Assembly: GCA_963377175.1 (NCBI GenBank)
Contig: CAUJNA010001013.1
Coordinates: forward strand, 1,036,872-1,100,871
Origin: Effrenium voratum
Taxonomy: Eukaryota > Sar > Dinophyceae > Suessiales > Symbiodiniaceae
DNA length: 64,000 nucleotides
Reading direction: 5' to 3'
Positions 1-64,000 of the stretch are shown in pieces. Positions within the stretch are counted from its first letter, which is position 1. Every line of letters starts with the position of its first letter. The notes beneath the pieces were generated by a model. That model searched no databases. It saw only the letters and a program-made list of their open reading frames with translations, and was not told the DNA's origin. A program made the translations under genes and the position numbers.

Positions 1-193
1 TCCTTCTGTGATTTTGTCTATGTAGCATCACGCAGGCGACAAGGGGAAAGCTGCGGACCAATAGTTCCTTCTGCAAGGCTCTGTTGCTGTCCGACTTGAC
101 CGCTCTGATGCAGACTCCCTCTTCTCCAAACCCAAACGACCTCAGGGTAGTACCTATGAACAACCATCGAAATCAGAAACAAATCAAAGGGGC

Positions 194-385
194 TTAGGCC
201 TGGTCTTCAAACAGGGACGTCAATCTCCCCTGGAGCCTTTCGCACAGATTTATCATGTCCACTCTGATCGTCTCCTGAAATTCGACAACCTGCTGTTGGG
301 CTGTGAATTGACCAAAAAGGACACCTGCTGAAAGGGCTGAAGCATTTTCGTCAAGCTGCGCTGCGGTCGGCAGCGTGCGCTGTGT
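194..385 (-). CDS. Exon-like island, possible C-terminal exon
   Basis: On the minus strand an open stretch ends in TAA at 194-196 after about 60 codons with amphipathic, protein-like sequence (AQLDENASALSAG, NLCERLQGRLTSLFEDQA). Above about 385 the sequence loses this character. It could be the last exon of a gene whose other exons are left of or within this flank. Family not recognised. Confidence 0.35.
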   Translation of the reverse strand, partial: TQRTLPTAAQLDENASALSAGVLFGQFTAQQQVVEFQETIRVDMINLCERLQGRLTSLFEDQA

Positions 386-1425
386 GAACGGGCGGCTTAC
401 CGCCCTACATCCCAAACACCCAGTGCCTTTTCTTCTTTTGGAGGGGTCCCTTTAAAGCTCACTTCCCATCGACAGGCCAGCAAAGGCAACCAATCATTTC
501 TTGTTCATTATACTAACATGGTCAAAACCCAAAAGTATAAAGTCTCAGGGGCTCAGGTGAGAACGTCAAATACCAAAAGCCGGGAACATTAATTGCTTTC
601 AAGGACTCTCTGGTGGGTTCCATGTGGAAGGATATGCCGTAGCTGGCTGATCTTATTTCAGCCCGAAATGCCCATGGCTTCAATGTTGAGCCCTTCCTGG
701 ATGTTTAGCCGAATACGTTAGGCGGCTACAACCATGGTTATAACTCAGGAAACCCCTGTTGGTTGACGTATAACTGTGGTTGTAACCTACGTGTTCAGTG
801 GTTTGAAGATAAGGAAGTCAAGCAGCCCAGTATCCCTAGGCCAAAAAGGGTAGATGTTTCCCACCATGATCCAAAACCAACAAGTATGCTCACTTGCCCA
901 AAGGACCTAGAAAAAAGGTTGACCTTTTGGGACCTGTACTGAAATTGGACCAAAAGGAACATTTCAAAAGGTTAGATCCGGTCGGTTTGCAACTGAGTAA
1001 AGTCCAGCAACTCCAACAGTGAGACGTTGCCTGAAGAGGGAGTGGAATCTGAACGACTCGCTCAACTTTTGGGACGTCAGGCTGGGTGTGATTTGCCTTG
1101 TGACGGTTGAATTTCTTGGTGGGAAACCGAAGAAGAACACCCAGTCATGTGGCTAGTCTTGGGGGTACCCCTTTCAGGCTAGTTGAACAATGTCCAAGGG
1201 AAAGCCACCATTCTCCTCTGTTGACACATGCCCAAGTTGCAAGCAGCTAAATATGTCCTACAAGCGCATTAAACAATTCTGGGCGAAGTGTGTTGGGGGG
1301 CCCCATGTCGAAAACCCATGAAGACCCCTTGAAAGAAATCTAGCACGTGGGTATGGTGGTGGGGGCATGTGTTTCGGGCATCCCAAAGGGTGTCCAAATT
1401 GCCATGACGCCAGCCCCCCCCCCGC

Positions 1426-1535
1426 TCTGGGCTCCGGCTGTCCACAGACACCGCCCTGGCGTGCGAGCACGAAGGCCTGGCGAGACCCGGTCGCGTGGTC
1501 GCGCAGCTAGGGCTCTGGTGTTTCCTGAAATAAAG
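1426..1535 (+). CDS. Exon-like island
   Basis: GC-rich stretch in otherwise lower-GC sequence. The frame reading LSTDTALACEHEGLARPG is the most protein-like of the three. A C9 homopolymer lies just before it. Family unknown. Confidence 0.22.
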
Positions 1536-2984
1536 AAGCGCTACGTGCTGGGGTTACAGGGGTTTGTTGTTTTCCCCGGATGGGTGAAGCAAAGGGTTTC
1601 TTTTCGGCAAGCGCTACACGGTAGGGTTGCAGAAGGTTAAACAAAGGGAAGAACAATATCGCTACAACGATCAAACAAAACATGTTTGTTCATTTTTCTC
1701 CACCTCAAACAAACATCGACGACGGTCGACCTAGGTCTTTTTGTACGATATCTCTTGGACCCGCGCCCTGTCCCACTTCTTGCAGGTTGATCATAGAACC
1801 CAAAAGGATATTGGAACCGGCGGGGAGGCACGGTCAGGCGACCCCCAAAGCAACCCCTTTGGCGCAAGCTCGCATAAGCCGAAGTGGATTTTCAGAAAAT
1901 CTGGCGGATGATGCTTGCTCCTGGCATGGCACCTGCGTACCTGGAAGATATGTTCTCTTTCACGGACAATTTCACTGTTGTCAGAAGCTTGTGGGAGACA
2001 ATGAAGGTTTCCAAACAGGAACAGCCCCTAGGCAGCAGACGTTTGGTTCCCGTACCAAGGTCTGAATACCAGTTTTGCCCGTCCAATGCCAAAGCAGCCT
2101 TTCAGGTGGTGCTAGCTTTCTCCAAGAACCCTCCAACTTAGCTTTTGAGCGTCCGCCAACCATTCCCTTCATAGGGTCCGGGGCATGCTAAGAAGAAATG
2201 TTGCAGGTTTGGTTAGCATGTTCAAGGAGAAGGCTGTTACACAGCCTGGACCACTACAAAAAGTGGATAGTATCCGCCCAAAGACATGAGGGCATTGAAG
2301 ACCTGAAGCGCGAAATGCAAACTGTCAGAGTCCAATCCTCCGGAATGGGCCCGATGTGATGTTCAACATCAAGAGACTCAAACGACAGGAAGCCAAGGGC
2401 AGCGCAATGAGATCCGAGTCCCTTGGTGAGAGAAACGTAAAATGTAAACACCTAGTGTATGCGCCGTATGTATCTTCACCTCACCACTACGCAAAGTGTA
2501 TCCGAGCTCTGGCCCAGACTTACGAGAACTCACAATGAGAGCGGGTGTCCCTGGATGCGTCTGGATGAAGCCCCCAGTTTACGCGATACACAGGCGAAGG
2601 GAAAAGTGGGCCAATGAGGAGTGCGGATCGACGGACTATGTTGTCCCTGATTGTAGTTGGTACCCTTAATACAGCGATAGTGAGCCTGAGGTGTTTCCCC
2701 AAAGCCACACCTTACTGTAAAACCAACCAAGAGGGGTACCGAGCCGAGCCTCAAAGGAGAAAACAAATTGGCACGATCTTTTCGGGGCTGCATTTTAAAG
2801 GTGCCCACCCTCTCCAAAGAGGAACAACGGACTTTGGTGTGTCTTTTTTCTGGGGACCCCCACAAAATGGTGGGTTTCCTTATGGCTGCCGCTTTGAAGC
2901 CACAAAGCTGTACCCTCAAAAAAGACACACCCATAGTTCGGCACCCTCTGAACGTCGGGGAAACTAACGAAATATGTGTTCCTT

Positions 2985-3110
2985 CTGAGCGCTCGCCTGC
3001 GCCCCGGCACCAGCGAGGTATCGCTCCAAGAAGGCAGCGTCAAAGAGGAAGAGCGCGAGGAACCCGGCGGTCTGGCGGTTTGACAAAACCAACTGCTCTA
3101 AGACGGTGTC
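2985..3110 (-). CDS. Exon-like island, possible membrane segment
   Basis: The minus frame reads NRQTAGFLALFLFDAAFLER, with a hydrophobic run that could be a membrane helix. The plus frame is Lys/Arg-rich and also open, so strand is uncertain. GC-rich compared with its surroundings. Confidence 0.25.
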
Positions 3111-4039
3111 CATTCCCAAACCACCCAAGGATGTCTGCCCTCGTAGTTCATGGCATCTTAATAGCAAAGATGTTTTTTGGCACGGAAGGAAAAGAGCTGA
3201 GCACTTGTGTTTAAACAATAGTTGGCTATGTATTTAGCTAAGCTGACATGTTTTACTATTTGTTGAATAACACATAGTTCTACTTGCATCAGGGAAACCC
3301 ATTGACTTTGGGCATGTTCATTAAAAACAAATATGGCCCTTTCTATGACCCCCATCAAAGCGCAGCTTGCGGCGTCCCAAAACCGAAACGAGACCGCTAG
3401 AAGTTGCCCTGTCTTTCCCTCCATTAGTTTCTTGTAACTTGGCACAGTTCTTTCAATCAAAGTTCCCTGTCAGCTGCACACCAGGTCCCGCACATATGGT
3501 TTTGCCCCTGATACACAAACAAGTTTGCTTTACTGCCCTGTTCGCTGGATTTGAAAGAACGCGGACTTGCAAAGAGGTATGGGTTATGGCTTATGAATCT
3601 GCAGTGACACTGGATTTTGCTCAGCCGCCTTGTTTGCTGGTTTTGAAAGCTGTATGTAGGTCCCCGCCGTGCACTAACATGGGTACAAAATTGAATAGGG
3701 GACCTTTGGTGGACATTATTTATGGAGTTCATGTCCATCGACTCACTTTTGAGGTGGTTCCCGAAAACTCAAAGCCATATGCGGGGGGGGTTGTCCAAAT
3801 GAGGCAAAAGGGGCCATTCTTGAACATGGCAAGAAGCGGAACTAATCACAAAAACAAAGGTCGTGTGGACACTTGGGGCCAATGTTGCAAGCACCTTCAT
3901 TGGCTCCCCCTACAGAATAGCATAGAACTATATAAAGAAAACACCATTTGTAGAGGGAACTCCTTGTGGGGGACCCCCCAGTTGGGCTCCACGTTTATAG
4001 GGGAATCCACTCTGTGGCGTCCATGACCCTCGTATGGGT

Positions 4040-4135
4040 CTGGGTCCCCAAATCGTCGCCTTGAGCAGTGCCAGCAGCGGCAAGCACAGCGCCAGGCCGA
4101 CCTCAAGCCGTTCCGAAGGCCCAAGGTGCGGATGG
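4040..4135 (-). CDS. Exon-like island with hydrophobic segment
   Basis: The minus frame gives SERLEVGLALCLPLLALLKA, a plausible membrane helix. Flanked on both sides by sequence without coding character. Family unknown. Confidence 0.28.
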
Positions 4136-5114
4136 CATCCCAAGGTGCGGTTCCTTTAAGGGACACCCACCTTGTGCTTCGTTGTAAAGAAGCTAAAAGG
4201 CTAACCACCATGTTTGGATGGTCACCTCAGCTCTAAGCTGAAGCCAAACTCAAATATTGAAAGGAAATGAGGCCCCCCCTTATGTCGTGGTACCCTACCA
4301 TAGTTTTTGTTGAGCGGGTGTACTTGCAATGTTTGGGGCATCTAAATGGTATTGGTACCTAGGTTTTGGTGGCTCGCTAGACGACCTTGCCAGTACTTAG
4401 ATGGCCATTCTACATGAATTCTAGAGGTCATATACTGGACATGTGTTCCCAAAGAGCAGCGTCTTTTCCGCATTGCGCGCTGTACAAAGCCATTTCCTAT
4501 AGAAATCGGCTGATAACACTGCGTTGAATCCATGGATTTCTGGCTCGGATCCCATCTGGTGTGGGATCTGAGCAGAGATGACTGATGGCTCATTTGAGAC
4601 TCGAATCTGGTTCCACCCGTCGGGTTGCTATCGCGCCGACTCAGCTGCGGATGTGCATGCCATCGGTGAGGCTCAGTGCCAATTTCCTTGAGTCATAGTT
4701 GCGAAAAATGAGCCGGCTTCTTGCGGGACACCAAAGATGGCCCTGTTTCTGACTTCACTTGGGTGATTCGGTTCCCTTCGCATCACAGGCATTGACCCTT
4801 AAACCTAGTTGTCCACGACCATGAACCCGTCATTGGCGCTTTTGCGGACCTGTTGAATATTAATTCTCGGAGAACTGCGGCGCCAACGGATCAGTCACTG
4901 CTCCAAAACTGCTTCCAGCCGCTTGCATGATTGGTGTACAATCAAAGGAAAGTCAAGTAGCCGCTGTCTGCCAAAGCCCACATGGCATAGTGTTTTACTT
5001 CAGGACTGGATAGAACAGAACAGGACAGGACAGAGAGGGTGTCAGGCTGGCAGGCAAGCAAGCAACACATTCGAAAGAAACACATCCCAAATCCAACACA
5101 CGAAGGACCTCCCC

Positions 5115-5215
5115 TTCATTTCGCGGAGCGGGGCTCGTGGTCTGCAGAAGCTCCTTCGCATCGCGACAGAAGATGAAGAACCGTATCGTCTCCACCGCTG
5201 GCCAGGGCAAACGTA
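5115..5215 (+). CDS. Exon-like island
   Basis: The plus frame reads RGLQKLLRIATEDEEPYRLH. Short, GC-richer than its surroundings. Low certainty. Confidence 0.2.
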
Positions 5216-6232
5216 GTGGGGGCCTGCAGTTGGCAGGGCCAAACCAACCACACTGCCGCTTTTTGGGCTAGAAAATCTGCTCAGGCGACTGGCCAAGGCT
5301 TCACAGATTTTAGGCAACCCTAAGAATCTGGGACCTCAGCAAGACATGAAGTCCAAACCCTGCCAGTCATATCATCTATCCGCAATAAGTTTCATGGAAG
5401 CTGTAGGTGTGTAGAGGGGTCACGTGTCTTCCAATCCCAAGGGTTCTGCAACTGGCTCATCTTACAGGCGCCAGCCCGCATGTTCGTCAATGTTGCTGTG
5501 GGATTGACCGACACCACCCCAATAAAGGCGGTTTAGGGATGGGGCCCCTGACAAAAAGGTAGCTGCCTTTGGCTAATCCATTCAAACCAAAAAGAACAGT
5601 TGCCGGGACTGGTCCTAATACATCGGGCAACAGGCAAAACACTGTGCAAAGACCGAGCCCAAATGTTTGGATGTCACACGCCTGCGGCCAAGCAAACTGG
5701 GCTTCTTCCTCCCTTTTAAACTTCCCCCAAAAGGAAAAAGCATCATTGGCCCAGAAGGCGATGTTCACCGAAAGAGGGCCTAATATACATGGGTGTTCGA
5801 TCCAGGGCGTGGTTGGATAACAACCTAGGGTATAACGTCCTTACAAAAGGGGACTTATGAGTGGGTTATAGCCTTGGTTGCTGACCACCAACTTGGCTGA
5901 ACACCCGAGCAACTGGGGTGCTCCAAAGGTCGAAAGACCCCGTCACTCGAAATTTGGTCCTCGGAAACAGAACGCAACTAGACAGGACAAGATCAATGTT
6001 CTAGCGTTGTGCTTTGGTCGTTGCTTCGAGGCTTGGAGGAACCAAGAAATACGGATTCCCAGCATTGCCCCACCACAGGAAGCTGGTGATGACTGGAAAC
6101 CACCAGAAGAGGACCTATGGATCTATCTCAAAGTTGGGGACCCAAGAATCGTTTCCTTTTTGATGCCCTTTACTCACTAAAAGGGGTCCACTTTGGGAAA
6201 CAACCATAGGGACCCCTGTGGAAGCCATAGCT

Positions 6233-6325
6233 TCGCCGTCTTAGCCCAAGGTGCTCTCGCAAGATCTCCACGAGGGCGCTTGACAGCTCCTCTCGAACAG
6301 CAAACAGCGAGAACCAAAATGGTCC
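6233..6325 (-). CDS. Exon-like island
   Basis: The minus frame reads SLFAVREELSSALVEILREH, amphipathic and helix-like. About 30 codons; family unknown. Confidence 0.3.
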
Positions 6326-7886
6326 AACCGGGTTTTCGGGTTGGCTTGCGGTTTTAAACAAAAGCACTGAGTTCAACATTCAAACACAAGAAGTTAATTT
6401 GCTTGAAGGCTTGAGAGCAACCCAAAATCCGACGATGATTAACAGGGTTTGGGGTATCCCACTTTCCGCCAGAGTGGAGAAATAGCAGTCTTCCCAAAGC
6501 TTAAAAGGTTTTGTTGGGCACGCTAAAGTTGAATGTGGTTCACATGTTGCTAGCACCCTCCAAGGACTGCTGTCCATCCTCAAGCTCTCAAGAGTCAGTA
6601 GTTCCGCAACCAGAAATAAGGAATCCAAATAAAGGACCTACATCATGGGTTGTCGCTGGTTTACCCCAAGCTCGTTCTAAGATAATTTGGCAGCAGGATA
6701 CCCCCCAGATCGCCCTGCGGGCTTGGGTTGAAACCAATCCGCCCAAACCAGGGGTCAAATGAACTTCACCTGGGTTGAGCAAGGAAAAAAACAAAGCAAC
6801 CCTTTGTGGGATAGCAAGGAAACAGTAATTCGCAAAAGAAGCTCAAAGGTTGTTTCCTTTGAAAGAGCGACCAAGCTTCAGTCCTTCTGGACCCAGAATA
6901 ACTTGCTCTTTTCGAGAAAAGTCAAAGACACAACTCGGGTCCTCATCCTTCTGGTTCAGGAACAGGGCGGCCCGCGCCTCCCACAAGGGGACACACCAGG
7001 GGTAATCCTTCACCATGTCCCTCGACCCATTTCAGTTGAAGTGGTGCGGTGTCAGGGTTTCTGCTGAGCCACAATGCCAAGGATCCTGGCCCACATGTCA
7101 AAACGCGATGTTGTTGGGGGCTTTATTCTGACCGAGTTGTCAACAGCCACCTGGCTATTAGTCACAATAACAAGCGGGGTGCCTGCAAGAGCGAATGCTC
7201 GCCTGCTCCCTTTTGCTCGTTGCTTTGTGGTAAACTAGATAACCCATGTCACCCCTGCTCATGTGCGATCCGTCCAGCCAAAAACCAGCCCACTTGTGGT
7301 ATCCCAGAAAATGCATTGACGGACCCACCGGTGGCACGTGAGACCTCCAATCCTTGGCCCTCCATTGACTCGTAGGCCTTGTGGCTCGTAGGGCTTGGAC
7401 GCAGGAGCCGCCCACCAATACGTTCCAAAGTTCCACAATCGATCCGTGGTCAGCGCACAAAAAAGACGGGTTGGGATGTTCCTAAGAGAAAGGAGAGGGG
7501 TGCAACGCAACCAATCAAAAGGCAGCAACCCCCTTTGAGGTGCCTCGTGCCTTGTGCCCAATGATTCAAGGCTGCAAATCCCAAGATGGCGCACCTACCA
7601 AAGCCCCAAAAGACTGCCGGGACCCCAAGCCCACATCTGAGGTACACAGAAACCAATGTGCTCAGATACTGTTCCATATTTAGTCTGCAAGTTTTGATTA
7701 AGTATATCCTTCGAGCGTTGCGGGACCCGTACCCAAACGAAACAGTTGAGGCACCTAATTGGGACAACTTCATGATAGCAAAAACAAAAACAAAAACCTT
7801 GTTTGCAATTGAACCGCCTGGACCGGCTTTCGTCTCTGCTTCTCGCCGATGTGATCCTGCCTTGTGGCCCTGGCACCTCCCAATCG

Positions 7887-7990
7887 CCTTCCCGCCTCCC
7901 GCAGGGTGCGCCGGATCAGCGCCAAGTCGCGGCCCGTGTTGAGCCAGTGGCTCTGCGCTGCGCTCAGCGCCTGCGCCAGCACCTCTCGAC
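7887..7990 (-). CDS. Exon-like island
   Basis: The minus frame reads LAQALSAAQSHWLNTGRDLA followed by Arg-rich helix-like sequence, high GC at third positions. Family unknown. Confidence 0.3.
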
Positions 7991-8344
7991 CAAGGCGGCT
8001 GGATATATAGGGAACTCACAAACAGCAAGGGATTTGCCCTTAAGGGTCATGACCCGTCCAATTCACACCCCGGACCCTCCAATGGAGAACCCTTGAAAAT
8101 TGCTTTGAGGGCCCAAAACAATCGAGACCCTTAGGGTGGCTGTGTATCATTTTTGGGGGACCCCCCGAAAATTGCGGTTTTACTTGTTGGTGTCCCTTTA
8201 ACATCCAAAAAAAAAACTGTGCCCTGAAAAAAGGAGGATGGGGCCGCTGACTGGGGTGCCAGGCCGCATGGACACCTGGAGTCTATTTGTTTTGCAACCA
8301 TGGTTTGGGTCGTCAAAGAGACGTCGCCCTATGTCCCTCCCTAA

Positions 8345-8590
8345 TCCATAGATAGAGACTGCAAGTCGTTGACGGTCTTGGAGGCTCGCAGGGCGGGGGA
8401 GTACCTGCTGAGTACCTGAAGCCCCAAGTGTCTGACTCTGATAGCGAAGCTACAGGCTCGGGTTGATGGATCCTCTTTTGAAAACGACGTGAGTCGCATG
8501 GCGTTGACGGAGTCCGACAACGCATCTTCCTGCCAGCTTCCAGATTGGATGTGCCTTTGGGTGAGGGTATCCCCTTTTTTGTTGGTTTAA
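8345..8590 (+). pseudogene. Coding-like stretch interrupted by one TGA
   Basis: One plus frame is open from after TAA (8342-8344) to about 8590 except for TGA at 8417-8419. Both halves look protein-like (CKSLTVLEARRAGEYLLST before; LIAKLQARVDGSSFENDVSR after). It could be two exons, a pseudogene, or a sequencing error. Family unknown. Confidence 0.3.
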
Positions 8591-9119
8591 AGGGAAACCA
8601 AGAGGAAAACAACAGCTTTTGGGTGGTTCCCTAAAGACGCGCACATTTTGTTTGGAAGGGTAGTCAATGTCAAAGGATTGGAGGAAGGCCCTGAAATGAA
8701 TTCCATGGAAGCCACCAGGCCCCTGCTCTCAAATTACCTTTTTCAGGCTCCGACGTGAGTCCATAAGGTCTCTGGTCAAATTGCGATTCACCCACCGAAA
8801 ATAGGAAATGGACCCCTCAGAAAGAAGCCTTTGCCGTGGCATCGCAAATCCCCGGTTCTGGAAATTGACCGTGAGGTTGCTTCTGAAGACACACCTTGCT
8901 ATTTTGGTCACTTGCCAACGGCTGTTCCTGGGGTTGGCATGTAAAAAAAATAATGGTGGCAACCATCCAGAACCGATCAGTTCGAAATCAGCAAATCCAG
9001 ATTGGTGCATCATGCAAAGCCCATCTCAACAGTGGATTGACAAATGCCACACATGCTTTCATGTTGGCATTGCTAGGCATTTGTTCAGAGCAAAACGATC
9101 CACTGTTTGGTACTCTTTA

Positions 9120-9124
9120 TTAAT
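9120..9124. repeat. Target site duplication, left
   Basis: TTAAT directly before the TGTGATT terminus; identical to 32990-32994. Five base pairs is the usual size for Ty1/copia integrases. Confidence 0.92.
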
Positions 9125-9503
9125 TGTGATTCGGGCACGAGCCTGTGCCCAGGCAATGGGTAAGTTGGGGTAAACAAGCCACAAAAGAAAGGTTCCCCAA
9201 AAGCAAACAATCCCCGGTCCCAAAGATCAGGGTTTCCCACACACCAGAGAACAACAACCAAAAGGGAAAAACCAAAACAAGTAAACAAGTACCCGCAACC
9301 TTGATCGACGATGAACCGCACGGGCGGACCCCACCAATCTGCCCCGGGCCGATGTCTCTTTCTCCACCGACACGAAGGTGATCGACGCGGGGACCCGGCG
9401 ACGCTCATCCGAGGCGCGACGGACCCGCAAACTTGAGCCAAACATCACAGGTCAGTCACTACCGCGACATCCCTGTTGATGAAATGAATCATGGCTAATC
9501 ACA
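9125..9503 (-). repeat. 3' LTR (left copy)
   Basis: 379 bp, the partner of 32611-32989. In sense orientation it lies directly after the polypurine tract GAGGGGGG and runs into the target duplication at 9120-9124. A GGGCAC/GTGCCC hairpin is at 9133-9150, close to the outer end. No substitution separates it from the other LTR, which implies a very recent insertion. The short open frames that cross it on either strand also occur in the other LTR and are not genes. Confidence 0.95.
9432..9442 (-). promoter_or_regulatory. DinoSL-like 11-mer in the 3' LTR
   Basis: Same 11-nt match to the spliced leader 3' end as in the other LTR (plus strand CTTGAGCCAAA). Conservation between LTRs is expected from the replication cycle and adds no independent support. 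Confidence 0.5.
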
Positions 9504-9511
9504 CCCCCCTC
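9504..9511 (-). promoter_or_regulatory. Polypurine tract for plus-strand priming
   Basis: GAGGGGGG on the sense strand, abutting the TGTGATT start of the 3' LTR. This is the position and composition expected for the RNase H-resistant primer of LTR elements. Confidence 0.85.
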
Positions 9512-9519
9512 ACGAGGAG

Positions 9520-9535
9520 CCCGTCATATGACGGG
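9520..9535. other. 16-bp perfect palindrome beside the polypurine tract
   Basis: CCCGTCATATGACGGG is fully self-complementary with no loop. It lies 8 bp internal to the polypurine tract, in the untranslated tail of the element. Function unknown; it may be a dyad binding site or part of an RNA fold at the 3' end. Confidence 0.7.
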
Positions 9536-10085
9536 TGGAGCGTGCCATTTACTGATAGGATTTAACTGCTCGCATGCGTCCGCAAACAGCTGGACACTAC
9601 CGCCGTCAGCGGTGGAGCAAACCCACAAAGGCAGTTGCGCGACATCCCGGGCATTAAATTCCCGCCACCACCCCGAATTAATCGGGGTAACGCTGTCCAA
9701 CATACCTTGTGGAAAAGTCCACGTGACGACACTAGGCCACAACTGTTTGCATCAACAATGCAAGAAGTTTAATTCTTATCAGAAGCCATGAAAAAGAAGA
9801 TAACGTATGTCCATTAGCACCCTCGCCTAACGGCAAGAGGTACTCCTGACCATGCGTACCTGAAAAATGCTTGAATTCCGCAAACCCGGGAGTAACCCCC
9901 CATCAGTTTGCTTTCCCCCTCACTCACACTGCTTCCTGATGAACACGACCAGCAGCCCAGCAGCGGTACGGGAGGGACATGACCTCCGCGCCTCAGCGGT
10001 CCGGGAGGAACATCACCACCTCCGCACCGCGCCGACCATTGGAGAATGGACGCTAGCCTACCGGCCGCAATCCTCGTGACTCAGC

Positions 10086-10601
10086 CTATCGGCTATCATC
10101 ACGTCTCCTCCGGTCACGTCCGCCCCGCGCGCGGTCTCTGTCACGATCCCTTTCGGACCTCCTGCGATCATCTCGCCTTCGATCTCGCTCCCGATCTAGT
10201 GAATCATCATCACGACGATCACGAGCATCGTCCCTCCTCCGGTCGCGATCATCCTCGCGCCGCGGACGGTATCTGCGCCTTCTCGATTCTCTGGAATCCC
10301 TGGTGTCCACGGTCCTAACGGACCTCCGAGAAGGAGTGCGGGAAACATCCGATTCCCTACGTCTTCTCCCAGAGCGAGAATTCGTCACGATCTGGTTGAG
10401 AGCCTCCAGTGCTGACGCGTCCTCACCATTTCTAATGAAATCCTTGACTTGCTTGTTCAGCACTCTGTTGGTGGAGACCGCCAAGAGAGCGTCCACCACC
10501 GAACTCTCAGGCAGCACCAGGAAGTGACCCTCCACCGGGCTCGCCGCAGTTCGCTCAGCCGACTGCAACCTGATCTCACCGCCTTCAGGCTTCTTTGCCA
10601 T
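10086..10601 (-). CDS. ORF-D: RD/RS-rich C-terminal tail
   Basis: 171 codons from ATG, although the same frame is open for a few codons upstream and meets ORF-C. The first 80 residues look folded (VVDALLAVSTNRVLNKQVKDF); the rest is almost entirely Arg with Asp, Ser and Glu (DRERDRRRDDRRRSERDRDR). Such RD/RS tails occur in U1-70K and SR proteins and bind RNA or splicing partners. It is the last coding segment; an untranslated tail of about 580 nt follows to the 3' LTR. Confidence 0.6.
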   Translation of the reverse strand: MAKKPEGGEIRLQSAERTAASPVEGHFLVLPESSVVDALLAVSTNRVLNKQVKDFIRNGEDASALEALNQIVTNSRSGRRRRESDVSRTPSRRSVRTVDTRDSRESRRRRYRPRREDDRDRRRDDARDRRDDDSLDRERDRRRDDRRRSERDRDRDRARGGRDRRRRDDSR

Positions 10602-11452
10602 TGCCTTGGAGCCGTCAGAGGCGCTACCGCGTCCTTTGCCGAAGATCTACCAAGCGCAGAGTGAAGATCATCTCCACTAGCCTCTCTTGCTGCCGCACCT
10701 GGTCTGCTGTCAACGTCATCAGGCCTCGTCGATGCCTCTCGCTTCGTCGACTCCTTCACAGTCTCGTCAGGATCCCAACGGGACTTCCTTTCTCTCTTCT
10801 GCCCTTCAGCCGACCCCCGACTACCGCCAGGAGCGTCGTCTCCGCCTACCTTCTCCTTCTTGACCTCAACCCTCGGTTCGGCCTGCTTCGTCTCCTTAGC
10901 CTCAGCCTTCGGAGCCGGAGCATTCTTCGCCTCAGACACAGAAGCGGCCTTCCCTTTTGGCTCGGCCTTTGGAACCGGGGTCGTTTTGGCCTTTGCGCTC
11001 GGCCTGGCTCCTTCAACCACCATCGCGACCCAAGTCTTCTTCGGTTGGGCCACAGTTGCATCAACCTCCATCGGAGCCGGCCCAGCATCAGCCTTCGCTT
11101 TTGCCTGCGGGACAGACGGACTAACGCCCTTACCAGACCCTTTTCCTGGCACTTCACCTGACTTTGGTGGTGGGCCGGAAGGGCTACCGCCCTTACCGCC
11201 CTTTTCCCCCTTCTTCCCTTTTCCTTTTCCGCCCTTGACGATCGGCTCCTGCTTAGGACCAGGACCCTGTGCAGCATGATGCACCGATTGAAGCCCTTCG
11301 ATGTCCACGTCTAATGGCTCCGGTTGACGACCATCAAGGACCGTCCTTACCCTTTCGTCACTAACGTAGACGAATGGGTCACGGAAGGGAGCGGGAGGCT
11401 CCGACTGCCCGGCACTGATTGCCTTCTGCACCTTGGCTATCGCCTCCTTCAA
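10457..11452 (-). CDS. ORF-C: Lys/Ala/Pro-rich accessory segment
   Basis: 331-codon frame starting at a TTG that overlaps the stop of ORF-B; the frame is open upstream, so a one-base frame change is likely. After a helical start (LKEAIAKVQKAISAGQ) it is Lys, Gly, Pro and Ala-rich (KGGKGKGKKGEKGGKGG; repeated AKA and PKAE), a basic disordered region likely to bind RNA or DNA. From about 10610 the reading continues in the ORF-D frame; the last 45 codons here are probably noise. Confidence 0.55.
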   Translation of the reverse strand: MKEAIAKVQKAISAGQSEPPAPFRDPFVYVSDERVRTVLDGRQPEPLDVDIEGLQSVHHAAQGPGPKQEPIVKGGKGKGKKGEKGGKGGSPSGPPPKSGEVPGKGSGKGVSPSVPQAKAKADAGPAPMEVDATVAQPKKTWVAMVVEGARPSAKAKTTPVPKAEPKGKAASVSEAKNAPAPKAEAKETKQAEPRVEVKKEKVGGDDAPGGSRGSAEGQKRERKSRWDPDETVKESTKREASTRPDDVDSRPGAAAREASGDDLHSALGRSSAKDAVAPLTAPRQWQRSLKAVRSGCSRLSELRRARWRVTSWCCLRVRWWTLSWRSPPTEC

Positions 11453-14220
11453 TCTCTTCTTCTCATCGTACCCGGTCCCGACACCATGTACCCCCTGAGT
11501 TGCGATATCAACGCATGACTGGCCAGGATGTCCACGTCCTTCCGATGGGTCGGATACAATGGGGTCAGATGACCCGCCGCGGAGCCAATCACATACGCCA
11601 TCGGGATGTAGAAGGATAAGTACGTATCATGACGAGCGAACTTCCTAACGGAAGTCGTCATACGCCTACCCCACTGAGCAGCATGCCTCGGGTTAGCTCG
11701 GAAATACTCAGTGACCGAATCAAATCTATCGACTTGATTGGTCATAATCAGGTGCTTCGCCACCCACTTCTCCACGAACGCATCCGAGGCCGAAATCCCC
11801 GACACATAGGAGAATTGGAAGAGCACCTTCGCCAGCTCATCCCACGCCGTATCAACTCCTCCCTTGTCTTCACCAAGATAAGGGGGCAGTCTGATGCCGC
11901 TCTGCACCGTCATCCTCAGGTCAGACGCCATCGAATAGGAAATCAAGTTCCTCTTGATGACTCCGACCACTTCGGAGGGGATCCTCTTGGGCTTGAACTG
12001 TCCCATGGTCCTCACCCACTCCGGGACGATACGGCACCTCTCGAAGTCATTTTCCTCCGCGTTGGGGATAAAGTTCGGGTAGAAGACCGGGAGTGCACAC
12101 CCAGGACACAAATGCATCCCATTTGGCGTCATCTCCGCGCACCTCAAACAGAACGTGGTGGTCACATTCAACCTGACCTCCTCACGCGATCGCCTGTGCT
12201 CTCCCCTAACGGGGGTGAAGTCACCATAGTCCCATACCCGATGGTACACTATCGTGTAATCATCGTACATGTATGCTGCCTTCCAAGCTCCCATGTGGAT
12301 CTCGTTCCGAACCGCAAGGGTCTTCCTCCTCGTCAAAAACACGGGTCCAACCAAGGACCAGTGCACCCGAAGGTCCACCATCACCACCACGTACCTACCC
12401 GAGTAGTTCCGCAGCCTGTCCCTGACGTACCACGAAGGCGATACCTCGGCATTCGGCGCCATGGTTCCCACAAGTGGGATCAGGCCCTCATCCTGCCTTC
12501 CATCTCCAATGGTCTCGTACACATCGGGCCTCGTGATCAATATCTCGATCATGGCCTTTCCGTTTCGCCTCACCCTTTGGAGCTGAACCGCCTTCCTAAA
12601 GTCCGAGAACTTCATGACGACGTACCCCACCATGGGGAGTTCATTCCAATGCATCTCGTACATCAGAGATCCACCAGGTGCATCCTCTTGAGTGTACCTT
12701 TGCCTAACGGCACTGTAGCTCATGTCGCGTCCGATCCGCGTGTGCCTAACGGCCACTAACCTAGTGCTCTCCTTGAGGAGGACACCATTCCCATCGTACA
12801 TGACCATGAGCATCGCCTCAACTTGCCCTATCGGGAAAGCTTTGATCGTCGGAATGAAGAACTTCCACGACATCTCGGCGTTCTCCATGCCCGAGATCTC
12901 CCTCAGGAACCAGATGGCCTGGTCACTATTCACCCAGTTTCCAGCCTCACACCCGGTTTCCTTCAGCACACGTTCCTCGAATAACTCCGAGACTCTCTTC
13001 GAGTTGATGACCAGACCCTCAAAGTCGCACGAAAGCAGTCTCATCAACTCCTTAGCTGCCTCCCGCCCTGCAACGGTGCCCGCGGTCTCCTCGTAGTTCG
13101 GGAGGTATTCGCCCAACCTTGTCTTCGAGGGAACCACAATCTGGCATGTAGCGGCCTCATCAGGGATAACCCCAGTACCCCTTAACTCAGGATTGATTTC
13201 CCGCCTATCGGCAAGATAATCCTTCCTTCCATCCAGGACCACAAGATTGTAGGTCATCTTGCTCGCCGCCTCACTCGGTCTGAATCTCCTGCTATCATCC
13301 AGCTGATCAGGAGCAAATGGTCCACTGGGGGCAGCTGCACTCACCATAGGCGCCCCTCGCCCAGAGCATAGGTGTTTCTTGTGAAAGTTCACCATCTCGT
13401 TCAGCTGCGACAGGGCATAGGCTCGATCCTCCAATGACGCACTCTTCATCCCAGCCTCAGTCAGAGGAGCCTCAGGCTTGTCATAATTCGCCTTTCCGCC
13501 CCATCTCGCCGCGACCAGCTCAGCAGACTTCGCAGGGTCGATCAGATTGCCCGACCATTCAGGCATGTTGCTCAACCTCCTAGTCAACGCGTCTATCGAC
13601 GCGGCCAAGTCTTCATCCGTCACGGTGTGAGGGTCAACCTTCTCCCTGTCTTCTTGACCCACGTCCGGAAGCCTATAGTCCCCGCGGATGGCCTCCATCG
13701 CGGCCCTCTCGGCTTCCTCAGCCTCCTTCTGCGTGGCCACTGCTCTAGGAATCAGGAGCGCAGCCTCTGCTGGCAACGACTTCTCCATGTCAATCGGAGT
13801 GTTCTTGGGAAGGATCCTTCGATCATCTCCCTCCCCGCTGTACACATAGTCAGGAGCAGCCTTTCGGTACTCCTCGAAGGTAGCCCCTTTGTAATTGGTG
13901 ATCTCGCTCGGGTCTGCCTTCCGAGGCGTGGGCTTCTTCGTCCCGGCGGAATCCTTCTTGGAGCCTTCCTGATCCACATCCATGTCGTCTTTCTTCTTCT
14001 CCGTCACGGAAAGTTTTCCAATGTCAGGAAGGGTCACATCATCGCCCTTTTCCGATCCGACGCCCCTATCGGGGGCCGGCTCGGTCCTCGGTTGCCTCGA
14101 AGAGCTCGCCCCAGGATCCACGTCGCCCTCGTCATCCACATGTGGTCGCTTTCCCACACGATCTTCGTCTTCGGCTTCAGCGGGACTGCGACACCTCCAG
14201 CCATATGGTGTCCAGGCCAA
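11449..14220 (-). CDS. ORF-B: accessory protein with CxxC-x10-CxxC zinc finger
   Basis: 923-codon frame from a TTG; overlaps the end of ORF-A by 187 nt and is probably its frame-shifted continuation. The N-terminal 170 residues are acidic and rich in Glu, Lys and Pro. The middle is a long globular region (GYVVMKFSDFRKAVQLQRVR, RYVVVMVDLRVHWSLVGP). A zinc ribbon-like CLRC-x10-CPGC lies at about 12090-12150. No homology recognised. The end of the frame (11449) again overlaps the next frame, near 11460. Hairpins of the GNUA family are dense here (11640-15770). Confidence 0.65.
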   Translation of the reverse strand: MAWTPYGWRCRSPAEAEDEDRVGKRPHVDDEGDVDPGASSSRQPRTEPAPDRGVGSEKGDDVTLPDIGKLSVTEKKKDDMDVDQEGSKKDSAGTKKPTPRKADPSEITNYKGATFEEYRKAAPDYVYSGEGDDRRILPKNTPIDMEKSLPAEAALLIPRAVATQKEAEEAERAAMEAIRGDYRLPDVGQEDREKVDPHTVTDEDLAASIDALTRRLSNMPEWSGNLIDPAKSAELVAARWGGKANYDKPEAPLTEAGMKSASLEDRAYALSQLNEMVNFHKKHLCSGRGAPMVSAAAPSGPFAPDQLDDSRRFRPSEAASKMTYNLVVLDGRKDYLADRREINPELRGTGVIPDEAATCQIVVPSKTRLGEYLPNYEETAGTVAGREAAKELMRLLSCDFEGLVINSKRVSELFEERVLKETGCEAGNWVNSDQAIWFLREISGMENAEMSWKFFIPTIKAFPIGQVEAMLMVMYDGNGVLLKESTRLVAVRHTRIGRDMSYSAVRQRYTQEDAPGGSLMYEMHWNELPMVGYVVMKFSDFRKAVQLQRVRRNGKAMIEILITRPDVYETIGDGRQDEGLIPLVGTMAPNAEVSPSWYVRDRLRNYSGRYVVVMVDLRVHWSLVGPVFLTRRKTLAVRNEIHMGAWKAAYMYDDYTIVYHRVWDYGDFTPVRGEHRRSREEVRLNVTTTFCLRCAEMTPNGMHLCPGCALPVFYPNFIPNAEENDFERCRIVPEWVRTMGQFKPKRIPSEVVGVIKRNLISYSMASDLRMTVQSGIRLPPYLGEDKGGVDTAWDELAKVLFQFSYVSGISASDAFVEKWVAKHLIMTNQVDRFDSVTEYFRANPRHAAQWGRRMTTSVRKFARHDTYLSFYIPMAYVIGSAAGHLTPLYPTHRKDVDILASHALISQLRGYMVSGPGTMRRRD

Positions 14221-17200
14221 GTGGCCCCTTCAGGGTCATCTTCGAACCATGATTTCCCGAACGGGAACCCATCCCTTCCGATGATCTCCTTCCTATCGGA
14301 AGCAGACCCCGAATGGGACAATGCCGACACATGAGACAGCATAATCTCCGCCGCTGATTGCGCCAGCGTATCGGACATCTGCTCCCTCGTCGGGATAGTC
14401 CGCAACTCCGGAGCAAGGTGACCGGCAATCATGCTGAAAGGCGCAGTCCCCAACCGCTTGCCTAGCACCGCTTCGTTCAGCGCGCTGAAGTACTTCTGCA
14501 ACTTCTCCAGCATCGCCGTTGCCGCCATCAGCTGAGGGTGGAACATTGGCATACGCCACGCACGCCCAAGGGCGCAGTCCACATGCGATGCGATCGTGGT
14601 GATCGTCCCTACCAGCAGGTGTGATGACGCAATCTCCGGCACCCAAGTCGGATCATCCAAAGGAATGCATTGACCCGTCTGCGCGTTCAGCAAGGTAGCC
14701 CTCACTCCCGGCGCTCGGAGACAATCATACGCCCTGCGGTTCGGGTCACTAACGACACCACGAACCATGTAATCATCCCGATCGGGCATATCTGCCCAGT
14801 CCCCCGGAGGTGCTCGTCCATGATGGTACTTCGCCTGAATGTCCTGCCTCATCCCTAACGGGATGTGGGCAGCCTCGGACGCCACCTTCTTCATGTTCCA
14901 TTGTTGATCACCCCACGGCGTAGACTTCCGATCTCGAGGATTGATGTACTCCTGATCGATCCTCCCAGCAGCTCGGGAAGCATCCAACGCCCCGTACATG
15001 TAATCGTTATGCACGGCTCGCTCCAACACCGCACTCCACTCGCTATCGCGATTAGGGAACACAATGTGGCTAGTCTCGTTCGCCTTCCTCCACTCCTCCG
15101 CGGTAACCCGCTCTTGAGTGATTGCCTTGTTCCGGATCACGGCATAGATGAAGGGCTCACCAGCCTCCCTGGCCAGGATATGCTGAACGATGAACCTCCT
15201 ATTGGATCTGCTCTCCGCCGGTCTCGCCGAGGTCCGTGAGCCCCTTGTAGACAGGTATGAACTATGCTCACGGTGATGCCGAACCTCTGCTGACTTCAGC
15301 TCGGGTGCTTCTCCCGGATGCTCTGGGTACGGCGTGTTCGCATAATTGTGTATGCCCCCTCGAGACTCCTGGGTCGAAGCCGCCTTCGGGGTCGCTGCAG
15401 TATCCCGCAAGTCCCCGTCATCGTCCGTGTACTTGGGAGCATAGGAGATTGGCACACCTGGGCCAAACGTACCCGACGCCTCCTCCTTCTTCTGAGAATC
15501 AACAGGATCTCGAGCCCTGCGTTCTTCCCTAACGGGCGACGCCGCTCGCCTTGCCGCAGACGATTCCACCGACGGTTCAGTCGTAGTCGTAGTGGCCTGA
15601 GGTACCTCAGCTTCCCTACCGGGAGTCTCCTCCTCACCTACAGCGGGAACCTCGGCTTCCTTGTCCGGCTCCATCTCAACGTCTCCGGTGAACTCTAACA
15701 CCTCAGCCTCGGTCGGACCCTCACCATCATTGAAGGTATCCGTAGGGAGATCGACCCCTTCCCTATCGGGTAGGAGATCATCGACCTCGGTGGAGCCACC
15801 CGTGTTCTCCTCCTCAATCGTCGCCGTGGGCGTCCGGAGACTCGATGACCATCGATTCCCAACTTCGGTTGCAGTGACCTGAGGTGAAGAAACCCTCGGA
15901 CTCCGAGGTGGGTTCGGTGGAGACTTTGGTCTCACCGATGCCAGCATCTCCTTCGTGACTAACGTCTTAGGAGGTGCTTTCGGGGCAGCGGTCTGACCTC
16001 CCGCACGCTGACCTGCGTCGGATGACTGCCCACCGGGGCTCACGCCTACCGGCGGTCCTCCCTGACCGGCGCCTGTCATATCGACATCCTCAGACTCAGA
16101 CATCGAGCCGCCATCACCCATCTTCGAAGAAGTACCCTCCTTCAAAGACTTGAGGATGTGGTCCCTGATGTACAACGTGACGGAGCCAGGCCACGTGGTC
16201 CTAGTTAGGGAGAAGAAGTCCGGGACAGCCGCGAGGTAAGCCGGCACCACAATCCAAGCCCTTTGGACTGGCCGATTCCTGCCGTAGCTGTCAACTTCAC
16301 TCCCCCACGACACAGCGTCTGATGAAACCACCGGGATCAAATTCGCACGGAGATCGCCCATCTTAAACTGGATCTCCTTCTGCATGTGAACCCCTTGGTC
16401 ACCCTCTCGACCTAACGATCGCCCTGGGCCGCAAACCATCACCTTCACCTTGTTGTTGAGCGCGACCAGCGACTCCACGTCCCTACTCCACATGGTCGCC
16501 GCATCGCTTCTCGCCTTCCATGCGTTCCTCTCCCACCTAAACAGGTAGGAGCCGCGGAGGCCAAAGACATACAGGTCGTACTTTGCGGCATCTGCATTGT
16601 TGTACTTCTGGAGGCAGTCTTCCGTCCGCTTGTCCATCAGCTCGTACGCCTTGTCGATCATCATCCGAAGGGATGTCTCCTCGTTATCACGAGTACTGGT
16701 CACGTAATGCACCTCATAGTTCTTGAACGGCCGGTTATCCGGGGAACCCCTCAACCGATCATTCTTTGTCCTGCACTTGAGGATGTCCTCCGCCAACGTT
16801 GCTGGGTCCATCCCTTTCTTGTTCTTCGTGGATGCAGTGTTGAACGTCTGATCCAGCAGGTAGAACACAGTCGCATCCGGAGCCGCGGACTCCTCTTTGA
16901 ACACCGGAGGACCGTATCCGGCCGCTAAGGCCGCAGCAATCCTCACCGCAGCGCCTGTCCCACTAGCCGCTAAACACCGAAGCAAGATTACCATCTTGTC
17001 TTGGTAGCGACTCATCTCGTGCAGCACGATGGATGGGTAGATAGACAGCATCACATCCGCTAACACGGCAGCTGCCCATGCGTCCCACTGCCTTTCCATT
17101 TGTGCAGAATCAACCGCCACGCGGGAGTATCCTCCCCTCGGCAGCTCCACTGTTGGCGGGACGACCTTCCCGCTCCTGATTAGGCGCATCACCTTCCTAG

Positions 17201-19001
17201 CTTGCTCAAAACACTCAAGCTCCCTCGGGAAGAGCGCTCCCCGCCCAACGGCCTTTGCTTCATCCTTGACCTCGGTGAGGTATCCCTTCGTGAAGGTGAT
17301 CTCGAACGTCTCACCCCGGATGGCCTCAAGCATGTTCGACTTCGGCACGATCCTGGCGTAAAGCGCCCCACCGTCCGCCTCGGCAGCCTGAGGTGTCCCT
17401 GGAGCAGCACGCATGTTCTCCTCTTCAACGGATAGACCTATCGGTCCCATGTAGTTCTCAGGGAAGAACTTGTGCATAGCCCACACGACCGATGGAGCAT
17501 GCGGATTCCATTCAACGAATGGGTTGTAGTACTGCAGGGTGCTATCGCCCCCTGAGTTGCATAGCTCCACAAATTGTGAGTCTGCCGCAGGCTTCTCAAG
17601 CTTGATGCAGATTCCACAGATCCCCAGCCTCGCGTTCGGGAACACTCGCTGGGCCCCTCTCTTGACGCCCTTCAGGTGGGGATTGTCGCTGAACAGGTTC
17701 TCAGACTCGTCCGGTTGCGCGATGCAAATCGCGACCCTCGCCCACGTGTTCTGACCGTAGTGCGACAGAGTGCTGTATCCCAGGGCCTCAATCGCCTTCA
17801 AAGACGTCCATACACCTACTGCTTCATCGTGTGCGGTGGACGCAGTAACCTGCATACCACCCAGAATGCTCCACAATGAAGATTGCGAAGTTCCATGGAT
17901 AAGGACCTTCTCAGTATCCGTCTGGCCTCTGAAATTGATGGCCAAGTCGAAGAACGCCCATCCGTCATCGGGACCGATTTCAACATCAGTGGCACTCGCC
18001 GGGTTCTTGGGCGCGATCCTCAACACCTGTCTATGATCCCAGTCGATGGCATCAGCCAAGGAAGTGACCACACCTGACATGTTTCCCATCGCGTGCAGGT
18101 ATCCCCGCATTCCTGGCTTATCAGCCGTTGCGAACTTCTTGACCGACGGGACCGAAGATAGCCTCCGTCCCGAGGAACACCTAACGATCTCCTCCCTGTT
18201 TCTCCCCTCCGTCAGCATCATCGCGTCTACGACCACCTCCGGAGGGGTGAACAATGCGTTCGGCCTCTCGCTCATCCAGGCCCGGAGTGCGTTGAAATGG
18301 TGCTCCGCGTCACCGAAATCATCTCCTCTATACAGAGGATGATCCCCGAATGCCGCCTCTGCGACCGTCTTTACCAAGGCCGTCTGCTGATGAACCGTCT
18401 TCCACTCCGGCCAGGCTTTTGGGTCTCCCACCCACATCCCGCCGCAGGGTTCAGCGGCCGGCTCCGTACTGCTATCCATGGGTAGCGCATTCGCGCCAAT
18501 TTCGATGCTCTCCTCAAACACGAACGCAGCATGGTAAGGAAGCAAGAAAGCAGGGTCCGTCGGAACCGCGGCGCATAAGATGGCCGCCAAGTGTACGGCG
18601 TTCATCTCCGTAACCTCCACTCCCCGGCGCTTCATTTCCGCCACTATCGCAGCAGTCCTGACCGCTCGGTACCGGAGCAGCTTTTCATGGTCCGGCAACG
18701 CCATGTGGGACTTGTCAAGCTTGTCCTTGCTGATGTGGGACACTCTGCCAACCAGTTCATCGAACCTTGCGGCACTGTCATCCTCAATCAGCTGATCAGC
18801 CTTCTCCATATCTGGATCAATCGTGGTGAGCTTCGGATCCTGTCCCTTAAGCCCGTTAACCGTCCACTCGCGGTATCCCGCAAGCAAACAACCGGCCACA
18901 GCCTTCGGCTTCTCCATACCCAGCCCCATCGCCAGGTCCCAGGACGGCCGCGGAGGCGTCGCCATGCAGCGCCCCAGGCCCATTCCGCCAGCTGCCGCCA
19001 T
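14034..19001 (-). CDS. ORF-A: large accessory protein with ADP-ribosyltransferase-like segment
   Basis: 1655 codons from a good ATG, lying after Pol, where most Ty1/copia elements have only a short untranslated tail. Residues about 365-430 read VLIHGTS...SILGG...VGVWTS...ALGYS, resembling the catalytic strand order of PARP/ART folds (H-G-T/S, then G-x-x-T/F, then Y). The third catalytic acidic residue is not located. Residues 640-950 are a globular region with no motif I recognise (VKVMVCGPG). Residues 1000-1250 are Pro/Ser/Glu-rich and probably disordered; 1280-1600 globular again. Coding-like sequence passes into the ORF-B frame near 14180. Function unknown; an envelope is unlikely because no signal peptide or membrane segment is evident. 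Confidence 0.7.
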   Translation of the reverse strand: MAAAGGMGLGRCMATPPRPSWDLAMGLGMEKPKAVAGCLLAGYREWTVNGLKGQDPKLTTIDPDMEKADQLIEDDSAARFDELVGRVSHISKDKLDKSHMALPDHEKLLRYRAVRTAAIVAEMKRRGVEVTEMNAVHLAAILCAAVPTDPAFLLPYHAAFVFEESIEIGANALPMDSSTEPAAEPCGGMWVGDPKAWPEWKTVHQQTALVKTVAEAAFGDHPLYRGDDFGDAEHHFNALRAWMSERPNALFTPPEVVVDAMMLTEGRNREEIVRCSSGRRLSSVPSVKKFATADKPGMRGYLHAMGNMSGVVTSLADAIDWDHRQVLRIAPKNPASATDVEIGPDDGWAFFDLAINFRGQTDTEKVLIHGTSQSSLWSILGGMQVTASTAHDEAVGVWTSLKAIEALGYSTLSHYGQNTWARVAICIAQPDESENLFSDNPHLKGVKRGAQRVFPNARLGICGICIKLEKPAADSQFVELCNSGGDSTLQYYNPFVEWNPHAPSVVWAMHKFFPENYMGPIGLSVEEENMRAAPGTPQAAEADGGALYARIVPKSNMLEAIRGETFEITFTKGYLTEVKDEAKAVGRGALFPRELECFEQARKVMRLIRSGKVVPPTVELPRGGYSRVAVDSAQMERQWDAWAAAVLADVMLSIYPSIVLHEMSRYQDKMVILLRCLAASGTGAAVRIAAALAAGYGPPVFKEESAAPDATVFYLLDQTFNTASTKNKKGMDPATLAEDILKCRTKNDRLRGSPDNRPFKNYEVHYVTSTRDNEETSLRMMIDKAYELMDKRTEDCLQKYNNADAAKYDLYVFGLRGSYLFRWERNAWKARSDAATMWSRDVESLVALNNKVKVMVCGPGRSLGREGDQGVHMQKEIQFKMGDLRANLIPVVSSDAVSWGSEVDSYGRNRPVQRAWIVVPAYLAAVPDFFSLTRTTWPGSVTLYIRDHILKSLKEGTSSKMGDGGSMSESEDVDMTGAGQGGPPVGVSPGGQSSDAGQRAGGQTAAPKAPPKTLVTKEMLASVRPKSPPNPPRSPRVSSPQVTATEVGNRWSSSLRTPTATIEEENTGGSTEVDDLLPDREGVDLPTDTFNDGEGPTEAEVLEFTGDVEMEPDKEAEVPAVGEEETPGREAEVPQATTTTTEPSVESSAARRAASPVREERRARDPVDSQKKEEASGTFGPGVPISYAPKYTDDDGDLRDTAATPKAASTQESRGGIHNYANTPYPEHPGEAPELKSAEVRHHREHSSYLSTRGSRTSARPAESRSNRRFIVQHILAREAGEPFIYAVIRNKAITQERVTAEEWRKANETSHIVFPNRDSEWSAVLERAVHNDYMYGALDASRAAGRIDQEYINPRDRKSTPWGDQQWNMKKVASEAAHIPLGMRQDIQAKYHHGRAPPGDWADMPDRDDYMVRGVVSDPNRRAYDCLRAPGVRATLLNAQTGQCIPLDDPTWVPEIASSHLLVGTITTIASHVDCALGRAWRMPMFHPQLMAATAMLEKLQKYFSALNEAVLGKRLGTAPFSMIAGHLAPELRTIPTREQMSDTLAQSAAEIMLSHVSALSHSGSASDRKEIIGRDGFPFGKSWFEDDPEGATWPGHHMAGGVAVPLKPKTKIVWESDHMWMTRATWILGRALRGNRGPSRPPIGASDRKRAMM

Positions 19002-19295
19002 GCGTCAGCAGGTTCGGGCCACCGGCCACAGAACCACGGATGAACCGGGAACCCAGCCTACCGGCCAGAATCCCCCTGTCTCACAGAAGGCTCAGCCTAT
19101 CGGCCAGAGACCCTCTCCCTAGAACAAGAACCTCAAAGATGAATAACTGACTGAAACCGTCCATCACGAAGCAGAAGAAAACCTCAGTGACAGGCATATC
19201 TGCCTCATGCTTTCATTCTGGTCAGTAAGCGCATTGAGTTGCCTGTGAATGTGGTGCGGTTGCCCGCGGGGTGAGCCAGCTTGATCAAGCAAATG
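19002..19295 (-). other. Gap between Pol and ORF-A
   Basis: 294 nt without a long frame on the sense strand. It separates RNase H from the ATG of ORF-A, so ORF-A needs its own translation route: a subgenomic or trans-spliced RNA, or reinitiation. Two GNUA hairpins lie 40 nt apart near its 3' end (19056-19065, 19095-19104); the first extends to 7 pairs with sense-strand G-U pairs. Confidence 0.5.
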
Positions 19296-20576
19296 CTACG
19301 CGGCAACGAAGTTATTCAACCACTTCCCAACAGCAAGCGATCGGTCGTGCTGAGAGAGGGTATCCCCTCCTCGCATCTTGCAAGTACTCCAAAACGAATT
19401 GAAAGACTTAGAAGAGAAGCACCTAAACACGACCCCATGTCTCTTGAGACCACACTGGCATGCGCAAACAGACCTGCAATCAAACCCATGCGTGGTGGCG
19501 ATTCCTTCAACCTCACCTTCCTTCAAGATATTGCATTTAGGTCGATACAGGATGATAGGAACACATCCACTGGTCCGAGCATCACAAGCCAAGTTGAACC
19601 TTTGCCTAACGGCGGCGTCGGTCCTATCCCTAAGCTTTCTGGTCTGTCCCCACTTCCCAGTCCTGGAATCAACCCTATCGGGTGCAAGATCATTAAGAAC
19701 AAGCACAACATAACAAAGGCTATCGCCTTCAATCCTACCAGATCGTATGATGTGATTCCTGTAACCAGGAGCAACTTGAAGCGTGACAACCCTGCAAAGA
19801 TCACTATAAGCAAGAACATCGGCTATCGCCTGATCCGCAATAATAGTTTTCTCGCATCTTTTCCCTCCTTTTTCCTCGTCAATCACGATTCCCTCGTACT
19901 CAGAGAGTAACCTCTCCATGAGCCGATTGAAACCGGATTTTGCACCTGATTCCATGCGTACCCCCCTAAGCGGGGGCAGTCCAGGAGCGGCAGGGGGCTT
20001 AAGACAGGGTTGGGTGGGTTGGGCCAAATATTCCTGCAGGTATCCCGGCAGGAACATACCAAGTGTGTGCAGATTTCTATTCCACACGACCTTGTCAATG
20101 CAGGCCTTAGTGAAAATGTCTGCACCTTGGTAGTGAGACGGGCACGCAACGAACCGGAAAATTCCATCATTAAAACGTTCGTTGAGCCAAGAGATGTCAA
20201 TGCGCTGCGTCCTTGACACGTAGCGCATGTTGGGATTATTCCCAGTTATAACGATCCGGCACGCCGATTCGTTATCCTCCAGCACGTTGATAATAAACGG
20301 CTGGGTCTCCTTTCCCTTCCCAATAGCGTGCTGCCAGAGGGTAGCTAATGCCATTCCCTCCTTAGACACCCCGTGATCAAGAGCAACAATCTCCGCTTCA
20401 GGAGTCGACTTCGAAACGGAAGTCTGTTTCTTGCTTACTCCAGTGATGGGCATGTAGGTCCTAGGACCCACAAGGCAAATAAGCACTCCCGACGTGCTCT
20501 TGGAATCAGTACGATCCCCAGCCAGATCCGCATCACAGTAAGCAACCAACTCAATGAACTCTGGGCTATCGCCCAA
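19296..20576 (-). CDS. RNase H and Pol C-terminal extension
   Basis: 426 codons from a TTG that is really a frame continuation of RT. Ty1/copia RNase H signatures: AYCDADLAGDRTDSKSTSG, SKSTPEAEIVAL, LEDNESACRIV and the tail YVSRTQRIDI...FTKACID. The acidic residues of CDAD, PEAE and EDNE match the catalytic set. Residues after about 185 form a 240-residue extension with no motif I know (a short Cys pair, VCACQCGL). It degrades template RNA and leaves the polypurine primer. True stop at 19296-19298. Confidence 0.88.
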   Translation of the reverse strand: MGDSPEFIELVAYCDADLAGDRTDSKSTSGVLICLVGPRTYMPITGVSKKQTSVSKSTPEAEIVALDHGVSKEGMALATLWQHAIGKGKETQPFIINVLEDNESACRIVITGNNPNMRYVSRTQRIDISWLNERFNDGIFRFVACPSHYQGADIFTKACIDKVVWNRNLHTLGMFLPGYLQEYLAQPTQPCLKPPAAPGLPPLRGVRMESGAKSGFNRLMERLLSEYEGIVIDEEKGGKRCEKTIIADQAIADVLAYSDLCRVVTLQVAPGYRNHIIRSGRIEGDSLCYVVLVLNDLAPDRVDSRTGKWGQTRKLRDRTDAAVRQRFNLACDARTSGCVPIILYRPKCNILKEGEVEGIATTHGFDCRSVCACQCGLKRHGVVFRCFSSKSFNSFWSTCKMRGGDTLSQHDRSLAVGKWLNNFVAA

Positions 20577-22915
20577 CCGTACAAATGAAGGTCGAGCGTA
20601 GAGTTCACATATGAAATTAACCTGTGGAGCTTGCGATCACACAGATGATTCCACTTCGTGACCCGGCTGGCTAACGCCTGCACGGGACGAATCAGGTCAT
20701 ACCTGCCCATCCGAGCCCCGTAGAGAACTTTCATCAACACCGCCGCCGCGTCATTTCCGAGACATCCTGGCTGCGCATTGACGGTCTCCATGTCCATCGC
20801 CTGGTTGAAGAGCTTGTCAAATTCAGGATTGACGGAATTCTCGTCAAACTCCGGCTTGCTCTCGTCCAGGAACGGAGTTTCAACCTTCTGCAGCTTCTTC
20901 GGGTACTTTCCCTGACACAGCTCAATGTATCTATCGACACACGCCTGCATGAAGCTGCTCTCGCTGTACTTGATGAACCTTATCGTGGTTTCCGGCTTGG
21001 GGATGTCCTTAGAGAGTAACCCCTCTGGACCAAACCTCAAGTCGGGTTGCTCCTTATCAGGAGGATTGCCGACCGTCCACGCCAGTCTCGGGTCAAAGTG
21101 ACCCTTGACCACCTGTTGCGTGAATTCGTGCTCGCAGCCAAGATATCTCTTGAGCTGCCTTGGTTCCTCCATCTTGATGACCTTCGAGATCAGCGCCCAT
21201 CCTTCTGCGATGTTCTTCGCCGGCCCACTCATCTTGAAGTCATCCACGTACACGACAAGGAAGAGGTCGAGCTCCTCATGCCTAAACACGCTGGCCCAAT
21301 CCTTCACCTTGACGTATCCGACTTTCTTCAGCATTGCCTCGCAGTGCTGTTCCCAAAAGGTACCAGCGTCCGGATGTCCATATAGTGCGAGCACGAGGAC
21401 AACGACTGGATCCTTATATCTGGGATTTCCGCTGCCGTCGAACCACTCAGGTGGCCACTGGTCACGAGGAATCCTCACCCAAGTCTTCTTTCCCTTCAAG
21501 CGGGCCTGAGTGTACGCAGACTCCCCATCACTCACTTCCAGAAGATTCCCTGGGAGTAACCCGTGAGCATCACCCATCTTACCCGCCGCCATAGTAGCGG
21601 GGCAGGAGGTGTTCTCGGAGAACAGGGCCCAATGCCCGATCTCATCACGGACGAAACATCCCTCGAACACGACTCGCCCTTTATATTTGCGATTCGGATC
21701 GTCTTCCGGCAGCTCGTGATTCTTTTCGACACAAATGTCGAAAATCCTACCAACATGGATCTTCTCCCCTTCCTTACGTGCCTTGGCCGCAACATCATGC
21801 CATTCTTGGACGGTCGACAAGTCCCAGCATCCTTGCGATGTTAACTTGTCCCACTCCTTCTGAAGAGCGGCCTTAGCCTTGGCATTTCCAGCTTGTTCCT
21901 TCTTGTTCACTGGCCTAGCGACACAAGCGTACAAGGGAGGAAAGACACCCGAGCTCTTTGGCCGATGAGAGAGGGATATCTCCCCCCTGGGCATAGAGAA
22001 CTCAAAGGTCTTTCCATCAGATCCAATCGTAGGGGCAGCAGCAGCTATACCAGTGCTTCCGAAACCCGCGGATCCCCTATCGGTTCCCCGCTTGGCTTTC
22101 CTAGGAACGATCGACGCGTCGATGAGCATAACACGCTCCAGTACGATCTGCGCAATGCGGTCCCCAGGATTTACGATGAAGTCCTCATCCCCATGATTAA
22201 AGAGGATGACCTTGATCTCTCCGTCGTAGTCGGGATCAATGACCCCACCGCCTACAGCGATCCTGTTCTTCACGGCTAGTCCTGACCTGGGAGCTATCCT
22301 AGCATATACCCCAGCGGGCATCTCTATCGAGATTCCGGTGTTGACCAAGCCTGACCCCCCTGCGGGAATACATGCTCCCTCAGAGGCATAGGTATCCAAA
22401 CCCGCACTCCCCGAAGTAGCCCGCGTCGGGATCTTGGCAGTCTCACTGTTAAGACTAACGTACAAGGTATTCGGCTTCTTCTTCCATCGCTGTTCAACCG
22501 GGTCAACCTCGACCGGCATAGCATTCGCGACCTTCTTGAACGTGCCATTTGGGTACCATGCTCCAACGATTGCCTCGCACATCGCACTCGGATAGAGAGC
22601 AGTCGTCGGGGTGACCGACCCCTCAATGCGTGCATGAAGGTATCCCTTCTCGTGCTTGCATTTCCGACCTGACAGCTCATCAATGAGCTCCTTGGAGGTC
22701 GTCGCAACCTTCCATTGCTTCCTGATTGGCACACCGTCCTTATCCTGCATCCCGAAATCACAGCCGTCGAAATGTACGGTCTCGACATCAGGATCAGCAA
22801 GAAACCTCTGCATGAACGGTTGCTTCCATCCAAGACAGTGTCTAGGCCACTCAAATGCAACCCTGCCCCCTCCTCGCCTAACGGCTCGGGAGGCCCGCAG
22901 GAATGCCGCAAACAT
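20435..22915 (-). CDS. Methyltransferase-like C-part + dUTPase + reverse transcriptase
   Basis: 826 codons from an ATG that is probably internal to the polyprotein. Residues 1-130 (FEWPRHCLGW motif) end the block begun after integrase. Residues about 151-289 are a complete trimeric dUTPase with all five motifs: SGSAGLDTYA, APRSGLAV, GVIDPDYDGEI, PGDRIAQIVLE, RGTDRGSAGFGSTG. RT follows: VSDGESAYTQA (first catalytic Asp) and the active-site YVDD at 556-559 (21239-21250), with EPRQLKRYLGCE beyond. The dUTPase hydrolyses dUTP and would limit uracil in the cDNA. Coding-like sequence ends near 20570, where RNase H starts in another frame; the last 45 codons of this frame are noise. Confidence 0.92.
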   Translation of the reverse strand: MFAAFLRASRAVRRGGGRVAFEWPRHCLGWKQPFMQRFLADPDVETVHFDGCDFGMQDKDGVPIRKQWKVATTSKELIDELSGRKCKHEKGYLHARIEGSVTPTTALYPSAMCEAIVGAWYPNGTFKKVANAMPVEVDPVEQRWKKKPNTLYVSLNSETAKIPTRATSGSAGLDTYASEGACIPAGGSGLVNTGISIEMPAGVYARIAPRSGLAVKNRIAVGGGVIDPDYDGEIKVILFNHGDEDFIVNPGDRIAQIVLERVMLIDASIVPRKAKRGTDRGSAGFGSTGIAAAAPTIGSDGKTFEFSMPRGEISLSHRPKSSGVFPPLYACVARPVNKKEQAGNAKAKAALQKEWDKLTSQGCWDLSTVQEWHDVAAKARKEGEKIHVGRIFDICVEKNHELPEDDPNRKYKGRVVFEGCFVRDEIGHWALFSENTSCPATMAAGKMGDAHGLLPGNLLEVSDGESAYTQARLKGKKTWVRIPRDQWPPEWFDGSGNPRYKDPVVVLVLALYGHPDAGTFWEQHCEAMLKKVGYVKVKDWASVFRHEELDLFLVVYVDDFKMSGPAKNIAEGWALISKVIKMEEPRQLKRYLGCEHEFTQQVVKGHFDPRLAWTVGNPPDKEQPDLRFGPEGLLSKDIPKPETTIRFIKYSESSFMQACVDRYIELCQGKYPKKLQKVETPFLDESKPEFDENSVNPEFDKLFNQAMDMETVNAQPGCLGNDAAAVLMKVLYGARMGRYDLIRPVQALASRVTKWNHLCDRKLHRLISYVNSTLDLHLYGWAIAQSSLSWLLTVMRIWLGIVLIPRARRECLFALWVLGPTCPSLE

Positions 22916-22941
22916 TACCTGAGAGTTTCTTCTCAGATCAT

Positions 22942-25590
22942 TCAGGTGTGATGCAAACTCAGCACCGTGGATTGAAAGGTTGACATACTGCCATGTACTC
23001 CACGGTCCGCAATTGACGCCCAGAGGTCACACCCAGGATTATCCTCGATGATCCCAATAAGCCGACTAACGTCTTTGGCTTTGGTGATGTCAAATGAGCC
23101 AACGTGAACGCGAATCGCATCGCCTCCACACTCCATCATCACTGCGGACAGACGCGAGTCAGGTTCACACGCAAACTCGATGAGGAGCTTGCGGCCAGGC
23201 GCTGGAGCAGCCGGGTCCCTCTCAGGATGTTCGCGGCGTCGTTCTTCCCTTAGGGATAACTCCCGTTCGGTTTGAACATATATCTCCCGAGACCGGGTAG
23301 ACATCTGTCTCCAACTATCCGCATCAATTGAATTGGGTTTTCCGGTGCCTGCGTATGGCCGCTCACGCCTATCGGCGGATTGGCCGTAGTCGATCCTGTC
23401 TCCGTGCAGCTTATGACCCTTCTTCGGACCTCCGGCAGGTTCGGCTCCTTCTTCCTTTGGCTTGAACCTGCCGTGGGGAGCACATCCCTTATCAAATAGG
23501 ATGGTCACGCCAGTCCAAAATCCACGCGTGAAATGCCGATGATTGGGAGCATCGTGATGACGATCATCTCTTACCCAATTTCCAACGGCATCAAGCCCCC
23601 GCATGCGCGTGACCCTAACGGTGTCAAGCTCCTCATGCGAAGGACCACCTGGAGGAAGGTCCTCGTTCGTCGTCCCGAAGAACTTCTTCCGCACCTCAAC
23701 GTGGATGCGATACCATGCGCTGTCCTCGTCGTGCCGCTCCCAGTAATCTGAGACGCATGCGTCACCACTCCCTTGGACAGCCTTGCTCTGAATGGCCCCA
23801 TCAGACTTGGAAGAGCTACCGCCCCCCTCGTCCTGTTGGTCATCGTCATCATCATCAGGATCATCAAATCGACCTTCATCAAAGTCGAATTCATCCCTGA
23901 TCTTCTTACTCGGCTTAAGGTCGGCCCTTCGGTCAGCTAACGCCTCCCGAATGGTCCGAGTCCTAGCATCATAGGATGCCAACATCGGGAACACGTAGGG
24001 CTCCTCAGGGTTCTTCCAGATACGTTTGACCTGGTGTATACTTGGTTTCCTGAGACCCCTTTGGATGTGCTCGAGATCAGCAACGAGATAGTCGCCCTTC
24101 CACAGCCCCCCTGGTTCTAACCGATAGCCCAGAAATAGGCCTGGCTTGGAAGATGGGGCGAACTTCGGATCCTCCTCTATCTTGATGAAGTCCCGCTCTT
24201 TCTTCTCGGCGGGCAGGGCAGTAGTGACGCTTGTCTCTTCAACCTCTACCTCATCAATGGGAACAAAGTCCGGTTCGTCGTTGCATTCGGGTTCATACTC
24301 CTCGTTCTCATAGATCTCGGCCTCGTCCTCATCGATCTGATCAAAATCACAGTCGAAATGAGTTTCTCCAGTCCATTCGTGGTTACCTCCACGGTCGTTC
24401 TCGGCCTGGAGCCAGTTTTCGTCAACAACAAATTCGGTCGATCCGTCCAGATAGTTGAGGACTGTGCTCCGCCTCCTGCCAAGGTCTTTGATCTTGACTG
24501 GACAGCTCGTCCCTATCGGGATAAAGAGCTCGGTTCGCGCTTCAACGTGGACGCGAGTGAGAACCTTCTCGTCTTCATTTGCGATCCAGTGGTCTCCTCC
24601 TTCATCAACGTCCTCTGAGTCGATCTTTCCAGCATGTCTGAAGTCGTTTTGGGCGTTTTGAACCCCCCCCTTTCTATCCCTGCGAATCTTGGGAGCAATG
24701 GGGTAGAAGTCGACCAGACAACCAAACGGCAGAATGACTCCGCTGAAGTTCCCGTCACCGTGGCGTCGCATCCACGGTGATCCCTCACCGCGATTTTCAA
24801 TATTCCTTGCCATGGAAAAATGCCTAACGGCAAATGGCCACCATCGAGGTTCAAATCCAGCTTGACGCAGGAGCACACGTGCCCCGTGAAGAACGAGCTT
24901 AACCTTGTTCTCGATCAGGCCATTGGTCTTGGGCATGCCCGGTGTAGAAAGCCGGTGCAATGCTCCAAGCGTAGTGACAGCATTCTTCAGCTCTGGGGCC
25001 TGGTCGCTGTACACTAACTTCAGAGTTTGCCCCCCTGCAAACCTGCGAAATGCCTCCAGCGTATTGCTACGGGATCTGGATTGCACAGGAAGGACTTCGA
25101 GGTAGTCAGTAGCGAGGTCATAGAACACTATCGCGTCTGCTTCGCCATGAAAGCCTCGATCCTTCAATCCTCGCAACACCATCGTGTCAGCAGTGGTTAG
25201 GTCCCCGAAACTTACCACGTCATGCGCAGCAGCACCACCTTTGCGGCGAAGCTTGACATTCTCCATTTTCGCACGCTGGCAGTGCGGGCAATAGGGGTTC
25301 TTCGGGAGATGCGTAAGCATATGGCGAAGCGTCTTAGCATCTGCCCGCCACTCAGCCTCTGTGCGGAGTCCGGAGAGAAAGTTTATCTCGACAATGTCAT
25401 CATCGTCCCCTTCCCCTGGGCCAGGAAAGGGTGGTGAGCGGCTATCGCCTTCACCCCCCTGTTCTGCCTTTCCGGGAAGAGCAACGGTCTCGCACTTGAC
25501 CTGAAACCACGTTTCACCCGTCCAAGGGACATCAGATGCTATCGCATGCTGATCTCTTTCAGATAACTCCCAAAGACTATCAACCAGCAC
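22942..25590 (-). CDS. Integrase, followed by the start of a methyltransferase-like block
   Basis: 882 codons from a GTG; no ATG is near, so it is probably part of the polyprotein. HHCC zinc-binding module at H90, H94, C101, C104 (HMLTHLPKNPYCPHC). The DDE catalytic triad is visible: D130 in SFGDLTTAD, D196 in VYSDQAPEL and E227 in NGLIENKV. The long C-terminal half is acidic (DDPDDDDDD) and ends, from about residue 805, in LLIEFACEPDSRLS, a Rossmann-like block that continues in the next frame. Inserts the cDNA; the 5-bp target duplication is its footprint. The frame is lost near 22990, where the next ORF takes over in another frame. Confidence 0.88.
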   Translation of the reverse strand: MLVDSLWELSERDQHAIASDVPWTGETWFQVKCETVALPGKAEQGGEGDSRSPPFPGPGEGDDDDIVEINFLSGLRTEAEWRADAKTLRHMLTHLPKNPYCPHCQRAKMENVKLRRKGGAAAHDVVSFGDLTTADTMVLRGLKDRGFHGEADAIVFYDLATDYLEVLPVQSRSRSNTLEAFRRFAGGQTLKLVYSDQAPELKNAVTTLGALHRLSTPGMPKTNGLIENKVKLVLHGARVLLRQAGFEPRWWPFAVRHFSMARNIENRGEGSPWMRRHGDGNFSGVILPFGCLVDFYPIAPKIRRDRKGGVQNAQNDFRHAGKIDSEDVDEGGDHWIANEDEKVLTRVHVEARTELFIPIGTSCPVKIKDLGRRRSTVLNYLDGSTEFVVDENWLQAENDRGGNHEWTGETHFDCDFDQIDEDEAEIYENEEYEPECNDEPDFVPIDEVEVEETSVTTALPAEKKERDFIKIEEDPKFAPSSKPGLFLGYRLEPGGLWKGDYLVADLEHIQRGLRKPSIHQVKRIWKNPEEPYVFPMLASYDARTRTIREALADRRADLKPSKKIRDEFDFDEGRFDDPDDDDDDQQDEGGGSSSKSDGAIQSKAVQGSGDACVSDYWERHDEDSAWYRIHVEVRKKFFGTTNEDLPPGGPSHEELDTVRVTRMRGLDAVGNWVRDDRHHDAPNHRHFTRGFWTGVTILFDKGCAPHGRFKPKEEGAEPAGGPKKGHKLHGDRIDYGQSADRRERPYAGTGKPNSIDADSWRQMSTRSREIYVQTERELSLREERRREHPERDPAAPAPGRKLLIEFACEPDSRLSAVMMECGGDAIRVHVGSFDITKAKDVSRLIGIIEDNPGCDLWASIADRGVHGSMSTFQSTVLSLHHT

Positions 25591-25913
25591 CTCATGGGTA
25601 ACCCCATTTCGGTTAACGACAGTTTCCTGTAGTTGTCCAATCGATCAACCCCAACGGGGCAATCATCGCCTGTCGGCACAAACTTTGCTTTACGCGGAAG
25701 CCGGTGCTCCTTCACAACATGGCCCGACCGCTCAGTGCGCCAGGTGTCCTGTAGCTCACTCTTGGCCGTAAGCTCAGACCTACACGGCGGAACCTCGCTG
25801 GCTTCAAGCCCTCGATACGCCGCCCCGGGGGCAGGCATAGCAGGGAGTGGCTCAGCATCATCAAGAGTGGGAGAAACGAACTGAGTGAAGATATGGCACG
25901 TTGTTGATGACAT
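25539..25913 (-). CDS. Protease-integrase linker segment in a third frame
   Basis: 124-codon frame, of which roughly 25630-25885 appears coding: it bridges the end of the protease frame and the start of the integrase frame. It contains a proline-rich stretch and then WRTERSGHVVKEHRLPRKAK, the kind of linker that precedes integrase in copia-like elements of dinoflagellates. The integrase frame takes over near 25620. Both switches are single-base and could be natural frameshifts or sequence errors. No catalytic motif. Confidence 0.5.
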   Translation of the reverse strand: MSSTTCHIFTQFVSPTLDDAEPLPAMPAPGAAYRGLEASEVPPCRSELTAKSELQDTWRTERSGHVVKEHRLPRKAKFVPTGDDCPVGVDRLDNYRKLSLTEMGLPMRCWLIVFGSYLKEISMR

Positions 25914-26889
25914 CCAATGTCACCGTGCGGCCCGAAGGACACGTGAGAGTAGGCTTGCAACCTGCAGTCCATACAAACGAGTATCCCATATCCATACAGC
26001 GTTTTCCAACGGATATAATGGATGGAGTGGACTCAAGGACGTGTGCCTCAATCACCTCGTCCAGGTTGCCGACATCAGCATCAACACGACCAGCGGTGCG
26101 AGTCGCCCCGTTCGCAGTGTGCAGCGCGTGAGTGTGCCCGCCTTTGGCAATCAGGGCCCTATCGGGTCCTTTCAAATCACCAAGACCGACCAGATCCATT
26201 GGGCAACCAGTATCCACCAGCCACCTCACCCCGCCGTATCCAACAGGTGCAGCAACCTTCTGAGTGTACTTCGGCTTTCGAACAACGCGATGTCCCCGCA
26301 CATCCCCAGGGTTGGTGTCGATGTCCTCGTCATTGTCTAAGAGCACTTGGGCGTGAACAGCCGCTGCTCTTATCAGAGCACTTTGAACCTCCCTAGCAAT
26401 TCTCTTGCGTGATGGGAACTTAATCGCATTTGGATGGCTGTATCCAGCCTCTCGGCAACGATTCACGATCCTGCCCGTATTGTCATTCTCAATTGAGACA
26501 ACAAACACATCAGGGAGATTGGGAATCTTGACCCTGAGAGGCTCCCTATCGGGACCCTTCGGGAAGTACTTGTTCCTCCAGGACAGTACAACCTCCGCAT
26601 CGTCGCAGTACCAAAACGTCGTCTTGGTATCACTTCGTCTTGGGAGTCTCCTGAACAAGGTCGCTCGGCAATCACTGAAGTTCACCCCGATATCCTCGAT
26701 CACGGTCCCATTCGCGTCAACGGTCCTTCTCCAAATGACTTGATCCCATTTAGGACCTCCACCAGTAGTACCGGAGAAGAACGACGCGTCTCGCTCGCTT
26801 TTCTCCCAACTGCTGACGCAAGGAGGGAGGCAACCCGGTGCAGACCCACCGGTAGCTGGGGCAACAGCCCACATAGCTGGACACGCCAC
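25861..26889 (-). CDS. Retroviral-type aspartic protease
   Basis: 342-codon frame from a GTG; the frame is open further upstream to the Gag stop. The catalytic motif VRWLVDTGCPMDLVG (Asp226-Thr-Gly) is the active-site D-T-G of retropepsins, followed about 60 residues later by hydrophobic strands (ISVGKRCMDMGYSFVW) consistent with the flap and the second half of the fold. The 200 residues before the motif are a conserved-looking region without known motifs. It would cut the Gag-Pol polyprotein as a dimer. Near 25880 meaningful sequence moves into the frame 25539-25913. Confidence 0.8.
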   Translation of the reverse strand: MACPAMWAVAPATGGSAPGCLPPCVSSWEKSERDASFFSGTTGGGPKWDQVIWRRTVDANGTVIEDIGVNFSDCRATLFRRLPRRSDTKTTFWYCDDAEVVLSWRNKYFPKGPDREPLRVKIPNLPDVFVVSIENDNTGRIVNRCREAGYSHPNAIKFPSRKRIAREVQSALIRAAAVHAQVLLDNDEDIDTNPGDVRGHRVVRKPKYTQKVAAPVGYGGVRWLVDTGCPMDLVGLGDLKGPDRALIAKGGHTHALHTANGATRTAGRVDADVGNLDEVIEAHVLESTPSIISVGKRCMDMGYSFVWTAGCKPTLTCPSGRTVTLDVINNVPYLHSVRFSHS

Positions 26890-26925
26890 AACAACACGGT
26901 TGGCCTCAGGGTAACGGCCCGCCCC

Positions 26926-26936
26926 GCCTAAAAATC
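26926..26936 (-). promoter_or_regulatory. Candidate -1 frameshift site at the Gag stop
   Basis: Sense GGATTTTTAGG. In the Gag frame it reads GAT TTT TAG; slipping back one base on the U run gives TTT TTA and enters the protease frame, which is open across this point. It is not a perfect X-XXY-YYZ heptamer because the stop occupies the A site. An assembly indel is the alternative. Confidence 0.35.
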
Positions 26937-27620
26937 CGTCAATCCTTGAGCGGGGCTGTCGAGACGCCTCGCCTCCCTATCGGGAGGACTGGGCGTGGGC
27001 GATCTAGGGGTATCCCCCTCTTCATCCTCAACAACCGGACCAGCAGTAGTACGAGGCGTGATGGGCTTCGTACCTGGTGGTGGCTTCTGATGCAGGTACT
27101 TGCACGGCTGAGCTGTGCACTTGCCATACATCCAGTCGTAGCAGTATCCGAAGAACATAGGCTTGTCCCTAACGGGCCTATCGCCAGTCCTCGGCGTAGA
27201 GGGCGCAGCGGGGTTCCTTGGGCTCTTGTCGTGCTCGAACCTGCATTCCCGGCCATATTGACATTTCCCAGTCTTCGTATACTCCCAGCACACCCGATCA
27301 GCAGGCCCAGCTGGGGACTGTCTTCTCGGCGACTTGGGAGACGGCGTGCGCTTGTCCCTCTGACTGCCTCTCCCAGGAGAAGCTCTGTCCCTTTGACTGC
27401 TTCTTCCGGGCGAAGATGATCTTGGCTTACCGTCGGGTTTCCCATCCCTTCCGGACCTAACGGACCTTGAAGGGCTAGGATCACTCTTCCTGGCAAGTGG
27501 ATCGTACCTCCGCACAACACCAGGAGCGCCAGGATGCCGATCCCTCTCACGGGAGTGAGAGCCTGATCGTGACCTTTGCTCATGAAAAGTCTGGTACATC
27601 TGAAGCGTGTTCTGTCCCAC
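26928..27620 (-). CDS. Gag C-terminal part with two CCCH zinc fingers
   Basis: Continuation of Gag in another frame. It starts with helical sequence (TLQMYQTFHEQ), then an RS-rich stretch with tandem RGSQRD/RSSQRD motifs, then two CCCH fingers: C-x8-C-x5-C-x3-H (CWEYTKTGKCQYGRECRFEH) and C-x7-C-x4-C-x3-H (CYDWMYGKCTAQPCKYLH). These replace the usual CCHC knuckle of Gag and should bind the element RNA. The frame ends in TAG at 26928-26930, preceded by a U run; the protease lies in the -1 frame. Gag and protease are therefore probably joined by frameshifting, or separated by an indel. Confidence 0.75.
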   Translation of the reverse strand: MGQNTLQMYQTFHEQRSRSGSHSRERDRHPGAPGVVRRYDPLARKSDPSPSRSVRSGRDGKPDGKPRSSSPGRSSQRDRASPGRGSQRDKRTPSPKSPRRQSPAGPADRVCWEYTKTGKCQYGRECRFEHDKSPRNPAAPSTPRTGDRPVRDKPMFFGYCYDWMYGKCTAQPCKYLHQKPPPGTKPITPRTTAGPVVEDEEGDTPRSPTPSPPDREARRLDSPAQGLTDF

Positions 27621-28432
27621 CTCTCGATGTCAGGCCGCATACAGCGTAGATGACGAACGTTCTCAATGAACACAGCTAATAGTACCCCATCATCGATCTT
27701 CTTCCTGATCCCAGAAATGAGATTGTCCCAGGTGCTCAGATAACTCCGGAGCCTAGCTTCATCGTCGGAGTGACCTGTTTGCCGGCACTTGAGACTAGTC
27801 AACTCGGCAATCTTGAAGGTCTGGTCGTCCTCGACCCCAGTCTGCAGGTGGTTCAGCAGAAGCTTCAAGATCTGTCTCCCCTTGATACCCTGGGGAGGAT
27901 TCATATTCTGAGCGGCTTCGGTCAGGCGATTCATCTTGTCCCTAACAGCCCTCGTCTTGATACACTCCCTGATAGCACTCGTGAAGTTGGAATCCAAGAT
28001 CGGGTACTTGCAGGGTCCACCAAGAGCATCATAGTCAAGCCTCTCAGTCTCTGAAATCCACGCTAACGCGTAGTCAGAGTCAAAGCTGAAGGCATTCCTG
28101 ACCCTTTCCTTTATCTCGGAAAGCCATTCCCGCAGCTTATCAGCTGTCGGCTCAGCAGGCAGCACGATCGTGTTGCACTTATGATGGAACCGATCCTTAT
28201 CGACAACGGTGGAAATCAGAGCCCCTATCGGGGTACATGAGGTAATCCTGCAACTTTCACACAGCCTAGCAGGCATAGGGCAGCAAACCTCACACGCCCT
28301 CATTCCACAACCAACGCAAGGAACAAGAGGGAAACCAGGCTCGGGGATCCTGCTACACTTAGTGCACCTGTCCCGTCCATCATCCCCCCTCAACAGGGAG
28401 AAGACCACCATCTCCCTGTCTACCGGCCCCAT
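26939..28432 (-). CDS. Gag: N-terminal zinc finger and capsid-like domain
   Basis: 497-codon frame. The real Gag-like part is about the first 280 codons: a CxxC finger (CTKC...CVGCGMRACEVCC...CESC, residues 22-60) and then a helical region of about 200 residues (KLREWLSEIKERVRNAF, LLLNHLQTGVEDD) that resembles the UBN2-type capsid region of copia Gag. At about 27610 a one-base frame change moves the meaningful sequence into the overlapping frame 26928-27620, and the remaining codons of this frame are probably not translated. Forms the particle and packages RNA by analogy with copia Gag. Confidence 0.7.
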   Translation of the reverse strand: MGPVDREMVVFSLLRGDDGRDRCTKCSRIPEPGFPLVPCVGCGMRACEVCCPMPARLCESCRITSCTPIGALISTVVDKDRFHHKCNTIVLPAEPTADKLREWLSEIKERVRNAFSFDSDYALAWISETERLDYDALGGPCKYPILDSNFTSAIRECIKTRAVRDKMNRLTEAAQNMNPPQGIKGRQILKLLLNHLQTGVEDDQTFKIAELTSLKCRQTGHSDDEARLRSYLSTWDNLISGIRKKIDDGVLLAVFIENVRHLRCMRPDIERWDRTRFRCTRLFMSKGHDQALTPVRGIGILALLVLCGGTIHLPGRVILALQGPLGPEGMGNPTVSQDHLRPEEAVKGTELLLGEAVRGTSARRLPSRREDSPQLGLLIGCAGSIRRLGNVNMAGNAGSSTTRAQGTPLRPLRRGLAIGPLGTSLCSSDTATTGCMASAQLSRASTCIRSHHQVRSPSRLVLLLVRLLRMKRGIPLDRPRPVLPIGRRGVSTAPLKD

Positions 28433-29723
28433 TTACGCTGTAGCCAAGGCTAAGACCTGGCCCAAGGTTACCACCGCTCGCAATACTCGAGGGGTAACCT
28501 ACAGCATCGTTGGGCTGACTAACGCCAGCGCCAACCCCTTGGTGGCTAACGCCACCTCCGTAGGCAGGACCATAGAAACTGGAACCACACTGATTGTTCC
28601 CAGCTCCATGAGTATCAGCAGCACTACCATAGAACCCGGGTGCTCCACCAGGGTAACCCCCGGTAGGAGCCCCTCCACTCGGGCCTCCAGGAGGTCCAGT
28701 GAGACCTTGGCCTCCGCCGGGATGTCCAGGACCTGGTGGTGGAAATGGAGCATGCCCATGACCACCACTTCCACTCCCACCTTGGCCGGATGGTCCGCCT
28801 TGCCCACCTCCTCCCCCAGGAGGAGGAGGGGGAGGGGGCGGTCCAGCTGCATTGCGTTCATGCCGAATAGTACAGCGCGCACATCGCTCGAGGCCATCAT
28901 TGCCAAAATGACTGTGATCCTCGCAGATGTGGTTCGCACACTCCGTGCAGGAATACATGGGGACCTCCTGGGCACTTTTGTGACACGCCCAGCATTTCAT
29001 CTTCAAGAAGTGACAATTGCAACAGTCCCCATCGTCGCCCCGGCAAAGCCTGCAAAAATCACGCTTGCACGTGACACACGAGAATTCAGCGTCCGGGTGC
29101 CTACGGTCATTGGGTTCATCGAGGGCACAGATCTTTGGCGCACCTGGGCCACCGGTACCGGGAGCTCGTCTTGCAGCCGGTGCCGAGGCCTGTCCACGAT
29201 CAGATGGAGTTCCAGGGGTCCTCCAGCTATCGCCGGGACTCTGGATGTCGGCACGAGCTCTACTCCCAGGAGTCCTCCAGCTATCGCCGGGACTCTGGAT
29301 GTCGGCATGGGCCCTATTACCCCTACCACCTCCTGGATGACGGTCAGGGTTCGGAGACGCTCCCGCTATCGCGGATCGGCCTATCCAGGTTCGGAGAGAT
29401 GCTCCCGCTATCGCGGACTGGCCTTTCCCCCCTCGATTGCCGACTCCGGACCTCAGATCCCCTATCGGGGACGGCAGCAGGCCTCGGGCTCCTATTCCTA
29501 CCCACATCCCTGTTGGGAGAAACAGAAATGTCCCCCCTTGCGCGTGCGCGGGGGCCATCCCTCGCACGCCCTGGCGGTGAATGCGACCTGTCAGGCAGTC
29601 CCCGAGCCCTCCTGCTTCTGCTGTCAGCCCTCTCCCTATCGGGATTAATGGGATGCCTGCCTGCTCGGGAAGGATCGACCCTACCGGGCACATCTGGCAA
29701 AGCGTGATCAACCAAATCAACAC
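28380..29723 (-). CDS. ORF2: Cys-rich finger domain with Pro/Gly-rich tail
   Basis: Open frame of 447 codons from a GTG; the part above 29343 overlaps ORF1 and may not be translated, so ORF2 is probably reached by a frame change from ORF1. Residues 216-284 hold more than a dozen Cys and His residues in CxxC pairs (CVTCKRDFCRLC, CCNC, CWAC, CTEC, CARC), resembling a B-box or RING-like zinc-binding module. A proline run (PPPPPPPP) and a long Gly/Pro/Ser-rich tail follow. Two 17-residue direct repeats (containing IQSPGDSWRTPG) lie at about residues 141-170. It ends in a G6 run at 28382-28395; one G fewer would continue into the Gag frame. Role unknown, perhaps nucleic-acid binding. Confidence 0.6.
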   Translation of the reverse strand: MLIWLITLCQMCPVGSILPEQAGIPLIPIGRGLTAEAGGLGDCLTGRIHRQGVRGMAPAHAQGGTFLFLPTGMWVGIGARGLLPSPIGDLRSGVGNRGGKGQSAIAGASLRTWIGRSAIAGASPNPDRHPGGGRGNRAHADIQSPGDSWRTPGSRARADIQSPGDSWRTPGTPSDRGQASAPAARRAPGTGGPGAPKICALDEPNDRRHPDAEFSCVTCKRDFCRLCRGDDGDCCNCHFLKMKCWACHKSAQEVPMYSCTECANHICEDHSHFGNDGLERCARCTIRHERNAAGPPPPPPPPGGGGGQGGPSGQGGSGSGGHGHAPFPPPGPGHPGGGQGLTGPPGGPSGGAPTGGYPGGAPGFYGSAADTHGAGNNQCGSSFYGPAYGGGVSHQGVGAGVSQPNDAVGYPSSIASGGNLGPGLSLGYSVNGAGRQGDGGLLPVEGG

Positions 29724-32556
29724 CTCCGCCCGGTCTCACCGGAAGGCCAGTACCCCGACCGTTACCTTCTCCGGGAGTGGGCGTCGGAGACCTGATTCTG
29801 TGTCCCTGCCCCGCAAAAGCGTCGTATCCAACGTTCCGTCTCTCTCTGGGCTGTGGAGGATTTACCTGATTTTCCTGGACACCCTGAATAATGCCAGCAG
29901 CCTCATCGACATGACCTTCGATTTCATAGAGCTGAGCCATGATTCTGTTGTTCATTCCATTAAGAGTACGCACGTTACTCTCGACAGTGCTGATTCTCCG
30001 CATAGCGCCTTCAAGCGTACTCCGGAATGAGTCGATTTCACGCCTAACGGCAGACCGTGCTTGATCACTATTCGCAGGGAGATTGCGGATCTGCCTTCTG
30101 ATGTCATCAAGAACTTGATTCAGAATCCCCGAACTCGCTTCGTACTGCTCAACACGGGACTTCAAGGTTTCAAACCTCGCAAGGACATCGTCATGATCCC
30201 CATGGTGGCGTTGAACTCCGCGAGATAGATCCTGGACCTTTCGATTGACTTCGTCAATTGCTTCATGCCAGTCCTGCGGGGATACAGGTCCTGATGATCT
30301 ATCGATCGCCTGTGACCCCCTCCCACTTTGCAGCCTCGACATTCGATTAGCAAGGATGGTTTGTTCTTCATTAATGCCACCAATAGATTCGGAGGCCCAC
30401 TTAGCAAACTTCTCGTGTTCAAGGAGAGCCTTCTCGAGCTTCAGGTTTAACTCTCTGAAATTCGCGTTCACCCCGCTGCTGCTAGCCCTATCGGGCGGTT
30501 GCGCGGCAGGATTCAAATTCCATTCACCTGCTGGCGTCCGCATCCCAACGGTTTTCTCTACCGAGAACATCCGTCCCTCAAGCTTGTCCAAGTCCTTAAG
30601 GATCTCATCCTCGGAAGCAGCATGGCTCCTGTGGACGGCCTCACGATTCTCTTGAATCATCTGACGAAGCCGATCAGTTGCGGCCTCATTGTCCTTAACA
30701 GATTCATGAACCTCGTGTGAAAGCAGATTGATCCTCTGTTCCACGACTTCAGCCTGTTCATCGATGGCTTGCCTCACAATAGCTTTGCTGTCGGGACTGA
30801 CTTCCTTGGCAAACCGTTGAACTATCATTCGCATCCTACCGGCATCAGATTGAGTCGCAATCTCAGCTGTCAGGCGATCGACCTTGTCCTTCGTCTGTCG
30901 ATTCTCGTCGCCCCATTCCCTCCGCATGGAACTCACCTGACCGTTCAGTAATCTGATTTGGTCAGCAAAAATATGGAACGCCTTCGCGACTGAGCCAGAA
31001 ACCTCACCCCTCTCGAGCATCTCCTGGGTGTGCAAATCGAACACCTCCTTTGCCCTAGCGTCACCTGACTCACCGGAAGACTGGGATCTAAGGGCAGGAG
31101 GAGTCGATATCTCGATCCTCTCAGGAGCCCCACTAGCTCTAGCAAGTCTGCCGGGGTTGCCTACAGGACCTTCACCTATCCTGGACGGCCTACTCGGGGT
31201 AGATCCCCTTCTCCGGCTATCGCCAGATCGGGGATCAATGTTGGATGCACGAGACTCGGGAGTAGAATGAATGTGAACATCAGCAGGATCAGGCATCTCC
31301 TCATCCTGCGGGGTTGAGCCCATTGGTGAGGGGCTAGCCCTCCTCGCCTTTGACCTATCGGTCTCAATGGCGAGGGGTGACGGCCTCTTCGCAGAAGCAC
31401 TCCGTTCCCTGGCGGTCGAGCCCCACTGAGGTGTGAACTCGTTGCTAGACCTCAGCGTTTCAAGGTCACTGGTATCTCGCCCTAACGGGCTAGCGATCGA
31501 CGGACGATCTTCGATTCCGAGTGCATCGGCAAGCCGACCATCTCTTGCACCTGTCCCAACGACTGCGGCAGCCCGTTCAGTGATCCTTGGCGAACCAGTA
31601 ACCCGGTTCGAGTCCTCGTCTCTCTGATGCAGCGGACCTCCAAATGTAATGTTGGGAAAAGGGGGAACGTTCGGGGTGTCACCAATCACTGGGGGACCTA
31701 TCGGTCCCTCCCGGTCATGGATGGCCTCCAATCCCCTAAGAACTTCCCGGCTATCCCTGGCTCTCTCTCTCTCGCTCCGGGCGTCCCTGTCAACATGAAG
31801 GTCCCTGGCAGCTCCACGAGAGAGGCTCCTGGGCCTCGCGGCAGCACGGATTCTAGCATTCCGGCGTGACTGATCCTCTTCTTCATCACGACGATCCGCA
31901 AATGCGGCATAATCTTCATCATTATCAAACTCAAACTCGGCAGCAACAGGGTTGAGCCTATCGGCATCAGACTCCTGCTTTGCGCTACTGCCCCAGCCTG
32001 CGGTTGATTTCAACAGATCATCGTATCCGAAGCCTGTGAATTTCCTCTCCTCATGCTCATCAAACTGACCTGGATTTTGAGAACCAGTAGATCGACCCGA
32101 GATATCTCTCGGAGCCAAAACCATAGTCCCTGGTCCTTGCGGCCTGTCCTCAAACTCATCCGATACCTGAGACTCACCTGGAACAAGAGATCTCGGGGGT
32201 CGGGTCGGCATAGCCTCCGGGTCGTCCGAATGAGGGCGGGCCATGTTCATCGCCATGCTGATGAAGTCGAACTGTCCGCGCCTGTGACCTGATTCAGAGC
32301 CGCTCCTATCGGAGCGAACCCTTCGTGTCTGCTCATCATCGGTGGCCTGACGGAAAATGCGATCGTCTCCATCGTCGGTGTACCTGCCACGGCTCCTGGG
32401 TGTGTCCCTACCGGGATCTTCACCCCTGCGATCCTGACCTGTCGAACCTGCTTCGAAATCCTCGTAGTCATAGTCCGGTAGGTCCTCACCTGAGCGGAGG
32501 CCCCCTAGGATGGCCTCCTCATCCACGACACTCCTGTGAGATCGTGGGGTCGACAT
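29344..32556 (-). CDS. ORF1: large coiled-coil, Arg/Ser-rich protein before Gag
   Basis: About 1070 residues from the ATG at 32556, only 54 nt after the 5' LTR; the frame is open to 32580, but that start is TTG. The N-terminal half is acidic and rich in Ser, Arg, Asp and Pro (probably disordered). Roughly residues 540-900 have long heptad-like Leu/Ile/Val spacing with many Glu, Gln and Arg, typical of coiled coils. The C-terminal 150 residues are RS/RD-rich with repeated RDSGS motifs. No enzyme motif and no cysteine clusters. As the first ORF of an LTR element it is probably a structural, Gag-related or RNA-binding protein; the family is not recognised. The frame ends at 29344, where ORF2 continues in another frame. 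Confidence 0.75.
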   Translation of the reverse strand: MSTPRSHRSVVDEEAILGGLRSGEDLPDYDYEDFEAGSTGQDRRGEDPGRDTPRSRGRYTDDGDDRIFRQATDDEQTRRVRSDRSGSESGHRRGQFDFISMAMNMARPHSDDPEAMPTRPPRSLVPGESQVSDEFEDRPQGPGTMVLAPRDISGRSTGSQNPGQFDEHEERKFTGFGYDDLLKSTAGWGSSAKQESDADRLNPVAAEFEFDNDEDYAAFADRRDEEEDQSRRNARIRAAARPRSLSRGAARDLHVDRDARSERERARDSREVLRGLEAIHDREGPIGPPVIGDTPNVPPFPNITFGGPLHQRDEDSNRVTGSPRITERAAAVVGTGARDGRLADALGIEDRPSIASPLGRDTSDLETLRSSNEFTPQWGSTARERSASAKRPSPLAIETDRSKARRASPSPMGSTPQDEEMPDPADVHIHSTPESRASNIDPRSGDSRRRGSTPSRPSRIGEGPVGNPGRLARASGAPERIEISTPPALRSQSSGESGDARAKEVFDLHTQEMLERGEVSGSVAKAFHIFADQIRLLNGQVSSMRREWGDENRQTKDKVDRLTAEIATQSDAGRMRMIVQRFAKEVSPDSKAIVRQAIDEQAEVVEQRINLLSHEVHESVKDNEAATDRLRQMIQENREAVHRSHAASEDEILKDLDKLEGRMFSVEKTVGMRTPAGEWNLNPAAQPPDRASSSGVNANFRELNLKLEKALLEHEKFAKWASESIGGINEEQTILANRMSRLQSGRGSQAIDRSSGPVSPQDWHEAIDEVNRKVQDLSRGVQRHHGDHDDVLARFETLKSRVEQYEASSGILNQVLDDIRRQIRNLPANSDQARSAVRREIDSFRSTLEGAMRRISTVESNVRTLNGMNNRIMAQLYEIEGHVDEAAGIIQGVQENQVNPPQPRERRNVGYDAFAGQGHRIRSPTPTPGEGNGRGTGLPVRPGGGVDLVDHALPDVPGRVDPSRAGRHPINPDRERADSRSRRARGLPDRSHSPPGRARDGPRARARGDISVSPNRDVGRNRSPRPAAVPDRGSEVRSRQSRGERPVRDSGSISPNLDRPIRDSGSVSEP

Positions 32557-32583
32557 AGAGCTTGTAGTTGATGGTCTCAAGCG

Positions 32584-32600
32584 CGTAGGAAAGTCCTACG
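32584..32600 (-). other. Perfect 7-bp hairpin in the leader
   Basis: CGTAGGA and TCCTACG separated by 3 nt. It overlaps the inner half of the putative primer-binding site and lies about 28 nt before the ORF1 ATG. It could pair with the primer or regulate its access. Its loop does not belong to the GNUA hairpin family found through the element. Confidence 0.6.
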
Positions 32601-32610
32601 GCTGATAACC
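32592..32610 (-). promoter_or_regulatory. Putative tRNA primer-binding site
   Basis: The sense strand directly after the 5' LTR reads GGTTATCAGCCGTAGG. It lacks the TGG start expected for priming by a tRNA 3' CCA end. It resembles the GGTTAT-type sites of Drosophila copia, where an internal half-tRNA cut in the anticodon loop is the primer; its complement, CTGATAACC, looks like an anticodon loop and stem. Position is clear; the primer tRNA is inference. Confidence 0.5.
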
Positions 32611-32989
32611 TGTGATTCGGGCACGAGCCTGTGCCCAGGCAATGGGTAAGTTGGGGTAAACAAGCCACAAAAGAAAGGTTCCCCAAAAGCAAACCAATCC
32701 CCGGTCCCAAAGATCAGGGTTTCCCACACACCAGAGAACAACAACCAAAAGGGAAAAACCAAAACAAGTAAACAAGTACCCGCAACCTTGATCGACGATG
32801 AACCGCACGGGCGGACCCCACCAATCTGCCCCGGGCCGATGTCTCTTTCTCCACCGACACGAAGGTGATCGACGCGGGGACCCGGCGACGCTCATCCGAG
32901 GCGCGACGGACCCGCAAACTTGAGCCAAACATCACAGGTCAGTCACTACCGCGACTCCCTGTTGATGAAATGAATCATGGCTAATCACA
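32611..32989 (-). repeat. 5' LTR (right copy)
   Basis: 379 bp, matching 9125-9503 over its whole length with only two 1-bp indels: one extra C near 32697 and one missing A near 32955. In sense orientation it starts TGTGATTAG and ends CCGAATCACA, and is followed by the primer-binding-like site. It contains a T-rich stretch on the sense strand, a 6-bp stem hairpin (32619-32636) near its end, and an 11-nt fragment of the dinoflagellate spliced leader (32919-32929). I see no TATA box; dinoflagellate promoters usually lack one. Confidence 0.95.
32919..32929 (-). promoter_or_regulatory. DinoSL-like 11-mer in the 5' LTR
   Basis: The sense strand reads TTTGGCTCAAG, identical to the last 11 nt of the dinoflagellate spliced leader (known 3' end TTTTGGCTCAAG). 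It starts at about LTR position 62. A spliced leader fragment at this place would fit element RNA being trans-spliced and then copied back into DNA. Length is short, so this is a candidate. Confidence 0.5.
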
Positions 32990-32994
32990 TTAAT
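32990..32994. repeat. Target site duplication, right
   Basis: TTAAT directly after the AATCACA terminus; identical to 9120-9124. The empty site would join the sequence ending at 9124 to the sequence starting at 32995. Confidence 0.92.
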
Positions 32995-33089
32995 AAAGGA
33001 TTCTTGAACACCTCACTGCCTGAGTGGCTTGGCCAAACAAGTCCAACACATGTTGCCATTGAAATGGTGCTCCCCCCAAAAAAAACAGT

Positions 33090-33220
33090 CCAGGAACTCG
33101 GGAAGCGAGACGCGCCTCCTCCGCGCTGAAGCCGAGGACAGTGGCCACCAGACCTGGCCTCCTCCCCCGCAGCGCTGCCTGGGCGGGACCCCGAGGGACG
33201 TCCGAAGCCCGGGGTGACGT
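33090..33220 (+). CDS. GC-rich exon-like island right of the element
   Basis: High-GC patch with several open frames on both strands. The plus frame SETRLLRAEAEDSGHQTWPP is the best, but the minus frame is also open. Low certainty. Confidence 0.18.
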
Positions 33221-33235
33221 CTTGGAACCCATCCC

Positions 33236-33560
33236 CAAACCGACAAACGTCCAAAAACCGTCCAACCATCAAAAGACCACACAAGAACAGCAAGTTGTGC
33301 CACGACGCAATATTTCAAAACCAACCAACAAAAGCATCCAAACTACAGACCAAACCCTCAACAAACGATCACAAAGCCAGCAAACACATCCAACAAACAT
33401 GCAAAACACCATCAACAACAACGAGCATCAAATCATCCACCATGACAAGCACCATCCAAAACCCATCCACCATTCGTCAAAACTTCAAACAAAAGACACC
33501 CCAACCCAGAAACTTGATGAGCGGCGTCGCCCCAACATGAGCTGTGTCCTTTCGGGTCGC
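33236..33560. other. A/C-rich strand-asymmetric tract
   Basis: The plus strand is strongly enriched in A and C with few G or T (repeats of CCAACCA, ACAAAA, CATCCA). The open frames across it follow from this bias and are not convincing genes. Confidence 0.5.
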
Positions 33561-34049
33561 CTGGAAACAACCCCAGACTCCAAACAATCAAGTCTTTAGG
33601 ATAGCACCATCCACTAGACTTGTTTCATCCAGTACATCGGACGTCCCCGTGGTTTCCATTTAAGTTCCTCAACAGGGGGATTGTTACAATATAACCCACA
33701 ATGTGTTGAAGACAAATTCAATTGAAACTGGAAAGCTGTCAAGGACATGGGCCCTGTTTAGACCCTGGTGCCGCCATGTTCCACCCTGTTGAAGGGGGCA
33801 CGAGCAAACCGAAATAAGGGAATTGTGCCATCCAGTTTCACCCCGACTCACTTCCTGAGTCTCTGAGTGGATAGGCCACAAAAAGTCTGAACTTTCTGTT
33901 TGTCACATGCCTTCCGAAAAAGTGGCTAAAGTCCAGAAACCCAGGGAAACCCAACCGCAACTTGCGAACGCGTCGCCGGGAAAAACATATGTCCAGTGAA
34001 ACTGACCGGGGAAAAACACACATTTTGCTACTAATTGCTAAACCAATGG

Positions 34050-34205
34050 AGGCCGAATGGGCCGAATGGACAGCGCATCCGTCAGCTTCTCGCCTCCAGG
34101 AAGCGCGGCTGGGTCAAGGGCGCCAGCGCCTTGCTGCTGATCCACGCTGCCTCTGCGTGGCCTGTGTCGGGCGCCCGAGATTTCGATGTGCTTTGCTTGA
34201 TGTTT
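34050..34205. CDS. Exon-like island, strand uncertain
   Basis: GC-rich stretch. Plus reads RIRQLLASRKRGWVKGASAL; minus reads RRGSVDQQQGAGALDPAALP. Either could be a real exon; no family recognised. Confidence 0.22.
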
Positions 34206-35057
34206 GTTCTGAGTTTGACACCTTTTGAACCCATGTCTAGGGCCCTTTGAGCCCATTGATTGACGTTAGGATCAGAACGCTTCTAAATGTGACCCCAATG
34301 GACCCGACTGGGACCCACAAGACCGGTTGGCAGGGAAATGGGCTTTGTTTGGTCCGAAATTGCAACGAGCACCTGGCTCCGATGCGAGCCCCAAGATATA
34401 CCCACTGATGTACACCTTGTATCGATTACTACTTGTGGCCAGGGAATGTGTACATATCTATATATATATATACACATTTCGTGGCCCGCCATCGGTACGT
34501 AGTGAAATCCCTTATCGGCTCTGGGGTGGCTTGCACTCTTCAGGTACCTTGATGCTTCTTCGAGGGCGTCTTGAAGTGACGGCAGTTTCTAAAAACCCTG
34601 GCTTCGATGTGGATTGTTGAAGCAAGAAGAACGCCTTCTACCTGTACTCTACGAGGGGTGTTTGGAAGAACCTTCCACCATGGAAACGCCAAGGTGCAAA
34701 GGGTGTAACAGCTCCTACCAGGGGTTGTCTCATCCACTGTACTCTCAAGAAGGACAGCCCCAAAGCCAAGCATTTGCACAAATCCTACCATTTAGAGTAC
34801 AGTGACCACGCTTGCGCGAATTGGGTGCTGGGGCCAAGTTAGGTTCTGTCGGTAGGACTGGCTACAACGACTCATGAGTCTCCTCAAGTGGAGTTTGCCT
34901 TACTGTAGATAAAGGGGTCATTAACTATTGACTACTTACTAACTGTCTCAAGCACACCAGAATGCTTCGCCCCGACAATCATGACTAAACGCCCCATATG
35001 TTATACGCTGTAGATCCCAGCTACCCCTATAGTGAGTAACCCTGCACCATGTTCCTT

Positions 35058-35120
35058 TCGCCTTTTCAGCATTGATTCCCTTGGTTACCTACAAAAGCAA
35101 GGGAAATGGAATCACTCCAA
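35058..35120 (+). repeat. Short dispersed repeat, inverted partner at 39245-39300
   Basis: Roughly 55 bp containing TTGGTTACCTACAAA and GGGAAATG; a diverged reverse-complement copy lies at 39245-39300. Both sit near text such as CAACCTACTT...GTTGAACATCCAAG (35325-35360, 39430-39472), so a larger diverged element may be present. Confidence 0.45.
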
Positions 35121-36043
35121 GGCTTGGTTCCCCATTCTCTTTACCGGCTGTTCTCCTTAGAAACGGCCCATTTTCACCGGGGGACCATTTCGTGCAGAGA
35201 AGGTCTCTGAAAAGATTGGGGAAGGTACAGCCACTTAGACGTTCAACCAAGTTAGTAAGTAGTTTTAACCATAAGTATTTATTGGGGTTAGTCCCCTTAC
35301 AACCCCTGATAACCATGCTTATTACAACCTACTTACTAAGTTGGTTGAACATCCAAGTAGAATCACTGGGATAGTTTATCAACCTGACAAATCTCATTCA
35401 CAAGGGACCTTTACAATCTACGAGTCTCGATCCTTCCACATAGGCGAGCTTGGCGGAACACGTGGTCAGAATCGCAGAACACAAACGCCTCACATCCGAT
35501 CGAGTGGGTAGACCAGAAGTCCGTGCCACTATGGTCTTCCCAACAAGTCAGAGTGTGAGAAGCCTACCAGTGGAGTTCCTGTTGGCTTCCCACACCACGC
35601 CACGCCCAAAAAGAGCGCCTCAACAAACACACCTACCCACACCAAACCAAGAGAACAGGAGTAGAGGGACCCAAACCACCGGGCCAAATAAGTGTTGATT
35701 CATGGGAACCGGGATCAGATTCATTGGGTGTGCCATTTGGAAGGGAATACAAATCCTTTTGGAGGAAACAACCACGTTAATCCACCAGTTCATTTCCGGG
35801 TCGGGATTTCGAGGGTCACCAAATACCTTTGGTGACAACCTAATTCATGGCTCCTTGATCCCTTGCTAAAAGTTCAACTTTGAGAGATGCCAAACGTCCA
35901 GCTCCCCTAAGCATCATTGGACCGTTTAGAGGGGATAAGGGATCTTCAACAAAGGCCGACTCGAGGTGCCGAGATTCCTAGGTTTAAGCAGCTCAAAGTC
36001 TAAGAAACAGTATGGCTGGGAACAGCCAAGCTAAATAGGTCGC

Positions 36044-36112
36044 GTTATACGTATATATATATATATATACAGATATATATATATATATATATATATGCTA
36101 CCCCCCCCCCCC
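36044..36112. repeat. TA microsatellite with adjacent C run
   Basis: About 45 bp of TA repeats with a CAG interruption, followed by a run of 13 C. Similar TA tracts with neighbouring G or C runs are at 34458-34472, 37963-37976, 41512-41527, 41599-41614, 42655-42668, 46072-46091 and 57956-57976. Confidence 0.85.
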
Positions 36113-36164
36113 AGGGACCTACCTTTTGGTTGCCTCTCCAGTGCATGATTTGCCCATCTAGGAC

Positions 36165-36715
36165 TGGGAGGAACGATCTCTCAACTAGGACCACGACCAA
36201 ATGAGACTAGAACCCAGGATCTCTCAACTGGGACTAGGACCAAACTAGGACTAGACGACCCACCTCAGATTCTTACAAAAAAATAGTTTCAAGTATAACT
36301 TCCTCTCTAATGTCCTGTATACTTTCTAATTATTGCAGTAAACTAGGGAGCAACCTAGCACTAGAACCAAGGATCTCTCATCTAGGACCAAACTAGGACT
36401 AGACCATTCAAATCTACTTCTTATAGTATTTGGATGTCAAGCATTACATTCTGGTGGAAAGAAAGTCATGTTTAATATTTGGCTTGAAACAGAATAACCA
36501 TAAATTATGCCTGGATATGTTCTTTACTTTATTCTACTGTTCAGTTAGCAGTTGCATAGAAATTGAGTAATATATTAACTACAATTCATAAGGAACTTCC
36601 TTTGCATTGTCCTTTGTACGTTCTATTTATTTCAGTAAGCTAGGACCATACTAGGCCTAGAACCAAGGATCTCCCAACTAGGACTAGGACCAAACTAGGA
36701 CTAGACCATCTAAGA
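36165..36715 (+). repeat. Three copies of a CTAGGACTAG-type unit
   Basis: Copies at about 36165-36255, 36340-36405 and 36640-36712 share GGATCTCTCAACTAGGACTA and ACCAAACTAGGACTAGACCA-like text. About 300 bp separates the second and third, with weaker similarity continuing after them (CTATTTATTTCAGTAAGCTAGG), suggesting a decayed tandem repeat of about 300 bp. Confidence 0.6.
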
Positions 36716-37493
36716 ATTTAACTCTAGTTCTGAAAGTGATTGAATTTCAAGTACAAAGTTCCATTGGACAGGAAATCGGTTGTACCATGTAATTTGACAT
36801 AGAACAATCAGTACTTAACTTCGAATATAAATCGAAATTCTGGCTGGAGTATGTCCTTCTTAAGCTCCATTGAATTTCAAACAGAAATTGGGTCGAATGT
36901 GATAAAACATATTAAGTGGAATTCATAAGGAAAGAATCCAAAGGTCCAAAACTTGTCTTTTAACTAGTCCTAACACTACCATGGTCAGAAAACACCGTAA
37001 AACACAGTGTTGTGTTGTGTTTTTCATACTCAATTCACATCTGCACCAACGAACACTCGCTAAATGCTCGTTTGAATTTGAACACGATTTAATTGGGACT
37101 CAATAATGAAATATTTGGACAGAATCCTAACGGTAATCAAATCTGAAATTTCGAGTTTAAATAGAGTTCCTTTCCCAATATGTACTTACAGTTCAATTAG
37201 AGCTTTCACAGGATTCGATAAGGAAAGAACCCAAGCCTGTATTCAACATTCAAGAATCAATATTCTCTAGACAAGTCTTCTTTGCAAACGCGAGTCCAGG
37301 CCCGAGTGACACCGATTGAAACCAACTGAAATTTCAGTTGAGCCTAGGTTCAAGATTCCCTAGAAAACTTTGGCCTACACTCTTGAATGTGGGCCAAGAT
37401 TGAAAAAGATTGAATGAAAAATCAGGACTTGGATGCTTGCACAACACTGTGCCAAAGTACAGCCGCGCAAAGTGCAATGTTGAATTTGGGTCT

Positions 37494-37822
37494 CGATTTA
37501 AACCGATTTAAACCGATTTAAGTTTAAATCAAGCATGGATTCAAGATTCAAGATTCAAGAATCCAGGCCAAACTTTTCCAGGGAATCTTGAATCCAGGCC
37601 TCGATTTAAACCGTTTTAAACCGATTCAACTTAAATCGGGCATGGATTCAAGATTCAAGATTCAAGAATCCAGGCCAAATTGGTTTAAATCGGTTTATTT
37701 AAATCGAGGACTGGATTCAAGACTCCCTGCAAAAGTTTGGCCTGGATTCTTGAATCTTGAATCTTGAATCCATGCCCGATTTAAGTTAAATCGGTTTAAA
37801 TCGGTTTAAATCGGTTTAAATC
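37494..37822. repeat. Long imperfect inverted repeat of simple motifs
   Basis: Left arm 37494-37620 and right arm 37690-37822 are reverse complements over about 125 bp, with a third, partial direct copy between (37594-37680). Units are CGATTTAAAC and ATTCAAGATTCAAG. It could extrude as a cruciform or fold as RNA. No coding potential. Confidence 0.7.
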
Positions 37823-38499
37823 AAGCCTGAAGCTTCCAGAACGTCCTTGGAAATGCTTCTTTTTCATTGCTATCCGCAAAGCCCAAAAAAGGGTAGAACA
37901 CACTGCAAACACCAGTGAATTCTTCAAAAAGGTAGGTCCCTGGGGGGGGGGTACCATATATATATATATACACACATGTGAACAAACCATTCAAACTCAA
38001 AAAGCTAAAAGGCTGAGGACACATATTGCTGGAGACAGCCAAGGTCAATCGGTCGCATCTTGCCCTACCTCTTAGGCCCAGTGGCCCCGCTTAATGGCAG
38101 AGAGCAGCATCGCTTGCAGCGTCTCCTGCCGGAATTTGCAACTCCCACGCTCTCGTTAGCTTGTTGCACGGTTGTGGGAAACGGCTTCACATTCCATCGT
38201 CACTTTAAAGGGGCTTCCCTTGGTTTCATAGAACATGGCCTTAAAACCAAGCTTTCCGCAAGCAAGTGGTGTTGCAGGACACTGTAAAGGGTCTACCTAT
38301 CAAACGTCGTGCCTCAGGTTTTGGCCAAGCCTATTTGGGTGTTCAGCTGACGAAAGCCATATACTGCTTCATTAACATGAGACTCAGTTGACAATCTGGG
38401 CTGTTACTCAAGAGCAATAAGGCAAACTCCAGTTGCTTTCTAACTTGGCCAAACACCCGGGAAGGACACACCTACCTAGTCAAGGGACCTTGCAAATTC

Positions 38500-38645
38500 C
38501 CTCGAACGGCTCCGCAGACAGACTGGAACATGCTTCGCAGGCCCCTGCTGACAATGAACGGAGTTTTGTCAAGAAAGACAGACACTCCAAGCAAAATAGC
38601 CTTGAATCAAGCAAGAATGGCCTGAAAAGAAGCCGGGACAAGTAA
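38500..38645 (+). CDS. Exon-like island, possible C-terminal exon
   Basis: The plus frame reads RLEHASQAPADNERSFVKKD and ends in a Lys/Arg-rich tail at a TAA (38643-38645). Hydrophilic; family unknown. Confidence 0.25.
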
Positions 38646-38649
38646 CAAT

Positions 38650-41049
38650 GAAACAATTTGAACTGCTCGGGATTCCTTATCGAAATCCGTATTTCCTGGT
38701 GGGCGGTGCAGGGAGGGAAACCATCATCATCTGGAATAAGGATTGGGGATGTATTTGGCAAAATGTCGTAGATCACCCCCTCCCTCCTAGTGGTGGTGTC
38801 ATTTTGCTGTGGTGAAAAAGCTCATGTTAAAACGTCTGAACTATTTGTTTTTGGCCTTGACAGGGGTAAGAGTTTTTTTGGACTATTTGTTTTTGGCCTT
38901 GACAAGGATAACAGTTTTTGGTCAAAGGGCCAGCTTAGCAAGTAGGTTGTGATCATGGTTGTAAGGGCGCTGACCCATGGTTGAACATTCAAGAACAACC
39001 AATTGGACAATTCACCGTGTGGAGCCTCCGCTCTCTTCCAGCCAATGCGGTACGCGGCAACGGCTCGGCGCACGTTCCTCACGTGCTCCTGCAGCTATGT
39101 TCAACCCAGTATCCCCTAGCTTGAGGGGGAGGGGGGTGGGTGGGGTCCCCGAATTCCATTTATCTAGTACTCTCCATAAAGGGGAAATAGAACCATAAAT
39201 GGAAGTCCAGAGACCACCAATTACATAGTGAAGGGTAGGGGACAACCCAGTGATTACATTTCCCTGGCTTTGTAGGTAACCAAAGGAACCATCCTTTTGC
39301 AACGGAAAGTGGATAGTGACCTACTATAATGGTAACTGGATCCACATGGATGTTCAACATTGTTGAACCCACTTAGCAGGCTATGCTCAGGATTACATCT
39401 CAACCAACAGGTCGTTTCTCTTGTAAGCGGGAGTTGTAACCTACTTGCCAAGTGGGTTGAACATCCCAAGCAATTAAGTGATTGAGGGGCACTCTAAAAG
39501 AGACCTGAGAAAAGGAATTGGTGCTCTTTGGCTAGGGTCACAAACCGCGTTGTTAATCATCCCAGCCCAGCCCGAGCAGTCTGCAATTGTCGTAGCATGT
39601 ATAACGACTATGACACCACGACATACAGGTTGTCCTTTTCTGGGGGCAATTCCTTAGAAACATTGGATTGTCCCCAAACAGGGGGGGAGCCCAACATGTG
39701 TGTGTGTGTGCTTCCATTTATTGTCACTTACAATAACCCCAAAAAGGGCTCCCTCGAGAAAAAAAAGACAACCCCACATGGAACCCTTGGGATTTGCGGT
39801 CAATGCTTACCGAACGGAAGCCAGCGGAGCCCAAATATCTTGCCATCAAGAGACATGCATGGTCGGGATCTGAGGGCAAAGGGATTTCTAGTTGTAAGTG
39901 GCTGGCTATATTTTTTTGGGGTGGCTGGGGGTACTGGAAACCATGATGCAAGCAAAGTCCGTAGGCCTCCTGCAGGTCAGCAACAACTTGCAAGTCGCGA
40001 ACTCAGAACGTCCAAACCACTGACCCCAGGGGACATTGTGGCATCTAGAAACATATCATTGTTTATGTCCTCACTTGAGTGGCAGTGACAACCTTCGTTG
40101 CATCAGCCTCTCTTCTTCCCATATGCCTTCTGATCTATTGTTTCGCGCATGCCACATGGTAATGTGAACCACCTTTTCAGGAAAGATATGATACCAACAA
40201 GCAATTCAGGGATTTTCATCATCTTAAGCTCGCTTTAGCGACGACAACAGGAAGAGTACGACGGGAAGATGTTTCGGAGAGCCAGGCATGCACAATGGAC
40301 TACATCACACCCCGCAAGACCACTAGAATCCCTTTCTTCCCCTCCCGAAAGCATCGCACCAAAATCAGACTCACTTCGATTTGGCCCGCATGGTGATGCT
40401 TAAAGCCAGGCTGACCAAGCTGGCTCGCCTTGGGAAACATAGGACACATAGGCACCAAAACCTTTAAGTTGGCATGTCCAACAAACGATCTTCAAAAAAC
40501 CTTCCCGTCTATCATGTAAGAGGCATTCAGAAGTGGGGTCCAAGTACCTATACCTCAACGTTTGTTAGACTACCCAGTTGTTACTTGCCACGCCAAATAG
40601 GGAACTCATGGAGGGGGAATCCTTGAATGGAGGAAACCGCCCCCTGTTCGTCCAACAGGTTGACTAATCCTAGATGAACAGGATACGCCTGACAGGGAGT
40701 CTGGAAAAACTGCAAAACAAATCCACCCCCTGTTTGCTTCCTTAAAGGGAACGTGTACCAAACAAACCCCTCTTTCCGGGAAAGCAAGTCATCGTCAAGC
40801 CTTTTTGGTTCTCCTCGGCTACAGCACCCAGGTATCGGGAACCCTTTTCGACCACCATAATGGTTGCGGAAAAGCAGCCTTTCTGCGATACCAACATAGG
40901 CCATTGCCATGACTACTTTTTGACTTTTGAAGAGGATTGCCTTGGCATCGCAGAAACTGCGTCTAACCCCCTCCCCATTTTCAGCAACCATCAAAAGACT
41001 ACTGGGGGAGTCAGGCCAGGAAAATGCAAACAACGGGGTCTAACCCTTC
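38650..41049. other. Non-coding stretch
   Basis: No convincing exon. Contains a short duplication of GACTATTTGTTTTTGGCCTTGACA (38838-38910), a TG run at 39700-39709 and the inverted repeat partner at 39245-39300. Confidence 0.4.
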
Positions 41050-41240
41050 CCAAGTTGTGACCATCCCCGTCTCCGGATCGCCGCGGCAGGCGTTGCAGCG
41101 CCAGGTCTTCTCCGTGGGCGCGGAGGCGGCGGCGGCGTCGTTGTCGCAGCGAGGGCAGCGCGCGAGCACAGGCTGCGGCGCTTGCGCGGCCACGCCGCGG
41201 TTGCTGAGCTGATCCAGGAAGCGGATGTTGTTTTGCCTCA
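41050..41240 (-). CDS. Exon-like island encoding a zinc ribbon
   Basis: GC-rich patch. The minus frame reads RFLDQLSNRG, then CPRC-x16-CNAC, a CxxC/CxxC zinc ribbon, then RGDPETG. The island begins sharply after a T-rich stretch that could be an acceptor side. It may belong to a nucleic-acid-binding or RanBP2/ribbon-type protein; the rest of the gene is not visible. Confidence 0.4.
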
Positions 41241-42529
41241 GCAATTATTTCCATGTTTTTTTCTTGGTTGCCAAGGGCGCCCCCTTTTGGCCGATTCAAT
41301 CCCAGAGGCGGAAAATGCGCCCAGTGCCGGCCTGTTGGAGTCCATGACTCGTTGAAGGGGCCCTTGATAGGAAATCTGTGCCAACCCAATGCAGCTTGCG
41401 CAAATCCCAAGTTGACGGAGTACCATGGGAGCTTGCAGTTCAGGTTGGTTTGCAAAAAGGTGTTGAAGCCGCAGGGGTTGGGGAGGGGGGGGGAGGTTAA
41501 GCCCTGTGAGTTATATATATATATATATGGTGCGTCCCCCCCTCAAAAAAAAACAAGTTGAAGCTTATATGAACATATCCTGGGATGTGTGTAGATGTGT
41601 ATATATATATATATTGTAATATGTACGCACATATATGTGTATATCAGGGTGGGCTGAGAAAGAGCAAAACCCTATGGCTGTAACGGCTTGAAGGGCTTGT
41701 TTAACCCCTGCCTCAGCTTCTCGCCAAACAAAACAAACATCTGGGGTGCTCAGAAAAAGCGAATATTCCCTGACCTCTGTTCCTCATTTAGTCTACCCTA
41801 AAATATGGGCATACTCTTAAAGGAGACCCCAGTTTTGGGGAGTCAGTCTCATAGAAGGGCTCATTCTGTGGTATACCCGGACCGGGTCGCAGTGGATTTC
41901 CATGCGGAAACAAGCGCGCTCATTTTGGGGTAGTGGAGTTCAATGGGACCCCCTCAAAAAGCAAGCAGCCCACTGGTGTCTGGGTACACATATGTATATG
42001 TGTATATATGTATATATACATAGCCACATGGCTCCAGGAAGTGGAGGCTGTTCTGTCTCAGCACCAGCCTAACCCGCTAGATTTCCTCAGAGTTGGATGG
42101 GCTTGCTTCCGGCCGTCGAGTGACACCACTGGTTGAATCAACAAAAAACTGGTAGGAACAAACGCTGCATTAAAAAACCGCCTGCTTCACAGGGGATCCT
42201 TCAAGTCAGCTGGAAATGATGTTTTCACCATGACCAAGATGCATCTCTTTAGCATCCCTTAAGAAGATCCTCAGCAAACATCATGAGGGGAAAGTCAATG
42301 AACATTGGCAACCAATCTTCCGAACCAAGAGGAACAACTGGCCAAGTCTGACTCCAGGTCCTCCCAAATCGACCACGAACCAGTGAAAAGAAGTGAGCAT
42401 AAGGGAAGACCTTCCAATTGAGTGTTCTGGACGCTTTGCACCTGAAAAAGGCACTATTGAACTGAGGGGAAACACTGGCTCTGAGGCAGCATGTGTGAGA
42501 AGTCCACGGGAGGCCCTAGAGAACCCAAA

Positions 42530-42640
42530 CCGCATCCCAGCTGCTGCCTGTCCGTAGATAGCACCTCCAGGCGCCCGCCCACGAGCCGCGTGGCTCCAAA
42601 CCACACCGCAGCCTCCCCAAGCGGCGTGTGGCATCTGCTA
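42530..42640 (-). CDS. Exon-like island
   Basis: The minus frame reads GEAAVWFGATRLVGGRLEVL, open without a start, GC-rich. A G-rich run and TATATA lie immediately upstream on that strand. Family unknown. Confidence 0.3.
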
Positions 42641-43129
42641 GGGGGAGGGGGGGGGGCTTATATATAAGCCAGAACCCCCAGTAGATTTCCATGAGCAAGA
42701 ACGGCGCCTTGTGTTGGCTCTTGGTTTTGAGAGGGAAACCTCCAAGAAAAGCACGACTGGTGGTCTGGGTCAACGTTTAAACCCTTTCACGTGCTAGTTG
42801 CTGTCCTTCTCTATGTTTCAATGTTCTTGTGCGTGTGTGACACAACTCCCGTAGATTTCCTGAGTGGGATGGCCAAAAACAGAGCTAACTGCCACTAGAA
42901 TGGTCTTCCCAAACAAGGGTAAAGTCCATATAAAGTCCGACCGCAAACCACTGGCCCTTCTTCGGGTGCCTTGCCAAAGATGCGGGCCGCGTTAAGTGGC
43001 TTGCACATAAACACATGCCCTTCACTCACCGCCTGAATTCTGCGTCATCCGTGATGTTTGCCCAAGAAGCTTGTTCATGCCTGTGGGAACTCGTCTCGTC
43101 CCTGCATGTTCCACCCCTCCCCCGCCTTC

Positions 43130-43265
43130 CCCCCGAGGTTCACGTGAGCGCCGGGCGCCAGCTGGCGCAGCTTGGGGTGCACCAGCACCAAGACACTCTG
43201 GGGGAAAGCCAAGGAAGCGCAGGGCACCTGGCACGAAGTCGTGGGACAAACAAGCACCTGGAGTC
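43130..43265 (-). CDS. Exon-like island
   Basis: The minus frame reads SVLVLVHPKLRQLAPGAHVN. Overlapping frames on both strands are also open because of high GC. Family unknown. Confidence 0.27.
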
Positions 43266-44624
43266 CGACCCGAATCAAAATGGGTTCCAACGGTTCCCAC
43301 CCCTTTTTTGGGGGGTAACCTCCCCCTGTTTTAAGGATCAGGAGACTTCAGGCACTCCTACTTCAAAGAAGCCCACCCCCTCCCAAAACAAAAAGGTGGA
43401 AGAAAGGGGACACGGAAACGTCACGCGAAAAACTTGCTGGTTCGATAGGTTGGAATGGCTCCGAACTGACTGAAGCATCCCTGCTTCGTTCCCAAACCAC
43501 CCAAATTCATTCCCTGCTGACAACGAGCCAGGAAAAAGGGGAACCCTTTGAAGTGTCCATGATTATTGTTGTTTAACCCACCTATTTGTATATCTTGAAC
43601 CCTGTCGATTAAACAACCTCCTGTTCCATTTTTGGTTGAAACGATTCAACGTGAAGCAAATTAGACTTTGCCCAACCCAAACCATCTGCCAAGGCCGCAT
43701 GGCCGTTGGCCCTCTCATGGCGGTATTTGGGGGCATTGAGTCCGACCCCCGCTTCCCTGACGTATTTCCCGCCCCAAGCATCAGAAAGGATCCTTCATTG
43801 AAGGGGTTGGGACCTCCAAGGAAGGTTTTGGACCTCAACAGGGCCTTTTAAGGGCCGGGGCAAAGTATGGTACCTGGAGTGTCCTTCTTCAAACCACCAT
43901 GTGGTTACCCCCAAAAAAAAGCAACGATTCCCATTTTTTATTGGTCATGATTCCAGGTACCATCCCACCCAACTGTTCCACCAGACCAAGAGTTGGATCA
44001 CCCCTTGAATGGCTTCCAACATGAGAGCGTCCTTTGAAGCGATCGGAACCCCTACTCAATGCCACCCCACCTGTTCACTAAGAGGAAACCACCATTTTGA
44101 GTGGAAGCATTTGTGCCCCAAATGGGACACACATCATTTTGCCTGTTTCTAGCAGGTATCAAAGTCAGAAACTGAGGTTGGTTCCCTTTAACCTACCACT
44201 TGGGGGGTGAATTTCACAACGGTGAAACAAATACACCTTTTGGGCAGACCATTCGAGTGGTAAATTCCCACAGTAGGAAGACAGTCTTGGTTTCCATACC
44301 TGCGCGCCAAGTAACACTCACTTTCCGGGTTTCTGGAGGACTTTTGGAGCATAAAATGTTTGAGGGCTGATAGCAAAATATATTTGCAGCGGTAAGCTTT
44401 GGCCACAATGAAATATAGCATTTGCCAGTCATAACAATGTCACCGTGTCCCTTTAAAGCAGTAGCGATCAAACCAAATCTGGGTAAGTGGTTCGGTAGTT
44501 GTTTTCACCCCTGGAAAAAACACGCCCAGTAGTGATAGATTCCCTGCAAAACCAACACGGAGACACAGCACATATTCTTAAGCAACTGGAATGGAACTCT
44601 TCACTTTGGGGAAACCACCTCCCG

Positions 44625-44775
44625 GAATTTGCAGGGTCGATGCCGCAGACAGGCAGCCTTGAAGTGCTTCTTCAACTGACTCGCCGAGGCAAACTTCAGC
44701 TGCACCACTTTGAGGTCCAGCAGATTGGCCAGTTCCCGTTTCCCCGCCTCCTGGCGTCGGCGTCCAATTGGCCAG
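44625..44775 (-). CDS. Exon-like island without its own start codon
   Basis: One minus frame is clearly protein-like for about 48 codons: RQEAGKRELANLLDLKVVQL and then ASQLKKHFKAACLRHRP. Lys/Leu-rich helix pattern. Other frames are less convincing. Family unknown. Confidence 0.4.
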
Positions 44776-45378
44776 GCTGTTTGTTGGTTTCTCGTGTTTT
44801 GTCGCGAGCGGAAGCTCCTATTTGCGCTGAGCTTCCATACATTGCGGATGTCAAAGCCTAGATCTCGGAATCGGTGAGCCGTCAGTGCGTGCTTCTTGAA
44901 CCGGAATACTTAGTTGTTTGGTGGCTCCAGGCTTCCCTACTAAAAAAAACAAAGCAAAACAAGGTGCTAGCTTTTGTTGGGAAACACCCATGTCGGCATG
45001 ATAAGCCCCTGTGGGAAACTTGGCGCAGGTAATTTTCAGTGATACCAAGGGAACCCTGTAAAACATGACACAAAGTACTCGTAGGGAGACCACCGTATCC
45101 CTCATATCCGAAGAACAAACTCTTTCTGCGCTACCCACCCAAAACTGATTACGTCACGATTTGTGGCCCTGCCCCGTGCTCCACAACTCTGCTTCGTCCT
45201 ATCTCAGCTGTTGCCCCTACCAAACGCAATATGAAGTGAAACAAATAACATATCGAATTCATTTTTGGTTGGTTGCAACGAAGAAAACATCAGGCACAAC
45301 CATCATTTTTTGGGGTCCCCCCCAATTTGACACATACTCATTTCCTAACATAGCGAGGGTGTCCCCGTTTCACCAGGC

Positions 45379-45508
45379 AATTACTCGGTCATGGGAGATC
45401 TGCACATCCGCCCGGCCTCGGTGGCCAAACTGGGAGGCTCGGAGGACTCGTCCGGCCGCACCCACGCCAGCGCCGTGCTCTGGAGGAACATCCTGAGGAC
45501 CCCTGGAT
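45379..45508 (+). CDS. Exon-like island
   Basis: After CAG at 45376-45378 (a possible acceptor) the plus frame reads GNYSVMGDLHIRPASVAKLG and continues to VLWRNILRTP. High GC at third positions. Family unknown. Confidence 0.35.
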
Positions 45509-45833
45509 GAAAGTGATATGAATTTTGCGAGTTCAGCAAAAGGGGCCAGGTTGAACCAAAAAGCGGGTATCACTTCTTTCTAATTGAGGTGAAAGATTGA
45601 AGCCTTTTGGGAGACTGCTGTAAGGCCTCGTGTCCACCTTCATGTTGGAACAGGCCAAAACAGGAAATTGAGTCGACTTGGTGACTTGGTCAAAAGACTT
45701 CCGGAGACAAAAGGTGATCAGCTTTTGGCACCTTGACAAGTAGACCCCAGGAAAACCAACAAGTTGGCATCGCGACTCGCTTGAGACAAGTTGGGGTGCT
45801 TCTGTTCAGGGTATCCTTACCAAATGTGGCTTT

Positions 45834-45892
45834 GAAGGGAAACCACCAAGAAAACCACCATTTTGAAAATCCCCTAAAGAAAGACCGGGTGA
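45834..45892 (+). repeat. Dispersed repeat family 2 with inverted ends
   Basis: AAGGGAAACCACCAAGAAAA ... CCCCTAAAGAAAG. Related copies at 8586-8637, 42727-42760 and 56893-56950. In two copies GGGAAACC at the left is answered by GGTTCCC or GGTCCC at the right, suggesting a miniature inverted-repeat element of about 50 bp. Confidence 0.45.
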
Positions 45893-45904
45893 GCTTCCAG
45901 GCCA

Positions 45905-46025
45905 AGCATCAGCGCCGACACCGCCACCGCAGGAACCGCCGGAACCGCCGGAACCGCCGGAGCTGCCGGGGCCGCGGTCGCGGCGCCATAGCCGGCGTTT
46001 GAACCGGCTTCCGCCGCCATGGGCA
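45905..46025. repeat. GC-rich CCGGAA tandem repeat in an exon-like patch
   Basis: Four tandem copies of a 9-bp unit (CCGCCGGAA and close variants) at about 45931-45965. Minus strand would encode a Gly/Ser repeat (GGSGGSGGS), plus strand an Arg/Asn repeat. Coding status unclear. A TA microsatellite follows at 46072. Confidence 0.5.
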
Positions 46026-46249
46026 AAGGTTCCCTTCAGAAACCTGGTGCCACGTGTTCCTGGAGTAAGAATAATATATATATATATATATGTACACATA
46101 TAATTTAATGGAGTGGATTCGTCCTTTTAAACCCAAAACACGGGGAGGGTTGTGACTAGGGCACCAACAACCTTCTCAGGACGCTTTTAAAGTGCCCTTT
46201 GATTCTTGCTGCAGGTTTCAAAGCGATGGAAAGTGACATATTTCACTTC

Positions 46250-46515
46250 GGGGTTGCTTGAAGTTGCATTCCTCAGCTGAAACACGTGCGGGTTTAGTGG
46301 CACTGATCCACTGCTCCCAGCTCCAGCCACTGACCACCACATTCAGATTGCGAGTTGATTCTACAAACTTCACCTCAAGCTGGCTCTGCAACTTCGCTTT
46401 AGATCTTTCAGGGCCCCTCACAGTAACTACCCGGGCCAGGCCAGCCACCCGAAATGTATCGATCCGATCCTCTGAAGCTCCCACTCGCCCGGGCCAGTCT
46501 TGTCTGCTTGATAAC
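46250..46515 (-). CDS. Possible longer exon
   Basis: The minus frame is open for about 90 codons with protein-like sequence (EDRIDTFRVAGLARVVTVRG, LNVVVSGWSWEQWISATKPA). Base composition is less GC-rich than the other islands, and the plus strand is also open, so certainty is limited. No family recognised. Confidence 0.33.
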
Positions 46516-48859
46516 GCCAATGGCTACTGGCAGGCGCTTGGCAGATCATTTCCCATTGGCCAGGGTTGGTTAAAGCAAATTGTTCCCCAACCCTATTCAC
46601 GGCCGTCCCAATCTGTTTTTTCTCAGGCGTGCAAGGCAGGTTTCATCTTATGAATTTCTATCGATATACTGCTCACTGGCCCAAAGGACCTGGACTTGCA
46701 AGATTTGCCCGTTGGAGTCAAAAAGTGGAACGGGCAAACATCAAAAGGTCAAATCGCCTTGAACAATTGGGTTGGGTGTGGGCGGTGAACCAGGGAGTGG
46801 CAAAGCAAATCTGTTTTTTGAAACATCAAGTATCTGTATAATATCCCTCGAGTGAAATAGAAGGGGACTGACATCCATCCAAGTTTTGCCCCTTGACTTG
46901 ACTGTTTCCCCTTGTCAACCTGAAAGACTTAAAATCCAACACAAATAACCGGCCGAAATACTAGGGTGTAAACAGAAAAGCCAATCCCTTGCTTCCTCTA
47001 ATTCTGAATAGATTGGCATAACAAAACGCAAACGCTTCGTTCACCACTTAAACTGGGAAACCAACAAGCGATCAGTCACCTGGATCACCATGTTTTCCAT
47101 GGACTCATGGCAGCGGGCCCAAGGGAAACTACCACAAGGAAAATCCGCTCCAACAAATCTGACTTAGATTGGCGTTGGTGCCCCAAACAGGTGTCGTTTT
47201 TGGAGTTGGTACCCCTTTTTCGGTGGTCACCACAATTTTGGGGCGTCCCCTAAAACAAAAACACCCAAATCCCCTTCCAACTACCCCCTATCAACGGAGA
47301 CCTGGCCCATGCAACTCTGGGATACATCACACAACATGCTTCATAACATACCTCCAGCCGGGCTCGCGGCGCAGCTGGGCTTGGCTTTGACGCGCTCCTG
47401 GCGCCTGGTGACGAAAAGCCGGCCTTCACTGAAACCAAAACATCCAAACCACCCTATAAATCACCAAAAACAAGCTGGTAAACCACCCCGGCTAAAACAA
47501 ACCTCCCTGGAAAGACACCTAAAGACTACTTGGTGCCCAACCAAGCAACCATGGTAACTCAGGGCCCTGTAAACAGGGTCCTCAGAAAACCGCAAGAAAC
47601 AGTTGGCCAAGTTGAGGATGTCCCCACCGCATGGGTTTTGGCAGACCGCTTTTTTCCGGACCATTTTTGTGGAGAATACACCAACACAATTACCTGGTAG
47701 GTGGCAGCTTCTTCTTGGTTTGGGGTGCCCTGTCATATGCAATAAGTATACTATTGAAGGGCACCCCTGTTTTGGGGAGGTGACAATTCCGGGGTCCCGC
47801 TCAATTTCCCTACAGCGGATGCCCACGCCTGTTCCCCTTGCGTTGCAAACCCAGTTTTCTGGAAACCGCCCCGTGCTTGGCCAAACAACCAAATCAACTA
47901 TACATGTTGCATGTAGTTCGGCTCTTAGGGGCTTGTTCAAGATGGGAAGTAAACTGAAACTCTGCAAAAACACCAAGGGTACACCCTACACCCTTCAAAC
48001 AGTGAGCCATCAGTGTGTTTCGGAAGCAAACGATGGTTTGGTTTGAGACCCTTTGAAAATATCTGGCTCCCCCAAAGTAAACATATTGAAGCATGTTCAG
48101 ATTTAGTTGTGGGTGTCACATCCCTTCAAACCACCATTTGGAGGTCAATTTTGCGATGTCAATTTTCAGGAGGCAGAATAAAGGGGAAAAGACAACCCAG
48201 ATCTCGAATCCATGGCCAGCCCTTCAAAGGAGAACTGACAGAAGAAGAAGCGATGACTTTGGATCATGTGGATCATGTATTTCGCTGAAGAGTTGATGAA
48301 AGCAGCTGATGCAAGTATTTCAAGGTAACAAATCAAAGGTGGAGTGTATTCATCTTGGAGGTGCTGTATATCATGGAAACCTAGTTGCCGCATATACAAG
48401 CCCCGGGTTGATTCTGATCCGGCCTTTCTATTCAAACGGGATAGATATGATTGATTAGATGTGGCAAGCACCGACTGATCCTGCAAGATTGGGAAACGAG
48501 AACCGCGCTTGAAAAATGGCCATATTCGAAACTGTTATTTTGAACAAATGACAACCGGATAAACCATGATAGTGTGTTTTCCTTCAAGGACTGAACACTG
48601 ATTGAATGGCTACCAGGAATGAACCATAACACCCAGGGTACCTACTTATCCTGATCGGGTGGAAACAGAGCTTCCAATCATTCCAATCCCAAGACTACCA
48701 CGCCAAGCCGGAACAATGATCTGCGGGTCTTCGGCAACCCCTCGGCAAGTGTTCAGACTCAGCTAGTTGACAACCAATGCATGAACAGTTTCCCAAGTGG
48801 AAGAAACGCTGTTGTCAGTGGGTTACTAGCAACTTTCCGACTGTGCGGCACACCCAAGT
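46516..48859. other. Non-coding stretch
   Basis: Nothing beyond a weak GC-rich patch at 47345-47425 whose plus frame (LAAQLGLALTRSWRLV) might be a small exon. Confidence 0.35.
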
Positions 48860-48954
48860 TTGACGTCAGAGTCTAAGAACAAAACCCAAAAAATGCTGAG
48901 CATGACTTGCCGTGAGGGGGTGGCGCACCTCGCCAAGCGACCTGCCGTGCTGGG

Positions 48955-49590
48955 GTGGCAAACATTGTCAAACGACCGCAACTCAGCGTCTGCTCGTCTC
49001 AGACCGCAGCCATGGCTCACGACTACTTATTGCACTCCTTGCAAGTGCACCCATCGCCCTCGTACCTGGCGAGTTCAGCCGACGAGACTTCACCAGCAAG
49101 TCCAATGCGCCAGCAACCGCCTTCAAAACTGCAACCGTCACTTCAGAAGCATGCAGGCCCGGATGCAAGTGTATCACTCGCCGCCCGTGACGGTGCGGGC
49201 CCCTTGGCCAGTCAGGCGCATCTCCCACTTGACGGAGTGCTTCTTGCTGCGGCAAATCACGCACGACTCGGCGCAATAGCGCTGCTTCGCAGACTCAGCC
49301 AAAATTCAAAAAAACTGCTGAGCAGATCAAGCCTGCCAAGCTGCAGCGTTCCGGCTGTCATCGCTGCATTTTTGAAGAGTAATGTTGGACCCCCACTTGT
49401 AATAAAATTTGTGTGGAAAGCGTTTTCCCTACTTCAGCAAGAGGCCCAGAGCCTCTCGAATGTGACTGTTTTGGGGTCCTCTTTAGTCCTGGCACTACTA
49501 CTAAGTTTAGTCTTAATACTAAACGAAGTACTGGGAATGTGGGAGCAAGTCTTGGCAATACTGAATTTAGCCCTGGAGATACTAAAGTAA
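48955..49590 (+). CDS. Longest open frame in the flanks, uncertain
   Basis: 211 codons from an ATG. The N-terminal two thirds are Ser/Ala/Gln-rich (LLHSLQVHPSPSYLASSADE). The last 80 residues are strongly hydrophobic (LVLALLLSLVLILNEVLG). The last part is a decayed simple repeat (TACTAAG-like), and the first 300 nt are open in other frames too, so it may be chance. No family recognised. Confidence 0.25.
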   Translation: MANIVKRPQLSVCSSQTAAMAHDYLLHSLQVHPSPSYLASSADETSPASPMRQQPPSKLQPSLQKHAGPDASVSLAARDGAGPLASQAHLPLDGVLLAAANHARLGAIALLRRLSQNSKKLLSRSSLPSCSVPAVIAAFLKSNVGPPLVIKFVWKAFSLLQQEAQSLSNVTVLGSSLVLALLLSLVLILNEVLGMWEQVLAILNLALEILK

Positions 49591-50914
49591 GTTGTGGCAA
49601 GTCCAAGTCCCACCCAGAGACCCAAGATTTTCACTAAAGAGGACTGCGGCGACTGGCTCCAGTGGGTGGGGGAGGGGGGGAGGATTGTTGAGGGTCCAAC
49701 ATAAAGCAGTCACAATCAACACCTACAGGGGTCACCCAAAGCCAAAACACAGGGTGGCCTCTTCATTGGTGGTACTGTCCTGACCCTTGGACCATCGATT
49801 TAATTGTGAACCAGAGGAAAAGCCCAGGGCCAAACTTAGCCGCATGTGATCATTACATGATCTCCCTATACATCTGCATCAGTTCATTTACGATATATAA
49901 TTCCAATACCTGAAAATTGGATTCCCACGTAAGTGACTCTTGATCATGGTGAGCTCATATTACCCTCAAGTGAGCTCGCCATTGGCAAATACATGAGTTT
50001 GTCTCACCAACGGGACAAATGGAAATGGAGATGGAGCCCCTCAACGAGGACCGGTTCCCTTCCGCAATAAGCACCGGCCCCATCATTTTACCCTCAAAGT
50101 CAGCCCTCGCATGAGCCTCGAGGTGCTGAAACATTGCCAACATGGGAAGGGGGCCCCTGAAAGCAGCTGGCTTGCTTTTGGTGTTTTCCATGTTTGGGCA
50201 TGTTTGGGCATGTACGCGTTATGACTGACCAGTTCTCTTGAAAACCAATCGGCCGGAATACCATCAATTCGGAAAAGGTGGTCAAACATGAGACTGCACA
50301 ACGAACGCCCAAGTACGGCTTTCAATGGTTGACTCTGTAACCTGCAAAAATATGGTGGGATGTCCCCGCCAAACCAACCCCGCTCGTTCGCTGCCTTTTT
50401 CAACCAAAAGGACATCCTATCAAACTCAATGTGTTGCCAGTTTCACAAGAAGTGATGAAACCATTTCTCCTGAACACGGCCTTTCCCCATGCAAGCCCTA
50501 GCCTGCCCAACCCCTGAACCCACCCACTCAAAGCTCCCGAAAGCGGCAGAAATCGGGGGCCTTGAGGGAAGCCATGGGTTTCGATATCTAAGTGCTTCCA
50601 GTTGCCTCTTTTGGGAACCATAGGATTTTGTACCTCTAGGCTTTGCCATGGATGTGTTGCCCTGGTTCACTACTACAGCGGCTTGCCTGGAAGCACTGGG
50701 TAAGTCTGTCTGAAGGGAGGGAGGGGTTGAGGCGTGGCGCAGCCTTTTTTGGTAGGGGAACTCCCTCCATTTGAAAAAAGTTCCCCCCTCCACACCAAAC
50801 AAAAAAGAAAGAACCCCCCCAAAACAGGGCAACACACAAGGCTGGGTTTCAACCAACGGGAGAGCACCGGAAAGCACCAAGAGATTTCAGAAGCTGTAGC
50901 TCACGCCTTGGACA

Positions 50915-51000
50915 GCGCGCCAGCATCACCACGAGCCACACCAGGAAGAAGGCGACTAGAAAAATTGCCAAATGCGCCTGCCAAATCGAGGGTACCAACG
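50915..51000 (-). CDS. Exon-like island with membrane helix
   Basis: The minus frame reads HLAIFLVAFFLVWLVVMLAR, a strong candidate membrane helix followed by Cys/Arg. It may belong with other minus-strand islands nearby. Confidence 0.3.
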
Positions 51001-51182
51001 TGGCATCGGGGCTTCTGGGCATCCAAATGCACATTTTTTGCAACTCACGACCCTGGACTCTTTCCCTTTAAAGGCCAAAAAGTCCTTCGAAAGCCATACA
51101 GAACAAGTCCCCAAGGAAGGGACCTTCATGGGTGAGCTCGTTTCATGCAGAAGAGCTCGTGTTATCCGCAAATCTCGCCATT

Positions 51183-51275
51183 AAGCTCGTGGCAATTGGC
51201 CAGGTGGCATGTACAACACCAGTTCCGCCAAAGTGATCCGGATACGCTCTTGCATGAACCACGCCCTAGCAGGGT
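51183..51275 (-). CDS. Exon-like island, possible C-terminal exon
   Basis: The minus frame reads WFMQERIRITLAELVLYMPP and ends at TAA (51183-51185). Family unknown. Confidence 0.33.
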
Positions 51276-51964
51276 TTATGAATCCTGGGTTCCAACCGTT
51301 GAGTGTTGTGCTTTTCGGCGTTCAAATCCTGCAAAGCCACCAATCGAAATGTCCAAGTCGCACCATGCGGGAAAACCGGGGAGGATAAGACATTCTTCAA
51401 GACTTTCCCTGGAACCTCCCCGGACCCTTCGAGAACTGTCGCATCCTCGTGACTTTAGCACTTGGGCACCCCAAAACCCAACCCGCTTCCTGAGATTCGC
51501 AAAAAACGAAAACTTGTTCCATGAACTGGTCTCGGGACGCAATCTAACTTTCAGGACTGGGGTCAAAAGTCACCTCCCAACAGCCCTGCCGGGAGAGGGT
51601 GGGGTGAAGGTCAATTTCATGTTGCTGTTTGTTTCCAGTGCCCACAGTGGAACAAATGGAGCATCAGTCAAACCCCCTCCCTCCTGAAAATAGCGATCTC
51701 CCAACTGTCTCCTGGACGTATCGGGGTCAGCTTTTGGGGCACTTTGAGCAGTGGGAACCCAAAACAAATCTGAAACCTTGATTTTCATTGAAAAGGGAAC
51801 CCCATCGTTGGGAAGCAAACCGCTGGACGCCCATGGTACAAGGTTTGCGGAGACGTCCCCTGGAAAGCAACCTATTCCCAGTAGTGATCGATTCGCATTA
51901 ACACCAGCAGGGAAAGCAACACCTATCCATTTCAGCGGATGGAAGTCGTCCCAGCCATCCACCC

Positions 51965-52055
51965 CAAGAATCCGGATGCGCCAGCAGAGGGATCACCAGC
52001 GCCGCTGTGAGATGCGCAAAGATCGAAAAGGCATAAGCCTTCAAGAGGCCCCGGC
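51965..52055 (-). CDS. Exon-like island with hydrophobic segment
   Basis: The minus frame reads LKAYAFSIFAHLTAALVIPL, a possible membrane helix; the plus frame is Arg/Lys-rich and also open. Strand uncertain. Confidence 0.25.
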
Positions 52056-52689
52056 CTCAGCGGTGAAGACCCCAAAGTCACACAAAACCTTCCAAGACGC
52101 AAACCAAAAGCATGCAGTATTTCCAACGGTTCACGCCGGAACCCTCCCGGAACACTAGCCCCACCTCCGAACCACTCCGAAGCTTATCTGGGCAGAGACC
52201 CCCTAGCTTTCAGCTGTTGGGCAAAAACAGCACAAAAGGCACCCAGCACAACCCCAACCCCAACAGACTCCCAACAGACCCGCCGCAAACACCCCAAATA
52301 CATCCAAGCACCTCCCAAAGGACCCTCAGCCCCTCCGAGCAAATTAAGGGCTCTCATCAGGGGGCCAAGGAATTGGATGGAACCTGCTTAGGGGTTCTGG
52401 TCGAAGGTTCTCTTAGAACCTTTCTGAGCAAGGGGATCCGATATTGTCTCTCAGAGCAACAGACAAACAAAGGTTCATGTGGTATAACAAAAAGGTCCTG
52501 GAAACGCAAAAAAGTGACCAGCGATCCCTGGGATCTTTCTTGGGAAAATGAACACCTATGACTGGATGCTGGTCCTCTAAGAGAGCCCTCTGCACCTCTC
52601 ACACTTTTGTTCGGCTTGGCATGCCTACAAAGCTGCCTATTTTGCGGGCACCGTTTGAGCTAAGTGGTTTCCCATCCCAAGCATCTTGG

Positions 52690-52752
52690 CCCCGCAAACC
52701 TTCCAATGGAGGCCCAAACCCCTTCAATGGAGGGTCCAATCATGCTTAGGGC
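52690..52752 (+). repeat. Dispersed repeat family 1
   Basis: About 60-80 bp with CCTTCAATGGAGGGTCCAAT and a preceding variant of the same phrase (CCTTCCAATGGAGG). Other copies: 57523-57605, 57785-57866, reverse strand 43783-43862, and partial copies at 55510-55540 and 35904-35925 (reverse). Copies often end in ATGATGCTTAGGG. Probably a short non-autonomous element. Confidence 0.6.
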
Positions 52753-54825
52753 AGACCTCCTTTTTGCTTCATTTTCGGAGGCGGCTTCTCTTTACCAAAA
52801 AGAACGAGTGGCCTGTTCTTTCCCATGGAAGTCCACTTGAGCCCGGTTTGGGGTTGGTCTCTTATCCTCAACCGAGCGGACAGCCTTTTGGCCAAGCGGC
52901 AAAGGGACTGACCTGGGCGGACCTCGGGCAAGCAGGATGTCGCTACGGTCAGCATATGGGTCTGTCCTTCTTGGGTAGCTGCTTAGGCTTGCTTGAAAGG
53001 GAAGCACAGGGCAAACCAGGATTCTCGGGGTCTCCAACTTTAAGACAAAACCACTATAGGATTCATGCGATGCTGCGTTTTAAACAGCCTGGAACGACAA
53101 CACTAAGTTTCTGTCCTTGCAGTAGTGCAAGATCGTGGGTTCTTGGTTTCCCGTACAACAAACCAAAAAGGATGTCTCAAGGGCTAAGAATAGGAATATG
53201 GGTTTGTCTCAAACCGAGGGAACCAGACATTCCTCTCCGTTGGGTTTCCCAGAACCAACCAGAGTTCCCAACATGGAGGACACTGCTATCATACATGAGT
53301 GATATGAGCCATGCCCAAATTTATTGTTCCTGATTGGAGAGAGGTCCCTGGCCGAGTTTTCAGGGTTCCCTCACAAGAGAAAGCGTGGAGTTCGTAAACA
53401 TGTGGGTGTGAATTTTGGTTGGTGACCCTCTGGTGGACATGGCTTTATGTCCACCAACCCTTTGGCAGGTATGCCTCACTACGTAGCAAACATAGCCATG
53501 TCCCTCCAAAAGTGGTCAGAATTCCACCATAAAATGCAATAAAACTCAACAAGGGGATCCATCTTCCGGGGTCAACATTGTACACTCCGGGATCTCTTCG
53601 CCTGAGACCAATCCACTGAAAAAACCTTTCGCCCAAGGCCCGTGCTCGCGCGTGGCGTCGCCGGCCCGTGCGTGTGAGCAGCAACAGCCTTGGTCTTGGT
53701 GGTTGATCTCATGCAACAAGAAAACCCGTGAGGGATGCATCCAATTCCACCCTGCTGTGCAAGGGCTTCCATGAAATCAGTCTTGCTTTTCTTGGCCGCC
53801 CAGGTTCATCTTTTTCAAGGGACGAGAACAGCGATCCAATTTGTGCATGCAGGTTAAGTTCCTCACCCTCGCAGGTGGGTGACACGAAAGAAGACCAGGT
53901 ATCAGCTTTGTAGAAGGTCCTGTAAAGGTCCTTTACGAAGATTCATTGTGTATCAGCTTTTTCTGGGTTTGACCACTGCGTTCAACGAGCAAGGTTTCAA
54001 CCCGCCATTTTCCAGTTCAATTGACAACTTGCTAAAAATGGATGTGGATATGCTCGCCCATGTTCCAGCCAAGTACCAACATAGTGGGTCTGGAAATGAG
54101 AACAACCAAGCCCAACAGCGACAGCCACGTTTACTGTAGACAATCTTGAGACTGGTGGGGCAAGTTCGCAAACATGTTCGGAGTCGGGAGGGGAGGTTCA
54201 CAAAAATAAATTTGGTGTCCTCGGTGAAATCAACAATGGTACTACTTACCACGGAACTTTGTTTAAAGCATATTTCCAAGTCAACGAACTCGGACACTTG
54301 GGATTTGCTGTCAGAGTGTCCTTTGCAAGCGATTCGAACCTGTTTTATTGAAACCCCGACAGTAATTAGTGGGGACTCTTAGTGACCTTATTTAGGAGCC
54401 ATTCAAGTCCAAGGGTCATGATTTTCCCTTGGCCCCCCCTTGCGAGAGGCTCCCAATTGGATTTGGGGTTCCCTGAGATGAGTGGCCGCCCACATTTTAT
54501 CTCAAATCCCAAGAACAAGAAACTAAAGCAAACAGATTGAAAGGTGCCTGGTCCATTTTGCGTACCCGGGTCCCGGCCTGTCTTTCAGCGTCCACAAAAA
54601 ACTGTTTCAATTGGCCCAAGTTGATGTTCAAAACATCCCGAAGTATAGGGAGGCCTGTTCAAAGGCACCTTGAGTAGTGCCCCCTTTTTCTTAGGGTACC
54701 GTTTTGGAGGTTGCTGTTGACCAAAAAGGAAACCAGGCGGAAACGGCTCCCCGCACCCTTGTGGGTGCCATGGACAGGGGAGGGTACGTGCTACAAAGGG
54801 GGGCCATAGGAATGAGCTTTCGAGA

Positions 54826-55018
54826 TACAAGCTATTAGCTAATGGATAAGTTAGTGGACAATCATGCTTGTACTAAACGTAAGTTAATGGAAAGAAGGCT
54901 GTGATATAGGTAAATGGGAAACAGTAATTCGACATGACATAATGTATATGAGTTATAAGGCAAGTCAAACAAAGTGGTGGATATCAACTGATGGACAATA
55001 GTCGGTGGATAAGATGTT
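54826..55018 (+). repeat. Left copy of a diverged 190-bp direct repeat
   Basis: Resembles 55815-56010 in order and wording: AAGCTATTAGCTAATGGATAA, CATGCTTGTACT, TGATATAGGTAA, CTGATGGA, GGTGGAT. AT-rich, no ORF. The two copies are about 1 kb apart and enclose an exon-like island. Confidence 0.5.
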
Positions 55019-55576
55019 GAAAGGACATCTGCAAGTTCTTGAATTCCGAAACCTGAGCTTGTTTTACTCGATCGACAAGTCAAGGAGTCAAGGACATCAC
55101 AGTGAGCTTGTTTTCCCAGAGCGAGCTCACCGTCACATCAGCAGAAATGCATCCTCGCGGGGGCAAGCCATCCAACGGCATGTTCCGCCTCGAGCCCCAT
55201 CTGTTCAGGGTGGGTCATGTGCCCTTGCTGCGTCGTCAGACATGTATCTGTTTGAACAACTTGAAAGGAAACAGTGGCAGAGGCAAGCCTTCTGTCTAGC
55301 AAAAACAATCCAAGAGCATAGCGTGGACCCACACAAGGCATCATGACAGGTTATGATCCAAGGATGTTAGAGGGATGTTTAAGTCTGGTCCAAATCTAAT
55401 CGTCCTGATGTAAACTGAGTTTCAATCAGAATCTCAGGAAAGAAGACACTTTTGAAGACCAAGCAGCGCAGTAATTGGTTACCTTGCGCCAAACTATCGC
55501 ATGGAGGTCCTGACCCCAAGGGTCCAATGATGCTGAGGGATAGGAAGAGGCTCCAAAAAGCCAGCCCAGCTAAATC

Positions 55577-55680
55577 ATGCGAGCAGCGGCGAGAGCAGCG
55601 CCGAGCCGAAGATCCCCCCGAGGCCCATCAGCAATAGATGCTCCGCCAGGTGCATCTCGGAACCGATGCAACGGGGGTTT
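55577..55680 (-). CDS. Exon-like island with hydrophobic segment
   Basis: The minus frame reads MHLAEHLLLMGLGGIFGSAL, a possible membrane helix. GC-rich, between the two diverged direct repeats. Family unknown. Confidence 0.33.
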
Positions 55681-55814
55681 GCAAAATCCAACCTTCCAAG
55701 AAGCCAGTGAACGGGAATTCTACAAACAATTTGCCAAACCAGTACAAACAAGGGTTGGGCTGACTTCCTGTACATTGCCCTGTTCCAAGGCAGAATGTAA
55801 AATGACAGGTTTCC

Positions 55815-56010
55815 AGACATAAGCCAGTGGATAATTCGCGTATAACCATGCTTACTGAATATGAGTTATTGGAAGAAGGTTTTGATATAGGTAACTGGGT
55901 CAAAGTTGATCGACCTGACGTAAGGTATATAAAAGCAAGTTATATAGTTTAATGGAGACAAACTGATGGAATAGTTGGTGGATCATTTTAGTGGTAAGCT
56001 GTTGGATAAA
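55815..56010 (+). repeat. Right copy of the diverged 190-bp direct repeat
   Basis: Partner of 54826-55018; shares GATATAGGTAA, GAGTTAT, CTGATGGAATAGT and GGTGGAT. Divergence is high, so the duplication is old or both are copies of a dispersed family. Confidence 0.5.
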
Positions 56011-57304
56011 GCCTAATCCATGTAACTTCACGGATATGGGCTAATGGGCATGTCTATGGCAATGGATGAACATAATATTAGGAATGTATCATATGCCTAA
56101 GTTGATGGATAGCCTCCCACCATCCCCAACTTCCTTGACTTTCCAACTCTCTACAAATTGAGAGGTGTCCCTCAACAATCAAGCAAGTAGAGTGCACACA
56201 TATGAGTTTAATCGAAACACGCGAATACAGGAGCAAGGCCTCAAATCCAAATGCCTCGGGCTGGGAAAAGCACCGCCTTAAAATACGCGGGGCTGGAAAA
56301 CGCGCGGGGTTCAGCCCCCGTCCTCATACATCCACATGTTGTCTCTTCTCCAAACGGGACGTTTCACCTGTTCAGGTGGTTGGCTTGCTAATTTGGTTTC
56401 CCCTTAAAACGCCTTAAAGCTTAAGACTTAACCCCATCCGAAAAAGCGAACCTCCATTTTGAGAAACACCCCTGTGTGAGGAAGGAACTATGCCTTCATT
56501 GGGGTACCCGTGGTGGGGATGTCTCAGCAAACCGCCTGCAACTAAAGGACCTGCCTGGGTACTTGGGTTACTCTTCCCCCCGAGCGAAGCGTCTATCCTT
56601 TGCAGGAATGGAAAAGCCATGTCTAAAAGGTCTGAGGGGCTAAGGCTACAACAACCAGCCATGGATATGTTTGGCCTTGGATTTCCATAGCTGGCAGATT
56701 AGGTTGGGTATCCCACAACGTAACCACCAGAAACCGATAGGCGTACCCAAAAACTGATTCGGCTGAGGGTTGCCTGGATCGAAAAGGCTTGGTTTGGGGT
56801 GTCTTTAGGGTGGGTGTGGGGTGGGTGTAGATTCTTCGAGTTCTAGAATATGGGAGGCTCGTCTTTCTGAGTTTGAACCTTTTTTTGGTCGGCTTTAAAG
56901 GGAAACCTAAAGGAATCCATCGTTTTGGGGGGTCCCTAAAAAAGCACGACCCTATTTGCCCGAAACCTGAACCAAGGCATCCACGTGTACATGATCAGCT
57001 TGTTTTGCCACATGGGCAGCTCAGGTGGAGCATCGAAAAGGCCATGCTTCCGTGCTTGAAGGCAACCGCGCCCGACCTTCAGACCCCCGCCAAGTGGATT
57101 GATTCAGCCCCTTGTTTGAACCATGGTGTCTAAACCACACTTGTCTCAGTTCCCTGAAGGACCTAGAACTACAAGGTTAACTTGTTCAAAACCTTGACTA
57201 AAGGGATCTTGCCCGACCCAATTTGCAGGACGCCTCCATGTGAACCCCCCAAGAAAACAAGTGTCGATCTAAGGGGTTGAAAGCTGGTCCTCTGCCCCCA
57301 CTTC

Positions 57305-57420
57305 GATCGATCCGCGCCTCGGTGGACAAGCCCACAGCCTCGCGGAGCACTGGCACCACGGCGAGGCAGGAGAGGGTCACCAGCAACACCCAGGCGAACA
57401 GCGCGAACCTCGCTCCGACT
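57305..57420 (-). CDS. Exon-like island with membrane helix
   Basis: The minus frame reads ARFALFAWVLLVTLSCLAVV and then PVLREAVGLSTEARID: one membrane helix and a short polar tail. It resembles 63112-63205 in layout and in the FAWV motif. Confidence 0.38.
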
Positions 57421-57866
57421 CCGTTTTGGATCGGTTTGGGTTGTCAGGAAACCCCAGTGCCCTTTTGCCCTTTGGTGGGGGGTGGGGCGCTTTAAAATCC
57501 ACCCTAAGCATCGAACGGGCCCTCAAAAAGGCCGCAAGTCCTTTTTGAGGCCCAAGACCTTCCAATGAGGTAGCCCCTTCAACGGCAAGTCCAATGATGC
57601 TTTGGCTAACAGGGTTCCCTAAGTTCCCGAAAGTAACCATCCCACCACCAAAAGAAAGCTCACTTCGAAGTGGCAAAACAGAATGGGGTTGGGATTGGTT
57701 GAGTGTTGGGATTCACATGGTTTAGGGTTCCCCAAATAATCGGCTTTGGTCTTCCTTACCACTCCCAAATCTTGGGCCCTGAACAAGGCCCTTTTTGAGG
57801 TCCAACACCTTCTAATGGAGGTCCTAACTACCCTTCAATGGAGGGTCCAATGATGCTTAGGGAACC

Positions 57867-60099
57867 AGATATGCCGCGCCCCAACAAAAAGGGGCGGGAC
57901 TCTTGTTAGTTTGTTGATCCTGCTGAACGTCAAAATGCATGGCTGTTGTTGCCCAATATATATATATATATATATATTGGGCCTCAAGCTGCCAGGCGTT
58001 GAGACCCCCAAACCCCTCCGGGTGTCTAATGGAGGGTCTGGGTCTTCCATTTAAGCCCCAGGAGCGTCTGGGTACTGTAGTTGATATTCAAGGAAAGCCC
58101 TCTCCATTCTAGGAATCCTGCAGGGGATTTAGGCGGTGTTGAGCTAAAGGTAGGTCTGGGGATTAGGGCAGGTTTGCAAAATTGGATTCATGGCCTTAAA
58201 GGGTGACAGTTTGCTTCTGGTGCCTTTAAGCAACGGCGTCTTGCCTTTGTTGGCAGGAATCACCCTCCAGAATGTGTCATTTCTACATGTTGATGATTTA
58301 TGTCCATTCTTGTCCAGCCTTTGGCATTCTGGAGGTAGACACGGTTCAAGCTAGTGTAGGGTGTAACCAGGGTGTTCGGATGGATTCAGAGCGGGTTTCG
58401 GGTTGGTGTTAATTAGGTTGGGCTTAGATTTGAGTGTGCTATTATATACAACGGAAACGTCCAAACTGTTTGTTTGCCAAGGCCAGGAACGCAAGGCGGT
58501 TTTGACCTGAAAGGGAAAGGACCCCTTGACTACACACCAATTTGGCAACAACAGGTGGGCACATTAGTACAATTGACAAACTGGAAATTAGGATGATTTT
58601 GGGAAATGAGTTGCTGTGAAGCTCTTTTTGTTCCCAGGTGAGCATCACTTGCGCAGAACCATGTGGGATCCTTTTGAGGATTGTTTCAGAGGGAAGCCAG
58701 AAGAATACCGAAGCCCATTTTGGGTGCTCCTTTTTCCTACTTCAAGACCAACCCATGTAGTAACCAGAAAGCCCTACTTAATCGTGGTTCTCAAAATAGG
58801 CGCTGTGAGAACCCGAGTTGTTGCAAAACAACCATTCACATGGGGACGCTTTGGTGGACATCCTGTGGGGGGTGCATGTCCAACTACCAGGTGTGAGGCA
58901 TTTCCTTATGCGAAATGGGACTGTCTCGAATAAGGGACCCGTTCCAAAAAAAAACACGACACACACGACACACACAGACACACATCGGCATTTGGATACC
59001 ACTAGTTGAAACGCTTGAGTCCCTAGTTTGGGTGCGGGTTGGTCGGGTCCTGTTCAATGATGGGTGGCTCGGGCAAGTTACAAGAGTTTGGAAAATGCTA
59101 ACTCACTTTCCCAACAGATCGAGATATACAAGGTGATCACCTTTTGGGACTTCTCCTAAATGGTTGCCAAAAGGGAGTTTTGAACAACTGAGGTGAGGTG
59201 ATCTGCCAAATGCCATTTGCCAGATTTACCCAGACCTGCAGCCATGGGCTTTTAAAACGCCACCCTTGTTTTGGTAGATGTGAAAGGGGGGAAGGGAACC
59301 CTACAGAAACGGTGCAAAAAAACACACATGCCCCTCTGAAGGTCTGGGCCTGTATTTCCTATTCAACCATCACCCCACCAAATGGACACTCACTTCAAAT
59401 TGGCCCAGAAGGTGATGTTCAAAAAACCCTCGGCTCAAAACCTTGGAGGCCGTTTAGCTGCCTTTCGGTGGAAAAGGTTCCTAAGGTTACAAGCCCCACA
59501 CCAGGAATACATTCTCATTCTGAAGCCAGCCTATGAAAATCGACCTTTCAAATTGAATCGAACCTTTTTTGTCTTGTCCAAAGGATGCGGAAATGACAGT
59601 TTAACTTTCTGGAACCCGGACAACCCAAAGGTCGGCTTTGGGCAACTGAGTGATTGGGCAGGCATAACAGAAACTCTTCGAACCACAAAGAGACATAAGG
59701 GTATATTGTCTACGGGGGTTGACGCTAATTCAAAGGGAACTTCAAGGACAAGCGAGGCGTGTCGTTTTAGCGCAACTTGATTTGGGTCTCTTTCTTTGGG
59801 GACCCCCAACTTCGTACTGTGAACCCCGGATGTATAAACCCCTGATTGATTTTGAATGGGGTGTCCCCTTGTAGTGGTTGGATTCAGACCACTTTGGGAG
59901 GGAACGCCACATTTTTGATAGGATTGGATTATTAATCTGGGGTTCCCATTAGGTGTCTGATTGGCAAAATCCTTCAGTTGGCGGTGGTTTCTCCCATTTT
60001 GTCACCCTTCAGTTCATGGAGGGTACCTTTGTTGAGGGAACCAACATGAAACCACCGTTTTGGGGGGCCCCCCATTCTGACGCGTTTTGTGAGATGGGT
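57867..60099. other. Non-coding stretch
   Basis: Contains the TA microsatellite at 57956-57976 and a CACACGACA-type simple repeat at 58960-58985. No exon-like island that I can support. Confidence 0.4.
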
Positions 60100-60180
60100 C
60101 CCTTTGCGCCTCCAGGGCAGGCGCCGCAGCTCCGACGCCAGCGGAGAGAGACGCAGCTTCACCTGTCGTGAGGCTCGCTC
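60100..60180 (-). CDS. Exon-like island
   Basis: The minus frame reads RQVKLRLSPLASELRRLPWR. About 25 codons, GC-rich. Family unknown. Confidence 0.27.
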
Positions 60181-60519
60181 TGGGCTGGGTTTTGGTTTCC
60201 CAACCGAAAACCTTCTTTGGGACCCGTGCCCTATGACTCATGTATCTCAGAAACCCTCAGCCAGGCCAGGAAAGTGATCTTGCTGTCTTGCTGGCCTTTT
60301 TGGTGGGTGTTTCGATACCCAATTGCCGTGGGAATTTCGGCTGGTTTCTGAGACTGTCCTTCTTTTCCTTATGTCCTCATTGATTGGTCTCATCTGTGCA
60401 ATTCCCGGCAGTGACTTGTTGCCTACTAAATAGGGGGTTCCTATGGTTTCCCAGGGTTGCTTTCGGGTTTTAGGGTTTCTTCGGGCCTACGGATTCTTGG
60501 GGTTACCCCGTTCTTAGCT

Positions 60520-61200
60520 ACTTGGCTGTACATGCCTGGTGCGGACATGCCGCACGGCATATTCAGGAATACACGCAACATATGCAAGTTGCAAGTCAGG
60601 GCAAACACAGCGATACAAAGCCCACTGTGATAAACTACTTGCAAAGGCGTGCAAGCACTGCGGAGACTGCCGGGGCTGCTGGCATGTGCGTGATGCTGTT
60701 GCTGTGATTGCAAACTGGCTTTGTTGAACATGCAAAGGCGCGGCGGTTGCCGCGTGCTGTTCACACTGCACTCCCCTTTTGTCAGGGAAGGTTTGAGGGC
60801 AAAAGGGTCGCCAGAGCCGACCCCGCAAAGGGGGTAAACCCTCATGCAACAAAACACAGGCTGCAAAATCGATGCGGCGAGCTCGAGCCGCAGCCTGTGC
60901 GGGTTGCATGCAGTACTGCTGTGAAAAGGGTGCATGGTGATGGCAATGTTCTGTTCTACGCACAAACCAATCAGGCTGCCACCACAATGGTGCAAACAAG
61001 ACAGGGTCAGTGCACCAAATGGGGGAGCACTTGCAATGGCGTGCAAAGCACCGCGGGGCATGCCCGGGTGCAGCATGCAAAATTGCAGCGCCGTGCCAGC
61101 AAAACGGGAAAAATGAAACACGTAACTGTGCGGAGGACTCCACCCAGTGTAGGGAGGAGTTGTTGGCCAAGCGGAGCCATCAGGCATGCAGGGCAGAACA
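60520..61200. other. Stop-poor, TGCA-rich patch
   Basis: About 680 bp with unusually many TGCA, GCATGC and GCAAA words and few TA steps; as a result two minus frames (218-248 codons) and one plus frame (225 codons) are open together. The encoded proteins are Cys/His/Ala-rich without recognisable motifs. Composition rather than coding probably explains the open frames; origin unknown. Confidence 0.45.
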
Positions 61201-62529
61201 AGGGAACGAACTCACGCCAGGAAATTGAACATCCAAATACCCACGGGCAACCAGGATTTTCTGTAGAATTTCCTGGTTTCTTAGCCTTTATTTTGAGTCA
61301 TGACCCATTTTTCTGTCAGGTCAGAGGGAGACCCCAGGAACATGTCAACCCAAAGACCACATCACCCCAAGGAAACTCACGTTAAAGGGATCCCAAGGTG
61401 ATATTTAAAGCCATCGAGGAATCCTAGGTTTCGATTGATATTCGACAATGATTTCCCTCAGGTCAGGGTCCATGGGCGGGTACCCGATTTTCCTTGGAGG
61501 TAGCGGCTTGGCAGTAGCCATCTTGGATTGGCCAGGTTGCGGCAGGAGCAAACGTGGCACTGAGAAACTCGGGTGGCTGCATAGGTGTCTGTCTTTAAAT
61601 CGGGGACCCGCAAAATGGTGGGTTCCATTTGTCTTCTTTTAAGATGATCTCAAACAAGGTACCTAGAAAAAAACGCCCATATATGCCCAGGTTCTGCTTC
61701 AACTTTGGGTCAACCACCCTGGCTGCCAACCCCTGTTTAAACAAGCCAAAGAGAAACCAAACGCAGGAGTAGGTTGCAAGCCAGACAAAGCCTATAAACT
61801 GGCACCAAAAAAAAACGCAAGGAGCCATGCAGAAGCCAAACAGGAACCAGATGTACAGCGGAGCAGACCATAACAACGTCATATGATATGGGTAAGAAAG
61901 AAGGCCAGGTGTAGCCCTCAAATCAACTTCAGGCGACGACCACTACCCCTGTTTTACTAATCCAAGCAAGGGTCGGCAAATACAAATTGCCAAACCAAAC
62001 GGACGAAAAAACAACAATGGCACTGTGCGCCAGTTGCCCAGTGACATTGTAAACACAGCGAGCCTTTTTTGATCCTTTTGGGACACCCACCAAACAAAAT
62101 GGTAAAACAAATGCCACTGAACAACAGGGGAACGTTCTCCCATCCCGGCGAGGCAATTGCCTTGCTGCAGTAGAGGCAATGCCAAAGATTTACCTGAGTG
62201 TCAACATCGACTTTGGCCTGGATTCCGCAGTATTACTCAGTTCCTGAGTGGGTGTTTCCCGGTAAAATCATGAAGACTCCACAAACATGAAGTCCACCGG
62301 CTCAAGTGAAAGTGAAATTATCAAACATGCTTATGCAAGGCGCTCACCATCCTCGCCAACCAAATCCTGTGAGCTGCAGGTGATATAGTCGCAACACGTG
62401 CCAAGCAAGAAACTCTTTAGCAGAATGGGGCGTTCAACCCTCCATCCAGACAAAGTAAGTGTGCATTTTAAGTGTAAATTGAGAGAGGTACCACCCCCAA
62501 AACAAACATAGAACCTGCACAAGGAACAC

Positions 62530-62740
62530 TTTCAGGAGCCCAGGTGCCAAATGCGGATCGCCTCACATGGGGATTCGTCGTTCATTGAAGAGGACCCTGC
62601 TGCCTCAAACACTTTCTCGATCAGTTGGGGCACGCCGGCACACTCCCGGAACCCGCTTTACTACTCAGTCTCCCACATTCGCGGGAGCGGCCGCAACAAA
62701 AAACATCACCCCATCAGACCACACCTTCTGACTTTGGCGG
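62530..62740 (+). CDS. Exon-like island
   Basis: The plus frame reads MRIASHGDSSFIEEDPAASN then WGTPAHSRNPLYYSVSHIRG. Protein-like for about 60 codons before a G run. The island is bounded by non-coding sequence; family unknown. Confidence 0.35.
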
Positions 62741-63111
62741 GGGGGGGCTGTAAAGAATTACCTGCCATAAGCATTGCGGATTAATTTTGACCAGCCCAGT
62801 AGAAAAATAATTCGACCCCTTTCCCGGTGCCTCTAGGCAAGCCACTATAGCAACCAGGGGAAAAGGGAAACATACAGAAGAGGTACCTTGTACAAAGGCA
62901 ACAGGAAGCACTGTTTTGTTTGGCTTTTCTGGGCTGCTCAAAATGAAGGGTTGGCCACTCCTAATCCCGAATCAGCCTTAATCCCTAGTGGAAACTACTA
63001 GAAAGGAGACCAAATCCTTGGGTAACCCCAGGCAAGCGATTGCCGAACTACACAGCTCAACTCTTTGTCACAGCCCACATTTAGCTCCACACGCGGAATC
63101 GCTTGGCATCT

Positions 63112-63205
63112 CAAACCGTCGGAGACTCGAATCGCTCAACACGCCGAGCGGCCGCCGCGCCCCAGATGAACACCACCCAGGCGAAGGCAGCCTCGTTACG
63201 TCTTT
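63112..63205 (-). CDS. Exon-like island with membrane helix
   Basis: The minus frame reads EAAFAWVVFIWGAAAARRVE and reaches TGA at about 63112. Similar to 57305-57420 (FAWV followed by a hydrophobic run and a polar tail), suggesting related exons of a membrane protein. Confidence 0.33.
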
Positions 63206-64000
63206 ACTTGGTTGATGTATTTGATTTGAAGGGGGGGTTGGTGGCCAAAATGGCTATCTTTGTTTTTGGGAACCCTGTGGACATCAACATTTGGTGGGGA
63301 TTTGTGTCAACCATGTTTCTGGCTTTGGCAAGGCTGGTTGTAACTGCTGCTGACCTATCGCGGGGATATTTGCCAACTACATGGTAGTTGAAGAGATCCG
63401 TGGATGTCATGATTCACGACTTTCGCTGGCTAAAGTCCCTTGGCAACATACAAATATTTCGAGTAGTGATGGATTCCCTTTGAAAGCAACAGCGGGGAAC
63501 AAATCTTAAGCACATGCAAGATGTTCGTGTGAGAATTATGGGGTTCAGGCATCGGATGTATCCGGACCAAACAAATCAGGTGTGGTTCCCTGCTTGGTAG
63601 AGATGTCATCGCTTTTTAGTGGGTCCTCGGACCAGTTGCATCCTCTGGACGAATCCAAAGTTGGATTTCTCTTGAGGCCTCTCAGTTAGTCAAAGGGGGA
63701 GAGGGGTGACAGTCAGATGCTGTTGAAACCAGAGTAGCCCTTGCACCAGTTTGAACAGAGCCTGCCCAGCCCTGGTTGCTGCAAGGCTCCTACTGACCAA
63801 AATTTTAGGGCCCTGAAAATTGCGTGCCAAAGGCTGGTTTGATTTCTCGGAGCCGCCACAAAGTGCTTCTCCAAATCAGAGCTTTGGCCGGACTTAGACC
63901 CTGAAACCAGGCACCCCCGAACTTGGAACGTGACCAAATATGGGGGAGCAAAAGTTGGGGGATGGTTGGCTTCCAGCTAGATAAACATGGGTATGCTTAA

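Follow-up and report, generated by a model that had tools for sequence, protein, structure and literature searches.

Why should a single retrotransposon carry about a hundred short hairpins that obey one loop rule? The question is raised by a window of 64,000 nucleotides (the whole stretch of DNA that was analysed) from Effrenium voratum, in which a complete LTR retrotransposon of 23,865 bp occupies positions 9125..32989, flanked by TTAAT on either side and ending in TG...CA. Its sense strand is the minus strand, on which all features given below lie. The 5' LTR (32611..32989, 379 bp) shares 99.5% identity with the 3' LTR (9125..9503), and a purine tract ending GAGGGGGG is found just before the latter on the sense strand. 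TG...CA LTR ends and a 5-bp target duplication are features of Ty1/copia elements, and a reverse transcriptase of this type is indicated at 21128..21436 (RVT_2, E 6.8e-6), where 26.3 bits stay below the cut-off of 31.6; PF07727 is found in many homologues, with P0010 scoring above its cut-off. By RVT_2, for which the window copy is under the curated cut-off, together with the LTR features, the element is placed in the Ty1/copia type. Of the order gag-PR-INT-RT-RNase H, Pfam indicates the reverse transcriptase, and in addition a dUTPase domain (22049..22438, PF00692, E 2.4e-37); the other enzymes are assigned from position or characteristic motifs only, each without a Pfam match: a protease-like frame (25861..26976) whose DTG motif we take as the sign of a protease, a probable integrase position (22942..25644) given by copia order, and a position at 19296..20636 with a motif that presumably marks RNase H. 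Two long 3' reading frames without assigned function, of 1656 and 926 aa, follow at 11449..19004; the former has relatives in the families here called C2524 and F3, the latter in C2524, and an AlphaFold model of part of a 3' frame reached a mean pLDDT of only 35.1. An Rfam scan of the window gave 0 matches at the gathering score, and a search of IMG/VR for relatives confirmed none.

We defined a GDTA hairpin as a G[A/G/T]TA loop closed by at least three Watson-Crick pairs on the sense strand, counted over 9125-32955. The element contains 97 of them, forming an array at 9773..32416 with stems of 3-6 pairs and a density of 2-10 per kb (GATA 58, GTTA 26, GGTA 13; a single GCTA was left out). With at least four pairs there are 66 and with at least five 33, and the antisense strand of the element has 2, 0 and 0 at the same three thresholds. 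The "about 65" hairpins of the initial annotation thus equal the count for four pairs and fall short of that for three, and the examples that it quoted, such as CGCTCC-GATA-GGAGCG (32301..32316) and CCTCCC-GATA-GGGAGG (26972..26987), are found where it placed them. Across 300 codon-preserving shuffles the mean was 6.9 at three or more pairs (sd 2.4, maximum 13), 2.07 at four or more (maximum 8) and 0.76 at five or more (maximum 3), which rules out coding bias as the source, and 1000 dinucleotide shuffles in 1-kb pieces gave a mean of 2.6 and a maximum of 9 at three or more pairs. Repeats are likewise ruled out, since the stems differ. Generic stable tetraloops do not explain the array either: no other tetraloop in the element exceeds four hairpins at 4 bp or more, YNMG is not enriched (5 vs 7.1 in 100 codon shuffles) and is not used alongside GNUA, GNRA is not clearly enriched (6 vs 3.7 in 100 codon shuffles), and GCTA loops at 4 bp or more number 0, with 0.4 expected. 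The claim that the flanks hold no clear member was nearly right, as about 40 kb of flank yields few hairpins of at least 3 bp on either strand (minus 6, plus 5), one of them of 9 bp (at 35815). Eight 10-kb host stretches (80 kb) have 8 and 10 on the two strands at this threshold and 2 and 2 at 4 bp or more. TATA and ATAT loops also occur in the right flank, where an AT repeat produces them. The hairpins had also been assigned to two codon phases only; the third is indeed under-used, but it is not absent (48, 11 and 32 in phases 0, 1 and 2, with 6 non-coding). The LTRs (2 x 379 nt) contain 0 hairpins, where only about 3 would be expected at the internal density.

The strand on which the hairpins act can be read from their imperfections. 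Of the stems in which a single one of four pairs is defective and the defect lies at the innermost pairs 1-3, those around GDTA loops in the window element comprise 25 G.U, 1 A.C and 6 other, compared with 156 G.U, 115 A.C and 583 other around other tetraloops (Fisher P 3e-5 for G.U:A.C), and a second family gives 10, 1 and 7. Because the defects are G.U and rarely A.C, sense RNA is indicated as the functional form; single-stranded DNA and antisense RNA were rejected on the same evidence. Stem G+C drops from 0.91 at 3 bp to 0.64-0.68 at 5-6 bp, and the longest GDTA stem in the element is of 6 bp. The falling G+C is a stability threshold for the stems. Predicted folding is 0.75 vs 0.18, in a comparison unmatched for stem strength where the GDTA stems are the stronger.

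Conservation was assessed against the sister family C2524, which is 66.5% identical, with hairpins of other tetraloops as controls; the two sets are evenly compared on the stem alone or on the stem plus an identical loop. Allowing G.U, the stem is kept at 34 of 51 GDTA sites, whereas the controls keep theirs at 14 of 95 (P 5e-10), and stem and identical loop together at 11 of 51 and 4 of 95 (P 0.003); at 30 of 51 the stem is kept and the loop stays within GDTA. Where the loop is retained, pairing survives in 12 of 19 changed pairs (8 by double Watson-Crick changes, 4 as G.U) vs 33 of 108 in controls (P 0.009). When every aligned site is counted, including those that were lost, re-pairing shows no excess (25/72 vs 205/637), and compensation between the families is seen only at loop-retained sites. 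Examples include GAGAG-GTTA-CTCTC (19903..19916; sister GAGAA-GTTA-TTCTC) and CGCC-GGTA-GGCG (16043..16054; sister CACC-GGTA-GGTG), both compensatory, ATGC-GATA-GCAT (25536..25547; sister ACGC-GGTA-GCGT), in which one pair is compensatory and the loop differs, and TGCTCT-GATA-AGAGCA (26365..26380; sister TGCCCT-GATA-AGGGCG), with one compensatory pair and the outermost T-A changed to T.G. Sites are also gained and lost: TACAC-GATA-GTGTA (12245..12258) is present in 3/3 window-family and 0/4 sister-family copies compared. In the C2524 family 25 sites have left GDTA, none of which turned into GCTA, and the closest sister family prefers GTTA and GGTA over GATA. The initial annotation had proposed a distributed RNA signal, such as packaging sites bound by Gag, a site of modification or cleavage, or a tag for self-recognition, to be given up if the counts fell within codon-preserving shuffles, were matched on the antisense strand or in the flanks, or if family copies lacked compensatory changes. 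None of this was found: 97 hairpins far exceed the shuffled maximum, antisense and flanks are at background, and compensatory changes exist, although all aligned sites taken together do no better than controls; the proposal is therefore supported.

New here is the finding that relatives use other hairpin loops, those of F3 and F5 having emerged from a scan over loop lengths 3-8 in which many patterns were tested. F3, a family of the same genome, carries GANNAA and TANNNC hexaloops (log10 P -14.4; confirmed by codon shuffles and antisense), and its sense strand has neither a GDTA hairpin with 4 pairs nor an enriched tetraloop. The G.U test has too few cases in F3 and L030, and it lends no support to sense RNA for TANNNC, whose stems have 1 G.U, 3 A.C and 3 other defects. 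Less surely, another family of this genome, F5, uses ATNNA pentaloops: the best log10 P is -6.2 in one 10-kb stretch and -2.8 for the same pattern in the other, and because the scan tests many patterns this signal is less certain than that of F3. F5 hairpins of at least 4 bp are few: two 10-kb stretches, partly homologous to each other, have 5 and 9. The comparison with codon shuffles is 14 observed vs 1.5 (maximum 4 of 100), and it counts twice a stretch that the two F5 copies share. Both F3 and F5 hairpins lie mostly at places other than those of the window element. YNCG tetraloops were found in L030, a fragment on a freshwater MAG contig, while L031, a 3.0-kb relative, showed no enriched loop over lengths 3-8. 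In one host stretch (L015) a pentaloop pattern turned out to come from identical stems that are repeated. The loop differences between related elements speak for self-recognition or packaging rather than for a site modified or cleaved by the host.

Which protein could read such loops? The Gag region (26928..32595) consists of overlapping frames at 29344-32595, 28380-29735, 26939-28432 and 26928-27629, within which the segment at about 27620-28390 is assigned to the capsid by its position and conservation only. Retroviral and retrotransposon Gag proteins choose genomic RNA via a packaging signal with C-terminal CCHC knuckles, which lie between capsid and protease. In the window element a CCCH zinc finger stands at this nucleocapsid position (27228..27296; zf-CCCH_4, 28 bits, cut-off 24.6) and is the candidate reader, with a second at 27078..27143 (21.1 bits, below the Pfam cut-off of 27). 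The Gag C-terminus carries two CCCH fingers in 4/4 families examined in this genome, and the pair matches tristetraprolin (E 3.5e-4) and, weakly, muscleblind (E 0.016-0.05). As the pair is common to all four families, the presence of fingers alone leaves the choice of loop unexplained; the reader could instead lie in the cysteine-rich N-terminal parts of Gag, in the capsid or in the long 3' frames. Our preferred reading, to which we give a probability of about one half, is that the hairpins form a family-specific, many-copy recognition tag on the element's own full-length RNA, most likely read by Gag for packaging. Computation shows the hairpins themselves, with their excess, sense-RNA bias, conservation, gains and losses, and loops that differ by family; we infer separately that a protein reads them, that Gag is this protein and that packaging is the purpose. 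All that would be asked of the stem is enough stability to display a fixed loop, and recognition would fall on the loop itself. The element would encode an RNA-binding protein, most likely the pair of fingers that ends Gag, which may bind many loops together and so select the element's own 24-kb RNA and condense it into particles, rather than host RNA or sister-element RNAs that bear other loops. Against this reading, packaging should need fewer sites than the roughly 100 on each RNA. The lack of an enriched loop in L031, the sparse F5 signals, the TANNNC defects and the re-pairing over the full set of aligned sites also weigh against it.

An element-encoded reader might instead act in nuclear export, in translating or stabilising the 24-kb RNA, or in controlling reverse transcription, and all evidence for a tag on sense RNA fits this equally well, as does the existence of a long 3' frame without assigned function that is shared with C2524 and F3. 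Yet we consider it unlikely, since the hairpins are spread through gag, pol and the 3' frames and are not near one control region, and since family-specific loops would be most useful for telling self from sibling RNA, which is a problem of packaging. It is rather improbable that the hairpins are the target of a host factor, be it an RNA-binding protein, a modification enzyme or a nuclease, that marks, edits, silences or protects the RNA: the effect does sit at the RNA level, and enzymes commonly have substrates shaped as a short stem with an invariant loop, but one host reader would not yield sister families that differ in loop and loop size within one genome, the eight host stretches have so few such hairpins, and their retention speaks against a purely harmful mark.

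The stability threshold and the predicted folding would also suit structure acting alone, without a specific reader, whether by compacting or protecting the RNA or by promoting reverse-transcriptase pausing and strand transfer. The loop is what makes this quite doubtful, as its choice varies by family, the stable YNMG and GNRA classes are not clearly enriched, and GCTA gives no hairpin of 4 bp or more in the element and replaces GDTA at none of the sites that left it. Template switching can create palindromes, but we give hardly any weight to a mutational or compositional artefact of this kind, or to one of coding bias or repeats, in view of both kinds of shuffles, the strand asymmetry, the strict loop, and stems retained over 33% divergence better than control hairpins.

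Extending the reading of a Gag-read packaging tag to the whole clade is more tentative, and we hold it at somewhat less than an even chance. A clade of dinoflagellate copia elements would then possess an evolving RNA identity code (a GDUA tetraloop, GANNAA/UANNNC hexaloop, AUNNA pentaloop or YNCG tetraloop), in which each family writes its own loop tens of times and reads it with its own Gag fingers, so that co-resident sisters are not cross-packaged; code and reader would co-evolve, and a family changing its loop would rewrite dozens of sites, placing them elsewhere in its RNA. Packaging signals of the dispersed kind tend to be weak and disputed, whereas the signal in the window is visible by eye and statistically overwhelming, and has natural replicates within a single genome whose loops differ. 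Whether many genome-wide sites or one leader signal direct packaging, a long-standing question, becomes directly testable, and the elements would supply natural RNA hairpin dialects together with CCCH fingers from which zinc-finger RNA recognition could be decoded. They would also offer a case of an RNA signal retained while the encoded amino acid changes.

Among the best matches in the part of the literature searched, none describes a distributed hairpin array in a retrotransposon. Retroviral packaging is approached by the zinc fingers at the Gag C-terminus and differs in that the window element has two CCCH rather than CCHC fingers and a signal across the whole internal region instead of the 5' leader. 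Tristetraprolin and muscleblind are tandem CCCH proteins binding short single-stranded motifs; the two fingers of the window Gag resemble theirs, although the similarity is weak and the fingers are part of Gag. The closest likeness in arrangement is to the dispersed packaging signals of single-stranded RNA viruses (MS2, STNV, parechovirus, HBV pregenome), described as stem-loops with a shared loop motif and proposed coat-protein binding (for example PMC6281560, PMC4751978, PMC5431903). Multiple stem-loops over the genomic RNA with a short common loop motif beyond coding constraint are found here too, and their stems persist across related families, compensated only where the loop is retained. 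The window array differs in being dense and strict (97 in 23 kb under one loop rule) and in belonging to an LTR retrotransposon whose related families vary in loop size and sequence, and coat binding is putative here. With the UNCG/YNMG-class (Z-turn) tetraloops the window loops can be compared by sequence class only. The tetraloop of enterovirus oriL domain d is bound by 3C/3CD (PMC6563195, PMC5633025); there are one or two such elements per genome as against about 100 here, there is no sequence relation, and GCUA is accepted there and nearly absent from the window element, while the loop classes GDUA and YNCG recur here in different elements.

The hairpin array belongs to a minus-strand LTR retrotransposon at 9125-32989. 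Counting GNTA loops closed by at least three Watson-Crick pairs, the sense strand of this element carries 58 GATA, 26 GTTA, 13 GGTA and one GCTA loop, and the first three are hereafter grouped as GDTA (GDUA in RNA); the antisense strand carries two GDTA hairpins. The 97 sense GDTA hairpins compare with 6.9 ± 2.4 (maximum 13) in 300 codon-preserving shuffles, which at four pairs give 2.07 (maximum 8) against 66 observed and at five pairs 0.76 (maximum 3) against 33, while dinucleotide shuffles of the element yield 2.6 (maximum 9 in 1000) against the 97. When G.U pairs are allowed, 105 GDTA hairpins of four pairs are found versus 9.2 (maximum 16 in 100 shuffles). At four pairs no other tetraloop in the element exceeds 4 hairpins, and eight host stretches (80 kb) hold a total of 2 GDTA hairpins per strand. 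Hairpin density along the element is 2-10 per kb. The initial annotation had seen the hairpins in only two codon phases, which is too strong: the phase counts are 48, 11 and 32, with 6 further hairpins in non-coding sequence, so that one phase is under-used and not empty.

The defects found in the stems indicate the strand on which the structure matters, since sense RNA tolerates a G.U defect and not A.C, antisense RNA the reverse, and single-stranded DNA favours neither. Among GDTA hairpins of the element with one defect in four pairs, those at pairs 1-3 comprise 25 G.U, 1 A.C and 6 others, and those at pair 4 comprise 10, 5 and 16; single defects at pairs 1-3 under all other tetraloops, taken as control, are 156 G.U, 115 A.C and 583 others. 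The second GDTA family, that of the closest sister element in the same genome (copies C2524 and C3251), shows 10 G.U, 1 A.C and 7 others at pairs 1-3. Stem G+C in the window element drops as stems lengthen from 3 to 6 bp (0.91, 0.79, 0.64 and 0.68), and the longest stems there have 6 bp, as would be expected if selection acts on stability and not on stem sequence; the sister family has two 7-bp stems. With flanks of 60 nt, the inner pairs of the 97 GDTA hairpins have a mean predicted pairing probability of 0.75, versus 0.18 for 150 sampled hairpins with other tetraloops, the two sets being unmatched for strength. A lone 9-bp hairpin, GTCACCAAA-GGTA-TTTGGTGAC, exceeding every stem of the array, is located just upstream of the element (35815-35836).

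The sister family is 57-58% identical to the window element in amino acids of the 3' frames and 78-87% in pol, and its C2524 copy is equally dense in hairpins (96 GDTA at three pairs and 76 at four, in 21.6 kb). A codon-by-codon alignment of the two (19,758 nt, 66.5% identity) made 51 of the 66 four-pair window hairpins comparable (1 gapped, 14 unaligned); as controls, 95 of 116 hairpins closing other tetraloops could be used. The stem is still fully paired, G.U allowed, at 34/51 GDTA sites versus 14/95 controls (P 5e-10); stem and identical loop are both kept at 11/51 versus 4/95 (P 0.003), and stem with a loop within GDTA at 30/51. Comparison with C3251, which belongs to the same family and is not independent, gives 27/36 stems kept versus 12/66 controls. 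This conservation stands when window and control hairpins are scored evenly. At the 48 sites that retained the loop with at least three pairs, 19 stem pairs changed, 8 by double compensation, 4 to G.U and 7 to a broken pair; 108 changed pairs in controls with identical loop include 7 double compensatory changes, 26 to G.U and 75 broken (P 0.009). When lost sites are counted too (73 aligned in total), changed pairs re-pair no better than in controls (25/72 vs 205/637), and loss of the loop brings loss of the stem. GCTA did not arise at any of the 25 sites whose loop is no longer GDTA. Of the 48 retained sites, 28 have a different second loop base; this base is codon position 2 at 23 sites and differs at 12 of those, which alters the encoded residue without taking the loop out of its class. 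The sister family has also gained sites elsewhere, hence hairpin positions turn over.

Loop preference itself differs between families. GATA, GTTA and GGTA number 58, 26 and 13 in the window copy versus 11, 45 and 40 in the C2524 copy (P 9e-12). In F3, a further family of this genome represented by C352 and C1309 and with a reverse transcriptase (RT) 62-63% identical to that of the window element, 30 kb contained no sense GDTA hairpin with four pairs; strays are one with three pairs in each of stretches L033 and L035 and two antisense with four pairs in L034. F3 carries instead the hexaloops GANNAA (16 sense, 0 antisense; codon shuffles 0.64, maximum 4 of 200) and TANNNC (10 sense, 0 antisense; shuffles 0.77, maximum 4), which number 0 and 2 in the window element, and the pentaloop TANAN (8 sense, 2 antisense; 7 in the coding frames tested, shuffles 0.62, maximum 3). 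Another copy, C2224, shares the F3 hairpins and cannot be counted as independent. In L034 and L033, 8/10 TANNNC loops lie in the gag-int half and 12/16 GANNAA loops in the RT-to-3' half, as if the two classes marked two halves of the RNA. Family F5, represented by C685 and C2524:30001-40000 and 72% identical to F3, shows the pentaloop ATNNA with four pairs, 5 and 9 sense and 0 and 0 antisense in two stretches (codon shuffles 1.5, maximum 4 of 100, for both together, their shared stretch being counted twice).

More distantly, L030 (RGVM01000345.1, 3630 nt) is a copia-type fragment with one open frame and an RT 47% identical to dinoflagellate-type relatives; it is filed in a freshwater-type Chitinophagia MAG, probably as binning contamination from a eukaryote. 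It holds YNCG tetraloops, 19 sense and 3 antisense at three pairs (shuffles 4.4 ± 2.0, maximum 10 of 500) and 10 and 0 at four (shuffles 1.4, maximum 6), and no GNTA hairpin in its 3630 nt. The related copia fragment L031 (JAPKCZ010000429.1, 3022 nt, in a Kiritimatiellae MAG) showed no enriched loop over its length. Single defects in these other classes are too few to indicate a strand (G.U, A.C, other): 2, 0, 2 for GANNAA, 1, 0, 2 for TANAN and 1, 0, 3 for YNCG, while TANNNC leans the opposite way with 1, 3, 3. By computation the loop differences are established for the C2524 family, F3 and L030, and a difference is likely for F5. Of mapped F3 hairpins 3/21 (random 0.98, P 0.07), and of F5 hairpins 0/21, fall no more than 6 nt from one in the window element, and proximity to F3 is seen for 1/28 in F5 (random 0.52); families therefore placed their hairpins mostly independently, although the overlap between F3 and the window element may be real.

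A repeated tag, read by its loop and present in sense RNA, that differs between sister families residing together is well suited to the recognition of genomic RNA as self: the loops would be the label on this RNA, with Gag as their natural reader. Beyond the observed array, its strand, its conservation and the compensation at retained sites, we infer that the reader is Gag, that the purpose is packaging, and that loop code and reader co-evolved. Two CCCH zinc fingers occupy the nucleocapsid position of the window element (the second below the Pfam cut-off), and two such fingers end Gag in all four families examined in this genome. Finger 1 is almost the same in both GDTA families but differs in F3 and in F5, a correlation with loop class across four families. 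Published work describes YNMG and GNUA loops alike as optimal for the interaction between enterovirus oriL and 3CD (PMC6563195) and the UNCG fold as adopted by some GNYA loops (PMC5633025). By analogy, the GDUA loops of the window clade and the YNCG loops of L030 may share one fold and be read by related proteins; the loops of F3 and F5 differ in size and are outside this simple one-fold picture.

The element has LTRs of 379 bp each (99.5% identity) with TG...CA ends, TTAAT on both sides and a purine tract preceding the 3' LTR, within a source assembly of 1.16 Gb. It encodes a dUTPase (Pfam match) and a copia-type RT (Pfam match below cut-off), and among 120 listed of 239 RT relatives, P0033, P0036 and P0109 are named Symbiodinium, which makes a symbiotic dinoflagellate the most likely host. 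Frameshifts break the frames of this copy, and open frames are longer in other copies, up to 3267 aa. A Pfam search of the long 3' frames gave no match; for one of them, of 1656 aa (14034-19004, minus strand), the 7989 candidates scored included 3 homologous clusters at E <= 0.001. The zinc-finger frame overlaps the protease frame by about 45-48 nt at its end, here (26928-26976) and in the C3570 copy (L010), an arrangement resembling a Gag-Pol frameshift site, whereas both domains share one frame in the C2524 copy. Outside the element, direct and inverted repeats of 75-87 nt are clustered at 37498-37813.
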